Positions 1 to 64,000 of a DNA stretch of 64,000 nt are shown here, one piece after another. This stretch comes from Portulaca oleracea. Taxonomy: Eukaryota > Streptophyta > Magnoliopsida > Caryophyllales > Portulacaceae. Position numbers and translations under genes: made by a program. The first letter of the stretch is position 1. Every line of letters begins with the position of its first letter. The notes below the pieces were generated by a model. It was not told where the DNA came from. It ran no database searches and was given only the letters and a program-made list of their open reading frames with translations. Location: NCBI GenBank assembly GCA_029582165.1, contig CM055868.1, positions 20,270,391 to 20,334,390 of the forward strand, read 5' to 3'.

Positions 1-426
1 ATGCTCATAAACCTAAACTACAATATAATGTTCATAAACCAGTATATGAATATTCATAATATATGAATATTCATGATAATTGTTGAATTTTAAAAAAATA
101 TTTATATTCAGTCAAATTAAAAGAGATATTTAAAATTTAATTAACTTAACAAAAAAGTTCCATTCTATCAAAATTCAAATGGTAAAATGATGAAATAAAA
201 AAAAATGTTGGGGCTCGGGGGGGTGAATAGGTTTGATAAAAAGTTCTTCACATATAAACATAAAGACGTTAATAGCACTTGAATGAACTGAATAATACTT
301 CTTTATTAGATAAACGTTGAGGTACAATAAAAGAGAGGAAGTTAGAGAACTTAGCAGAATCAGGACAGTGAGGTCCTTGATGATTGCCTACAAGGACAGA
401 AACTGAAATTCAATTTCTGTTGAGGG

Positions 427-578
427 GCCTCACAGATGAGGCAGAGAAGAGGGGCCTCACAGACGAGGCTTGTGATGAATGGCCTCACAGATGAAGCAGA
501 GAAGAGGGGCCTCATAGATGAGGCAGAGAGGAGGTGCCTCATACACGAGGCAGAGAAGAGGGGCCTCACAGACGAGGT
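427..578. repeat. 27-bp tandem array of short palindromes
   Basis: Six copies start at 427, 454, 482, 509, 536 and 563, a period of 27 (once 28). Each copy contains an imperfect palindrome of the form GCCTCA-CAGA-TGAGGC, with variants GCCTCA-TAGA-TGAGGC and GCCTC-ACAGAC-GAGGC. Reading frames across it are shadows of the repeat. The palindrome has the arm and spacer layout seen in the LTRs of the identified retrotransposons, so this may be a piece of another LTR, but no LTR boundary is visible. Confidence 0.85.
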
Positions 579-1717
579 AGAGAAGAACATGACGAATTAC
601 AATGGATATCAAACTCACAAAACCTTAGTACTTCAAGGCTTTGCTACACAACACTTCACCAACATAGTTGGCTACATAATTCACCAAGAACATTTGTTAC
701 ACCTCATCAAAAGTACCTTACTGGCAACATTTATAAAAAAGGATTCATTGGCTACACTCAGAAATCTCACTAGATTTCCTACACTCAATTACTTACTTGG
801 AATCGACTACATCTTCAAGGAGGAAGTTGGTGCCTTTTTGTAGGTCTTGGAAATTCATTAGCAACGGCTATATCTTCTCTTCCAATGGTATTGTTGATTC
901 TTTCCAAGTTTGTATTGATCTTCAATCTTCACTCTTTTTGGAAGCTCCAATCCTTATCTACCAAAATATAATCTGCAAAGTATGCACAAAAAATAAGTCT
1001 ATATAATTTTGAATATATGCTGAGATTATTTAAGAGATTTTCCAGATACTTCCCTAATTTTTTGGTCTTTCAAACAAAACTCTCTAGACATGGCTGAGGT
1101 CCTCAACTACAGTAGTGTTGAGGGCATCACAGTTTCTACAAAAAAAACTAATGGTGGAGTGCCTCAGGGTAAATGGGCGCATGATGCTCCATGTACCCGG
1201 GAGCACCATTGTCCAGCTGTTCTTTTGGTCATTTGACAACATGTATTTACAGTCACTTCCATTCAATTGGACTAACTTTATCTACCTACAACAACGTATA
1301 TCAACCTGCATTTACCCAGACCAATCTACACCAACTTGCACATACTATCACTCAATCAAAAAATTAATTATCTTAATAAATATCAACATTTACAAATTCA
1401 TTAATTTTTTTTATCTCAATTAGTAATATTTGCATATGATTTATAAAACTAAATATTCATGTAAATTTTTAAATTAAAATTAATTTGATATATCAAAAAA
1501 ATTAAATTAGAAGGATAACCAAATTAACTTAATATGAATTGTCAACATGAGAAAATGAGCGAATATTGATTGCGTCATCCTCACAAGGAGGGTAACAATG
1601 TTAGGATTGTCAGAAAATTAGTTATTTTAATTTAATAATAAGTTTAATTTTTTATTTAAATTTAATTTTTATTTTGGTTTACTTTTGGTTGGTCATTTTT
1701 CTCAAATTATTTGAAAG

Positions 1718-2041
1718 TAGTTATCAGAAAAAAAAAATTATTGTGAAGTCGAGTTAGTCAATTTAATTGAAAAGCCTTGTCAATTTCCTAGAAGTTGTTG
1801 ACACGTGTGTGGTAACACAGTTATTTACATACATTGCTTTTATTTTATTTTTCTTCCCATTGTATTGTGTGCTTATCTCTTTATATAAACCATATGTGGG
1901 TTTTTAAACAAAATTGGTTATTTGCAAATTGCTGAAATTTGTTATTGAAAAAAAAACAATGTAAAGGAGAATTAGTCTTTTAGTTAAAAACTATTTTCCA
2001 AGTTCCTAGAACTTGTTGACACTCATATGGTAAACAACTAT
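1718..2041. repeat. diverged direct duplication, two copies
   Basis: The stretch 1718-1825 recurs in diverged form at 1939-2041. Shared landmarks in order are an A-rich run, 'gttagtc/attagtc', 'caatttcctagaa/caagttcctagaa', 'gttgttgacac/cttgttgacac' and 'tggtaa'. No function is apparent. Confidence 0.6.
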
Positions 2042-2176
2042 TATGAATATAATTTTTATATTATTTGTATGAAATGCATATTATGAATATGTTTTTTTTA
2101 TTTATTTTCTCAATTTTATACATAATTATAAAAACTCATAATAATTGTAAATTTTAATATGTAATTATATAAAGAC

Positions 2177-2713
2177 TTTTTGAACGTTAATGTACTAAAC
2201 TTTTGGGGCATTGGACAATAATGCACTAAACTTTGACGTTGGACAATAGTGCACTGAACTTTGAGGAGTGTTGGATAATAATGCACCCGAAACAATTTCG
2301 ACGGTGACGATCTTACGTGGCAGACCGAGAAGATGAACAGGCTAAATAATATATAAATTTATGACATGTCAACTAATCTACAAAAGCAAAGTTGATTTTA
2401 TACAACTACAACAATCTCTCAGCGGAAACACGTTTAAACAAATATGATTTTATGTCTTTTTTACTCTTTTCAAAGTTAATTCTCTTTGCTTATGTGTGGA
2501 TTAGCTGACATGTCATAAATTTAAATATTTTTGGACCAATTGATCTCCTCCACCTGCTACATAGAATTGCCAGCAAGTCAACCACTACCGAAATTGTTCT
2601 AAGTACATTATTGTTCAACACCCCCCCAAAGTACATTGTATTATTGTCCAAGGTCGAACTTCAGTGCATTATTGTCCAATACCCCAATAGTCCAATACAT
2701 TAGCATCCAAAAA
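2177..2713. mobile_element. foldback (long-TIR) MITE-like element, 537 bp
   Basis: The left arm (2177-2378) and right arm (2499-2713) are inverted copies of each other. The landmark 'ttggacaataatgcact' at 2211 reappears inverted near 2670, and the inner block 'tttatgacatgtca' at 2358 reappears inverted at 2507. Pairing continues, weakly, into the middle (around 2380-2400 against 2475-2498), so nearly the whole element could fold on itself. There is no coding capacity. I could not identify a clean TSD, so a Mutator-like or foldback origin is an inference. It abuts the 5' LTR remnant of element A. Confidence 0.8.
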
Positions 2714-2926
2714 CCCTTTAATTATTTGATAAAATCCAAAAAATGCCTGCTTTCTTAGTTTAATTTTCTGAATTGTTTTGACAACTATTTGATCGACCAA
2801 GCATACTTTGCAGTGAACTAGTTTAGTGCGTATTTGAACACAAATCCCTGAGAGAGAACGACTTTTTTTTATACTACACAGACCCGTACACTTGCGGTAG
2901 ACACCTAACACATTTAGGGCCTATCA
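2714..2926 (+). repeat. 5' LTR remnant of Athila element A
   Basis: This lies between the foldback MITE and the A primer binding site. It ends in 'cctatca', which pairs in TG...CA fashion with the 3' LTR of A beginning 'tgataagtac' at 46838. Assignment rests on position and these ends. I could not align its body with the surviving part of the 3' LTR, whose own tail has been lost or displaced. The upstream part of the 5' LTR is not visible. Confidence 0.5.
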
Positions 2927-2932
2927 AGTTTT

Positions 2933-2950
2933 TGGCGCCGTTGCTGGGGA
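2933..2950 (+). promoter_or_regulatory. primer binding site of element A (tRNA-Asp type)
   Basis: 'TGGCGCCGTTGCTGGGGA' matches the complement of the 3' end of plant tRNA-Asp except for a T in place of C at 2945. This PBS is typical of Athila-lineage Ty3/gypsy elements. It lies 6 bp after the LTR end. Confidence 0.85.
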
Positions 2951-3051
2951 TTTGTTTTCCCAACTGCCATTAAACGAAAGCAGTTTGGTTGACTAGGTTA
3001 TTTGTTTTCTTTATTACGCTTGGTGTTCTTGTTTTTGTCTTTTTCAGGTTT

Positions 3052-4099
3052 ATGCAAAAAGACTTCTCTTTCGACTTCGACCCTGAGATCGAACGCACAT
3101 TGCGAGAGAGAAGGAAGAGCACAAGACTGGAGAATGAACAACAAGAACAACGAAAAGAACAAGAGGAACAAGCTAAAAGCGAAAGAGAAGAGATAGCTGA
3201 GCCACAACGAACGCTAGGGCAATATGTGACACCCAATGTCACTAATCCACAATCAGCTATTGCAGTCCATGTAGTTGCAGCACATGACTTCGAGCTACGA
3301 CAGTCACTGATCCATTTGGTGTCCAAGGCACCGTTTTATCGGCTGCTGAGCAAAGATCCAAATTGACATCTGCAACTTTTTCGCCAAGCTTGTGACACTT
3401 TAAAGGCCAACAATGTTTTTAGAAGATGCAATCAAACTGAGGTTCTTCCCGTTATCTTTAAAAGGCAAAGCATGGGAGTGGCTTGATTCTCTCTCGCCTG
3501 ATTCAATCACCACATTCGACGAACTTGCCAGCATGTTCTTGGCGAAATATTTTCCTCCTAGCAAGCTCACTAACTTGAGGAACCAGATTTCGACGTTCAT
3601 CCAAGAACCTGACAAGACACTTTATGATGCTTGGGAAAGATTTAAGGATATTCTTCGACAATGTCCTCACCACGGATTCGAACCTTGGGTTCCAATCCAA
3701 TCATTCTTCAATGGAGCAAACGAATCGACAAGAGGAAGCATCCTCTCAGCAGTCGAAGGAGATCTTATGGACAAGACTGTGCCCCAACTTACAAACTTGA
3801 TTGAGCAATTAGCGAACAACTCGTATCAGTGGTCCAAACCCCGCCACAGAGCGGGAGGTAAGCTAAATGTTGATGCTATTACCTTATTGTCTTCTAAGCT
3901 TGATACTTTGACACAGAAAATGGATCGATGGAGCTCACTTTCTAGCCCTTCGACATGTAATACTTGTCAGTCGACCGAGCATGAGACTTTTACTTGTCCC
4001 TCAGGTGGAATTAGTAATGAACAGATCCAGAAAGCCAACTACGTTGGCAACCAATGGCAAAATTACGATAGAATTCTAATACCTATCATCCTGGACTAA
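3052..4099 (+). pseudogene. gag: Athila A gag (broken)
   Basis: Capsid-type Gag of an Athila retrotransposon. The start is placed at the ATG at 3052 because the next residues (FDPEIERT) mirror the gag start of element C (FDPEFERT). The retrotransposon gag domain spans 3425-3850, with FFPLSLKGKAWEWLDSL, FLAKYFPPSK, YDAWERFKDILRQCPHHG and the usual order of helices. A zinc knuckle of CX2CX4HX4C form (CNTC...H...C) lies near 3957-3998. The frame is broken by a TGA at 3364 and by a frameshift in the T-run at 3413-3420. The C-terminal basic tail runs into a further frame change near 4099. Confidence 0.88.
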
Positions 4100-5040
4100 G
4101 GAACCACCCAAATTTTTCTTACAGGAATAACCAACCCACTAGTCCTCTTCAAGGACAAGGACAAGGACAAAAATACGTACCACCAGGATTTCAGAGACCA
4201 CCACCACAAGGCCCCCCTCAAAAATCAAACTTAGAAACCTTGATGAAAAGTCTTATAGCGAGGCAACAAAAACAAGACGGGGTGATAAAAGATTTAATGC
4301 AAAAGGTAGAGGCTTTAGCGACATACAATAAAATTTTAGAAAATCAAATCGCTAACTCAGCAACTCCCTCTACTAGCCTACCCCCTCAGCTCGTCCTCAA
4401 TCCAGGAAACCAATGCAATGCTATAGATTGTGAGGAATAGGATCCTAGGTATGAAACTTTAGAAGAATCCACTGCACCTAGAGTAGCCAAGGTAGACCTC
4501 GAACCCAACCGAAGTGAGGGAACCATAACAATCTCGGTTATGCCTAAAACGGGAGATCCGGGGAGTTTCAAGATCCCTTGTCAGTTAGATAGTAGGTCAA
4601 TTGAATATGCTCTATGTGACATAGGGTCTGGGGTAAATGTCCTTCCAAAGTCCTATATAGCGAAATTGGACCATAGGGAGTTAAGAGTGACAAGCACGAC
4701 TCTTCGATTAGCAGATAAGACCCTTAGACAACCCTTGGGAGTCTTACATAACTTCCCTCTTAAGATAGGAGAACACTTTGTGCCTGTAGATTTCATGGTT
4801 CTAGACCCAAGAGAGGATCCTGCACAACAAATTATCCTAGGAAGATCCTTCCTTTCAACCGTGAATTGCAAGATGGATATGAAGAAAGGGACAATGGTTA
4901 TCGAACTAGGAAAGTCGATGATAGAGTATGTGGTACAAGCAAATAAGAAAGTCCTAAAATAAGCAATGGAAAAGATTCAAGATGATGGTGATCCAGTTTT
5001 GAAACCAATCCAAGAACGGATCAAAGACCCTGATGATTAG
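4100..5040 (+). pseudogene. Athila A gag tail and retropepsin-like protease (broken, no RT follows)
   Basis: First comes a proline/glutamine-rich tail and a coiled-coil-like stretch (4240-4437). An in-frame TAG at 4438 precedes the aspartic protease. The protease has GDPGSFKIPCQL, the active-site strand ALCDIGSGVNVLP (the family usually has DLGAS here), and the IILGRSFLST strand. A TAA at 4960 is followed by a short in-frame tail ending at 5039. In Athila gag-pol, RT, RNase H and integrase should follow. None is present here, and the sequence passes directly into the post-integrase region. The product is therefore Gag-protease only, and it is inactivated. Confidence 0.85.
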
Positions 5041-5779
5041 GGGTCAATAACGTCGAGCTAACAACGTTAAACAAAACACCTCGGGGAGGGTACATCACTC
5101 TTCTATTAACTATTCCTCCCCACTATTTTTTTATTTTTGTTATTTCTTTCTGTTTTTACCTCTTAAGTAATTTTTACCTTGTTATTTTGTTAATTTTTCT
5201 TTTTATTGTGCAGAGAAAAAGAAGAAATTTAGATGAATTTTTGGTTTTTTTGAAGTTTTACTTTCTAACCTAACGATTTTTTGAATGAGTGAGATGTTTG
5301 TAGGGACGTAAGACATGTCAAAGTGTAGAAGAAGCAAAAGGAAACAAGGAAAAAGGGGATCAGTAAAGCAAAATCTGGGAAAAATCCGAGTTAATAATGT
5401 CAGGTAGAAAAGCAGCGGCGTATATACTTGGCGGTGCCTCTTCGATCAAACAGTAATGAAATTTTTCGCACGCTGCACAGCAAGCTGGCAGCGTTTCTGG
5501 GTTTTTCACGAAAATTTGCCCGCCTTCTCACTCAAGTCGCCCCCCTTTCAAATTAAATCCCAACTTTCCTTTTCACTCTCTTCTTCTTCTCCCTCGCACG
5601 CTGCCTCCTTTCCTTCATCCTCCTCCTCCTCTCTTTGCTCTTCACCGACGCACACCACCACCACCACCACCACCACCACCTCTCATCTTCTTCTTCCTCC
5701 CTTCTTCCACCTTACTCTCACACTCACCTAACCACACACAACTTTTTACTTCAATCTTTAGTCTCACAACTTCATATAG
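5041..5779 (+). promoter_or_regulatory. A: post-pol block and leader before ORF3, ending in a splice donor
   Basis: The block 5052-5092 (GTCGAGCTA, then GTTAAACAAAACACC, then TCGGGGAGGGTA) resembles the sequence after the integrase stop in element C (38100-38140), which shows that pol was removed between them. Around 5465-5500 lies an interrupted inverted repeat, CACGCTG and CTGGCAGCGT, echoing the palindrome of A's own LTR. A pyrimidine-rich leader (5560-5760) contains a CAC repeat that reads as poly-Thr or poly-His in shadow frames. It ends at a good 5' splice site, AG|GTAAAC, with the intron starting at 5780. Together these look like the leader of the env-like ORF3, whose acceptor and ATG are at 27771-27779. 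Promoter activity here is inferred. Confidence 0.5.
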
Positions 5780-6246
5780 GTAAACTCTTCAATCTCCCTC
5801 TTTTACTATAATAATATATAGTAATTGTGGTATAATTTTGTTTTGATTCATGGATTACTTGGTAACTTATTGGAATTATTTGATATACCATGCTTATGCT
5901 CAAAGATTTCGAGTGATTTGTTTGGGTTGTCTTTGAAGTTGAGTTCTTGAATTAGGGCATGATGGAGTTTGATGAATGTGATCCATTTTAATTAGCTTCA
6001 AGATTGAGAATTTATTGTGTTGGGTGTGTTTTAAGAATAATGTGATAGAAAATTTGAGAAATTTAGATTTGATTTGGGATGGTTATTATCTTGTTGTGTT
6101 GTGCTCTATTTTTGGTGAGTTTTGTAGGTTAGAATTGTTTAATTTCCATTCTTAGCATCAAACAAGCATGGAGGAGTATTTAGACATGTCAATTTACATT
6201 ATACTCATGCTTCTTTGATGCTTTGATGTTATCTTGGCGGTTACAC
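5780..6246 (+). other. A: putative leader intron of ORF3, left part
   Basis: This AT-rich, T-rich stretch runs from the donor at 5780 to the insertion point of element B. It continues at 27753 and ends at 'tgatcattttag' just before the ORF3 ATG at 27777, so before B arrived the intron was about 490 bp. The last five bases (6242-6246, tacac) are the TSD of B. Spliced env-like messages are known for Athila and related plant elements. Splicing here is inferred from the sites. Confidence 0.5.
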
Positions 6247-6325
6247 TGCTCGTTCTCGTTCCGAGCCGAATTAATATCATTTTATAAGGTGTTTTGTTTG
6301 TTTTAGCCCCTTAATTATATATTAG
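6247..6325 (+). repeat. 5' LTR of B, first fragment
   Basis: Matches 26436-26517 of the 3' LTR (shared landmark CGAGCCGAATTAATATC). It begins TG. The 3' LTR begins TA at the aligned position, apparently a point change. The fragment ends in attag, which is duplicated at 17153-17157 by the insertion of N. Confidence 0.9.
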
Positions 6326-7859
6326 TGTAGACGCTGAATTTTGTTATTCAATTTAGCTTTGTAAATATTGTAATTTATTTTATTTTTTTTTAGAATAATT
6401 TAGGAAAATGCCAAGATTTTTGAAATACAAAAAAGATGAAGAAATGAAGGAAAACCCCCAAAAAATCATCACAAAAAGGCCCAACCCAAATAACCCAATC
6501 TGAACCCTACACGCAGCCCAAGGCGCAGCTGTAGTGCAAGTCTGGGTACATCTGGCCTTCATACCTGGCGGTATGCAGTCGGTATGCAGACCAATCGCAT
6601 CTGCATGCCTCGGGAAGCGTGCGATTAAACTCCTCGGTGCCCAAAGATCCGGCAGGTATTCTGTCGGGTCAGGCCGGGTTGCCTTGGTAAATGTACTGAC
6701 CTCGGGAAGCATGCAATTGGGCTTTTCTCAGACCTAGCATACCGCCAGGTATATTGGTGGGTCAGACCGGACCCAGTTTGCCTTGGGAAACGCGTTGACT
6801 TAGGAAACGTGCTGTTGGACAGCCTGCAAATCCACCATGCCTGTAGGTATTGCGGCTGCTACCCTATTCTTTTAACCTAATTTCTACCCCGTTTTTTCAC
6901 CTATAAATACCCAATCCCATTCCATTCATCTTTACACCAAAATCACCCTAGCGTATTGATACTAGGTGATTTTTTCTCTTCGCCCTCCTTCATTTCATTC
7001 ATTTGCATCAACGTACTTGGCATTTTAATTTCTTCTTCTCTCCTTCTCTCTCTTCACGCTATTGTATTGAACATGATTAAATAATAAACTCGGCCAATTC
7101 AACGTTCAATGCTTGTAAATGTAAGTTGTACATATTCTTTATCTCGTTCTTTATTTATTTATTTCTCGCATTTAATATTGCATGTGTATGTTACTAAATA
7201 ATATGAATTACACTAATTTCGTTAAACGGGCGAATTCGAGAATTTTTATTCTCGATTTCATAACCTTACCCCCGGATCCGAATCTCATGGTTCGTGGTTT
7301 GTGGAGTTACAAATTTCTCTTTTCTGGGATTCATTTTCGGATTTTAGAATACAGAAAAACTGGGTTTCGTCAGTCTTAAAGTGCATTTGCAGTTGTTTTT
7401 GCAGAATTCTGAACCCGAGACTGGCAAAATACCTGGCGGTATGCATGCCAGTGCCCGGGTTCGGATCTAGCTCACAGATCCAGAAGTCCGTCTCGAGGCC
7501 CGGATCGGCAGAATACCTGGCGGTATTCTAGACCGTCTCGTGGCTCGGACTGGACTTCCTGATTCGGAAGAAATTCCCGGGCCACTGATTGGCAGAATAC
7601 CTTCAGGTATTAGCCCAACCAGTGATCTCGGATTCTCGGGACGAACCTCGAGCCTTTCTGTCCTTTTTTTCTGTCTTCTTTTCTAATTAATTAAATTTCA
7701 TATTTCTAACTTTTTTTTTTATAAGAAAAAAGAGTTTACTTAAGTTTTAATTTTAGTTTATTTAACAGAGATTCAAGCAAATCTTCTCAAAGAAAAGACA
7801 CCACTTTCGACTCGCCGTTTACCGCGAGGGACATAACGGGGATTTTCCCGGGTCCCACA
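6326..7859 (+). repeat. 5' LTR of N
   Basis: Starts TGTAGACGCTG and ends GGTCCCACA. Contains copies of the palindrome ATACC-N4-GGTAT at 6560-6575, 6739-6752, 7429-7442, 7511-7528 and 7595-7611. The first two sit upstream of the TATA box. It also carries the conserved inverted repeat TCGAGAAT...ATTCTCGA near 7235-7256, which recurs in the LTR of D. It is shorter than the 3' LTR by two gaps, after about 7210 and near 7312. Confidence 0.9.
6902..6908 (+). promoter_or_regulatory. TATA box in 5' LTR of N
   Basis: CTATAAATACCC followed by a pyrimidine-rich start region is a textbook plant TATA context. In the 3' LTR the same place reads CCAATAAATACCC (near 16060), so that copy has probably lost the box. 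Confidence 0.7.
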
Positions 7860-7861
7860 AA

Positions 7862-7880
7862 TGGCGACTCCACTGGGGAC
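7862..7880 (+). promoter_or_regulatory. primer binding site of N (tRNA-Arg type)
   Basis: 'TGGCGACTCCACTGGGGAC' lies 2 bp after the LTR end. The same sequence follows the 5' LTR of element D at 50834. It resembles the tRNA-Arg PBS known from Ogre/Tat elements. Confidence 0.75.
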
Positions 7881-8913
7881 TTACTTTAAGAGGGTAAAAC
7901 TTGAAAAGCCGGGTTCTTAAAATTTTTGAGTAGAAAAGGAGAAATTAATTTTTGTAATTTTTATTATTTGGTTAGGCATCAAGCATACGGACCTCCATCT
8001 CGATTTTTATAAATCGGGATGAACCCAAAGGTACCGTCTAGGTTTCAACCCAATTTCCCTTTTGGGTAAAGTATATTTCCGAATTCAAGGAATGAACCCC
8101 ACATTTCGAGAAGATCGCAAATTGCTTTCCCGCTCATGAAGAACTCCAAAATTCTAGGGATTATGAATTTACATTTTCCCTTTAATTTTGCGAGAAACAC
8201 ACGGGTCACATTACTATGAACTCCATTGAATTTGTGGCGCTTGAGAGACATGAGTATGTTAGTTTTAGGTATCAGACCTTAAACCTGTGAATATAGAACC
8301 TTGGTTAGGTGCATTACCCATTTGTATGCTATGTGCATTCTTATTGTGCTATGTGTGAATTATGTGCTATGTGTTTCATTTTTTTCATTCTAAGAGTCGA
8401 TCTCATAATTCATTTTCCCCCAAATGCCGCTTTAGTTTCGGTAATAGTCATGCGAAAGTTAAAGAGGGCCTAGAGGTCTCTCTTGGGCCTGAATCAAAGG
8501 GGTTCGATTAAAGCCCGAGATCTTAGCTTGACTTTGTCCAATCCTTTGTAGCATTTGAGCCCGTAAAGCGTGTATCCGACCGTTATTTGAATTTGAGTTC
8601 ATTAAAACTTTAATGTTGACTCGATCTTATGACGGCCCGATGGACCTTCTCTTTTCCATGTATATAATTTCATATTAGGTTAGAGGTCTTCATGCAAGCC
8701 CAATGTTGGGTGAGTCCATACCGAAAAAATAAAAATCATTCATCATATAGGCATTGTTGCATTAGGTTGTCCCATATAGGTCGCTAGGTCTTTGGTAGGT
8801 CAACGTTAGGGTTAATTTTGAGGTTTATGGTTTTCATACAGGCAGAATAAGGATCCGGTGACCGACCTTGAACTCGCAGTAAACAAGTTGCCTTCTTTGC
8901 ACCGTTGTCTCCA
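7881..8913 (+). other. N: 5' untranslated region
   Basis: No coding sequence is visible. It has the long GC-poor leader typical of Tat elements. Its 'gagtcgatctc...' part near 8395 is reminiscent of the larger repeat region in D (51300-52560). Confidence 0.5.
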
Positions 8914-9785
8914 ATGGCCTCCAAAGGAACACCTGGCAACAATGAACTCAATCTCTTCATCACCCAACATTTGACTGAAATTTCACAGCAAATGCAAGGC
9001 ATAAGTGATAATGTAGCTACTAAAAATGATAGGAAAATAGATGAAATCATCGATACGTTAGCAAGGATGAATGATGAGCTGAATTTTCTTGATAAAGATG
9101 GAAGCAACACTCGTTATAGTGAAATGTCAAGCATGCATGAAATAGAGAGAGAGATCCCTATGTCTGCAAATCACTATATTGACACGGGACTCACTTCTAT
9201 TCCTATAGTTGATCAACCATATAAGTCCAATTCACCAATGGAGAAGTTTAAACAGTTCCAAATGTCTCCCGATCACCTTTAACTGAATAGAAAGACCGAA
9301 TTCCACCCTTAGCTACAGGAGGATATCAAGAAAGAAGATGTGGTGAACGAGAAAGTTCTTTTATGGACAAACTCTTTACCATAATAATTCAAATGCAATC
9401 ACGCATGGAAGGTCTGGACCGAAAAATGGATATGATCCTTTGGATTCTACAAAACGATAAAAGGACGACCAATATTGAACATCGCATCAGAAAAAATATT
9501 GGAGAAGGATCATCATCAAGGGGATTGCATAACACTGACATTCATCAAAGGGCTCCTAATCCCTCTGCTAAGAATGTTGAAATTCCAATCTACACTACCA
9601 ATACCAAGGCTCTCAATTGTCTTCTTAAGGAAGGAAAGATCGAGCTTCCCCCTGTTCGATGCGAACCCGGAACTGAGGGAAAATTTTGGAACTCAAGTAA
9701 GTTTTTCAGATATCATAGACTTGGAGGTCATGATACTGAAAACTGCTTCACCCTCAAGAAAAAACTTGAAGAAGTGTTCCATTAG
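8914..9785 (+). pseudogene. gag: N gag remnant (two broken frames)
   Basis: The first frame starts at the ATG at 8914 (MASKGTPGNNEL) and ends at 9282. The second frame runs 9363-9785. It includes a methionine-rich helical stretch (9363-9460) and ends in a Tat-type zinc-finger-like motif, FRYHRLGGHDTENCFTLKKK. The main capsid core is not recognisable between them. No protease, RT or integrase follows. I read it as a shrunken gag of a non-autonomous Tat element, based on the C-terminal motif and the tRNA-Arg PBS. Confidence 0.6.
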
Positions 9786-12700
9786 AGAATCACAAAGACA
9801 AACAATCTGAAACCCCATTAGAAATTCAGGCTGTACGAGGATCTTCCGCTGCAAGCTCTATAATCCCGGGTTACATCATAGTAGAAGATGGCAAGGCTTA
9901 ATTAGGAGATTTTCTATTATCATTCCTTTTCTTTCCGTGAAAGTTGGCATTTTTTTTAAGAGTCAGTTGGGATGTATCCCAAGTAGATTTTTTTATGTAT
10001 TCATCTTAGTTGCATTCAATAAAGATGAACCCTTTCTCATTATGACTCTTGTCTTCCCTGACCCTTGATTTGCTTCTAAACTGCTAAGGAAAGAATCTTG
10101 TGCTTGCATTCTTGATTTGAATTAAAGAGCTCACTCACCCATATGACAATCCAAGTCTGACATATCCATCTTCTCACATCCTTTACTCCATCTCACATCT
10201 CTTTCACATTTTCTCTGTGCTTTTTTGCCCTACCCCGAGTCCAAGGTTAATAGAGAGAAGAGAGGCTAACTTCACCGCCAAAGCGAAGTTAGGCAAAAGG
10301 ATAGAAAAATAAGAAAAGAGAGGACAACTTGAACACTCATCTAACAAGTTGGGCACAAGGAGAGGCAAATGAGTGAAAATTAAGAGAAGAGAGGCTAACT
10401 TCACCGCCAAAGCGAAGTTGGGCAAAAGGAGAGGCAAATGAGTGAAAATTAAAAAGAGAGAAGCTAACCTGAACACCCATCCAACAGGTTAGGCAAAAGG
10501 AGAGAATTCCAAGCGACCAATAGTCTCTAAAAGTGATCCTCACTCTCAAATAAATCATGTAGCTTAAAAAGACATGCCTAAGATAGAAGGCTTCCACCCC
10601 TTACACCGACTTCATCACCACCTTCATTTCATCTAGCTGTTTTACCTACATTATTACCTTCCCACACCATATTCTTCACCACCACCATAAACCCGGTCAT
10701 TCATTTTATGGCAATCTCGTCCCTAAATCCATCTAAGCCAACCAATGTGATGCGGGTGACAAATATCATGGATAAGAGGAATATAGATTGAGGTTGTCAA
10801 GTTTAAAAAAAAAGAAAAAAATATACAAAAAAAAAAAGAAAGAAGAAAGTGAGAATAAGAGGAAATTGTCGGTTTACATTGGTCACTCGCACACATCCCA
10901 AAAGCTTCCCGTCCAACCTTCACACCTATCCTTCCCATTAAACTTTCGACCCATCTCAAAGTCCTTCTTGAGGCATTAATCGTTTAAAGCTGCACCTGCT
11001 GAACTACGACTGGCCTGATTCCACACTGGATACGTAGGAGAACCTCTTTGAGGCCCGGCCGCTGTAATTCACTTTAGAGAAAATCCATCATCAAATCATT
11101 TGGTCTTTAAGAGATAGAATAAAGAGTGGCTAGCTCGAAAACCTCACCAGGTGAGCTAGGCAAAAGGAGAGGAAACCTTGATCTCTAAGGACACTGACAA
11201 GTTGTGAGATTTCTTTCACCAAAGCACACCCACCTTTTCCCATCAGACTTGGATCACCCTTCATACCTGAAATCCATCAAACCACAACCATTTGACCATC
11301 TCGTCCCTTATAAGATAAACCCACGAGACATGGTGCTCCATCTATAGACCATCTCGTCCATTCTATTAGTTCGAACCTCTATCCATCAAACTACCCATCC
11401 ATTCATCTGATCACTACTCTCGCCTAGCCATCCATAACTTCGTCTTGCCCACCATTGGGACCTAACTATTCACAAACATGCTTTCTATATCACCGTACCT
11501 ACCTTTTCTGTATCATATCGTTCATTATTTCTTACCCTGTGAGCTCTTCTGATTTGATCATTAGTGTATGTATGAGATTCGTCAGTTAATCCTCGCTTCC
11601 AGAACACCTGAGTGAAGAATAACTCCTTTAACAGAACAAGAAGCCAACTGCATCAAAATAACGGTTACTTGAAGATAATACCTGCCTAGGTCAATCATTT
11701 TGGCTCATCTAAAGACGTTTGTTCACTGGTACTAGGGGTTTGGTGCTTACATGTTCCCACCTAAACAAAAGAACCAAGAAGAATAGAGAAAAGGCAAGAG
11801 AAATCAAGACGACTTGTTGCTTGATCCTTCTTAGTGCTTGGGGTTTCTAACCATGACATCAAGGTCGGGCATCCTGACTATCCCATCATGTAGCTTAAGC
11901 AGACCGAGTCTTCCATTGATGTCGTCTTTTGCACCATTCCAACTGGGGGCTCGCTCATCACTCAATACCCGCATCATGGCAACTTGTGAGGCAATTCGAG
12001 AAGAAGAACTCATCATTTTCACTATTTTTTTCCTTGTCCTTGAACTCACCTTGAAATCACTCTTGACATTTAGAGTTTTTTTTTTTTTACTTTTCCTTTT
12101 TTTCTTTCCTCGGGAAAGGAGGGGTTGTTCATATTGCATACATGCAGCAAATCAATGTGCATTTTTTTAATTTTTGTTTTTAGGTCATGTGCATTTTTCA
12201 TTTTAAGTCACATTAGTTTGCATTTTGAGTCACATTAATTCGTTTTTCATTTTCATTTTGAGTCACGTTAGTTTTTTTTAGTTTTTATTTATTTTTTTCC
12301 TTTTTTTTCTTCTCGAGTCAAATAAAAAAAAAGTCACATGCATTGCATAAATAAAAAAATATAGAAAAGTAAAAAACAGTCACATCATGCATTAGAAATA
12401 GGACTGCATAAAATCATGCATAAAGAGTCTTACAGTATAAAATGCATAATAGAGTTGTGTATTGTACATATTTATTTTCACGTAATTCATGTAGCATAGC
12501 ATGCATAAGACCGCATTTGCATTCTTCTGTCTCCCCCCCGAACCTCAAAAGAAATGCAACCATGCCGGCTAGAAATCAAGCAAGCTCACTTGAAGTCTTG
12601 ATCGCCTTCGAAAGTATTGCTAGAAGCTCAAAGGACATTGCTGATGAAGAAATAAATTGAGTTTTACGAGAATTAACTCATTTTCCGAGTTAAACTCTAA

Positions 12701-13069
12701 AATTTAGAAAACAAATTTTTATGAGAATTAGTTTGGAAAATAATTCATTTTCTAAGTTAAGCTCTAAACATTTAATTCGCAATATTTCACGAGAATTAGT
12801 TTGGAGATAACTCATTTCAGAATTAAACTGAGAAGACCCGAGCATACGGACAAACCCGACCCATACCGCCAAGAACAAGCTGGGCCTAGGTCTTGCAACC
12901 AGACACCATAACTCCAGGTATGGCTCGGACCCTTACCCAGGATTCCTAACAGGAGAAGACCCCGAAAACTCGGTACCATATCACCTGGGTCCCACCAAGC
13001 GGTATGCTCGGTGGAGGGGATTCAAGGTTGTGCCAAGCAAAGACAAAAAAAATGCCCCGGACAGAGCGC
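9786..13069 (+). other. N: long non-coding internal region
   Basis: No pol domains. It contains repeated blocks built on 'gagaggctaac...gttaggcaaaaggagag' (10255-10500, again near 11130-11175). A block at 10999-11065 (ACTACGACTGGCCTGATTCC ... GGATACGTAGGA ... CCGGCCGCTG) is shared with D at 55097-55165. Poly-purine and poly-pyrimidine runs occur at 10800-10850 and 12075-12115. Reading frames here are shadows. Confidence 0.65.
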
Positions 13070-13490
13070 CATGCCGGCAGGCATGACAGCCTACCTAGGG
13101 TTCCAAGCAACAAGTGAAATCAGGATGACCGACACCACCCTAGACAGAGTTGCATCCCTGGAGGCATGACAACCTGACTGAGCTCAAATCTGGCAAGACT
13201 GTGCAGAAAAACAAAGAAAACTGGGTAGAGCTGCATGCCTGGAGGCATGACAGCCTAACTAGATCCAAATATGACGAAACTGTGCAGAAAAACAAAGAAA
13301 GTTGGGCCAGTTGCTTGCACGAGGCATATGACCTCATTAGACCCAAATCACTTAAACTGTAGAAAAACAAAGAAAGCTGGACAGAGTTGCATGCCTGGAA
13401 GCATGACAGCCTGACTAGACCCGAATTGGGCAAGACGGTGCAGAAAAGCAAACAAAATTGGACAGAGCACCATGCTTGCAGGCATGCCAG
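13070..13490 (+). repeat. ~80-bp tandem array with palindromes in N
   Basis: The palindrome CATGCC-N4-GGCATG starts at 13070, 13153, 13234, 13390 and 13471, with a degraded copy near 13313, giving a period of about 80 bp. Centres differ (GGCA, TGGA, TGCA) while the arms are kept. The units also share 'tgcagaaaaacaaag'. Confidence 0.8.
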
Positions 13491-13808
13491 CCTGCCTAGT
13501 ATATCGAACAGAAAAAATCATACCTGGAGGAAAAGAGGACTTCTGTGCCATACCTCTCTCTGGAAAATAAATAAATTAAATTCTGAAGAGGAGTGTGGTG
13601 CGTCAATAAGTAAAATTTTCAAAAGAAATATGAATATTCACATGCTTGGAAGATGTATTAATGTAATGGAGGAAGAGACAAACTCATAACAGGCTCTACT
13701 TTCAAGAGAAATATGAACATTCATATACTCAGAAAATATTCTAGAATTGGAACACACATTTTGATGTAATCCCAGTCTGCACACTAGGGGCTAGCATTGT
13801 TATATTCT

Positions 13809-14429
13809 GCCGGTCGTCGGGCGTTAATAATACGATGTACATTCAGCCGCTCATCGGGAGTTAATAGTCCGATGTCAATCCAGGCGGTCATCGGGCGTTA
13901 ATAATACGATGTCAATCCAGCCGGTCATCGGCCGTTTATAGTATGATGTCAATTTTGTCGGTCGTCGGTGTTAATAATACGATGTCAATTCAGCCGGTCA
14001 TCGGGCGTTAATAGTACGATGTCAATCCAGCCGGTCATCGAGCGTTTATAGTACGATGTCAATTCAGCCAGTTCGTCGGGCGTTTATAGTACGATGTCAA
14101 TTCAGCCGGTCATCGGGCATTAATAGTATGATGTCAATTCAGTCGGTCGTCGGGCGTTAATAATACAATGTCAATTCAGCTGGTCATCGGGCGTTTATAG
14201 TACGATGTCAATTCAGCCGGTCGTCGGGCGTTAATAATACGATGTCAATTCAGCCGGTCATCGTGCGTTTATAGTACAATGTCAATTCAGCCGGTCATCG
14301 GGCGTTTATAGTACGATGTCAAGTTAGCCGGTCATCAGGCGTTTATAGTACGATGTCAATTCAGCCGGTCATCGGGCGTTAATAATACGATGTCAATTCA
14401 GCTGGTCGTTGGGCATTTATAATACGATG
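13809..14429 (+). repeat. 37-bp minisatellite in the 3' UTR of N
   Basis: About 17 tandem copies of a 37-bp unit (landmarks CCGGTCATCGGGCGTT, then AATACGATGTCAATTCAG). Copies alternate between 'gttaataatacg' and 'gtttatagtacg' variants. It lies about 220 bp upstream of the purine tract. Tandem arrays in this place are a known feature of Tat/Ogre 3' UTRs and a known source of plant satellites. Confidence 0.92.
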
Positions 14430-14653
14430 ACAGAAGTTTGAAAGTACGGTTAAGCGCAAGACAGTTGCTTCCAAGCGTCGACGATCAACAAAGACATAGG
14501 ATATTGTTTCTGAATGTCAATCAGCTACAAGTCATACATACGGCACAGGACGTTTGCTTCCAAGTGTCATCTAGCCTCGAGACTATACTTCTGGGGCATA
14601 TCATTTTTAGCGTCTTCAAACTACTTTGATCAGCGTCCTACTCGGACTCGATC

Positions 14654-14665
14654 AAAGTGGGGGCT
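14654..14665 (+). promoter_or_regulatory. polypurine tract of N
   Basis: 'AAAGTGGGGGCT' is a typical plus-strand primer for Ty3/gypsy LTR elements. The 3' LTR should start just after it, but LINE G follows instead. Confidence 0.7.
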
Positions 14666-15522
14666 AACGATTGAAACGGTGGAACACACACTTCTCTTCT
14701 GTCCTCTTGCAATGGAAGTTTGGATGAGGAGTGGTGTGGAGGAGGAATTCTGGACTAAGGAAACCCCTTCGATTGTTGATACTCTGGATTTGGCCGGAAG
14801 GAAGATGGATCAAAAGGGGTATGAGGAATTTGCAGCCATTATGTGGGAAATTTGGAATATTCGAAATAGCTTGATATTTGGAGAGCCTAGTGGCAAGCCT
14901 CAGGATGGGGCTGCGAGAGCCATTGGATTTTTGGAAAGCTTCAGAGAAATGCATCATAAGGAAAGAGAAACAAAGGGAGAAAAGAAGTGGGAGCCGCCAC
15001 CTACTGGAATTGTAAAGCTAAATTTTGATGGGGGTACTTTGAAGCCATCTGGAAGTGGAAGGGGAGTAGTTGTTCGGGATTACATGGGTAAAGTTATGAT
15101 GGCTGCTGTACAACAAACGCAGAATTGGGCCGGCCCAGAGATTGAAGAGGCTAGGGCTTGCTTTTTTGGTCTTCAATGTGCTAGAGATGCTGGGATGGAT
15201 AAAATCATTGTGGAAGGAGATTGTCTTGGCCTGATCTCTAAGCTAAAGAAGGCAGAAATCCCAAATTCATTTTTAGGATTCATTATAGCTGAGATTTTAG
15301 AAATTAGTAAATCATTTGATTTTGTTGCTTGGTCTTTTGTAAGGAGGAACAATAATAGGACTGCCCATGCTATTGCTCACATACAACCCGTATTTTATGG
15401 GAGTCATGTGTGGGTCTCGGGGGTGCCAGATCTAGTCCACGATCTGGCTAGTGAAGATATGTGTAACTTCTTGAACAATGTTTCAATATAGTGTGTGAGT
15501 TTCCTTGTTTAAAAAAAAAAAA
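14666..15522 (+). mobile_element. LINE G, 5'-truncated L1 fragment
   Basis: Begins inside the zinc-binding zf-RVT region of ORF2 and ends with a poly(A) of 12 at 15511-15522. It occupies the junction between N's polypurine tract and 3' LTR. The first ~25 bp of the LTR are missing and I see no clear TSD, so insertion came with a small target deletion or later loss. Confidence 0.8.
14667..15491 (+). pseudogene. LINE G ORF2 C-terminus: zf-RVT end and RNase H
   Basis: An open frame to the TAG at 15489. The start carries the tail of the zf-RVT domain (VEHTLLFCPLA, then IMWEIWNIRNSLIF). An RNase H of the plant LINE type (RVT_3) begins at KLNFDGG (~15020) and continues through VVRDYMGK, EARACFFGLQCARDAG and VEGDCLGLI to FVRRNNNRTAHAIAH. 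The catalytic D, E and D positions look present. The upstream part of the open frame (14514-14665) is N sequence, not LINE. Only a fragment of a protein, so no activity is expected. Confidence 0.8.
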
Positions 15523-17152
15523 TTTTTAGCTTTGTAAATATTGTAATTTATTTTATGTTTTTTTTAGAATAATTTAAGGAAAAGGCCAAGATTTTTGAAA
15601 TGCAAAAAAGATGAAGAAATGAAGGAAAAACCCTAAAAAATCACCAGAAAAAGGCCCAACCCAAATAACCCAATCCCAGACCTGCGCGCCCAAGGCGCGA
15701 TGCAGTACAAATCTGGTACATCGGCCTTCATACTGCAGCGGTATGCAGGTCTGCGCCTCGGAGCGTGCGGTCGGTCCTCGGGCCCGGCCTCTTGGCGGGT
15801 ATTACGCCGGGTCGGTAGGTTGCCTTGGGAAACGTGCTGACCTCGGGAAGCAGGCCCACCTCGGGAAGCGTGCAATTGGGCTTTTCTCAGACCCAGCATA
15901 CCGCCAGGTATATTGGTGGGTCAGACCCGACCCGTTTGCCTTGGGAAACGCGCTGACCTAGGGAAACGCGCTGCTGGACAGCCTCCAAAGCCCACCATGC
16001 ATGCAGGTATTGCGGCTGCTACCTTATTCTTTTAACCTAATTTCTACCCCGTGTTTTCACCAATAAATACCCCATCCCATTCCATTCGTCTTTACACCAA
16101 AATCACCCTAGCATATAGACACTAGGTGATTTTTTCTCTTCTCCCTCCTTCATTTCATTCATTTGCATCAACGTACTTGGCATTTTAATTTCTTCTTCTC
16201 TTCTTCTCTCTCTTCACATTATTGTATTGAACATGATTAAATAATAAACTCGGCCAATTCAACGTTCAATGCTTGTAAATGTAAGTTGTACATATTCTTT
16301 ATCTCGTTCTCTATTTATTTATTTCTCGCATTTAATATTGCATTTGTATGTTACTAAATAATATGAATTACACTAATAAATTCTCAATCTATACTCTTCT
16401 TTCTTTTTTTCTTTAATTAACCAGTTTAGTAGAGTTCGTTCGTTGAACGGGAGAATTCGAGAATTTTTATTCTCGATTTCGTAACCTTACCCCCGGATCA
16501 GAATCTCATGGTTCATGGTTTGTGGAGTCACTAATTTCAAGTTTATTAATTCTCTTGTAAAAATTAATTGGCGACTCTTCTTTTCTTCCTCTTTTTATTT
16601 TATTTTATTTCTCTTTTTTCGGATTCATTTTCGGATTTCAGAATACCGAAAAACTGGGTTTTGTCAGTCTTAAAGTGCATTTGCAGTTGTTTTTGCAGAA
16701 TTTCTGAACCCGAGACTGGCACAATACCTGGCGGTATGCATGCCAGTGCCCGGGTTCGGATCTGGCTCCCAGATCCGGAAGTCCGTCTCGAGGCCCGGAT
16801 CGGCAGAATACCTAGCGGTATTCTAGACCGGTCCCGTGGCTTAGACAGGACTTCCTGGTTCGGAAGAAATTCTCGGGCCACTGACTGCCAGAATACCTCC
16901 AGGTATTAGCCCAATCAGTGATCTCGGATTCTCGGGACGAACCTCGAGCCTTTTTGTCCTTTTTTTTCTGTCTTCTTTTCTGATTAATTAAATTTCACAT
17001 TTCTAACTTTTTTATAAGAAAAAAGAGTTTACTTAAGTTTTAATTTTAGTTTATTTAAGGGAGATTCAAGCAAATCTTCTCAATGAAAAGACACCCCTTT
17101 CGACTCGCCATTTACCGTGAGGAACATATCGGGGATTTTCCCAGGTCCCACA
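15523..17152 (+). repeat. 3' LTR of N (start missing)
   Basis: Aligns with 6351-7859 of the 5' LTR from 'ttagctttgtaaatattg' onward and ends GGTCCCACA. Palindromes ATACC-N4-GGTAT lie at 15898-15911, 16724-16737, 16806-16823 and 16891-16906. It is longer than the 5' LTR because of segments near 16375-16440 and 16530-16615 that the 5' copy lacks. Confidence 0.9.
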
Positions 17153-17157
17153 ATTAG

Positions 17158-18424
17158 TTATGATGATTTTGTGTTTTGTAGGATAATAATGTGTTAGATC
17201 CAAAACCGAGACAAAAGTGGAAAAACTGAACAATAATGCCAGACAGACGGGCGTCGCGCCCGAGTCACTAGGGTCGCGCCCGTGACACGCCTCTGTGGCG
17301 TCAGTGCAACAGCTAGAAAAGGGTCACGCCCGTGACCTGGGAGTCGCGCCTGCGACATAATGCGGAGGAAGAAAATGCTTGCGGACAGATCTCGGTCGAT
17401 AGAAGCGTCTCACCCGCGACCACGGAGGGCTGTTTAACGAAGGAACCAGATCAAGGTCCTGCCCGAGACACATATGTGTCACGCCCGTGAAGACGGTGAA
17501 GATGAAACTTCGAAAATTGGTCGTGCCCGCTACAGATTTCTTCACGCCCACCACGGTTTCAAGCAAGGAATGACGAATGTTAGGCAAAAGAGGGTCCCGC
17601 CCGGGACCCTGTCTGTCACGCCCGTGACATCTGCCAGTTCTGAAAATAACATGCGGTGGCTGCTAGGGTTTCAGGTGGTGTTTTTTTTTAAATTTCTTTT
17701 CCCTTTTTCTTTTCTATAAAAAACTTATTATATGTTCATTAGAGGTCTTAGTTTTTACTTAGTTAGTTTTTAGTTAGCATTAGTTTACTTAGGTTTTAGG
17801 ATGGAGTTTTCTTAAGTTTCCCTAGCCTTCAATTGTAATTCAACCTTTTTAGATTAATGCAAGTGATTAATTCTTTAAAGTTCTTGCTCTTTTTTGCTTT
17901 CTTGTATTTTCAATTTCATTAGTATTAGTTGCACAAAATTCCACTTTTTAGTAAAGCGGAGGATTAAGGTTCCTCAAATTCTCCCTTTAGGTGAGGATTC
18001 GAGCAGTCTTAGTAATCCAAATCACGCCCTTTCTTGTTTGTTCAAGAGAAAGATCGGTGATTCAAGATTGAAAAGAACAGAAGATCGATGGAAAGAATTC
18101 TTCATTCAGTAATGTTTTCTGATATCAATTCAGTAATTAGTTTAGTCTTTACTTTCAAATTTTTAATTACTTTCTTGATTCTGTTCTTGATTTCTAGTTT
18201 AGTTTCTTGTTCTTGTTCTAGTAGTTAGATTTAGTTTTATTTCCCAATTCATGTTTTCTTAGTTTGAATTCCTAATTAATTTAGTTTAATTATAATTAGT
18301 TTAAATTATTTACTGCTTCCTGCATATTGAAAACCTTTTGAAACCAATTTCCTGAAAACCTAACACACCCTCCCTGTGGATATGACTACCCCTAATTTTT
18401 ACCCCAAATTTCTACAACCGAACG
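17158..18424 (+). repeat. 5' LTR of B, second fragment
   Basis: Aligns along its length with 26518-27752. It holds a palindrome cluster at 17253-17628 built on GTCGC-GCCC-GCGAC, with variants GTCAC-GCCC-GTGAC and GTCCC-GCCC-GGGAC. A TATA-like TATAAAAAAC lies at 17715, and a pyrimidine-rich downstream half follows. It ends 'ctacaaccgaacg' just before the PBS. Confidence 0.9.
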
Positions 18425-18425
18425 A

Positions 18426-18443
18426 TGGCACCGTTGCCGGGGA
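18426..18443 (+). promoter_or_regulatory. primer binding site of B (tRNA-Asp type)
   Basis: 'TGGCACCGTTGCCGGGGA' differs by one base (A for G at the fifth base) from the tRNA-Asp PBS that is perfect in element C. Confidence 0.85.
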
Positions 18444-18635
18444 TGGCGTTATTTGGTAGATTAGGTTATTCGTTTGTGTGTGAATAGTTTAACTTCTTTC
18501 TTAAATCAGTTTTCAAAAACAAAAAAAAAACCCAAAAGAAAATTTATAAAACTAAAAAAAAATAAAAAATTGAGACTTCAAGGAAAAAACAGAAAGTACA
18601 TCAACCTGAGGTTTGGGTTCGTAGTTCTGGTAAAG

Positions 18636-20559
18636 ATGTCTGAAGAAGCACCGCCACCACCACCTCCACCTCCACCTATTGTGACCCTTTATAACCAGTT
18701 CTGTCCATCTTATGACGCAACACCATCATGTTTTGTACTTCCCAACCTGCCTACAGGAGTGACCTTTAACCCTAGGCAGCACTACACCCAGAACCTACCA
18801 CTTTTCACGGGAACTAGGTTAGCACTCATATGGACTGCAGAGTACAAAGAGTACATTAGCATGATAACTCCCCCAGGAGTCCCATTAGACTATGCAGTGG
18901 CGGATCTTGACCTTTTAGTTAGGGGTGGCCAATACACTAGTATTTTATATAATAAATATAAAATCCTTAATTTTTATTCCAAATTATACCTCATTTTTTA
19001 AAAAAATTTTTGGGTTAACGGTGGTCGTGGCCACCGTCGACGTGGCCCTCGGTCCGCCCATGAGACTATGTGCTTTTAAAATACCTACCTTTTGCTCTGA
19101 GGGACGCCACTAAGTGGTGGGTGTATAGCATCAAACCTCGGTCCATTAATTCTTGGGATGGTTTTCTAAAAGTTTTTATGAAAAGGTTTTTTTCCAAACT
19201 CCTTAGCTGTTCAACTAAGAAACTCGATTATGAAATTTAGACAGGACGAAGGAGAACCTTTTTGGAAAGCTTTCGAACGATTTAAAAATTTACTGTCCCA
19301 ATTCCCTCATCATGGTTTTGACTTGGTACGACTATGTCAGATCGTGTACGAGGGGGTCGACCACGATTTAAAAATTTACTGTCCCAATAGAGTCAATGTG
19401 TCAGGGGGGTTTTATAGATAAAACTGTTGATGAAACCTGCGATTTCTTAGAAAGCATGTCCGAAAGGGCAATGCAATGGGGAACAACTTGAGACGAGTCC
19501 TTAGGTGCTCAATTGTCAAATGTTAGGGGGTGTACATGTTGTGAGTGAGAGTACAAGTTATGAGGCTACGTTTGCTTCCCTTGAAAATATGATCAAAACC
19601 TTAGGCCCAAACCCAATTAGCTGCCTCCCAGTCACAAACCTGTGCTCAGGTTAATTCTTGGGACCAAACTGTTGCTTTTGTTCTCCCATCGACTGCATCA
19701 TGTGCATTGTGTCAGGGTGCTGACCACATTTACACTACCTGCCCTCTTTACATGCAACAACTGGCTGCTAATACTGAAAATGTGAATGCCATGCATCATA
19801 ACTACAGACCTGACCAGTACCAACCCTACCAGCACCAGGGGATGCGCAAACACCCCCTACTCTCTTATGGCCCTGAAACCAGAATGTGTTGAGACCTCCG
19901 AACCAAGGAGGGGGTTTCCAAGGAAACAACCCTCCTCAGTTTCGACCTCGACCCCAGGGAGCTTATCAAGCTCCTAGAGGGCCACCTTTCCAGCCTTCAA
20001 TTGCCCAGAACCGACCCCCACCGGGTATTCTAATGAGGATAGACATGAAAGAGAGATTAGGGAGTTAAAGAATGGTTTAAACAAAGTTGAGAAAAACATG
20101 AACAATAATTTAGAAAGGATGATGAAACAAATGAATGAGAATTTTTCTCAACTGCTGTTAACTAATAGGGACAAAGGTTCTTTTACTAGACAACCTGAGG
20201 CGAACCCCAATGGGCAAGCTTCAGGTTCGTCATCTTGTGACCCTAGTCAGGTTAGAGGTCCGAATGCTGTAATCACTCTCCGTTCTGGGAGAGAAATTGA
20301 TAATAAGGTGAAACTGAAATCTTCTGATGGGTGTGACAAAAAGACTGTGAACGATGAATCTGTTGATGAGACTATTTCGGTTGATGATGAGTCAGATGGA
20401 GCGAGGCCAACTGCTACAGTTGAGCCTCCTCACACCAAAACCTTGTCCAAAACTAACCCTTTGACTAGTCCCACAATCTCAAGGGGCTTACAAACCCCCT
20501 CCACCTTACCCTTAGAGGTTAAGATGGAGCAAAGACCAAAAATTTCTAGACAAAATTAG
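18636..20559 (+). pseudogene. gag: Athila B gag (broken, interrupted by a MITE)
   Basis: Starts at ATG 18636 with a poly-proline stretch. The N-terminal part is readable to 18894, then a hAT-like MITE interrupts. The gag core resumes after 19071 in shifting frames (LRDATKWWVYSIKP, then SWDGFLKVFMKRFF, then FERFKNLLSQFPHHGF at 19275-19320). A zinc-knuckle-like CALC...H..C lies near 19698-19735. A glutamine/proline-rich tail follows (19890-20030), and then an acidic linker (20098-20559) with ITLRSGREI, the conserved Athila Gag-Pol linker motif. Several stops and frameshifts are present, so it is not functional. Confidence 0.85.
18895..19062. mobile_element. hAT-like MITE, 168 bp, in B gag
   Basis: Flanked by the perfect 8-bp TSD agactatg (18887-18894 and 19063-19070). 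Its ends are CAGTGGCGGA and TCCGCCCATG, inverted with two mismatches. An 8-bp TSD and CAGTGGCGG-type ends fit the hAT superfamily. No coding capacity. Confidence 0.85.
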
Positions 20560-20581
20560 GGAGACTTTTTCTCAGGTTAAG

Positions 20582-21612
20582 GTGAACATCCCTCTTTTAG
20601 ATGCTATTCAGCAGATCCCTCCATATGCCCGTTTCCTTAAAGAGCTTTGTACCACTAAGAGGTCCACCCAAGTGCCCAAGAAGTCTTTCTTAGCCTCGAA
20701 TGTGAGTTCCATTATATCGAACCAAATGCCTATTAAGTACAAGGACCCTGGATGCCCCACTATCTCTATTACCATAGGTGAGATAGTTTGATAGAAAAGG
20801 CATTACTTGACCTAGGAGCTAGTCTGAATTTGTTGCCTTTGCATGTGTATGAGATGCTTGGATTAGGTGAATTAAAGCCTATTAGGATGGTATTGCAATT
20901 GGTTGACAGGTCTACTAGAGTACCTAAGGGGGTAGTGGAGGATGTTCTGATTAAGGTTAGGGATTTTGTGTTTCATGTTGATTTTGTAGTGCTAGAAACT
21001 GCTAGAGTTCAGAGTACTAGAGATAAGATCCCCGTTATTCTTGGTCGCCTTTTTCTTGCTACTTCTAATGCTTGGATTAACTGTAAAGATGGTAGGTTGA
21101 AATTGACCTTTGGGAATTTGACTATGGAATTGAATATTTTTAACCTGCAAAAGTCACCCTTAGGTTTTGATGAGCATGAGCATAGTACCCTTAATTGGAT
21201 AAGTGATTTTGTTGATAGTGAGCAACCTGACTGTGTTGATGCGTCTTTTGCTGATGAGTTGATTGCACTAGGAATTAATCCTGATGATTTGAATTCTTTG
21301 TGTAATTCTGATGTATTTGATGGTGATGTGCTATATGAATCTTTATTTGCATCTCAAACCACACTTGAGATAGTTGAGCCTGAGCTACCTTCATCCACCA
21401 TACTTGAGATGAAACCCCTCCCTTCTGAGCTGAAATATGCTTTTCTTGGCCCTAGTGAGACCAACCCAGTCATCATTGTTTCTGACTTAGGTAGAGACCA
21501 GGAAAACCAAGTAGTTGAGGTTCTTAGGAAGAACAAGGGAGCCATGGGGTGGACTTTAGGTGACATTAAGGGGATTAGCCCTTCCATTGTTCAACATATC
21601 GAATCTTCCTAG
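20582..21612 (+). pseudogene. Athila B protease and linker to RT
   Basis: The pre-protease block VNIPLLDAIQQIPPYARFLKE leads to the retropepsin-like domain: DPGCPTISITIG, then the active-site strand ALLDLGASLNLLP after a stop near 20791, then VILGRLFLAT. The following linker contains the conserved LKPLPSELKYAFLG-type stretch (21415-21445) and reaches the start of RT at 21600. The frame is open from 20788 to 21612. The stop between the two halves of the protease makes it a pseudogene. Confidence 0.85.
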
Positions 21613-22344
21613 AAGATGAAAATGCTGCCCATAGAGATCCCCTTAGGAGCCTAAACCCACAGATGAAAGAGGTAGTTAAGAAAGAGATCCTTAAGTGGCT
21701 AGATCATGATATTATCTACCCCATCTCTGATAGCAAGTGGGTGAGTCCTATCCATGTAGTCCCTAAGAAGATTGGTTTGACTGTTGTCGAGAATGAACAA
21801 AGCCACTAGAAAGGACCACTTTCCTCTGCCTTTCATGGATCAGATGTTTGAAAAACTTGCTGGGCATGAGTATTACTGTTTTCTAGATGGTTATTCTGGT
21901 TATACCCAAGTTTCTATTGCCCCTTGTGACCAGGAAAAGACCACATTCACTTGTCCTTTTGGCACCTTTGCTTTTCGAAGGATGCCCTTTAGCTTGTGCA
22001 ATGCCTCTGCAACCTTCCAGAGATGTATGATCTCGATATTTTCTGACTTAGTGGAGGAATGTGTGGAAATTTTTATGGATGATTTTTCTGTGTTTGGTAC
22101 TTCTTTTGATGCTTGCTTAGCTAACCTGAATCGCATGCTGAGTCGATGTCAAGAAAAGAGTTTGACTCTTAACTGGGAAAAATGTCACTTTATGGTGAAA
22201 AAGGGGATTGTCCTAGGGCATGTGATTTCTAAGGATGGGATAGAGGTAGATAAGGCAAAGATTGACTTAGTTAAGAATTTGTCTCATCCAACTTCTGTTA
22301 AGGAAGTCCGTTCATTCCTAGGGCACGTCGGTTTTTACCGGTGA
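21605..22344 (+). pseudogene. Athila B reverse transcriptase (broken)
   Basis: RT of the Ty3/gypsy type. The N-terminal part reads SLNPQMKEVVKKEILKWL and WVSPIHVVPKK (21648-21775). A jump at ~21795 then joins VVEN directly to NKATRKDHFPLPF, which drops the conserved block of about 25 residues that normally carries CIDYR. The core follows with FLDGYSGYTQ, TFTCPFGTFAFRRMPFS and the catalytic FMDDFSVFG (22071-22098). The domain then runs to EVRSFLGHVGFYR and a TGA at 22342. In C the corresponding CID is present at 36226-36231. Confidence 0.88.
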
Positions 22345-22900
22345 TTCATTAAGGATTTTAGTAAGATTGCTAAACCCTTATCCTCGCTGCTAGCTAAGGA
22401 GGTACCTTTCCATTTTTCTGATGATTGTATTAGGGCCTTTAATCAGCTTAAAGATGCCCTTATTTCCCCTCCGATTGAGCAACCTCCCATCTGGGGAGAA
22501 CCCTTTGAGATCATGTGTGATGCTTCTGATTATGCTGTTGGTGCTGTGTTAGGACAGAGAATTGATAAGAAACCTGTTGTTATTCATTATGCTAGCCACA
22601 CCTTGAATGATGCTCAATTGAATTACACTGTGACTGAAAAAGAATTTCTAGCTGTTGTGTATGCCTTTGAGAAATTCAGACCTTACTTTCTTGGTGCTAA
22701 AGTCATAGTTTACACTGATCATTCAACTATTAGGTATATGATGGAAAAAGAAAGATTTCAAACCTAGGATAGTTAGGTGGGTGTTGTTATTGCAAGAATT
22801 TGACTATGAGATTAGAGACAAGAAAGGAGCTAAGAATCCTGTAGCTAACCACCTTTCTAGAACTGTGCCTGATAATGTGAAAACCACCCCTATTACTGCT
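22345..22900 (+). pseudogene. Athila B RT thumb and RNase H
   Basis: After the TGA the frame continues with FIKDFSKIAKPLSSLL. RNase H begins MCDASDYAVGAVLGQ (first catalytic D) and has HYASHTLNDAQLNYTVTEKE (catalytic E) and VYTDHSTIRYM (catalytic D). A further stop and frameshift occur near 22765. The end motif [22 protein letters not shown] lies at 22795-22860. The usual final-histidine region reads ANHLSR, where the family has ADHLSR. Confidence 0.87.
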
Positions 22901-24228
22901 TAGTTTCCTGATGAGAAACTCTTTAGTGTGGGAGTGGGACATTGGTTTGTTGATATTGTGAACTTTAAGGTAACTGGTGAGATGCCTAGTGATTGGAATA
23001 AGCATGACAGGGATAGGTTTCTTCACATTGTGAAGAAGTTTGTGTGGGATGACCCTTATTTGTTTAAATATTGCCCTGACCAGATACTTAGGAGATGTGT
23101 TCCTGATGAATCCATTATGGATGTCGTTTCTTTTTTCCATGACCAACCTTGTGGGGGACATTATAGTGGAAAGAAAATTTCTTACAAGATCTTACATAGT
23201 GGGTTTTACTGCCTACTATTTTTAGAGATGCTCATGATTATGCCCAACGGTGCCCTAGGTGCCAAAGTTTGGGAAAGATAACTAGGAGAGATATGATGCC
23301 CTTACAACCTGAGATTTTTGTTGATGTGTTTGATGTGTGGGGTATTGATTTCATGGGACCATTCCCTAATTCTTTTGGGAATGAATATATTCTCCTGGCT
23401 GTTGATTATGTGTCTAAGTGGGTAGAGGTTATCCCTACTAAGAAAAATGATGCTCAGGTAGTGACCAAGTTCCTTAGGGAATACTCTTTTCTAGATTTGG
23501 AATGCCTAGAGCCATTATTAGTGATCAGGGAACCCACTTGAACAATAGATCCTTTGAGGCCTTAAAGAGGTACTCAGTTCAGCATAGGCTCACCACCGCT
23601 TACCATCCACAGTCTAATGGTCAAGCAGAAGTCTCCAATAGGCAAATTAAATAAATCTTAGAGAAAACTGTGTCTAGGAATAGGAAGGACTGGTATGTTA
23701 AGATGATTGATGCCTTGTGGGCCTACCGAATGACCTATAAAACCCCCATTGGGATGTCACCCTATAGAGCTGTTTTTGGGAAGCCTTGTCACTTACCGGT
23801 TGAACTTGAACATAGAGCTTGGTGGGCTTTAAAAACCCTTAACCTTGATTTGTCAGCAACTAGTAAGGTGAGGAGACTTACACTTTGTGAGCTTGAGGAG
23901 TTAAGGAGAGAAGCCTATGAAAATGGGCGATTGAGTAAGGAGAGGTCTAAAATCTTACACGATAAGATCATTCATAGAAAGAAATTCTTCCCGGGACAAA
24001 AGGTACTCCTTTATGATTCCCGATTACACTTGTTTGCTGGAAAGTTAAGACCTAGGTGGACTGGACCCTTTATTGTGACTCAGGTATTCCCTTTAGGAGT
24101 GGTTGAGATCAAGGACCCATCTAACAATTCTGTGTGGAAAGTGAATGGGCACAGGTTGAAGCCCTTCTTAGAGTTTCCTGATACTACTGACATGGAATGT
24201 GTCACATTCCTCGATCCACCTAGTGCTT
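22901..24228 (+). pseudogene. Athila B integrase (broken)
   Basis: The H2C2 zinc-binding part is at ~23130-23260 (HDQPCGGHY, then CPRCQ in a shifted frame). The core has the first catalytic D in WGIDFMGPF (23338-23364), the second in ISDQGTH after a frameshift at ~23490, and the E in [12 protein letters not shown] (23617-23652), followed by a stop at 23653. The C-terminal half is open from 23670 to 24228 ([17 protein letters not shown], then KILHDK, then [13 protein letters not shown], ending in an SH3-like [11 protein letters not shown]). The domain is complete in outline but carries at least two frame breaks and one stop. Confidence 0.88.
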
Positions 24229-26435
24229 GAAGGAAGGTAAGTTGAGATTCTTGTATATATTGTATATTTGGCCCTTCTTTTCTTGATTTTTCTTGATTGC
24301 TTGTCTTAACTTTGCTTTGTAAAGAGAGAAGGATTGAATCTTTTGGCAAGAAACCATCCAGGTAATATCTTTCCTTGTCTTCTTATTACAGCTAGTGAGT
24401 TGGCCTTTTTTTCCCTCTTTTTTTATTTTCTTTTGGTGTGTTTCTTTTTCTTTCCTTTCATGTGCTTGCTTATCTCTATTTCTGATTCCAATGAGGACAT
24501 TGTTAGCCTTTTTGTGTGGGAGTGGGGGAGGCATGCATGCCGGCTTGTGTTTTTCCTTTTCTTTTAGTGCTTTTTCTTTTGTGTAGTGTCGCCTTATTCA
24601 CAATGAGGACATTGTAGAGTTTTTATGTGGGAGTGGGGTGGCACAAGTGCCTTACTAGTTTTTGGAGAGAAACAATTTCAGTTATCATTGAAATTAAGCG
24701 AACTTGTTAAAATTTTTATCAATTAGGATTAGCATGTCCGGAACACCTTCGGTGATGATTTGTAAATCGATTAGACTTTCAGTTTGTCTTGCTTCACCTT
24801 GAAAAGTTTTGGTTGAGAACTTAAAAGTTTTTTAAAATGAATTTGCAAATCTTCTGATTTTGAGTCAAGTAATGATAGTGAATTTAATTGCTTTGACTAT
24901 CTTAGTAAGTGTAAATATGCGTGCCGCAAATCTTTGGGCTAGGTTTAGTTGAATGAGCCCTATCCTGTGAGTCCACATAGCCTAAAAGTATGAATTGATC
25001 ATTTTTATCAATTCTTTTATTTCCTGAGTGACTCCACCACTAGTTGCACCTCTAGAACTTGTTTTGCATCTTGCTTGAGACTACATCTTTGCATTACATA
25101 TTATGACAATATGATTGAGGTATTCTTTTCTTTATTAATTAAACTTCATAGCCAAACAGCCTCCCTAACAATATTATTACCATTGTTTAGCCCCGCCTAG
25201 CCTTTGATTACCTTTCTTCTTGTGATGTAACCCTGACAATAGAAGCCATGACCTTTATTAATTCCTACCCTTTGTCTTGCTTGGATGTGTGAGAATTCAT
25301 TATTTCGGGAGCGAAAATTTGTTCGGTGTTGTTGTGAATGGAATTGAGATACTGGGGGTACAGTTTTGATTTTAATTGAATTGGGACACATTACATATCC
25401 CAATTATTATGAGTTAGCCAATTGGTTATGTTGTTCTTTTAATATATTGAGGTCGAAGCTAAGTTTATATAGTCGTGTTTCTTCTCCCTTGATTACCCAC
25501 TAAAAATAGAAGTAGGAAAATAGAACCAAAAGGAAAAAAAAGAATTCAAAAGAAAAGGGTGATTAAGGGAGACTCAACTAAAAGTTCTTAAAGCTTTTGA
25601 CCCGGTTGTAAAGTTTGATAAGGAGTTTTGTTCTTAATGAGGGAGAAAAGTGAGTTCCTTGTATAATTAAGCAAGAAGGTGAGATTGAGAGTAATTCTTT
25701 ATTGAAAATCAATCCAAGCATGGCTCTTTAACTCCTCATACCCAAATATTACCACTCCTTTCCCCTAACCTAAGCCTCATTACAACCCTAAAAGTCCTCT
25801 TGATTGTCATTTGTGTATTTGCATACTAGCAGTGGAGAGTGAGATTCTTACCAAGCCTATGGTAGGTTGTTTCTTTTGGTTTGAGTATGAGAAAAACCCA
25901 CATACACATTCAAATTTGAGTGTTTGAGCGTTCAATTTTTATCCTAAAGTGAGGTTTGCTCTTTTGACTGGCCTACGTCCATAACCAACCGCGCATATTT
26001 ACATTCATCTTAAGTCTGTTGGGGGTTTTTCGCATCTAAAGCACTTGTTCTCTCTATTTAATTTCGAAAACTTCATTCTATCTATTTTACACTGATTTTG
26101 TTCTCCTCTAGATTGATCTGGGTATTTACTTGATGGATTGATGTTTTTGATTAGTTAGCCTGAGGGGGTGTTTAATTGTATTTGTAACCCTAACACTAAC
26201 CCTTTTTATTTCTTTTATTTCCTCTTTTTTTTCTTTTTCTTTGGCTTTTGTGGGTATAGTTGCTATAAACCCTCACGAGACATTCCTCGTCCACTTGGGC
26301 TGCCAAGGGGTTTACAGGGCTTGTTGCATACGCTAAATGCAACCATGATTCCTACGAAAGTGAGTCAGGGTAGTTAGTTTCTTTTTCTTTTTATTTTAGT
26401 TTGCTCGGGGCGAGCAGACCCTTGTGTGGGAGTAT
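24229..26435 (+). other. B: long non-coding 3' region, no ORF3
   Basis: No env-like ORF is visible. Two duplicated purine tracts follow integrase at 24513-24532 and 24626-24642, each preceded by CAATGAGGACATTGT. The block 24700-26200 is clearly homologous to 45120-46700 of element A, with long identical runs such as ACACCTTCGGTGATGA. A second block at 26240-26350 is shared with element C (39146-39250). The 3' polypurine tract is at 26421-26435 (TTGTGTGGGAGTAT). Confidence 0.75.
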
Positions 26436-27752
26436 TATTCGGTCTCATTTCGAGCCGAATTAATATCATTTTATAAGGTGTTTTGCTTGTTTTAGCCCCT
26501 TAATTATATATTAGTTATGATGATTTTGTGTTTTGTAGGATAATAATGTGTTAGAGACAACACCGAGACAAAAGTGGAAAAACTGAGCAAAAATGCCAGA
26601 CAGACGGGCGTCGCACCCGAGTCACTGGGGTCGCGCCCGTGACACGCCTCTGTGGCGTCAGCGCAGCAACCAGAAAAGGGTCGCGCCCGCGACATAATGC
26701 GGAGGAAGAAAATGCTTGCGGACAGATGTCGGTCGCGCCCGTGACAGAAGCGTTGCACCCGCGACCACGGAGGGTTGTTTAATGAAGGAACCAGATCAAG
26801 GTCCCGCCCGAGACACGTATGTGTCACGCCCGCAAAGACGGTGAAGACGAAACTCCGAGAATCGGTCGCGCCCGCTACAGATGTCTTCACGCTCGCCACG
26901 GTTTCAAGCAAGGAATGATGAATGTTGGGCAGAAGAGGGTCGCGCCCGCGACCCTGTCTGTCACGCCCGCGACATCTGCCAGTTCCGAAAATAACGTGCA
27001 GCGGCTGCTAGGGTTTCGGGTGGTGTTTTTTTTTATTATTTCTTTTCCCTTTTTCTTTTTTATAAAAAACTTATTATATTTTCATTAGAGATCTTAGTTT
27101 TTACTTTGTTTTTAGTTAGCATTAGTTTACTTAGGTTTTAGAATGGAGTTTTCTTAAGTTTCCCTAGCCTTCAATTGTAATTCAACCTTTTTAGATTAAT
27201 GCAAGTGATTAATTCTTCGAAGTTCTTGCTCTCTTTTGCTTTCTTGTATTTTCAATTTCATTAGTATTAGTTCCACAAAATTCCACTTTTTAGTGAAGCA
27301 GAGGATTAAGGTTCCTTAAATTCTCCCTTTAGGTGAGGATTCGAGCAGTCTTAGTAATCCACATTACGCCCTTTCTCGTTTGTTCGGGAGAAAGATCGGT
27401 GATTCAAGATTCAAAAGAAGAGAAGCTCGATGGAAAGAATTCTTCATTCAGTAATGTTTTCTGGTTTCAATTCAGTAATTAGTTTAGTCTTTACTTTCAA
27501 ATTTTTTAATTACTTTCTTGATTCTGTTCTTGATTTTTAGTTTAGTTTCTTGTTCTTGTTCTAGTAGTTAGGTTTTGTTTTATTCTCCAATTCATATTTT
27601 CTTAGTTTGAATTCCTAATTAGTTTAGTTTAAATTATTTACTACTTTCTGCATATTGAAAAACTTTCCAAACCAATTTCTTGAAAACCTAACACACCATT
27701 CCTTTGGATACGACTACCCCTATTTTTTGCCCCAAATTTCTACAACCGAACA
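26436..27752 (+). repeat. 3' LTR of B
   Basis: Starts at the end of the purine tract and ends 'ctacaaccgaaca'. Palindromes lie between 26610 and 26973, and TATAAAAAAC at 27061. Compared with the 5' LTR it differs by small substitutions and by loss of one palindrome unit near 26680. One palindrome (26939-26952) differs from its partner at two symmetric positions. Confidence 0.92.
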
Positions 27753-27776
27753 TACACTAATCCTTGATCATTTTAG

Positions 27777-28446
27777 ATGGTGAGAACATAGAATTCAAAA
27801 TTTTTCGGGCCTCCATCCGGTGATGATGGTGGAAGCGGAAGCCGGAAACGCAAGGCTTCTGCTGCGGAAAAAGGGAAGCAAAAAGCCACCCCCTCTCGAG
27901 ATTCAAGAAGTAGCAACCCTTTCAATTTTGAAGGGGACATCAAAGCTATGTATGATTCTCTTTCAAAACAAGTTTTAATACCTACTAAATATCTGCATGA
28001 GGACTTCTTAAGAAACTGTGGTATGCTTGACGATGTTCTTTGGTAATTGACCCATATTGCTAGGCTTTGTGAGCTGATCTATAGGGGGATTACTTTGGAA
28101 TTTCTGAGTACTGTTGAGGTGAAACCTCCAAGGGAGGGATGGTCTGATTCGTTTTCAACTTCTTGGTAGAATTAGGGAGATGATTGTCTCTGAATTTTTC
28201 CCGTGCTTTTGGTCTGCCTGAGCGCACTTGTAGAGACCCACAACTTATTCCTTTTAACTGAGACGGGCAGGGTTTCTTTCGCAAGATAGCTGGTGTCGAT
28301 GACTGGGACCCTAGCAACTCCACCTCCACCCTTATTAGGAACCCCGCTTTGAGATATGCACACCACATCCTTTCATGTGGTATGTTTGGGAGGCCTGGAA
28401 GTTCAAATAAGGCCACCAAATCTGATTGTTATATGCTGCATGTTAT
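27777..28446 (+). pseudogene. Athila A ORF3 (env-like position), N-terminal part
   Basis: The ATG lies directly after a splice-acceptor-like 'tgatcattttag'. The protein starts MVRT, then a stop, then a Ser/Gly/Lys-rich stretch (RKRKASAAEKGKQKAT), then LHEDFLRNCGMLDDVLW. Frameshifts and stops follow around 28043-28260. The recognisable middle is AGVDDWDPSNSTSTLIRNPALRY, leading to MFGRPGSSNKATKSDCYML. This resembles the plant Athila third ORF (ATHILA ORF-1/putative plant transposon protein families), whose function is unproven. Element E interrupts it at 28446. The frame resumes at 44047. Confidence 0.75.
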
Positions 28447-30382
28447 TGTAAAACCCCGAAAAATGCTAATGTGGTTACCGTTAAATTATCTAACGTGCGT
28501 TTTAATGTGTTATTTGTTTATCTGTTTTTCACACGGAGCTTTTAGGACTGCGAGTGAGTTCGTTGAAATTTTTAGTGTCTTAAAAATATTAGTTAGGAAT
28601 TTTTCGGATCTTGGGTAAATTTTATTTGGATTAGTTGTGGAAATTTTATCTGGTTTTGGTTATGTTTTCGGGTAATAAATTTTGGGGGTTATAATGTTAA
28701 CATTAGGGGTATTATTGGTAGTAATTTTGTGATGATATCATCTTTGATGACCTCACCACCCTTACACTTTTCTTTCCATTTTCCCCCTATTTTATTGAAA
28801 ACCCCTTTCCCAAGTAATTGAAACAATCGTTTTTGGTTGTGCTGCAAAAATACAATCCCACTAACCCTCTCCCTACACGTGTCCTCCCTCCCTCCCTCTC
28901 TTTCTCTTTCTCTCTCTCTTCCTTAGCATGATAATAGTACTACTATTGTTGTTGCTGCTCGACAATCCCACAGCCACCACCACATTTACCCTCCTTCTCC
29001 ATTTTTCTCTTCCTCTCATTATCTTCTTCCTCCATTCTTCTCCTTCTTCTTCCTTCTCTCTTCTTCCTTCCTCCATTCTTTCTTCTTTTTTTTTTTTGTT
29101 GATGTTGCCTTCCTTGACCAAACCCTACGCACCACCGCCCCATGCATCACCACCTCCGACCACCCCTTTGTCCACCGGCGAGCACCCCCCTCCATCATTC
29201 TGGCCACCGCACCACGAAACCGCCACTCAGAACCCTCAAGAACACCACCTCCTAACCTCTTGTGCTCTAACCGTGAACTCCCTCCGCCGCCATCGTCACG
29301 TTTTTCCGGCAACCACCGCACCACGACACTCCTCAGTCAACGACCGGACCTCCGACGACACCCCCAACCACCGGCAACGTCCGCATCATCTCCGACGAGG
29401 ACAAACCTGAACCCGGTGTTGAGAGCTGCTATTGTCGCTGTTGTTTAGGCCACTGCCGCCTGCCGTCGTCGACGACCGATCACCACTCGAGCACCACCCT
29501 TGTTGGCGTTTGATAGTATAAGCTCTAACCCTATCGTTTCTCTCTATATATTTTTTTTAGTTGGGTTTGTGTTTTGTTTATTCTGGAAGTAAGGTTGTAG
29601 TAATATGATGTTAGATAATCTGATTATAGGTGTTAGTAACCAAAGCATGTTTTAGGGTTGTGATAGAATGTGTTTATGCTTGATATTGTGGATTCAAAAA
29701 CCCATAGTTGGTCTTAATGTTGTTAGTAAATATTCATGATGTTGATATTCATGTTAGTGTCAAGTTCATTGTACTGTTAGTGTCATTTTGTTAGTATTAA
29801 TAAGTTTTTCTTATATTATTGTTATTAGGGTTCATGTTTTAATAAATATTTCATGTTATTAAGTTCGTGATATTATCAAGTTTTTCATTAAATTACTAAG
29901 TTTATATTATTATTTTGAAGTTCATATTAGTAGTAAGTACTTTTTATTATTAAAATTATTAAGTTCCTATTACTAGTGTTACTAAGTTGTTTATATGATT
30001 ATTATCAAGTTTTCATAATAATATTATTAAATTTTTTGTTACTAGTAGTTTTTCGTATTATTATTATGAATACTAAGTTTTCAAGTTATTTCATATTATT
30101 AATAGTATTAATGATTAGGTTTTGAATTATTATTATGTTCCATACGATTACTAAGTTGTCATGCTATTATTTTAAGGTCCTATTATGGATAAGTTTTCCA
30201 TATTATCATTTATGAGTATATTGTTACTACCACTAAGTTTCATAGTATGATATTAAGTTTTATGGTGCTAGTAAGTTTCATATGGCTATTTTCATAGTAT
30301 TGTTATTATTAAGTTTGTACTATTATTTTTAAGTACATATTAATACTACTAAGTTCATGTTATTTTGAAGTCCTCATATGAA
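28447..30382 (+). repeat. solo LTR E, left part
   Basis: AT-rich start, then a CT-rich block (28870-29110) whose reading frames are low complexity, then a C-rich block (29110-29480). From about 29700 to 30370 there is a long AT-rich tract of loosely repeated 'tattaagttt' and 'attattaag' words. No gene. The last 14 bp (30369-30382) are the TSD of LINE F. Confidence 0.6.
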
Positions 30383-31206
30383 TGCTGATGACAGTCTCGT
30401 TTTCTGTAAAGCCACTGTTTCCGCAGCTAATTCTCTCAAATACATCCTTGACAGATTCAGTTACCTCTCTGGTCAACTTATTAACTTTCACAAATCCACC
30501 TTAATTTTCTCGAAAAACACTAGCTCTAGAGACAAGCAATTTTTTGCTGGGTTCTTCAATATTACTCGCAGTGAAAATCTCGGCAATTACCTTGGTTGTC
30601 CTCTTTTCCATGGGAGGCCTTCAGGATCCATTTTCTCTGATCTGGTGTCACGCTCTCATAATAAGCTCCAAGGCTGGAAGGCTAAACATGTTTCTAAAGC
30701 TGGCAGGGTTGCCCTTATCTAATCTAACCTTGAATCACCGCCTGTTCACATGATGCAATGTTTCAAACTTCCTTCAACCATTTCCAATCAGATTGATGAT
30801 ACTAGCCGAAATTTCCTTTGGAAAGATCTGTCTACTGGCAAAGGTATCCCCCTGGTTGCTTGGGATAAAGTCTACCTCCCAAAAAAGCTGGGAGGTTTGG
30901 GCCTTCGTAAAGCTGATGCTATTAATGTCGCCTTCATTTGTAAGCTCATTTGGAAATATCTCTTTGGATCAGGTTTATGGGCCAATATAATGCGTGCCAA
31001 GTATCCCTTATCAACTAACTTTTTCGATCGTAAGAGCCATTCCAATGATTATTGGGCTTGGAAAACCATCCTAAGATACCGATCCCTTTTTTGAAAAGGG
31101 CTTCGTTGGACGATAGGCAATGGTGAATCGTTTAATTTCTGGAAAGATTATTGGTGCTCGCACCAAAATCTCCTCGCTTTAAATGAAATTACTGATACTT
31201 CACTGG
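30383..31206 (+). pseudogene. LINE F ORF2: RT C-terminal part
   Basis: Starts at ADDSLVFCKA, the RT catalytic motif minus its first residue. Continues with LSGQLINFHKS, LGNYLGCPLFHGRP and WKAKHVSKAGRVALI to a stop near 30720. It resumes with FRNFLW-type and GGLGLRKADAINVAF stretches (thumb and connection), then a stop at 31093 and GNGESFNFWKDYW. Homologous to plant L1 ORF2. Truncated and interrupted, so inactive. Confidence 0.88.
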
Positions 31207-31546
31207 TGTTTAGACCCGATTTCGCGTCTAAATACCGCCTAAATCCTTAGGTTTTTGACTTGTCCCGTAGCTCGTTTTAATAACTTTTAATGCGTTTTGT
31301 TTATTTTTGTAGTTTCCGAAGGTTTTACTCAAAACGATGCTAAATGGGCTATTTTTGCACCAATCTTGGGAATCCTGAGATTCCCTAAGATTCCCCGAGC
31401 CCTGGTCGTGTCAAAGTCAGTGGAGACGGAAGGGCCGAGCATGTCGGAAGCACAGAAACGCAAGTATCGGGTCGAAGAGCACCGAAGGGTAGCCCCCGCC
31501 ACCAATCTAGAGCGGCACTACGCTCAAGAAAATCGTGGCGAGATAG

Positions 31547-31891
31547 ACCGTGGCCACGATCACCTTAACCGTAGCCACGGTGTAATTGAGCCAATGCCCG
31601 AGGAAGGAGACTTTGCAACCCGAGATGTACCGTGGTCATGGTCACCTTGACCGTAGCCACGGTGAGATCCTTGTCCTACCCCAGGAAGCAGCTGGCCGAA
31701 CAAGACCGTGGCCACGGTCTCCCATGACCGTAGCCACGGCGGTGCGAAGGAGCGAAGAGTTGCCAACCCTAAATCGCCTACACTGTGCCCACGGTGCCTG
31801 GGTACCGTACCCACGGTACTGCGAAGCGAAGATGAATTTTTCCTACCTTACACAAGACCGTGGCCACGGTCACCTTAACCGTGCCCACGGT
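31547..31891. repeat. five palindrome pairs in the 5' LTR of C
   Basis: The 14-bp unit is ACCGT-N4-ACGGT, perfect as ACCGTGGCCACGGT. Unit starts are 31547/31568, 31629/31650, 31705/31727, 31782/31804 and 31857/31878, so paired centres are 21, 21, 22, 22 and 21 bp apart. Centres vary (GGCC, AGCC, GCCC, GTCA, ACCC). The cluster ends 64 bp before the TATA-like box. The 3' LTR keeps the pairs with a few changes. Confidence 0.95.
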
Positions 31892-31955
31892 CCCCTGCGA
31901 GACACGTTTTGTCTCTAGCGTTAAATGATGAGTTTTGAGTAACAACCTGAGTTAC

Positions 31956-31963
31956 TATATATT
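31956..31963 (+). promoter_or_regulatory. TATA-like box in 5' LTR of C
   Basis: 'TATATATT' downstream of the palindrome cluster and upstream of a T-rich leader. A similar sequence lies in the 3' LTR near 40090. The call rests on context only. Confidence 0.5.
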
Positions 31964-32978
31964 GTTTTAGGTCATTTTAGCAGGGGGACAACATCTTTTA
32001 ATCAGCTTTTACCTAGCTTTTATGATACTTTAGCCTTCTTTTATCACATTTATAAGCTTTGGATTAGAGAGTTAGTGAAGATCTTTGCTGAGTTTATTGA
32101 TTCTTGTATTGGATTCTCTCAAGTTTTATTTCAAGTTTGAAGATTATTATCATATTTGGAGCATTGGAGCATTTATTATTCAAAGTTTTTGCCTCTTTGT
32201 CATCAATCAATGAGCATTTCTTAACCTTTCTCTCTTCTATTTCATAAGTTTATCTATTAATCTCTGTTTTTGCTATTGTTGTTATTATTGATTTTGTTGA
32301 TTGTTTGTTATTACCTTGTCTATCTTTTTGAGCATGATTGGAGTTGTTAATGTTAGTATCATGTTAGTTAGGATGTTTAGTGGCTAGAATCCTAATGGGT
32401 TAAGGAGATATTAAGGGTGCGAATGGGTGATTAGGTTTGGGTTAGCAATATTAGTGAGTAACTAGTTAGGAAATCAACTTCCCAACCCTATGCTTCCCTC
32501 AAGTGGGATGTAATTGGGTGCGAAAGCATCCCGAATACATCCAATGCTTGTTGGAAGGTAGGAATTGGGATAGTTAGTGTTCTAGTTCGCGAAAGCGAAT
32601 AGAAACTAACTAGGGAATTTTGCTCCATCGACTCCCCGGGTCTGTCTATGGACTTTGGGGAAGTCAATCCGGACTATCCTTGAAAGAGGAAGCCCGGTTG
32701 GTATTTTCCAACGGAGTTACCAATTGATTTCCCTTTCTCGTTACTCTCTTGCTGCGAAACCCATTTCCTCATCCCCGTTTGCATCCCGAAAGTCTCCCGA
32801 CACCCATTGTCTCACCTTTTTGACCGAACCTAGTGTGTTTGTGCTGTTTTACCCCAAAAATCTATCACCCTTTCTTGATCCTAAACCCTACCTAGAGTCA
32901 AGTAATTGTTGTGAAGGCCCCTAGCTCCCTGTCGAAGAACGATATTACCGAGGTCTGACAAACCGCTGTACAACAAAA

Positions 32979-32996
32979 TGGCGCCGTTGCCGGGGA
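32979..32996 (+). promoter_or_regulatory. primer binding site of C (tRNA-Asp)
   Basis: 'TGGCGCCGTTGCCGGGGA' is a perfect complement of the 3' end of plant tRNA-Asp, 3 bp after the LTR end. Confidence 0.93.
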
Positions 32997-33113
32997 GCAA
33001 ATGCCCCTTCTAGTCTTAACTTACTCTACGTGTGTTTGGTTTAGGATGTTTTTACCTTGCTGAGTCGATTCTAGAGTCTCTAGGGCTACTTACGACGTTT
33101 GTTTGTTTAGTGC

Positions 33114-34373
33114 ATGCGCAGGAGAGACCTAATACCTCTTGTACCTTTTGACCCTGAATTTGAAAGGACTGCACGGCGCAACAACGCCGCAAACGCCCGT
33201 CGGCGTCTTCTCGAGCGACAACAGCAAGAGGCTATGGCAGAACCTCGTACCCTCATGTCGTTCGCATCACCTTCGACGGGTACGGGAGGCTCTCCTATTG
33301 CTTTGCCCGATCTCCCCGACGGGACTGTCTTCGAGGTCAAGCCGAATTTCCTTCACCTCATTGAGCAATCTAAGTTCCATGGGATTGACTCGGAGAACCC
33401 CATCAACCATATTTCCAACTTCTTGGAGAGATGCGGCATGATTAGAATGCAAGGAATTTCGGAAGAATACACCCATCTTAAGTTCTTCCCGTTTTCTCTC
33501 GCGGGGAAAGCTCGAGGGTGGCTTGATAATTGTAACCCGAACACTTTCCAAACTTGGGACACCCTGAGTCAAGCATTTTTGAGGAGGTTTTTCCCACCGA
33601 TTGAGACCGCTCGCCTACGAACGGAGATCATGAACTTTCGACAACAACCGGGCGAGTCTTTGTTCGAAGCTTGGGAGAGATACAAAGGACTTCAACGAGC
33701 ATGCCCGCACCATAATCTCCCGGCCGCTCTTATTCTACATACTTTCTACGAGGGTCTCTCGATGAATACGAAGCAATCGATCGATAACGCTTCAGGCGGC
33801 CTTTTTCTAAGTAAGACCCCCGTCCAAGCCGATGCTCTTTTAGCTCAAATGGCAGAGAATGCTTGCAACTGGGGAAGAAATTCAAGGGAGGTGACAAGTT
33901 GTGCTGATAGCAAGAACTTAGGGTATCTTATCAAGGACATGCAAAAGTCAATGCAACAACTTTCTCAGGACATGGCCGAGATGAAGACAACGCAACAACT
34001 CAAGCCGATTATGGAGGTGCAATCTTCCATCCCTTCACCTTCGTCCACCTCGGTGTTGCGTTGTGAGGTATGTGGGGGAGGACATACAAATTTCGAGTGC
34101 GAAACAGAGTTGTTATCCAATGAGCAAGCGAATTCTCTATATCGGCAAAACCTCTCTTATCGCAACAATGATCTCGTTCGCCCTCAAGGAAACCCATCCT
34201 ATGTCCCTCCGGGTTTTCCCTACCCTAACCAAGCCCAAAACCATCCACGTCAAAACCAAATCCGCCCCCATCAACGAGCTCCCCCATACCAAAATCAAGC
34301 CTACCATCAAGTTCCTCAATCCTACCAACAACAACCCCCTCCACAAATGAGCCAAGAGATGGACTTCATGTAA
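33114..34373 (+). CDS. gag: Athila C Gag (open frame)
   Basis: An open frame of 419 codons from ATG 33114. Gag packages the element's RNA in cytoplasmic particles. The N-terminus is basic and arginine-rich. The retrotransposon gag domain lies at residues ~75-260 (FFPFSLAGKARGWLDN, FLRRFFPPIETARLRTEI, LFEAWERYKGLQRACPHH). A zinc knuckle of CX2CX3HX4C form lies at ~319-331 (CEVCGGGHTNFEC), one residue shorter than the usual CCHC. A glutamine/proline-rich tail ends at a TAA. The same frame continues past that TAA and a TAG at 34410, which suggests that the full Gag-Pol frame was closed by point changes. Confidence 0.88.
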   Translation: MRRRDLIPLVPFDPEFERTARRNNAANARRRLLERQQQEAMAEPRTLMSFASPSTGTGGSPIALPDLPDGTVFEVKPNFLHLIEQSKFHGIDSENPINHISNFLERCGMIRMQGISEEYTHLKFFPFSLAGKARGWLDNCNPNTFQTWDTLSQAFLRRFFPPIETARLRTEIMNFRQQPGESLFEAWERYKGLQRACPHHNLPAALILHTFYEGLSMNTKQSIDNASGGLFLSKTPVQADALLAQMAENACNWGRNSREVTSCADSKNLGYLIKDMQKSMQQLSQDMAEMKTTQQLKPIMEVQSSIPSPSSTSVLRCEVCGGGHTNFECETELLSNEQANSLYRQNLSYRNNDLVRPQGNPSYVPPGFPYPNQAQNHPRQNQIRPHQRAPPYQNQAYHQVPQSYQQQPPPQMSQEMDFM

Positions 34374-35474
34374 AGATGTCTCAAGAATCAAGAGGCTTTC
34401 AATGCCGCCTAGTTGAAACATAATGAGGTTATTAATGCTAGCCAAAGGATGCTTGAGACCCAATTGGCTCAACTTGCCCAACAAGTCTCCAACTTCCAAT
34501 CTCTACCTTCATCTTCTTCCAAGGGTCTACCTAGCCAACCCCAACAAAATCCTAAGGGGCACATCAATGCTATCACATTGAGGAGCGGTAAGGAGATCGA
34601 TGGCCCTAGGATGGTGGTGGAAGATGTCTTGGGTGATAAGGAGGGCGATGTGGTGGATGTTGAGGAAGAGGAGGATTTGATTGAAGAAAGGGAGAGTGAG
34701 TTAGTCTTGGGCGAGGGAGTTGGTGAAGTACAAGAGGAAGAATTGGGAGAATCAAGCAAAGAGAGAGAAGAGATGGAGCGAGTGAGAAAAGGGAAAGGGA
34801 AAATGGCGGAAGAAGAACCAATCCCAACCATGGAGAAACCAAAGTTACCGCCGGTGCCTTTTCCCGAGCGGTTGACAAAACCAAAGTCTGATGCAAAATT
34901 TTCGAAGTTCATTGAGATGCTTAAGAAGCTTCAAGTTAACATCCCATTTCTTGATGCCATTTCTGAAGTCCCATCCTTCAAGAAACATTTGAAGGAGCTT
35001 CTTACGAGCAAGAGGAGAATCCAAGAGAAAACTACCATTCATTTGACGGCGGATTGTAGTGCCATCATCGATAACAAATCACCGGAAAAGTTGGCCGACC
35101 CTGGGAGTTTTTCTATTCCATGCACCATCGGTGATATGAGGATTGGCCGAGCCTTATGTGATCTAGGAGCAAGTGTGAGTGTCATGCCTTACTCAATTTA
35201 CAAGAAGTTGAACCTTGATGATCTAGCTCCTACCACTACTAACCTGCAATTGGCCGACCGTTCCATACGAAGACCCTTGGGGATATTGGAAGATATCCCG
35301 ATGCAAGTAGGGCGATTCTTGATCCCTTGTGATTTTGTTATCTTGGAGATGGAGGAGGACAACAACATCCCCATTATTTTGGGAAGGCCATTCCTTGCTA
35401 CGGCGGGAGCAATTATTGATGTGAAGAATGGAAGTATGTCATTGAATGTCGGGAATGAAAGTATTTCAACTTGA
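34374..35474 (+). pseudogene. Athila C Gag-Pol linker and protease
   Basis: In frame with gag after TAA 34371 and TAG 34410. It has the conserved linker INAITLRSGKEI, then an acidic region (34620-34800), then FLDAISEVPSFKKHLKELL. The retropepsin-like protease reads DPGSFSIPCTIGDM, with the active-site strand ALCDLGASVSVMPYS and IPIILGRPFLATAGA. A frameshift between 35446 and 35474 moves the frame that continues into RT. All protease landmarks are present, so only the stops and the frameshift speak against function. Confidence 0.87.
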
Positions 35475-36800
35475 GGGGTCTTTGAAAGGTCCTTCATATG
35501 GGGACTCATGCTACGCGATTGACATGATGGAATTTCTCGTTGATGAGTATATTGAGGAGTCCCATCTACTTGAGTCTACATGTGATGATCCCTTGGGTGC
35601 ATGCTTATTGGAATCCTTTCAATTTGAGACCAATGGCACCGACATCACTTTCTTCACCAACCTTCTTGACTCTTCACCTATGCACGAGGAAATTATTATT
35701 GATGAGCCTATTATGGAGTGCATGGAGAATCAAGATGCGATCTTCAAAGATATGTCTTCCTCCCAAGTTCAATCTTCTATTCCTTTAGATCTTAAACCTT
35801 TTCCCCCTTCCCTCCAATATGCTTACTTGGATGATGAAAAATCTTATCCTGTGATTTTGAATGCAAATTTGAATGATTTTGAATTGTCTAAGTTGCTTGA
35901 TATGGTTAGGAAGCATAGAGGTGCATTAGGTTATAGGATAGAAGATTTGAAAGTTTTATCCCCGTCCATTTGCATGCATTCGATTGATTTTCTAGAAGAT
36001 GCCAAGCCTACTAGGCAACCACAGCGTAGATTAAATCCTAACATGCAAAAAGTGGTTAAAAAGGAGGTAGTGAAGTTGTTCGCTGTTGGGATCATCTTCC
36101 CCATCGCAAATAGCGAATGGGTAAGCCCGGTTCAGTGTGTGCCAAAAAAGGGTGGAATGACCGTAATTGAAAATGATAAGAAAGAATTGGTAAGTACCCG
36201 AACTGTGACTGGTTGGAGAATGTGCATTGATTAGCATCAGCTTAACAAAGTAACGAAGAAGGACCATTTTCCCCTTTCTTTTATTGACCAGATGCTAGAA
36301 CGGTTGGCGGGTCATTCACATTTTTGCTTCTTAGATGGGTATTTCGGGTTCTTTCAAATCCCAATCCACCCCTCACACCAAGAAAAAACCACCTTCACTT
36401 GCCCATACGGGACATTTGGTTTACCGTCGCATGCCATTTGGTTTATTTTTAGCGATTTCATTGAGAAATGCATGGAGGTTTTTATGGATGACTTTTCTGT
36501 GTACGGTAATTCTTTTGATGACTGTTTGCTAAACTTGGAAAAAGTATTAACTCGTTGTGAAGAAGTGGATCTAGTACTCAACTGGGAGAAAGGCCACTTT
36601 ATGGTGGAACAAGGTATTGTTTTGGGTCACTTAATCTCTTCAAAGGGCATCGAGGTGGATAAGGCGAAGGTTGAGGTCATAGAGCCGAGGCTAATACAGT
36701 GGGTCTTGGTCATGCAAGAATTCGATTTGGAAATCCGCGACAAGAAGGGCACGAAGAATGTCGTGGCCGACCACCTCTCGAGGATTCTTGTCGACTTGGA
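35446..36800 (+). pseudogene. Athila C RT with internal losses, fused to the RNase H tail
   Basis: The frame opens with a linker (DSCYAIDMMEFLVDEYIEE), then the RT N-terminus (RRLNPNMQKVVKKEVVKLF, WVSPVQCVPKKGG, TVTGWRMCID) and a TAG at 36232. The core continues [15 protein letters not shown] and [10 protein letters not shown]. About 40 bp are lost near 36430, which removes the CNAPATFQR-type helix. The catalytic FMDDFSVYG is intact at 36480-36506. At ~36685 the frame jumps from VDKAKVEVI to [20 protein letters not shown], the end of RNase H, so the RT thumb and nearly all of RNase H are gone while the frame stays open. It cannot encode an active RT-RNase H. Confidence 0.88.
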
Positions 36801-38085
36801 GGACACCCAACCGATTGTTGATGCTTTCCTGGACGAGCGACTTTTGGCGATAAACTCTCATCCTTGGTATGCGGATATTGTGAATTATTTGGCAAGCGAA
36901 GTGATTCCCCAACACTTGAACCATCACCAAGAGAAGAAATTTCTCCATGACATGAAGCATTATTATTGGGATGATCCCTTCCTTTTCCGGCTTTGCAATG
37001 ACGGGATGTACCGGCGATGTATTCCCGAGAGTGAAATGCAATCTGTTTTGACTCATTGTCACGAGTTTCCGGTGGGAGGTCACGGTGGCTCCTAAAAGAC
37101 GGCGGCGATGTGATAGGTGTCAAAGATCCGGAAACATCTCCCGGAAAAATGAAGCACCGTTGAATTATATTCTTGAAGTTGAAGTCTTTGATATATGAGG
37201 GTTAGACTTCATGGGACCTTTTCCGTCATCAAGAGGTTTCCAATACATCCTAGTGGCGGTGGATTATGTCTCAAAGTGGGTCGAAGCCATACCGTGCGTG
37301 CGGTGCGATGGGAAGTCCGTTTCGAGATTTTCGAAAAAGACCCTATTTCCAAGATTCGGCATTCCAAGGGTCATCATTAGTGACAACGGTTCCCATTTCA
37401 TTGAGAAGAAGTTCGAGTCTCTTTTGGCAAAGTAGGCATAAATCATAAGAAGGGACTACCTTATCATCCACAAACACAAGGTCAAGTGGAAATCTCAAAC
37501 CGTGCCATCAAGGAAATCCTAGAGAAGACGGTCAACTCTTTGAGGAAAGATTGGGCAGGAAAGTTGGACGAAGTTTTATGGGCATACCGCACCGCCTACA
37601 AGACTCCGATCGGTACTACTCCCTACCGTCTTGTCTACGGGAAGGCGTGCCACTTTCCCATGGAGCTTGAGCATAAAACCATGTGGGCAATCAAGAATTT
37701 GAACTTCGATCTTAAGGCGGCCGGAAGTAGTCGGTTATTTCAACTAGAAGAACTTGAGGAGTTGAGGCGTCATGCACATGAGAACAACAAGATCTACAAA
37801 GAAAGGACCAAAGCATGGCACGATAAGAGGTTAAACCGACGCGAGTTTGTGGTAGGCGATAGGGTTCTCATCTTCAACTCGAGGCTAAAGTTATTCTCCG
37901 GTAAATTGAGATCACGATGGTCCGGTCCATTCGAAATTGTGAAAATTCTCCGCGCCGGAGTTGTAGAATTGAAGGATGCACAAGGGCAGTGTTTCAAAGC
38001 AAACTCATCGAAGCTTAAACCATACATCATGGGCGAGGAGTATGTCGGGACAGTTGTGGTGTATCTCGCGAATTTTGAGGATTGA
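36801..38085 (+). pseudogene. Athila C integrase
   Basis: The N-terminal zinc-binding part lies at 36960-37140 ([30 protein letters not shown]) with a frameshift near 37090. The core has the first D in GLDFMGPF (37200-37223, preceded by a TGG to TGA change), the second in ISDNGSHF (37376-37399) and the E in [13 protein letters not shown] (37470-37508). A TAG at 37432 interrupts. The C-terminal part is open to 38085 ([17 protein letters not shown], then [16 protein letters not shown]). It is followed by GTCGAGCTAGGACC, the post-pol block also seen in A at 5052. Confidence 0.9.
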
Positions 38086-38817
38086 AAAGCATCGGGATAG
38101 GTCGAGCTAGGACCTACAAAAACAAGCACTCGGGAGAGGTATGACTTACTTCCCCTTCTTTTAGTGTTTTCTTTCATTTTCTTCCATTTTATTTCCCTTG
38201 TTTTAGCATTTTTTTATTTTCCTTGGTGATTATTGAAAAATATGAGAAAATAAAGAGAAAATAGAAAAATTAGAAGAACTGAAAAAAAAAAAGAAAAGAT
38301 TGAAAAGAAGCGAAAAAAATCGAGAGCGAGAGTAAAAATAAAGAGAGGTTCTATGAGGTTCTATGAGGGTCGGGATTGGAATGTGATTTTTGAGTGATGG
38401 GAAAGTACCCCTGAATGATAAATTGAGTGAGGACAACAAAGGAGTGGATGATAAGAGAGTAGATTTTAGGACTTAACGTGTTCTTTCCAAGTTTTGAGCC
38501 TTGTAGGTACAATAGCTGGGCTGAAAGGGACCGTGCCCACGGTCAGCTGTACCGTGGCCACGGTCAGATTATGCAAAGCGTCCCCAGTTTCCTCAGGCCG
38601 AAATTTACCGTGACCACGGTGGGCTCCACCGCAACCACGGTCTCATCGCAGCAAGTTCTTGGAAAATTTTCTTCCCGAAGGTCACCGTGATCACGGTGGA
38701 TGTTACCGTAGCCACGGTGACTACCCTGCATTTTCCCCTCTTTTTCCTCAACCCGAGCCACACCGTGCCCACGGTCAAATCGACCGTGACCACGGTGAGT
38801 CGAAACTGCGAACTTTA
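38086..38817 (+). promoter_or_regulatory. C: region between integrase and ORF3, with four palindrome pairs
   Basis: A short post-pol block, then purine-rich sequence (38240-38345), then four palindrome pairs at 38530/38551, 38607/38628, 38684/38705 and 38762/38783. In each pair the centres are exactly 21 bp apart. The 7-bp spacers (cagctgt, gggctcc, ggatgtt, caaatcg) share no sequence. The pairs themselves recur every 77-78 bp. The last ends 21 bp before the ORF3 ATG. The unit is the same ACCGT-N4-ACGGT as in the LTR. A regulatory role is inferred. Confidence 0.85.
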
Positions 38818-39110
38818 ATGGGGCGAGCTAAACGTGCCCGGACCGAGCCGGAACCAACCCTCGTCCCATCAACCTCTGTCGAGCCCGATAAAACCCGGTT
38901 CAAGGGTCAACCGACCTCGATCATTTAATGCGACCCGAAGGTTAAGGTTACCTTCCGGGACGAGATGCACAAGGCGCGGTACGAGAGGCTCAAGAAACGA
39001 AAGATCTGTGCTCCAGACCTCTATCATGAAGAGACGGCAAAGGATATATTTTGTAAACCAAGCATGGATTTCTTCATCAAAACCATGGGTTGGGATATAT
39101 TTGTTTTCTT
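38818..39110 (+). pseudogene. Athila C ORF3 remnant (N-terminus only)
   Basis: Starts MGRAKRARTEPEP, comparable to the MVRT start in A. A TAA after TSII is followed in the same frame by KVTFRDEMHKARYERLKKRKICAPDL, the conserved beginning of Athila third ORFs. The rest of the ~400-residue ORF is missing and the sequence passes into the pre-LTR region. Confidence 0.65.
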
Positions 39111-39145
39111 CGGTTTTCTTTTCACTTTCCCTCTCTCCTTTCTCT

Positions 39146-39250
39146 TTGGCTTTTGTGGGCACAGCCGCTACAAACCCTCACGAGTCCATCTCGCCCACCC
39201 GGGCTGCCGGGGGGTTCAAAGAGCTTGGTGCATACGCTAAATGCACCCGT
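39146..39250 (+). other. conserved non-coding block before the 3' LTR of C
   Basis: Shared with B at 26240-26350: CTTTGGCTTTTGTGGG, CTACAAACCCTCACGAG (TATAAACCC in B), GGGCTGCC, then GCATACGCTAAATGCA. The last part can form a hairpin (GTGCAT/ATGCAC). It is not found in the same place in A. Function unknown. Confidence 0.7.
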
Positions 39251-39325
39251 TTCTCTCCCACGACAGAGGAGTTAGTGTTAGTTAGTTAGTTTTTGTTTTG
39301 TTTTGCTCGGGACAAACAAAGGTTT

Positions 39326-39337
39326 AAGTGTGGGGGG
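39326..39337 (+). promoter_or_regulatory. polypurine tract of C
   Basis: 'AAGTGTGGGGGG' directly before the 3' LTR start TGTTTAGACC. Serves as plus-strand primer in reverse transcription. Confidence 0.9.
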
Positions 39338-41094
39338 TGTTTAGACCCGATTTTGCGTCTAAATACCACCTAAATCCTTAGGCTTTTGACTTGTCTCGTA
39401 GCTCGTTTTAATAACTTTTAATGCTTTTTGTTTATTTTTGTAGTTTCCGAAGGTTTTACTCAAAACGATGCTAAATGGGTTATTTTTGCACAAATCTTGG
39501 GAATCCCGAGATTCCCTAAGATTCCTTGAGCCCTGGTCGTGTCAAAGGCAGCGGAGACGAAAGGGCCGAGCATGTCGGAAGCGCGGAAACGCAAGTATCT
39601 GGTCGAAGAGCGCCGAAGGGTAGCCCCCGCCACCAACTTCGTAGCGGGCACTACGCCCTGAAGAAAATTGCGGCCGAGATAGACCGTGGCCACGGTCACC
39701 TTGACCGTAGCCACGGTGTAATTGAGCCAATGCCCGAGGAAGGAGACTTTGCAACCCGAGATGTACCGTGGTCACGATCACCTTGACCGTAGCCACGGTG
39801 AGATCCTTGTCCTGCCCCAGGAAGCAGCTGGCCGAACAAGACCGCGGCCACGGTCTCCCATGACCGTAGCCACGGCGGTGCGAAGGAGCGAAGAGTTGCC
39901 AACCCTAAATCGTCTACACCGTGCCGCGTGCACGGTACCGTGCCGCCCACTCTCACGGCGAAGATGAATTTTTCCTGCCTTACGCAAGACCGTGGCCACG
40001 GTCACCTTAACTGTGCCCATGGTCCCCTGCGGGACACGTTTTGTCTATAGCGTTAAATGATGAGTTTTGAGTAACAACCTGAGTTACTATATATTGTTTT
40101 AGGTCATTTTAGCGGGGGTTAATCAGCTTTTACCTAGCTTTTATGATACTTTAGCCTTCTTTTATCACATTTTTAAGCTTTGGATTAGAGATTAAGTGAA
40201 GATCTTTGCTGAGTTTATTGATTCTTGTATTGGATTCTCTCAACTTTTATTTCAAGTTTGAAGATTATTATCATATTTGGAGCATTGAAGCATTTATTAT
40301 TCAGAGTTTTTGCCTCTTTGTCATCAATCAATGAGCATTTCTTAACCTTACTCTCTTCTATTTCATAAGTTTATCTATTAATCTCTGTTTTTACTATTGT
40401 CGCTATTATTGATTTTGTTGATTGTTTGTTATTACCTTGTCTATGTTTTTGAGAATGATTAGAGTTGTTAATGTTAGTATCATGTTAGTTAGGATGTTTA
40501 GTAGCTAGAACCCTAATGGGTTAGGGAGATATTAAGGGTGTGAATGGGTGATTAGGTTTGGGTTAGCAATATTAGTGTGTAACTAGTTAGGAAATCAACT
40601 TCCCTACCCTATCTTTCCCTCAAGTGGGATGTAATTGGGTGCGAAAGCATCCCGAATATATCTAATGCTTGTTGGAAGGTAGGAATTGGGATAGTTAGTG
40701 TTCTAGTTCGCGAAAGCGAATAGAAACTAACTAGGGAATTTCGTTCCATCGACTCCCTGGGTCTGTCTATGGACTTTGGGGAAGTCAATCCGGACTATCC
40801 TTGAAAGAGGAAGCTCGGTTGGTATTTTCCAACGGAGTTACCATTTGATTTCCCCTTCTCGTTACTCTCTTGCTACGAAACCCATTTCCTTATCCCCGTT
40901 TGCATCCCGAAAGTCTCCCGACACCCATTGTCTCACCTTTTTGACCGAACCTAGTGTGTTTGTGCTGTTTTACCCCAAAAATCTATCACCCTTTCTTGAT
41001 CCTAAACCCTACCTAGAGTCAAGTAAGTGCTGTTTTCCCGAAGCTCCCTGTGGAAGAACGATATTACCGAGGTCTTACAAACCGCTGTTGAGCA
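39338..41094 (+). repeat. 3' LTR of C
   Basis: Aligns end to end with 31207-32975, with scattered substitutions and small indels. One lies near 40117, where the 5' copy has 11 extra bases. Another is a scrambled patch at 39917-39955, where one palindrome pair is damaged. The end reads CTGTTGAGCA against CTGTACAACA in the 5' copy. Confidence 0.95.
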
Positions 41095-41099
41095 ACTGG

Positions 41100-42366
41100 T
41101 CAACCTGAATCTTAAAGTCTCAGATTTCATTAAGAATGACAGAACCTGGGACGTGGATTTGCTAAATTCCTTGGTTAATCCTCGTTCTATTGAATTAATT
41201 AAAGCGGCCCCTATCCCCCACACTCATGCGGCGAACGAGTGTTGTTGGGGTCTCTCTAGCACTAGGGCCTTCACCACTAAATCCGCAACCTGGCTGACTC
41301 ATAGTGTCAATCCTGATACTCAACCCTGGCAATTCCATTGGATTTGGAATCTTAATATTCAACCAAAGCTAAAAACTTTCCTATGGTTAATCTGCCATAA
41401 AGCCCTCCCTACTAAATGTGCATTGGCTGAAAGGGGAGTGAATTTGGATACTACTTGCCCCGCCTGTAACTTGGCTCCTGAGGACCAAGACCATATTTTT
41501 CTTCGATGTCCCCATTCCCAAAAATCTTTGGATGTTGCTTCCATCTCAAGATGGTTTCAACGCAACCAGATATGTGATGATACCACGATCTTGACTTACA
41601 TTTCCCACTATAGATCCAGTTCTAACGAAAAGCATTTAACTAATTTAGTATCACTCTTATGGAGTATCTGGAAATCCCGTAATGAGCTCATCTTCAAAAA
41701 CCACCTCACTAGACCGGAAGCAATTTTTATCAAAGCTAAAAGTAACAGCCTGGAATGGCTCATATGGAACCAGTTGGACGAAACTGCAGCTTATTACTGC
41801 TACACTCCGGAGGTCCATCACCGCTCCCCAAGCTCTCGTTGGGTAACTTGGTCTCTCCCCCCGACGGATTTTGCTAAGTTAAACTTTGTGGAGCAAAATC
41901 ATCTTCTAATGCTTCTCGCGGGTTTATCATAAGAAACGCTAGGGGTCAAGCCATCTCCTGCTCATCCTTCAATCTGGGTAATGTGTCCCTCCTTGTTGCT
42001 GAAGCCATAGCTATGCGAAACGACATCCTCGAAGCGACGACTTGTGGTAGTAATAATATCATTATCGAAGGAGACAACAAAATTGTCATCAATGCTGTAA
42101 ATGGTGATTGTGAGCCCCCATGGTCCATCAAAAAGCTTGTTGAAGACATTCAAGCCCTCCTCGCTTCCTTCAACACGGTCACTATCAACCATATCTTTAG
42201 AGAAGCAAATCGTGCTGCGGACTGGTTGGCGAAAAAAGGCCTTGTAAGATTAAGATTTCTTTTGTTGAGTGGAAATGAGTCCAACGAGCTTGAGAAAATT
42301 CTGTTTGAGGATAGGAATGGCTTGTACCTTGAGAGAAGGGTTTCCTAGTCCTCTCTATCTTACCCT

Positions 42367-42402
<36 letters not shown>
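41100..42402 (+). pseudogene. LINE F ORF2: zf-RVT and RNase H, poly(A)
   Basis: Resumes LINE F after the C TSD: NLNLKVSDFIKNDRTWD, then the zf-RVT domain (WIWNLNIQPKLKTFLWLICHKALPT with CPACNLAPEDQDHIFLRC at ~41457-41512). Then VSLLWSIWKSRNELIFKN. A frameshift near 41890 precedes the RNase H, which continues FIIRNARGQAI, VAEAIAMRNDIL, IIEGDNKIVINAV and HIFREANRAADWLAKKG. The stop is at 42346, then poly(A). Plant L1 elements of one subgroup carry this extra RNase H. Confidence 0.88.
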
Positions 42403-42407
<5 letters not shown>

Positions 42408-42416
42408 TCATATGAA

Positions 42417-44041
42417 CTGGATGATCTTAATATTTCATGACATTGTTAGAGCTTAGGTGTTTTAGGGTTGATTCATGTTGATCTTGGAACCCTAGGATTA
42501 TCCTAAGAACCCTAAACGGGTAGTTTTAGCTAAGAATGCATGATTATGGGACCTAGCATGTTATTGCATGAATAATTGCATATTGGTAATTTATGTGAAT
42601 AGTACCATGCAAGTTTATATGTTAGAATTATTCTTGTCCTTGAATTTTAGTTATTATTTGAATAATGAGAAATTATTGTTGATATGATTTTATGTGATTC
42701 AATTCCATGTAAGTACCCTTGTTTTAGAGGCCATGTATGGTTACTTTGGTTGTAAGTTACTATGTATGTCTTTTGTTCCTAAATTATCATGTTGGTTTAC
42801 GTAGCAAGCCATTGCTTTAAGCGTATGTTCAATCTTAGAATTTATCCTTAGGATAGGTGAGTTATAATGTTCCTGATATTTTGATGGATATGCATGTTAC
42901 ATGGCTAACTTAGTAGTAAGAAATTATTAAGTTGGGGAAAGGGTAGTCTTTGTGTGAACTAGCTATCGTGGAGAGTGAGTTTTAATTTTAGAAATTATAT
43001 TCCATTCTTAGGTCCGAGCGAATCAACGATGTAGTAGCTCTGTGTGCATTTATTGATGTGAAGTGAAGAGATTCAGGTAATATTTATGCCCTGATCCCCT
43101 TCGGATGCCCTTAAGTTATTTTAATTGGTTTTGTTGAACTTGCATCCCAGTAAGGGGACTTTGAATGAAAATCTGGACTATTTGTGTTTGTAAAGAGTGT
43201 TGTTCTTATTTAGTAAAATTTTGGTCAGCTCCTTGGTTTTGTATTGAAAGTGTTTTATGTTGGAAGCCTGGTTTAGGAGTTTTTGTGTTGGAAACGTTGT
43301 TATGGTACTGAAAAGAGATGGACATGTAAACCTGACTAAATAAATGGCTTTGAGTATAATGCGGGTTCGGGCAGTACTCCCCAAGACCAGGTGGTTACCT
43401 GTGAGGGAGACTCTCAAGAGACTAGGTTACGCCTAGTAGGTTTTTGATTGGTGAAAGTGCGATGGCGTTCCGGAATGAAAAATGATTGTGGAAACGGTAT
43501 GAATGAGAACTGTGTGAGATGTTTTTTGGAAAGGAATGTGTATGTTTTGCAAGTCTTTGGACTCCGAGGGGCAATACGGAAGTCTCACTCGCACTATAAC
43601 ATGGAACGATAAGAGTGACAGGTATTTTTGTTTTTCAAAATGTTTGAATTAGTACCCCTTCCCTTAAAATGTGTGAAATGAATTGCTAATGTCTCAACTG
43701 TTTAGGGGTAGACATTATTGAGGTTTCCCCCCTCACGTTTGTAAATGTTTTGTTTTCAAGTGATGATTTAGATGCTGGGAACGGGATGTAGAAGTGAGGA
43801 CAACCTGTTTAGTAGTCGCTAGTTTATGCTGCGTTTCTTTCCTAATAGACTTGAAGTTAGTTTGTGTTTAAATTCTAAGTATGAGTTGTAGTTGGTTTTC
43901 CGTTGTTAGACTTTTGTAGTTTCTCCTCGCCTTGTATCCCTTCGGGGGTACGGCAGTGACGTCCCAATAAGAGTTGATGTCTTCTGCTGTTACCGTCATT
44001 TTGTTTTGTCGTTTTCTTATTTGATTTTCCAGGACATTACA
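42417..44041 (+). repeat. solo LTR E, right part
   Basis: Continuation of E after LINE F. No reading frame of note. It contains a G/A-rich stretch (43360-43440) and ends 'ttttccaggacattaca'. The TSD attat follows at 44042-44046. Confidence 0.6.
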
Positions 44042-44046
44042 ATTAT

Positions 44047-44636
44047 GCTTGATGCTGACAACCATGTTGACCCTGCCGCCCTGTTTGCATCGCACCTTTC
44101 ACGCCTTGCTACCTCATCCACCGCAGGGATAGCCATAGGTTGATACATCACGCACCTAGCTCGCCAATTTAGTTAGACCGACCATGGCCGCCCCTGACTG
44201 TGTTTCTGGTAGCATGTATATAGATGGACACCAATGTTGTTCCTTTAACATGTGCAAATTCGAGAGTGACCAGCGTTGTTTGTGGATTTACCCTAACAAT
44301 GTTTGATTTCCCTTGCCTCACCCCCACCTCACCCCTCAAAATGAAGCGAACTTACTTTGGATGCGTCCCCTTCCTGATGTCGAGCCCCAACAACAGCCCA
44401 TAGATCATGAGGCGCGCTACCGCGTCCTCCAGCTTTCTATTGGCCGAACTGAGCGCCGAGTTGATGAGTTGCAGGAGTATCTTGTTGAGATGAGCAACCG
44501 TTCCGATATGCGTTTCATGCGTTTGGACAAGTCTATCTCCTATCTTTCTGGCCTTATACAGGCCATGTTTGACCGATCATCACCTCCACCACCTCAAGAC
44601 CCAACCGCCTCATCCCCACCGAGCGAGGATGATTGA
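44047..44636 (+). pseudogene. Athila A ORF3, C-terminal part
   Basis: In frame with 28446 once E is removed: MLDADNHVDPAALFASHLSRLA, then TAGIAIGG followed by stops. The C-terminus is open from 44313 to the TGA at 44634. It holds a heptad-like coiled coil (RYRVLQLSIGRTERRVDELQ and onward) and a proline/serine/acid tail. This matches the layout of Athila third ORFs. The product is sometimes called env-like, but no transmembrane segment is visible here. Confidence 0.75.
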
Positions 44637-44698
44637 TCCTTTGCTCCGTTCCTTCCCTTTTCACCATTGTCTTCTACATTGAAGACAATGTAGTGTTT

Positions 44699-44713
44699 AA
44701 GCATGGGGGGATT
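44699..44713 (+). promoter_or_regulatory. internal second polypurine tract of A
   Basis: 'AAGCATGGGGGGATT' is identical over 15 bp to the 3' polypurine tract at 46823-46837 and lies 63 bp after the ORF3 stop. B has similar duplicated tracts after integrase. Use as a second plus-strand start is inferred. Confidence 0.7.
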
Positions 44714-46822
<2,109 letters not shown>

Positions 46823-46837
46823 AAGCATGGGGGGATT
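46823..46837 (+). promoter_or_regulatory. 3' polypurine tract of A
   Basis: 'AAGCATGGGGGGATT' directly before the LTR start TGATAAGTAC. Confidence 0.85.
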
Positions 46838-47854
46838 TGATAAGTACATTATTATTTTATAGTAATTTTTAGGGCTCAAACACATGTATTTCATGTTTTT
46901 TATACCCGGAATTCCATGTTTTTATACCAATTTTCCATGATTTCTTCACTTGGTTGCGAGATTGGTACATTTTGTAGGGATCATTCAAATACACCTAACA
47001 GCATGAAGAATTGGAGGAAAAAGGGAGAAAAATGAGAAGAAATTAAAAAGAAAGTTGAAGGAGAAGGAAAATAAAAGGGAGGAATGGCCCAAGCTGCAAG
47101 GCCCGGCTCAAATTTTGGGCGGATGACGCAGACGCTACTACCCCCCCTGGACACTGCCAGCGCCCTTGGCAGAGACTTCTTATGTGTAAGAAAACTCTGG
47201 ACGCTGCCGGAGTGGATTTGAACGCTGCCAGCGTGCGGACACGGAGCACATGATTTTTAAGCCAGACGCTGTCAGCGCCTGGCGCCTTATTCGAGCCTTA
47301 TAAAAGAATTATTCAGCGGCCGTTTAGAGGAGGGGCATCAAGAGATCGAGAGATCTTATTTTAAAGTAGATTTTTAGAGAGCTTTTCAGATCAAGAACAC
47401 TTCTTATTTTCTTAAGAGTTTCTTTCATTAAAGTTTAGTTCTTCAGGATTATTAGTAGTTTGAGATTATTGTAAAGTGATTGAAGAGAAGAAGAAGATCC
47501 ATTCAGGTGACACGAAGAGATCGATTCCGCCCCTTTAAGCACTCGATTACTTCTATTTTCTTTATGCTTTTCAGTTTTAATTTAGTTTGTGTGTTGTTAA
47601 TTTCTAGTATTGTGAGTGGCTAAATACCTTTGTTTGGGAGATAAACACAATGTCCTTCGATTGATTTTGAATACAACCTCGGTGTGAAGTTATTTTTAAT
47701 CGTTTAATTTGGTTAACTGCCTTTTGCTTGATTTAGATTCTTAATATCAGAACAAAAGTTTGTTCATTAAAATTAGGCTAAATAATGTAATACAATAGTC
47801 CAGTACATGGGCTAAATAATGTGGAGTAGCACCAAAACATTAGAATTAGGCTTA
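46838..47854 (+). repeat. 3' LTR of A (tail lost or displaced)
   Basis: Starts TGATAAGTACATT. Palindromic units ACGCT-GCC-AGCGT and relatives start at 47132, 47151, 47200, 47221 and 47265. A TATA box, TATAAAAG, lies at 47298, 21 bp after the last unit. The LTR can be followed to the Tourist-like MITE at 47855. The expected end (cctatca, as at 2926) is not seen before the LINE zone, so the right border is unresolved. Confidence 0.75.
47298..47305 (+). promoter_or_regulatory. TATA box in 3' LTR of A
   Basis: 'TATAAAAG' preceded by GC-rich palindromic sequence and followed by an AG-rich leader. Good plant TATA context. Confidence 0.65.
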
Positions 47855-48247
47855 GGCCCTGTTCTTTTGTCAAGTTAGATTCAAGTTAACTTAGTTAAGT
47901 TAGGATAAGTTACGATATGATAAGATAGAAAAGGATATGATAGGTTTGAGTTAAGTTAGTTGTTGGATGGAAATATTTTAATAATAAAATTTGAATATTT
48001 TAGGGAAAATAAATGAAAAAGTGATAGGTGTTGAAAAAAGTGGAGTTGGGTTAGGTTAGGTTAAAATAATGTGGAGTAGCACCAAATATTTTAATAATAA
48101 AATTTGAATATTAAAATAATATTATTTGAATTTCTTTTCTATTCAAAAAAATTAATTTTTGGCTTGAGTGTTTTTTAGGGAGTTGGGTTAGGTTAGGTTA
48201 GGCAGGGATAAGTTAAGTTAATTTCGGTTCAACACAACTAAAGAACA
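47855..48247. mobile_element. Tourist-like MITE, about 393 bp
   Basis: Left end GGCCCTGTTCTTTTGT, right end inverted TGTTCTTTAGTTG, so the right TIR seems to lack its outer bases. Flanked by TTA on both sides (47852-47854 and 48248-48250), as expected for PIF/Harbinger elements. The interior holds repeated 'gttaggttaggtta' words and an AT-rich core. No coding capacity. Confidence 0.55.
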
Positions 48248-48325
48248 TTAATCCAAATTTTTTCTTTTTCGAAAAGTCAATAAGGTATGTCAGACAAATT
48301 AACTTTTTATGATTTAAGAATAAAG

Positions 48326-48327
<2 letters not shown>

Positions 48328-48358
<31 letters not shown>
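48328..48358. repeat. (TA)n microsatellite
   Basis: About 15 TA units directly before the poly(T) of LINE H. A matching (TA)n lies on the other side of that LINE at 48976-49005. Confidence 0.95.
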
Positions 48359-48359
<1 letters not shown>

Positions 48360-48360
<1 letters not shown>

Positions 48361-48956
48361 TTTTTTTTTTGTACAAAAAAACAGGTTATATTAAACAATC
48401 AAGTGTTCCGTACAAAAGGGTGGGGAAAGGAAACCCCGAGTTCACATACTAAGTACATTGTCTACAAGATTCGCGTACTTTTTCCTAAATTTTGCTATGA
48501 GTAGGACTTTGTTGATTACATCATTTTTTACATTTTTTGAAATTACCTGTGGCGCAACTCCATTCTTTTTATGGACACGGTTGTTTCTTTCAATCCAGAT
48601 GTGGTAGACATACGCAGTGAGGAAAGCACAATTCAGCTGCGCTTCTTTACTGTTTTTCCGAAGTTCGCCCAATTGGTTTCTCCAATCCTGAATGGTGGGT
48701 ATATGTCTAAGCCCACAGGCTCTCATTTCTTGCCTCACCTCTTTCCCAAAAGAGCACTCAAGGAAATGGTGATCGATTGTTTCAGCCTCCAAATTGCATA
48801 ATGGGCAATTGGGATCTCCTCCAGGCTTCCATCGCATCGTCCTTGCTCTTACAGGGAGCCTGCCGTGGAAGAGGACCCAGCTAATGAAGGCATGCCGTGG
48901 GATTGAAAGTGGGTTCCAAATGATTGAGGCCCATCCAACCTCGTTCGTAGTTCCAA
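48360..48956 (-). mobile_element. LINE H, 5'-truncated L1 fragment (minus strand)
   Basis: Poly(T) on the + strand (48361-48370) marks its 3' end. The truncated 5' end meets a (CA)n(TA)n run at 48961-49005. The minus-strand frame (stop near 48442) encodes the zf-RVT domain: WNPLSIPRHAFISWVLFHGRLPVRART, then CPLCNLEAETIDHHFLEC, then YHIWIERNNRVHKKN. No RNase H follows, unlike LINEs F and G, so it belongs to a different L1 subgroup. Confidence 0.85.
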
Positions 48957-48960
48957 GGCT

Positions 48961-48961
48961 C

Positions 48962-49005
<44 letters not shown>
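48961..49005. repeat. (CA)n(TA)n microsatellite between LINE H and LINE I
   Basis: About 8 CA units followed by about 15 TA units. It borders the truncated end of LINE H and the beginning of LINE I. Confidence 0.95.
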
Positions 49006-49010
<5 letters not shown>

Positions 49011-49227
49011 AAATGCCCTAGAGTACTGAACTATGGGGTGATCGTGGAGCAAAAGGAAAGCCGCAAAATCATCGAAGAAATCAAGATTTTCGAGGAATTT
49101 TACATCTCCGGAGGTATAGGTTTCGAATTCTGCGCAATCAGAGGAGTGTTTTGATACCAGAAGTGAAACCTTTTCTGCCTAAAATGGGGAGCATTATGAA
49201 TCTTCGTCTTACCCTCTTCGTATCACA

Positions 49228-49689
49228 ATGGAGTTGCTGACGATTCAGAGTTGTCGATACATTCCTTTGGGTGATTCGGTTGTAGTTGATGGTAAGAATG
49301 TCGATCATAACGAAGGTTCAGATGCTAATACAGAGTTCAACAATCAACCGATGCGTTTGTCATTTATCCCTCCTCTAGAGGTTGATGGAATTTTGACTCA
49401 TCAACTATCTTACAATGATATTGAATCTGAGGTGAAGTTTTGGGAGTCTTCGTTAATAGGTTTTGTTCTTGGTGCTCGGCCTCCGTTATTAGGGATGGAA
49501 ATGTTTGGTAGAAGAATGTGGGGCAATGAAGGTCTGGATAAGGTCATCTGGAAGCTTGAAGGTGCTTACATATTTCTATTTGAGTCTATTGCAGCTAGGA
49601 ATAAGGTGTTGGCGAGACATGTTGTTTATTTTGATAAAAAACCTCTGCTGCTCAAACCTTGGTCCTGCTTGACAAACATTTTTCGGTAT
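49228..49689 (+). pseudogene. LINE I ORF1, first part (DUF4283)
   Basis: ORF1 of plant L1 elements is an RNA-binding protein. From ATG 49228 an acidic N-terminus precedes the DUF4283 domain: YNDIESEVKFWESSLIGFVLG, then MWGNEGLDKVIWKLEGAYIFLFES, then VLARHVVYFDKKPLLLKPWS. A one-base shift is needed near 49667 to stay in frame with the continuation at 59077. Element D interrupts here, and 49685-49689 (ggtat) is its TSD. Confidence 0.82.
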
Positions 49690-50830
49690 TGTAGACACCG
49701 GATTTTGTACCGGGACGAGTGTACAAATCAGGAGCAACAAGAAAGAGGCTAGAAGGAAAGATAAGCCACTGGGTCTCCATCAATCAAAAGTTATCGAACC
49801 AAGTACCATCAACTAATACCATCATTCTACCCAAACTCTCGTCATTCTCATACTCTCTTAAAACTCTCATTATTCTCATATTACCAACCCCTACTCTATC
49901 AAAAGCATCACTCATATACTATCCTACTGCCATTCTCACATTCACCCTTCCAATCCTCAAGTCAAGGCAAAGTCAAGGATTCTAAACCAGCACATTCGGG
50001 CTCCTAAATCAAAAGAGGTTCGATTCATTGCTTTCTTATTGTCATTGTTTAAATCATGTAATTCGTTCTTTAATTTCGTTATTTGTACATATTTTGTAAA
50101 TCAAAAACCTTTCTTTATATTGCATGTTAAGAATATAATTTTGCAGAATCAATTAAACTTCTCCCTGCTCTTTTTCATTTTAATGTCGATTCTAGTAAAG
50201 TCTGTTTTCTAACAAGTGAATTCGAGAATTCTTATAAACCTCAAATTCGTAACCTTACCCCCGGACTTAGAATCGGGTTTCGTAGACCGGAGTTATTTTT
50301 ATTATTTTTATGGTTTGTCGGTTTCCTTAAATCGCTTGACGACTCTTTTATTCTTATTATAATTCGTTTAATTATTTAACATTTGAATTTACACTAAAAT
50401 AATTTAAAAATGGTTTAACATCTTCCTCTCACCCAATTCAAGGTTAAAACCGAGAGAAAGTGGGTCAGGAATCGATAAAACCCATGCGGGTTTTATTGTT
50501 TCCGACACCCTTTCTCTGGCCCAGGGAAACAGGCGGCCCGGCCCAAGGTTTGGCAAAACCCGCGCGGGTTTTGGCAGGCTATGGGGGCCCACCTGCTTCT
50601 TATTGGGCCTGAATTTGGTGTTTGGGCCGGTTTTAAACCATTATTAATATATTTCGGTGTAATTTCAAGTATTTAAATAATAAAAAACAAATTTGTAAAA
50701 TAAATAAACTTTCATCACCCCGAAAATGAATTTTGAAAACAAAAATATCCTTATTTAAGGATTAAGCAACCTTAGTCGGCTCCCGATCATTAAGTAGTGC
50801 ATCCGAACAATTTCTCTGCCGGGTCCTACA
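49690..50830 (+). repeat. 5' LTR of D
   Basis: Contains the lineage motif GAATTCGAGAATTC...TCGTAACCTTACCCCCGGA (50219-50265), shared in diverged form with N. Two strong palindromes are present. The first, at 50475-50496, has arms ATAAAACCC and GGGTTTTAT around ATGC. The second, at 50554-50573, is CAAAACCCGCGCGGGTTTTG. No clear TATA box. Confidence 0.88.
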
Positions 50831-50833
50831 GAT

Positions 50834-50852
50834 TGGCGACTCCACTGGGGAC
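50834..50852 (+). promoter_or_regulatory. primer binding site of D (tRNA-Arg type)
   Basis: 'TGGCGACTCCACTGGGGAC', identical to the PBS of N, 3 bp after the LTR. Confidence 0.78.
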
Positions 50853-52590
50853 TTAAACTTAAAAAGAGGGTAAGCTTGAACAAATCGAATTAATTTGAAA
50901 TTGTAAAAGGGAGAAGTTGATTTATTTCGTGATTTTATATTTCTTGTTAGGCATCCTTTGCATACCGAGCCATTAATCGCGTCTTTTGACACGTTAGCAC
51001 AAAGGCGACGATTAGGTTATACCTAGGTGATTCCCTCGAGAGCAGGCGGGCCACTACTTGTGGGATGCACCCTACATCGCCAAGCATTTGGTCCCCTCTC
51101 TCCCCGCGTTACACTCAAATGGCTTCCTTGAAGTTCTTTGAGCAATACCTTACACTCCTTACCTAAGGGTATAGAGCACGGAGATGAAAATGTGCGGTAG
51201 GCCATGTAATCCAACCATAGAAAAATCCATGAACATAGAACATTGGTTTAGGGTATCCCCTCATGTTGTATGCTATGTGCTAGGTGCTACCCCCTTCCCT
51301 TTTTTTCTCTTGTTTTAGAGTCGACTCTAGTTTAGAGGTTTTATTCTAGTCCATATAAAATTCATTGGGTTGAGAAAATGATTATTTATTAATTAGAATA
51401 ATTGACTCAAAAAGCATCATGGTTAGCCCAAGTGGAAGGGCTCATTTATGCTCGAAAGATGATTATTTTGATTAATAAATAAAAATCGACTCGCATTTAA
51501 TGATATTATATGCCCCTTTACAAGATTCTCCTAACGAGGGTCCAAAAAATTAATTAAAAAGTCCAACAAAGTTAATGGATAGCGTTTTAGATTGCATAAT
51601 AGTCACCAAGCTCGAGAAAATTAGTTTGTCGATTTAATTAATAAATCTACCGCATTTATGGTCAACCGTTGTTAGGCCCAACCATATTGGACTTGTCAAT
51701 TAAACCCATAAATTAATTATAACTCGCTTATTGTTGGTTTTATCCAGTCCTTTACAATATCCGTTTTTCTTGAGTAAATAAATAAAGCTTGTTGTTTGCT
51801 ATGTGTAAATACGTGTCTGTATGTTGGGTCTTCATTAAAGTCGGACCTATTTTGAGATATTGTTTTAGTCCGCGTAATAATCGTTGGGTTTGAGAAAAAA
51901 TAAGTTTATAAACTCGATTAACCTTAAACGGTCGGCCCGGTGGTGAGGCCCATCCATTTTAAAGTTAATTGTCCTTGTTTATCGATTCATTTTAACTCAC
52001 CTTTGATGATTTTATTCGGCCCTTCTCAATATTTTCTTACTCATGGTCCAAAGAATATTGACTAATAATAAACAAAGTCAGTGTGTGTTGTTCTAGCCCG
52101 TGTAATAGTCTCAAGGTTAGAGAAGATAAATTCATAAAATTGATCATTAAGTCTAACAAATCCATGGTCGGCCCGTTGTTAAGCCCATCCATGGTGGAAT
52201 TAGTAATTGAGTTTATAAGTTTGTTTTGACTCACCTTTTGACGGCTTTATTTGGTCCTTTACAACATCCACTTTCCATGAGTTAAATAAATAAATGTGTT
52301 GCGTCAAAAAAAAAAAGATAAAAAACGGGTCGTCAGTTTTGTCGAGAATTATCCTAGTCCGCATAATAGCCAATAAAGCTCGAGTTGTCTGAGTTGTTGG
52401 GCCAAGTTACGGATTCTCCTTAAAACGGTCGACCTGTGGATTAGGCCCATCCGAATTGAGAAACACTGACTTGTGCTTTCCAACTTATGTCGACTCGCTA
52501 TATTTGACTTTATCCGGCCCTTTATGATGCTCTTGTTGTAAAAAAGTGTTGTTGAGTTGCTACATGAGTATGTATAGGTGTCTTACATGT
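50853..52590 (+). repeat. D: leader with imperfect ~240-270-bp repeats
   Basis: From about 51330 a unit recurs in diverged form. It contains 'tagtccgcgtaatagtc', 'ggtcggcccg', 'aggcccatcca', 'gactcacctttga' and 'ggccctttacaa'. The 'gtcggcccg' landmark lies near 51661 (diverged), 51930, 52167 and 52429. No gene. Confidence 0.7.
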
Positions 52591-53860
52591 TAGGAGGTAT
52601 CATATATGGTCTAGTAAACCCAGTTCATAGATGAGTCTTTGTTTCAGAGTCTTCATGTAAATATCTTTCAGTCTTTAGAAAGTCTCATACAAGGTCGTGT
52701 CATAAGTGAATCTTTTCTTAAGTCAATATGTGTGTTTTGTTTTTGAAAGTCTAAACCCGGGTCATGGGTGAGTCTTTAGTCTAGGTCATAAGTGGATCTT
52801 TTCCTGGGTTAATGTGTGTTTGTCTCTTTTAGAAAGTCCAGCGTAAACCCAGGTCATGGGTGAGTCTTTGTCAGGATATGAGTGTCTTTTTCTTTAGAAA
52901 GCATCATATAAGGTCAGGATGGGTCTTTGTGTTAGTGTCTGCATATAAGTGTCTTGCATTCTTTAGAAAGTCTCATATAGATTCATAAGTCATGTAAACT
53001 CATGTCATGGGTGAGTCATTTTCCAGAGTCAACGTATGAATGTCCTGCATTATAGAAGTCTCCTATAGGGTCTAAGTCGTGCAAACCCATGCCATGAGTC
53101 AGTCGTTGAGTCGTTTCTTGAGTTAGTGTATAACTGTCTATCATTCTTAGAAATTCTCATATAAGGTCTAAGTCATGGGCAAGTCTGTGTCTAGAGTCAT
53201 CATGTAAATATCTGTCTTTTTTAGAAGTCTAGGGTAAACCCATGTCGTAGGTTAGTCTTTCCGGGTCAGCATATAGGCAATTGCACTTTAGGAAGTCTCA
53301 TATAGGACATATAGACCCATGTCATGGGTAAGTCTTTTCCTTGTGTCGGCATATAGCAGTCTTGCATCCTAGGAAGTCCCATATAGATCGGTTAGCTCTT
53401 TGAAACCCATGTCCTGGGTAAGTGTCTTCCGGGTCAGCATATAGGCATTTGCACTTTAGGAGGTCTCATATAGAATATGTAGACCCATGTCGTGGGTAAG
53501 TCTTTTCCTTGTCTCGGCATATAGCAGTCTTGCATCCTAGGAAGTCCCATATAGATCGGTTAGCTCTTTCAAACCCATGTCCTGGGTGAGTCTCTCCCAA
53601 GTCAGCATATAGGCATTTGCACTTTAGGAAGTCCCATATAGAATTTAGGTATGTAGTCTGATGTCGTACGTAAGTCTTTTCCTTAAGTCGGCATATAGCA
53701 GTCTTGCATCCTAGGAAGTCTCATCTATATCAATTAGCACTTTCAAGCCCATATCCTAGGTGAGTCTCTCCTGCGTCAGCATATAGGCTTTTTTTTCATT
53801 TCAGGAAGTCCATATAGGTCATTTAGGTCACGCATGCTCTGGGATGGGTTTTTCTTCATT
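52591..53860 (+). repeat. D: ~170-bp repeats carrying a palindrome
   Basis: The block 'tcggcatatagcagtcttgc' recurs at 53346, 53514 and 53688 (168 and 174 bp apart), with older diverged copies from 52600. More than ten copies of ACCCAT-GTC-ATGGGT or variants occur, for example at 53315-53329 in perfect form. 'GTCTCATATAG' words lie between them. No coding frame. Confidence 0.82.
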
Positions 53861-56800
53861 CATCTAGTGTCAGGGTCAAGGCTTGAGCTAACCGTAAAGG
53901 GAATATTTGGATGATGAGAAATTCTGCAGCTACCATAGATCCCGAGGGAACAACATAGAGCATTGTTAGACTTTGAGCACATGATCCAGTCAGGGAAACT
54001 GCCCCCACCGAAAGCAGCACAGAGGACTAGACATAACATGGATTCCCCATACGAGGACAAGGAGGTCACATCACCAAAGGAGCTTTAGAAGTAGCTACAG
54101 TCTTGGTTGTCCAGCATTTCATGCTCAGAGTTTGTTATAGATAGTTCTTCATTCATTTCTTTGCTCTTGTTGCTATGTGATCAAACAGAATTTCGTGCTT
54201 GTGCTTTTGACTTGACTTGAGAAGTTCTCTCATCTATCCATCATCCATACAAACCAAGTCTCACAAATTTCATTTTCCTTCCATCTTTGCTGTATACCTC
54301 GTTCCCATCTTTTCTTTATCGAATCCAGGGTTAAAAAAAAAGAGAAAAACAAAAAAAAAGAGAGAAGCCAGTCTGCATTCATCAAGCAAGATGGGCAAAA
54401 GGAGAGAAGACAAAAGTCATCAGTCTCTTGAAAATGGACATCTCTATGCTCCTAGATCAGCAGCTTGAACAAAACGTGCCTAAGATAGGGGGCTACCGCC
54501 TCACCACCCACATCACCATCTGTGTCATCGGTTACCTTCTCATTCGCCCCAACATCTATCCTTACTTACCATCTACATCTCCATCTCCATCTCCATCCCA
54601 AGTTCTCATTCGCCACATCATCCCTATTTGCATCACTCATAACAGGCATCGTTCGAAAAAAAAAAAAACCTTAGCCTTGTCCAACCCAATTATTCTCCTC
54701 ATGACCAATCCATATCTACCCCAAACCCAAAAGGTGTGTTGTGACTAATGTCATCAAAAGGAGAATAGGAGTCAACCCATGCAGATGGAGTTGGAAAAAG
54801 AATATAAAAAAAAAAAAAAGAGGTGAAAAAAGTGAAAAAGAGTGAAAAAGGTGAAAGCAAAAAAAAAAGGGCAAAGCTGGGATGGTTAGCCAAAAAAAAA
54901 GGGGGGGTTAGAGGAGAATAAGAAGTGAGAACGCGAAAATAAGAGTCATGCACACCTCAAAAAACAAAAAAACAAAAAAAAAACCCTCATCTCAAACCTT
55001 CACCTCATCATCCATACACCTTAGCCTTCTATAACCTTCACAAACCTTTCATCCACCCAAGCCTTCCTCGAGGCATTATCCATCAAAGTTGCGCTAAAGA
55101 ACTACGACTGGCCTGATTCCACCTCGGATACGTAGGAAAACCTCTTTGAAGCCTGGCCGCTGCAAGGAGCATCCTTTGTCCTCAAAATGTTGGTCTTTGA
55201 GAAAAAAAAACAAAAAAAAAAACAAGAGAGGCTAGCTTGGAATCCCAAGCTAGGCAAAAGGAGAGTGAGAGGATAAGAGAGGCTAGCTTGAAAACCCACT
55301 CGGGCGGGCTAGGCAAAAGGAGAGGAAACCCTGGATTTCAGCATCATTGTCAACCCTCCATCTTCCTTCCGTCAGACTTGGACATCATTCCATAACCATG
55401 TTCTAACCTTTTCCCAAGAGATGATGTCTATCCCATTTGACCATCTCTTCAAGACACGATCATTCTTGAGTGTCTCCTTATATCATTCATTAATAAACTC
55501 TCATCTACCATCCCTTTCAACCCTTTCTCAAGAGATGATGTCTATCCCATCTCTTCTCTCCTTCAAGACACGATCATTCTTAAGTATCTCCACATCCCAT
55601 TCACCATCGTCCACCGTCTCTTTCCCCAAGCATCTTCCAACCCTTTTTAGTCTTTTCATCCCATCTCACCCTTTGCGGACTTTTCAGCTCAGTCATTAGT
55701 GCAAGTATGAGGCTCTGTTCTTAATGCCCACTCTTAAGCACGCCTAAGTGTGGCTTACTTCTTAGCAAGAGCAAGATTCGTCCACATCAGATTAGCGGCT
55801 AACTGACAACCACATGATCATGAACAGACTCAGAAACAAGCTACTCTAAACTGGGGGATCGTGCTACCTTTGTGATATTGTTCAAGACATTTATCGGAGA
55901 TAGTTTCAAAGAGGGACATTTACTCCCTATCCTACATGGTCCTGCATCTCCAATCTCATAGATGTCCTAATAGTGGTCTCATCAAGAAACAAAAAAGAGA
56001 GAAAGAAAAAAAGAAAAGAAAAAAGAAAAAAAAAGAGGGGCTAACTTGAAAACCCTTTGGGCAAGTTAGGCAAATGGAGAGTTTGAGACTCACGACTAAG
56101 GACTATGCCTCCTCCTATTCTATGGTCCCCATGCATCATCGAAACTGGGAGCTTGTAAATCTCGAAGGTGCTCTCCAAGGCAGGACAGTGTCATCAAGAG
56201 TCTACGCCAAACTGGGGGTTTATCATACATCAGCATACATTTGCAAGCAATCAAGGTCATCTGCATGATCATTCAAGAAGCACATTCTTTAGGCCTGTTG
56301 CCTCCATCATCGTTCCCTTTTCCGTGGATCGAAACATTACTCGTCCTATATTTTCTTGAAATTCCCCACGAGTGGCCTTGATCCTTAGAAAGCATTGTCT
56401 TAGGAAAGCATTGTCCAAGAAAATCTTTGTCTAAATATATAGTCGGGGGTTGCCTGCATATAGAATAACATAAAGCATCATACGTGTCTCCAGTCTAAGC
56501 ATAATAGGTTTGTCATGTATTAAGTTAGTCTGTCATGCATTGAGTCAGTCTGTCATGCATTGAGTCAGTCTGTTGTGCATTGAGTCGGTCTGTCATATAT
56601 CGAGCCAATTTGTCATACATTGAGTTAGTCTGTCATGCATCAAGTCAGTTTGTTGTGTATCGAGTCAGTTTATCGTGCATCAAGTTAGTTTGTCGTATGT
56701 AAAGTCGATAGTCGTGCATAAATGCATGAGTGCATGAATGATTGTGTCAAAAACAAAACAAAGTTGCATTGTTTGTGCAGGGGCATAGTAGACTAGTTGC

Positions 56801-56883
56801 ATGCATACCCGCATATCTGAAAATAAAAAAATAAAAAAAGAAGAAGCAGGGAAATGCCACATTGTTGCTCCAGAACGCAACAC
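53861..56883 (+). other. D: remaining non-coding interior
   Basis: Holds A-rich runs (54335-54360, 54780-54890, 54960-54985, 55985-56035), 'gaggctagcttg...ctaggcaaaaggagag' blocks (55222-55330, 56035-56080) as in N, and the shared block 55097-55165. A short array of 'gtctgtcatgcattgagtcagtc' words lies at 56510-56700. No gene. A G-rich tract (ACTGGGGGCT, 56882-56891) looks like a polypurine tract but does not precede a recognisable LTR start. Confidence 0.65.
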
Positions 56884-57244
56884 TGGGGGCTGTTCGAGCC
56901 CAATCAGACCGGTCAACGAGGTTTCCAGTCATTGAGAGCAAGATTAGAGTAATCTCTAATCCAAATCTTGTTTGACAAATTAGCATCCTTAAAAGTCATG
57001 CATCATCAGCCAGACACAAATGACGCATGTCTGACACAAAGGAAAAAATCTTCACTTGACTAATACAGATCAACGACGAGCAAATTCAAGAATCCATTCC
57101 TCACAGTGAAATTTTGGCACCTATGTGCTTGAAGCAAAACTTAAGGGTCATCGGCAGAGTTTCGGTGAAGTTCCTCAGCATCAAATTGCCATTATCCAGA
57201 GCCGCCGGCAGAGCTCGGCGCAATCGCAGCAATAAGAGTCATCA

Positions 57245-57668
57245 ACATCGGGAAAATCTGATCAGCCTCGGGAGAATCCGTTGGGCACCACCTTCAACAT
57301 CGGGAAAAACCGATCTGCCTCAGGAAAATCCGTTAGGCACCGCCAACAACATCGAGAAAATCTGATCCGCCTTGGGAAAAACCGTTGGGCATCTTCAACA
57401 TCGGGAAAATCCGATCCGCCTCGGGAAAATTCGTTGGGCATCACCATCAACATCGGGAAAATCTGATTCGCCTCGGGGAAATCCATTGGGCATCACCATC
57501 AACGTCGGGAAAATCCGATCTACATCGGAAAAATCCGATTCGCCTAGAGAGAATCCATTAGGCATCATCAACATCGATTCGCCTCGGGAGGATCTGTTGG
57601 CCATCATCAACTACATCGGGAGAATCCGATCTATCTCGAAAACATCCGATGGGCATCATCGACACCGG
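57245..57668 (+). repeat. ~52-57-bp tandem array in D
   Basis: About eight imperfect copies of a unit with 'aacatcgggaaaatc', 'cgatccgcctcggg' and 'aaaatccgttgggcatc'. The overlapping long open frame is a product of the repeat. Confidence 0.85.
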
Positions 57669-57744
57669 GAAAGACTGGGACATCGACAGAAGCAAAGGAG
57701 AAAGGGAGGTCATCTACAATCAATCTGCCAGATAGGGAGCTATC

Positions 57745-57905
57745 ACTCACACCAGGTCGCCGCTAAAAGGCGCCATCATCATCCATCTTCCGGTTGCCAC
57801 ATAAAAGGGCACCGACATCATCCATCATCCGGTCACCACATAAAAGAGCGTCGACAGCATCCACCTTCCGGTCGCCACATAAAAGAGCACCGACAGCATC
57901 CACCC
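57745..57905 (+). repeat. ~46-50-bp tandem array in D
   Basis: Three to four copies of 'ccggtcgccacataaaagagcaccgacagcatccacc' in diverged form. The start 'ggtcgccgctaaaag' at 57751 recurs at 58022 right before the 3' LTR segment. Confidence 0.8.
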
Positions 57906-58031
57906 TCACAACCCAAAACCGATGGCCCTAAGACTGCGGCCCGGAGATTTCTAAAGTTCAGGAAAAAACTGAACCAATTTGCATTTCCTAAGACTAATAC
58001 TTGATTTTCTTGTGATTTTCAGGTCGCCGCT

Positions 58032-59075
58032 AAAAAGGGACCATTACTAATACCATCATTCTACCCAAACTCTCATCGTTCTCATACTCTCTTAAAACTC
58101 TCATTATTCTCATATTACCATCCCCTACTCTATCAAAACCATCACTCATATACTATCCTACTACCATTCTCACATTCACCCTTCCAATCCTCAAGTCAAG
58201 GCAAAGTCAAGGATTTCAAACCGGCACATTCGGGCTCCTAAATCAAAAGAGGTTCGATTCATTTCTTTCTTATTGTCATTGTTTAAATCATGTAATTCGT
58301 ACTTTAATTTCGTTATTTGTACATATTTTGTAAATCAAAAACTTTCTTTATATTGCATGTTAAGAATATAATTTTGCGGAATCAATTAAACTTCTCCCCG
58401 CTCTTTTTCATTTTAATGTCGATTCTAGTAGAGTCTGTTTTCTAACAGGCGAATTCGAGAATTCTTATAATTCTCGAATTCGTAACCTTACCCCCGGACT
58501 TAGAATCGGGTTTCGTAGACCGGAGTTATTTTTATTATTTTTATAGTTTGTCGGTTTCCTTAAATCAACTAGCGACTCTTTTATTCTTTTCTAATCCGTT
58601 TAAATATTTAACATTTGAATTTACACTAAATAATTAAAAAATGGTTTAACATCTTCCTCTCACCCAATTCAAGGTTAAAACCGAGAGAAAGTGGGTCCGC
58701 AATCGATAAAACCCATGCGGGTTTTATTGTTTCTGACACCCTTTCTTTGGCCCAGGGAAACAGGCGGCCCGACCCAAGGTTTGCCAAAACCTGCGCGGGT
58801 TTTGGCAGGCTATGGGGGCCCGCCTGCTTCCTATTGGGCCTGAATTTGGTGTTTGGGCCGGTTTTAAACCATTATTAATATATTTCAGTGTAATTTTAAG
58901 TATTTAAATAATAAAAAACATATTTGTAAAATAAATAAAGTTTCATCACCCCGAAAATGAATTTTGAAAATAAAAATATCCTTATTTAAGGATTAAGCAA
59001 CCTTAGTCGGCTCCCGATCATTAAGTAGCGCATCCGAAACAATTTCCCCGAAACTGGAATTTTCCGGGTCCTACA
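58032..59075 (+). repeat. 3' LTR of D (first ~115 bp absent)
   Basis: Aligns with 49806-50830 from 'actaataccatcattc' onward. The TGTAGACACCGG start and the next ~100 bp are missing. Instead 'ggtcgccgctaaaaagggacc' runs straight in. Palindromes are retained. The second has one arm change, CAAAACCT for CAAAACCC, near 58786. Confidence 0.85.
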
Positions 59076-59076
59076 G

Positions 59077-59660
59077 GTACCCATTTGGATTCGGCTTCCA
59101 AGTTTGGACTGGAAATTCTGGAGAAGGGAGGGCTTAAGTAAATTGGGAAGTTTACTGGGTGAACCCCTTTTGGCTGACTTTTTCACAAAAGAGAAGTCTA
59201 TGATGCGATTTGCTCGTATTTTGGTTAAGATGGATATTAGTCATACATTTCCGGATTCTATCCTTCTAATTGATGAGGAAGGTTTTCTTTATACACAAAA
59301 AAGTAAGTATGAATGGACACCAGTTATGTGGTCCAAATGCAAAATGTTTTGGTCATAGGGCGGATACTTGTCGGAAGAAATCTATAACACAGAACAGGAA
59401 ACAGAAGGAGAAACAATTAGCAGGTATTCCAGTCTCTATTTCTGATCCTTCTCATAATATTGTCTCTTCATCAGGTGATTCCAACATTAAAGTGCCTAAA
59501 AGAAGGAACTTAAGACCTGATACTCCTATAGCTTCTGGCTTAATAGTTGGATCATGGCCTATTACTCTTTCTCCGATTCTTGAATCAGGTTTAGTGGAGG
59601 GTAATGATGTTCCTTGCACTCCTCATTCTAATGATAATGGATATATTCCTATCTTGGAAT
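59077..59660 (+). pseudogene. LINE I ORF1, second part
   Basis: Continues after D with VPIWIRLPSLDWKFWRREG, LSKLGSLLGEPLLADFFTKE, FARILVKMDIS and KYEWTPVMWSKC. The zinc knuckle follows as CKMF then GHRADTC, split by one extra T near 59348 that shifts the frame. A serine/lysine-rich C-terminal tail follows to about 59660, overlapping the ORF2 start. Confidence 0.82.
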
Positions 59661-60720
59661 GTTAGGGGTCTAAATGGCCCTAAGAAGCAGGAAGCTATTA
59701 AGCACTTCTTGCAGATGAATAAATTTGACCTTGTGGGTTTAATGGAGACTAAGGTTTCGTTAGAGATGTGTGAAAAGGTGAAGGACTCTTTCTGTTTTGG
59801 GTAGAGTATGATTCATAATGTTATTGTTTCTGCTCGCTGTAGGATATAGGTTCTTTGGCGAAGTAGATTATCTGTTTGTTCGTTGGTTATTCACCCCCAA
59901 TATATTCATTGCAAAGTCCAAATGGGATCTTCTTCTTTGTTGGTAACCATTGTATATGATGATAATGACTTGGGGATTCGGAAGCTTTCATGGGAGGGTC
60001 TGTCTAATATTGCTAATTCATGTTCTGAACCTTGGATTGTAGTTGGGGATTTTAACCATATTCTGGAGTTTGATGACAGAATTAGAGGGACTACTGTCTC
60101 TGTTGAGGAAATTATTGATTTCCGGCAATTCATGAATGACTTTCAATTGTGCGAGTTTAAGCACTCTGGTCTAAGGTTTACTTGGCACGATAAGAAAATC
60201 TTTTCTAGCATTGACCGAGCCCTGATTAATGTTGAAGGTTGTCAACATTTGAATCTTTATCATACGAAGTTCTCCCTCATGACATTTTTTTATCACTCGA
60301 CCATTGTAATTTGTTTGGATTCAAGGGTTATCAAACAGAGAAGGCATTTTATGTTTTGTAATATGTGGATTGATGTTCCTTTGTTTATGCAAATGGTTGT
60401 TGAGGTTTGGAATAAACGAATTATGGGCTCTCCCATGTATATTCTTGCTACAAAACTTAAAATGTTGAAAGGTCCTTTATCATCACTACACAGATCGTAT
60501 TTTGGTGATGTGTATAAACAATCACAACTGGATTATGAATCTATAACTGCGGCTCAAGAAGCTTTCATGAAGAATCCGACTGATTTAATCGTGTTGGACA
60601 TGGCTGACTCTGCTAAACTGAAGTACCAAAGCTCGTTGAATGCTGCTATGAAACTACTAAAGCAGAAGACTAAAGCAGAATGGCTGAAAAAAGCATACTC
60701 TAATTAGGCCTTCTTCTATT
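59637..60720 (+). pseudogene. LINE I ORF2: endonuclease
   Basis: APE-type endonuclease that nicks target DNA. It starts at ATG 59637 with MDIFLSWNVRGLNGPKKQ and LVGLMETKV (catalytic E). There is a stop at 59802 and a frame break, then WIVVGDFNHILEFDDRI (catalytic DxN) and LRFTWHDKKIFSSIDRALIN. A linker towards RT follows, open to 60707. Several stops, so inactive. Confidence 0.87.
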
Positions 60721-62030
60721 CCATACTCAAGACTAGACAATCTCAAAATAGAAATATGTCCTTGAATAATAGTGAAGGTGCTTTACTGCAAGATTAAGTG
60801 GAAATTGGCAGGTACATTGTTGATCATTTCGAAGTTTTCTTTTCTAAGAAACCCTGTATTGGGAAGGTAAATTTTGAAGTTATTTCAAAAGGCAAGAGGT
60901 TGGATAAGGAAAGTCATAACAAACTATTAAGGCCAATTTCTGACTCGGAAATGAAAATGATAATCCTTGCTATGGATGGGTCTAAAAGTCCAGGATTGGA
61001 TAGGTATAATTCCTCTTTTTTTAAAGTTGCATAGTCTATAATCGGTTCGAATGTGACTAGGGCCATAAGGGACTTTTTCTCTTATGGGAAATTTTAGGTG
61101 AGATGAATACTACACCATGATTCCTAAAATTTCAAACCCAATGAGAGTTGGAGATTTGAGGTCAATCGCTTGTTGTAATGTCATATACAAAACGATTACA
61201 AACTTGATTTGTAATCGTCTTCAGGATGCTCTTATGGATCTTGTTGATATGTCACAAGCTTCTTTTGTGGAGGGTCGTTCTATACTGCACAATATTTTGG
61301 TTTCTACAATAGGAAAGGTGCTAAGCCTAGTGGTATGCTGAAGGTAAACATACAGAAAGCATACGACGCGATAGATTGGGATTTTTTAAGGAACTTACTG
61401 TTGGCCTTAAACTTCCATTGGACCTCTATGGATAGAATTATGACTTGTGTTTCTTCCACAAGCTTCTCGGTAGGGTTTAATGGATCCTCTTACGGCTCAT
61501 TCAAAGGTGGTCGTGGACTTCGTCAGGGTGATCCTATGTCACCGCTCCTCTTTGTTTTGGTGATGGACTACCTGAACTGTACTATTAAAAAGGATACTCA
61601 ATCCCCGAATTTCAGGTATCATAAATTATGTGCTCCCCTTAAACTTACACATCTCTATTTTGCTGATGACCTTTTAATGTTCTGTAATGGGGATGTGGAT
61701 AGCGTGAATATTCTGAATGGTGCGATTGAGCACTTTTCATCAGTTTTCGGGCTCACACCAAACAAAGTAAAATCAAATGTGATGTTTACTAATGTCTCAA
61801 GTGAAGAGAGACAAAGGATTTTGGAAGCTGTAGGCTTCAAGGAAGGCTATCTCCGCTTCAAATATTTGGGGGTACCAATCAAGCCATTCCGCCTCAACAG
61901 GCATGATTGTGTTTTACTTTTAGAGAAAATGACTATGAGAACCAATGGGTGGGCAGTGAGGAAGCTAACATATGTTGGAAGGGTTGAATTGATCAGCAGT
62001 ATTCTCATGTCTATTCACACGTACTAGGCT
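60721..62030 (+). pseudogene. LINE I ORF2: reverse transcriptase
   Basis: Pieces in order are: MIILAMDGSKSPGLDRYNSSFF (60949-61020), IPKISNPMRVGDLRSIACCNVIYK, then SQASFVEGRSILHN. The longest frame (61335-62027) carries VNIQKAYDAIDWDFL, GGRGLRQGDPMSPLLFVL and the catalytic YFADDLLMF at ~61659-61685. It ends with FKYLGVPIKP and a stop at 62026. The catalytic residues survive, but the gene is interrupted by stops near 61034, 61097 and 61341. Confidence 0.88.
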
Positions 62031-63037
62031 CAGATCTTCATCATCCCAAAAAATGTGATTGAATCAATAGTGAAGCTTTGTCGTGGTTTTTATGTGGTTC
62101 TTAAAAGAGGTTTCCTCCCATATCTTGGAGAACTTGTTGCTTGTATAAAGATGAAGGAGGACTTAATATACGTGATGCAATGGCCTGGAATACTATGACT
62201 CTGGGGAATGTTCTCTGGCAATTAATCTGTAGGAAAGAATCCCTATGGTGAAATGGGTACATCACATCTATAAGCGTAGGGTTTCTATTTTTTATTGTGA
62301 AATCAAACAAAATTCTAGTTAGTACTGGAGAAGGCTCTTGAAAGTCAGGGATGATTTGCTTCCTCTGTTCAGGAAACTGATTAATGAGGGGAAGCAATAA
62401 AGTGAAGCCGGGTTATGATTTCCTTAAAGAGCATTGGGCAAAAGTTGCATGGCATAAACTGATTTGGTGTAGTCCCAAGATACCAAAATGTGCATTCATT
62501 TTGTTGATTGTTATACAGAAACGTTTGCCGATTGTGGATAGAATGTAGAGGTTTGGGCAGCATCTTGCTAATCTCTTCTTTTTGTGTAACAAGGAGAGTG
62601 AATCAAATGAGCATCTATTTTTTTATTGTGAGTTTTCAAAGTAGATAGGCTGTGAGATAGGCTGTCAGATTTGGCTTGACTAATTTGGCACTTCTCCAAA
62701 TTTGGGATGCTTGGAATCTGCACGAATGGAAGGCTGCTAAATTTACTGGTCAGCACAAAAAATTGACCCTTGCCTTAATTATCTACCATATATGGGGCGA
62801 GAGAATCAGGAGAGTGCACCAGAACATTGAGCACTCTTACTTAAACATTTGTTTGTTCATAAAATACGATATCTCGTTGAGACTTTATTAGTCATTGGCA
62901 TGATTAAGGTATTTATTTTGAATCTTAATGTTTGTTGTTTAGGGTGTTTGATCTTGGGTCTGATCTCATTGTTGGCCCCTCGAGTATACCCGAGTATCTT
63001 GTACTTGTTTTTGTTATTGGAAGTTGTCTAAGATTTT
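62031..63037 (+). pseudogene. LINE I ORF2 C-terminus and 3' end
   Basis: Frames are heavily broken. The zf-RVT region is readable at 62403-62645: WHKLIWCSPKIPKCAFILLIV, then FFLCNKESESNEHLFFYC. A last piece reads LALIIYHIWGERIRRVH (62770-62820). No RNase H domain. The 3' end 'gttgtctaagattttcc' passes into (TA)n at 63038. Confidence 0.78.

Positions 63038-63106
<69 letters not shown>
63038..63106. repeat. (TA)n microsatellite
   Basis: About 34 TA units between the 3' end of LINE I and the foldback MITE. Confidence 0.95.
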
Positions 63107-63110
<4 letters not shown>

Positions 63111-63116
63111 CATATC

Positions 63117-63376
63117 CAATAGGAAGATAGTTTAGGTAGGAAGGTGGGAAGACCAAATCACAGCCCTTGATTTTACATCTGACGGTGTGTGGTCATGGAT
63201 ATCATGGACTGTGATCATGGATTTCATGACCATAATCTCTTAAATCCAAAACCACACTCCTTGAAATCCATGACCACACTCATTCATATCCATGACCACA
63301 CACTGTCAGACGCAAAATCAAGGGTTGTGATTTGTTATTCTCACCTTCTTACCTAAACTCTCTTCCTACTAGATTT
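63117..63376. mobile_element. foldback MITE, about 260 bp
   Basis: Near-complete inverted repeat. The left arm 'taggaagatagtttagg...ccttgattttacatctgac' is mirrored by the right arm up to 63376. The interior repeats 'gtggtcatggat' words, so the whole could form one hairpin. It has no coding capacity and is flanked by (TA)n on the left and a TA/TG run on the right. Confidence 0.85.
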
Positions 63377-63385
63377 ATTCCTATA

Positions 63386-63421
63386 TATGTGTGTGTGTGT
63401 GTGTGTGTGTATACATATATA
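63386..63421. repeat. (TG)n with TA flanks
   Basis: 'tatatatgtgtg...tgtatacatatatac' between the foldback MITE and LINE L. Confidence 0.95.
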
Positions 63422-63429
63422 CTTATCAT

Positions 63430-64000
63430 CTTAAGAATGCAAGGCAACTTTCCTTTCAAGTATCTGAGCATACCAATCTCGGCAAGTAACCTCCAGCAAA
63501 AACAACTGCAATTTACTTATGGACAAGATTGTCCTCCGCCTCAAGACTTGGTCCTCATGAAACATCTCAAATGCAGGTTGAATGGCCCTAATCAATACCA
63601 TGCTCATTGGAGTGTATAGGTTCTGGGCACACTTCTTTACCCTCCTACAATCAGTCATTAAGGCTATCACTCGATACTGTAGAAATTTTCTTTGAGGGGG
63701 TGGGGGGGTATGCCACAACTATTGTCGGATGTCGCTAATCTCTTGTGACACTCTTTATCAGCCGAAAGCCTGGGGAGGCAGGTTTGAGAAATCTCCAAGC
63801 CAGTCTGGCTTGGGATATCCAAAACTATAAACAAGTCCACTAGGTAAAGTGGATACACACAAAATACATCAAACACTTCAGCCGGTGGGATTACGTTCCC
63901 CCGCATGACGTATGCCCGTATTTCAAGCACCTTTGTGAGCTAATAGACACGTTTAAATGGGGATGTCAGCCTAGGGAAAAATGGCAGTGGGTTATGGATC
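63430..64000 (+). pseudogene. LINE L fragment (L1 ORF2), cut by the window edge
   Basis: 5'-truncated L1. It starts within the RT thumb: GNFPFKYLSIPISASNLQ, then in another frame MDKIVLRLKTWSS, then ITRYCRNFL (63670-63695), CDTLYQPKAWGG (63747-63780), LGYPKL-type and HTKYIKHFSRWDYVPP stretches. The frame shifts several times. It continues beyond the window. Confidence 0.8.

Follow-up and report, generated by a model that had tools for sequence, protein, structure and literature searches.

The closest precedent for the palindromes analysed here comes from Sireviruses, whose repeated motifs (RMs) were treated by Bousios et al. (2010, PMC2829016). As described in that paper, RMs are element-specific, multi-copy palindromes of Ty1/copia elements, which lie in the LTR upstream of the TATA box and form extra clusters before the env-like ORF; a CGG-CCG core is common to all but one, and in the authors' view the RM is specific to Sireviruses. 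The palindromes of maize Sireviruses have been proposed to work at the RNA level, in the form of hairpins that serve, for instance, as small-RNA templates. In the VANDAL/VANC system (Hosaka et al. 2017, PMC5735166), DNA transposons encode the binder of their own motifs of 8-9 bases, and an unrelated element likewise contains VANC6 motifs. Repeated LTR promoter boxes are known from Tnt1, whose BII boxes bind host factors (PMC3316501), and Retand, of the Tat type in which repeat arrays are frequent, encodes a predicted DNA-binding protein in its antisense TRP28 ORFs (PMC11963269).

We analysed 64,000 nt of Portulaca oleracea (GCA_029582165.1, CM055868.1:20,270,391-20,334,390, forward strand; hereafter the window), where elements carry palindromic words labelled A, B, C, N and D; a further word, E, comes from a random block of the same genome and is hosted by a Ty1/copia element. 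Like Sirevirus RMs, these are multi-copy dyads with CpG within the words, and in A, B and C they cluster in the LTR ahead of the TATA box; C alone also has an interior cluster before an ORF3 (loci L022 and L101), no extra palindrome copies being found before an ORF in the B interior and the A element being truncated. Unlike those of Sirevirus RMs, the hosts here include gypsy elements with an Asp-type primer-binding site (PBS; Athila-like) or an Arg-type PBS (Tat-like); other hosts are copia elements. Moreover, words A, B, E, N and D lack the CGG-CCG core, and the C word contains CCG and CGG in reverse order, the Sirevirus GACCG half-site being present but flipped. Motif pairs of the Osr10/Osr8 type, 2-25 bp apart, numbered 0 in this genome, and neither the two-turn phasing nor the purine rule reported below appears in the RM description of PMC2829016.

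The palindromes resemble VANDAL motifs in being short, multiplied in non-coding regions and different between related elements (PMC5735166). In contrast to that system, they belong to LTR elements for which a binder is only a candidate, and the VANDAL motifs are not termed palindromic in the account given there, from which the word "palindrome" is absent; an analogy with VANC is possible. Tnt1 BII boxes are similarly repeated in an LTR promoter, but as presented in PMC3316501 they concern one copia family and no palindromic doublets are described. Likewise, the account of Retand TRP28 ties no palindrome to it (PMC11963269), and in the open-licence PMC literature, as far as its text was accessible, we found no account of palindromes of this kind for Athila or Tat elements.

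Palindromes of the window and their excess over chance

All features below lie on the plus strand except the array at 427..578, which has no assigned strand. In B, the dyads GTCGC-N4-GCGAC and variants occupy 17253..17628 of the 5' LTR (pairs 17253/17273, 17323/17343 and 17594/17615; TATA 17715) and 26610..26973 of the 3' LTR (pairs 26610/26630, 26732/26752 and 26939/26960; TATA 27061). The 5' LTR of C carries five doublets of ACCGT-N4-ACGGT at 31547..31891 (0-1 mismatch, 21-22 bp within a doublet; TATA 31956) and its 3' LTR has dyads at 39683..40023 (TATA 40088), while an interior cluster of four 21-bp doublets with 0-1 mismatch (38530..38796) is situated between an integrase-type pol and an ORF3 remnant (38819..39237). 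Copies of the A word, ACGCT-N3-AGCGT, lie at 47151, 47201, 47222 and 47266 (47151..47278; 0-2 mismatches; TATA 47299), in what is apparently the 3' LTR of a B-related, truncated element. The B element encodes RVT_1 and RNase H of gypsy type and the C element a Ty3-type gag, with Asp-type PBSs at 18426 (B) and 32979 (C), which we take to mark the Athila-like lineage; the A element was placed with B by 80% identity, and among A, B and C only the C sibling gave an ATHILA ORF match. From these features, the three hosts may be Athila-like Ty3/gypsy elements. Separately, locus L098 was linked to a B LTR end, and loci L097 and L099 showed a weak link to copia loci.

In N, the 5' LTR (6352..7860; Arg-type PBS at 7862) contains ATACC-N4-GGTAT at 6561, 6739, 6837 (one mismatch), 7429, 7513 and 7597, the last three 84 bp apart, and the 3' LTR (15525..17153) contains exact copies at 15898, 16724, 16808 and 16893. 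Five interior copies resembling CATGCC-N4-GGCATG, with at most one mismatch, lie 81-83 or 156 bp apart at 13070..13486. The D element has AAAACCC-N4-GGGTTTT copies 78 bp apart in both its 5' LTR (50477..50572; Arg-type PBS at 50834) and its 3' LTR (58708..58803; 0-1 mismatch), and an interior series of nine copies resembling ACCCAT-N3-ATGGGT (52755..53587; at most 2 mismatches, 77-153 bp apart) that is embedded in a larger tandem repeat. An RVT_3 ORF is present in N and was not found in the three D ORFs scanned. An Arg-type PBS and an additional RNase H presumably denote the Tat-like lineage, and the N and D hosts may accordingly be Tat-like Ty3/gypsy elements. The remaining array, six copies of GCCTCA-N4-TGAGGC at 427..578 (0-2 mismatches, period 27-28 bp), has mostly conserved spacers; because an Asp-type PBS follows at 2933, about 2.35 kb further on, the array may be located in the LTR, whose ends were not delimited, of a further Athila-like element.

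Without mismatches, the window contains 1 copy of A, 3 of B, 17 of C, 9 of N, 2 of the N interior motif, 3 of D, 1 of the D interior motif and 2 of the array motif. The earlier note had claimed multi-copy palindromes for several LTR families; indeed, they recur in unrelated families, but A and the interior motifs qualify as multi-copy only if 1-2 mismatches are tolerated. A comparison with shuffled sequence excluded low-complexity arms and let one site score under two overlapping arms. Same-arm pairs within 130 bp came to 36 for the window and to 4 and 5 for random blocks K1 and K2, against dinucleotide-shuffled means of 0.05, 0.2 and 0.05, respectively, and a maximum of 1 (20 shuffles each). 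Genome-wide, exact same-word pairs versus a reversed-pattern control were 60 versus 0 for A, 965 versus 0 for B, 4664 versus 1 for C and 6929 versus 0 for E, counts that are not independent where loci share ancestry. These palindromes are real and far above chance.

The LTR copies had also been placed just upstream of the TATA box, which is correct for A, B and C, where the distance from the copy end to the downstream TATA-like box is 21, 87-88 and 65 bp, respectively. In the N 5' LTR (TATA at 6902), by contrast, only the copies at 6561, 6739 and 6837 are upstream, and the other three of the six start 527-695 bp downstream. No match to the TATA pattern was found beside the D copies.

Half-site grammar and helical spacing

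Words A, B, C and E share a common grammar, a five-letter half-site plus a purine around a 3-4 bp centre. The centre edges were purine..pyrimidine in 70/71 cases for B, 141/141 for C, 62/62 for E (31 distinct pair sequences) and 93/100 for A among the matches listed. Paired copies of these four words lie 19-22 bp apart, about two helical turns. In the first 50 listed pairs per word, start-to-start spacing was 20-22 bp in all 50 for C (17-34 allowed) and in 45 for B (31-32 in 4 and 38 in 1; 16-39 allowed), 19-22 bp in 46 for A (26 in 1 and 30-31 in 3; 15-38 allowed) and 20-21 bp in 49 for E (33 in 1; 15-38 allowed). Over a longer range (36-66 bp allowed), the 50 of 484 B pairs listed fell at 38 (1 pair), 42-43 (6), 50-55 (33), 59-61 (3) and 63-66 bp (7), with none at 44-49 or 56-58 bp, and thus cluster near four, five and six turns (Rayleigh p 8e-11 at 10.5 bp for these 50); with the five-turn peak set aside, p was 0.03 (n = 17), and this set is described slightly better by a period of 11.6 than by one of 10.5. 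Phasing beyond the doublet was clear only for B, being weak in C (p 2e-4 for all gaps, 0.91 for distinct values) and absent in A.

We lean towards the view that the palindromes are LTR-promoter enhancer sites bound as duplex DNA by trans-acting dimeric, most likely host, proteins. Palindromes of words A, B, C and E would each be bound in duplex form by a protein dimer, with each half-site of five specific bases plus the purine holding one subunit. Spacing locked near two turns, and in B also near three to six, would place neighbouring dimers on the same helix face, so that they would be able to touch; we infer that dimers contacting each other in this cooperative manner would drive transcription from the TATA box, which lies some 20-200 bp further downstream. 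One binder would serve unrelated elements in trans, and therefore the elements would share a limited set of dimeric factors related to each other, in all likelihood members of a host family that has diversified, with an element switching its word by altering both arms.

N and D, with copies about 80 bp apart, would form a second, looser class that may use another factor. The chances seem evenly balanced that they instead have no relation to the doublet words and represent tandem-repeat units with which Tat-type elements fulfil a regulatory or structural role. N copies were spaced 72-95 bp in the 50 pairs listed out of 828 genome-wide, their short-range pairs numbered 7 versus 0 in the control without any two-turn (21-bp) pairing, and N centres such as TGGC and GCCA break the purine rule; in addition, the Arg-type PBS is common to N, D and the element with a D-class motif in random block K2. 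However, N and D, too, have dyad symmetry, and every second copy of the N 5' LTR precedes the TATA box (three of six).

Sharing of words and candidate binders

The motifs were initially described as private to each family, a view that the genome does not bear out. Among 60 sampled loci (20 each for words B, C and A), two of the A, B and C words are found together as exact copies in 12, one locus holds A and N, and the A word is present in both LTRs of a Ty1/copia pair (L003/L004) besides gypsy LTRs. Mixed words are interleaved in L046, L053, L057 and L088; they were counted in 800-bp pieces, and nested insertions could explain part of them. Locus L082 was left out, as its A palindromes seem to lie past the end of a Tat-like LTR. 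As gypsy and copia LTRs have the A word in common and 12/60 loci mix words, the binder would act in trans; we favour a host factor.

The note's further statement that no encoded binder protein could be seen needs revision, since an intact C sibling carries a candidate ORF of 489 aa stop-to-stop (L101:520-1989) directly after the interior palindrome cluster, the window copy being partly lost (about 557 bp of L022 are missing). Its first 309 aa, scanned in L022, matched PF20167 (3e-14) and PF03078 (4.7e-5), and between the window remnant and L022 the first, second and third of the three codon positions compared differ at 2, 20 and 9 of 95 sites, which is the signature of coding sequence. The product would contain two stretches of basic residues and a run of acidic ones. 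Because this ATHILA-type ORF directly follows the internal palindromes of C, an element-encoded binder remains a candidate, and there is a modest possibility that ORF3 is a VANC-like nuclear binder of its own palindromes, in the LTR and before its own gene, which would activate or un-silence the element and be hijacked by others. Word sharing is compatible with such a binder because VANC6 motifs, too, are found outside their own element, and a trans-acting element protein could equally be hijacked. Nevertheless, all five ORFs of at least 120 aa in the E copia element match gag or pol, leaving no extra ORF of that size; tblastn with C ORF3 against the B and A elements of the window gave nothing below 1e-3; and the heptad-like C-terminus of this ORF3 scored 0.72 (shuffled mean 0.53), within the shuffled maximum of 0.78. 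No DNA-binding domain was identified in C ORF3, and none of the 988 candidates of a protein search reached E 0.001 or lower. Somewhat less probable still is a combined scheme, in which one dimeric-protein family with varied words, but a common purine contact and two-turn spacing, would activate or un-silence copia and gypsy elements alike, the Athila-like ORF3 being the factor that others exploit and the words a fast key-and-lock.

Duplex sites compared with hairpins and duplications

Whichever protein is involved, the pattern fits protein-dimer sites on DNA better than RNA hairpins or duplication debris. In 14 C loci compared with the window 5' LTR, differences amounted to 138/1217 in arms and 1215/4074 at other sites, versus 15/100 and 25/321 between the window's own two C LTRs (contrast p 7e-6), with one LTR pair as the within-element sample and loci chosen by carrying an exact pair; without the exact pairs, the counts were 122/797 and 1150/3757 (p 4e-6). 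These data indicate that C arms are kept between loci and not after insertion, like binding sites, in line with the earlier proposal that the palindromes are bound motifs. Methylation protection of the arms was also considered and dropped: arm CpGs with transitions in LTR pairs were 5/25 versus 17/69 elsewhere in C and 4/16 versus 17/46 in B, and as CpG decay inside and outside the arms is about the same, there is no hint of protection.

It is unlikely that the palindromes function as RNA hairpins, for example as small-RNA templates or packaging signals. Sirevirus LTR palindromes are reported as small-RNA mapping hotspots (PMC5311732), and the 3'-LTR and interior copies here would be in the transcript. 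Single mismatches favour G-U over A-C in B (6:3, leaving out 10 A-C GTAGC-like sites that represent another word), but the ratios are 13:28 in C and 1:2 in A, so that a wobble preference is absent overall. Moreover, C centre-edge purines are retained in 45/141 cases where they are unable to pair, B spacing tracks the helix of duplex DNA, and the 5'-LTR U3 copies of B and C are upstream of the TATA box. Least probable of all, and largely refuted for B and C, is a by-product of tandem duplication, with a short unit copied head to tail; it may apply to the 427-578 array and the D interior repeats, which resemble simple tandem repeats whose spacers are conserved. In its favour, C spacers are partly similar (0.52 in the best orientation versus 0.34 random) and a spacer recurs in some B triples, but the 7-nt B spacers are locked in length but unrelated in sequence (23/23 distinct, mutual identity 0.26) and the C arms rather than the spacers are conserved between loci (0.90 versus 0.74).

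Our results carry the occurrence of palindromic motifs in LTRs beyond one copia genus, to gypsy elements and to additional copia elements. The half-site plus purine and the helical spacing constitute a physical rule that predicts a protein dimer, and thus an old question, which factor switches on the high-copy LTR elements of plants and whether unrelated families have it in common, becomes directly testable with short synthetic DNA.

Paired palindromes and the elements that carry them

Every palindrome named in the earlier note was found in the window where it had been placed, with exact copies numbering 17 for C (ACCGT-N4-ACGGT), 9 for N (ATACC-N4-GGTAT), 3 for B (GTCGC-N4-GCGAC) and 3 for D (AAAACCC-N4-GGGTTTT). 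Word A (ACGCT-N3-AGCGT), which had been called multi-copy, occurs in only one exact copy, but three more with 1-2 mismatches lie close by. When non-simple 5-bp arms repeated within 130 bp were scanned, a single site possibly counting under two overlapping arms, the window contained 36 same-arm pairs and two random genome blocks, K1 (L024-L027) and K2 (L028-L031), contained 4 and 5; 20 shuffles of each gave means of 0.05, 0.2 and 0.05, respectively. Across the 1.13-Gb genome, exact same-word pairs numbered 60 for A, 965 for B, 4664 for C, 6929 for E (a word from K1) and 828 for N (at 66-96 bp). The reversed pattern, a fair control because it is also palindromic and identical in composition, gave 0, 0, 1, 0 and 5.

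LTR pairs were identified by self-comparison of the window. An Asp-type primer-binding site (PBS) is present in B, in C and in another element, whose gag lies at 3404-4096, and N and D have an Arg-type PBS; the tRNA and lineage names attached to these types are our assumption. B encodes RVT_1, RNase H and a weakly matching rve domain and the C gag matches Retrotrans_gag/Ty3_capsid, which places both among the gypsy elements. A, related to B (80% identity over 1.2 kb), is truncated. N is inserted within the B 5' LTR (6250-6327, 17153), and ~77 bp to its left match sequence near the start of the B 3' LTR. An ORF of 325 aa at 14514-15491, immediately before the N 3' LTR, contains an RNase H (RVT_3) domain. 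E lies in a copia element: each of the five ORFs of at least 120 aa in L027 matches gag or pol domains. The N and D interiors contain minisatellites (13740-14506, 56469-56728 and 57187-57589; units of 37, 20 and ~52 bp), and LINE-type remnants with endonuclease, RVT_1 and zf-RVT ORFs lie at 59850-62027, 41027-41932 and 48445-49017.

A common arrangement of different words

Words A, B, C and E have different five letters and share three traits, namely pairing at about two helical turns, an inner purine and, for B, a free spacer sequence. Among the 50 pairs heading each word's list, start-to-start spacing was 20-22 bp in 50/50 for C and 45/50 for B, 19-22 bp in 46/50 for A and 20-21 bp in 49/50 for E. 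The centre base adjoining each arm, read on the strand of that arm, is a purine in 141/141 cases for C, 70/71 for B and 62/62 for E (from 31 distinct pair sequences); the 43/43 obtained for A is biased because its loci were chosen with a fixed GCC centre, and the fair figure, from an open listing, is 93/100. Of 26 B pairs found, 23 have seven-base spacers, all distinct, with a mean identity of 0.26, or 0.40 in the best orientation versus 0.37 for random sequence; the B spacer sequence is thus free. C spacers are partly similar (32/52 distinct; 0.52 versus 0.34 random).

At longer distances, 50 listed of the 484 B pairs 36-66 bp apart fell at 38 (n = 1), 42-43 (n = 6), 50-55 (n = 33), 59-61 (n = 3) and 63-66 bp (n = 7), with none at 44-49 or 56-58 bp. 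In these 50, the Rayleigh p at 10.5 bp was 8e-11, or 0.03 without the five-turn peak (n = 17), and a period of 11.6 bp fitted slightly better (R 0.72 versus 0.68); the uniform null gave R of at most 0.49 across periods of 9.5-11.5. When the classes at 20-22 and 31-32 bp were added, B distances deviated from multiples of 10.5 by a mean of 0.68 bp, versus 2.6 if uniform. Thirty longer gaps in the 20 sampled B loci and the window LTRs gave R 0.69 (p 8e-7; 0.057 with each distance counted once). Phasing past the doublet is weak for C, and none was seen in gaps of the sampled A loci. Our claim is therefore limited to pairing at about two turns in A, B, C and E and, in B only, phasing beyond the doublet.

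N and D may form a second class. Their dyads lie ~80 bp apart, N pairs at 21 bp (7 versus 0 in the control) do not amount to 21-bp pairing, and N does not follow the purine rule. An element in K2 has a D-class motif together with an Arg-type PBS.

Word sharing and the candidate binder

The view that each family has a private word was not borne out: among 60 loci (20 each picked for B, C and A), 12 mix A, B and C words, with exact A+B in 8 and exact B+C in 4, and A+N occurs in 1, where chance predicts ~0.0008 per word and locus. Words are interleaved in L046, L053, L057 and L088. In L019 (G000:C1 near 11920927), a 3-kb locus, a B series is followed, ~700 bp further along, by a C series with copies at 75-bp steps. 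GTAGC-N4-GCTAC, one base off B, occurs as doublets in 6 loci (5 places) and as a single site in many C loci; the 30 oriented sequences contain 17 perfect copies, of which 15 are in C loci. In each of the two window C LTRs, a lone GTAGC-CCCC-GCCAC site precedes the C cluster (31489 and 39620).

Moreover, the A word occurs in both superfamilies. It is present in both LTRs (633 bp, 90.7% identical) of an element with a copia-type gag and a PBS that we take to be of the initiator-Met type. In L001, it lies upstream of a TATA-like box followed on the same strand by Pol_BBD and zinc-knuckle matches; no PBS was found there. A binder private to one family would hardly account for a word shared by two superfamilies. 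Distant Athila families are reported to recombine (PMC2410132), which can account for mixing inside gypsy, not between superfamilies.

We favour a host factor as the binder. The main rival is the protein of Athila ORF3, the ORF that follows the C interior doublets. A C sibling, L101, retains an intact 489-aa stop-to-stop ORF at this place, the first 309 aa of ORF3, scanned in L022, match PF20167 and PF03078, and the protein has an acidic run and a heptad-like end that shuffled sequences can equal. The window C copy lacks ~557 bp of the ORF3 present in L022 (gap at 38811-38818), and its remnant shows codon-position bias (differences of 2, 20 and 9 of 95). The sibling layout matches that of Sireviruses, with palindromes before an env-like ORF (PMC2829016). 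Bousios 2010 already describes the palindromes as element-specific, placed upstream of TATA and before env, and Sirevirus-specific, and reports no single-factor binding site common to the motifs. The C half-site GACCG also makes up the Osr10/Osr8 motifs of Sireviruses (CGGTC-N-GACCG), in opposite orientation, which may be chance. VANC motifs (PMC5735166), Tnt1 BII boxes (PMC3316501) and Retand TRP28 (PMC11963269) are looser comparisons. The word "palindrome" is absent from two sunflower papers (PMC12844716, PMC11728184) and PMC1838419.

Arm conservation and the type of molecule

The palindromes of words A, B, C and E are proposed to be duplex DNA sites for protein dimers in LTR promoters. As to the rival reading as RNA hairpins, single mismatches of G-U and A-C type numbered 13:28 in C, 6:3 in B and 1:2 in A (30 oriented sequences, 25 from the 60 loci), and a wobble preference is absent overall, a result carried mainly by C. 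Within arms, CpG decay was not clearly lower when the LTRs of a pair were compared.

In an alignment of the two window C LTRs and 15 loci, identity was 0.90 in arms and 0.88 in centres, versus 0.74 in in-pair spacers and 0.76 in other columns. Compared with the window 5' LTR, 14 of the 20 C loci (L057 aligned yet was omitted; L064, L065, L067, L068 and L073 were not entered) differed at 138/1217 arm and 1215/4074 other sites; L049, a B locus also tried, gave no orientation. Within the window C element, the 5' and 3' LTRs differed at 15/100 arm and 25/321 other sites. The contrast between loci and within the element has a p of 7e-6, and one of 4e-6 when the exact pairs by which the loci had been selected are removed (122/797 arm, 1150/3757 other). 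The arms are thus maintained as long as a lineage replicates and erode without constraint after insertion.
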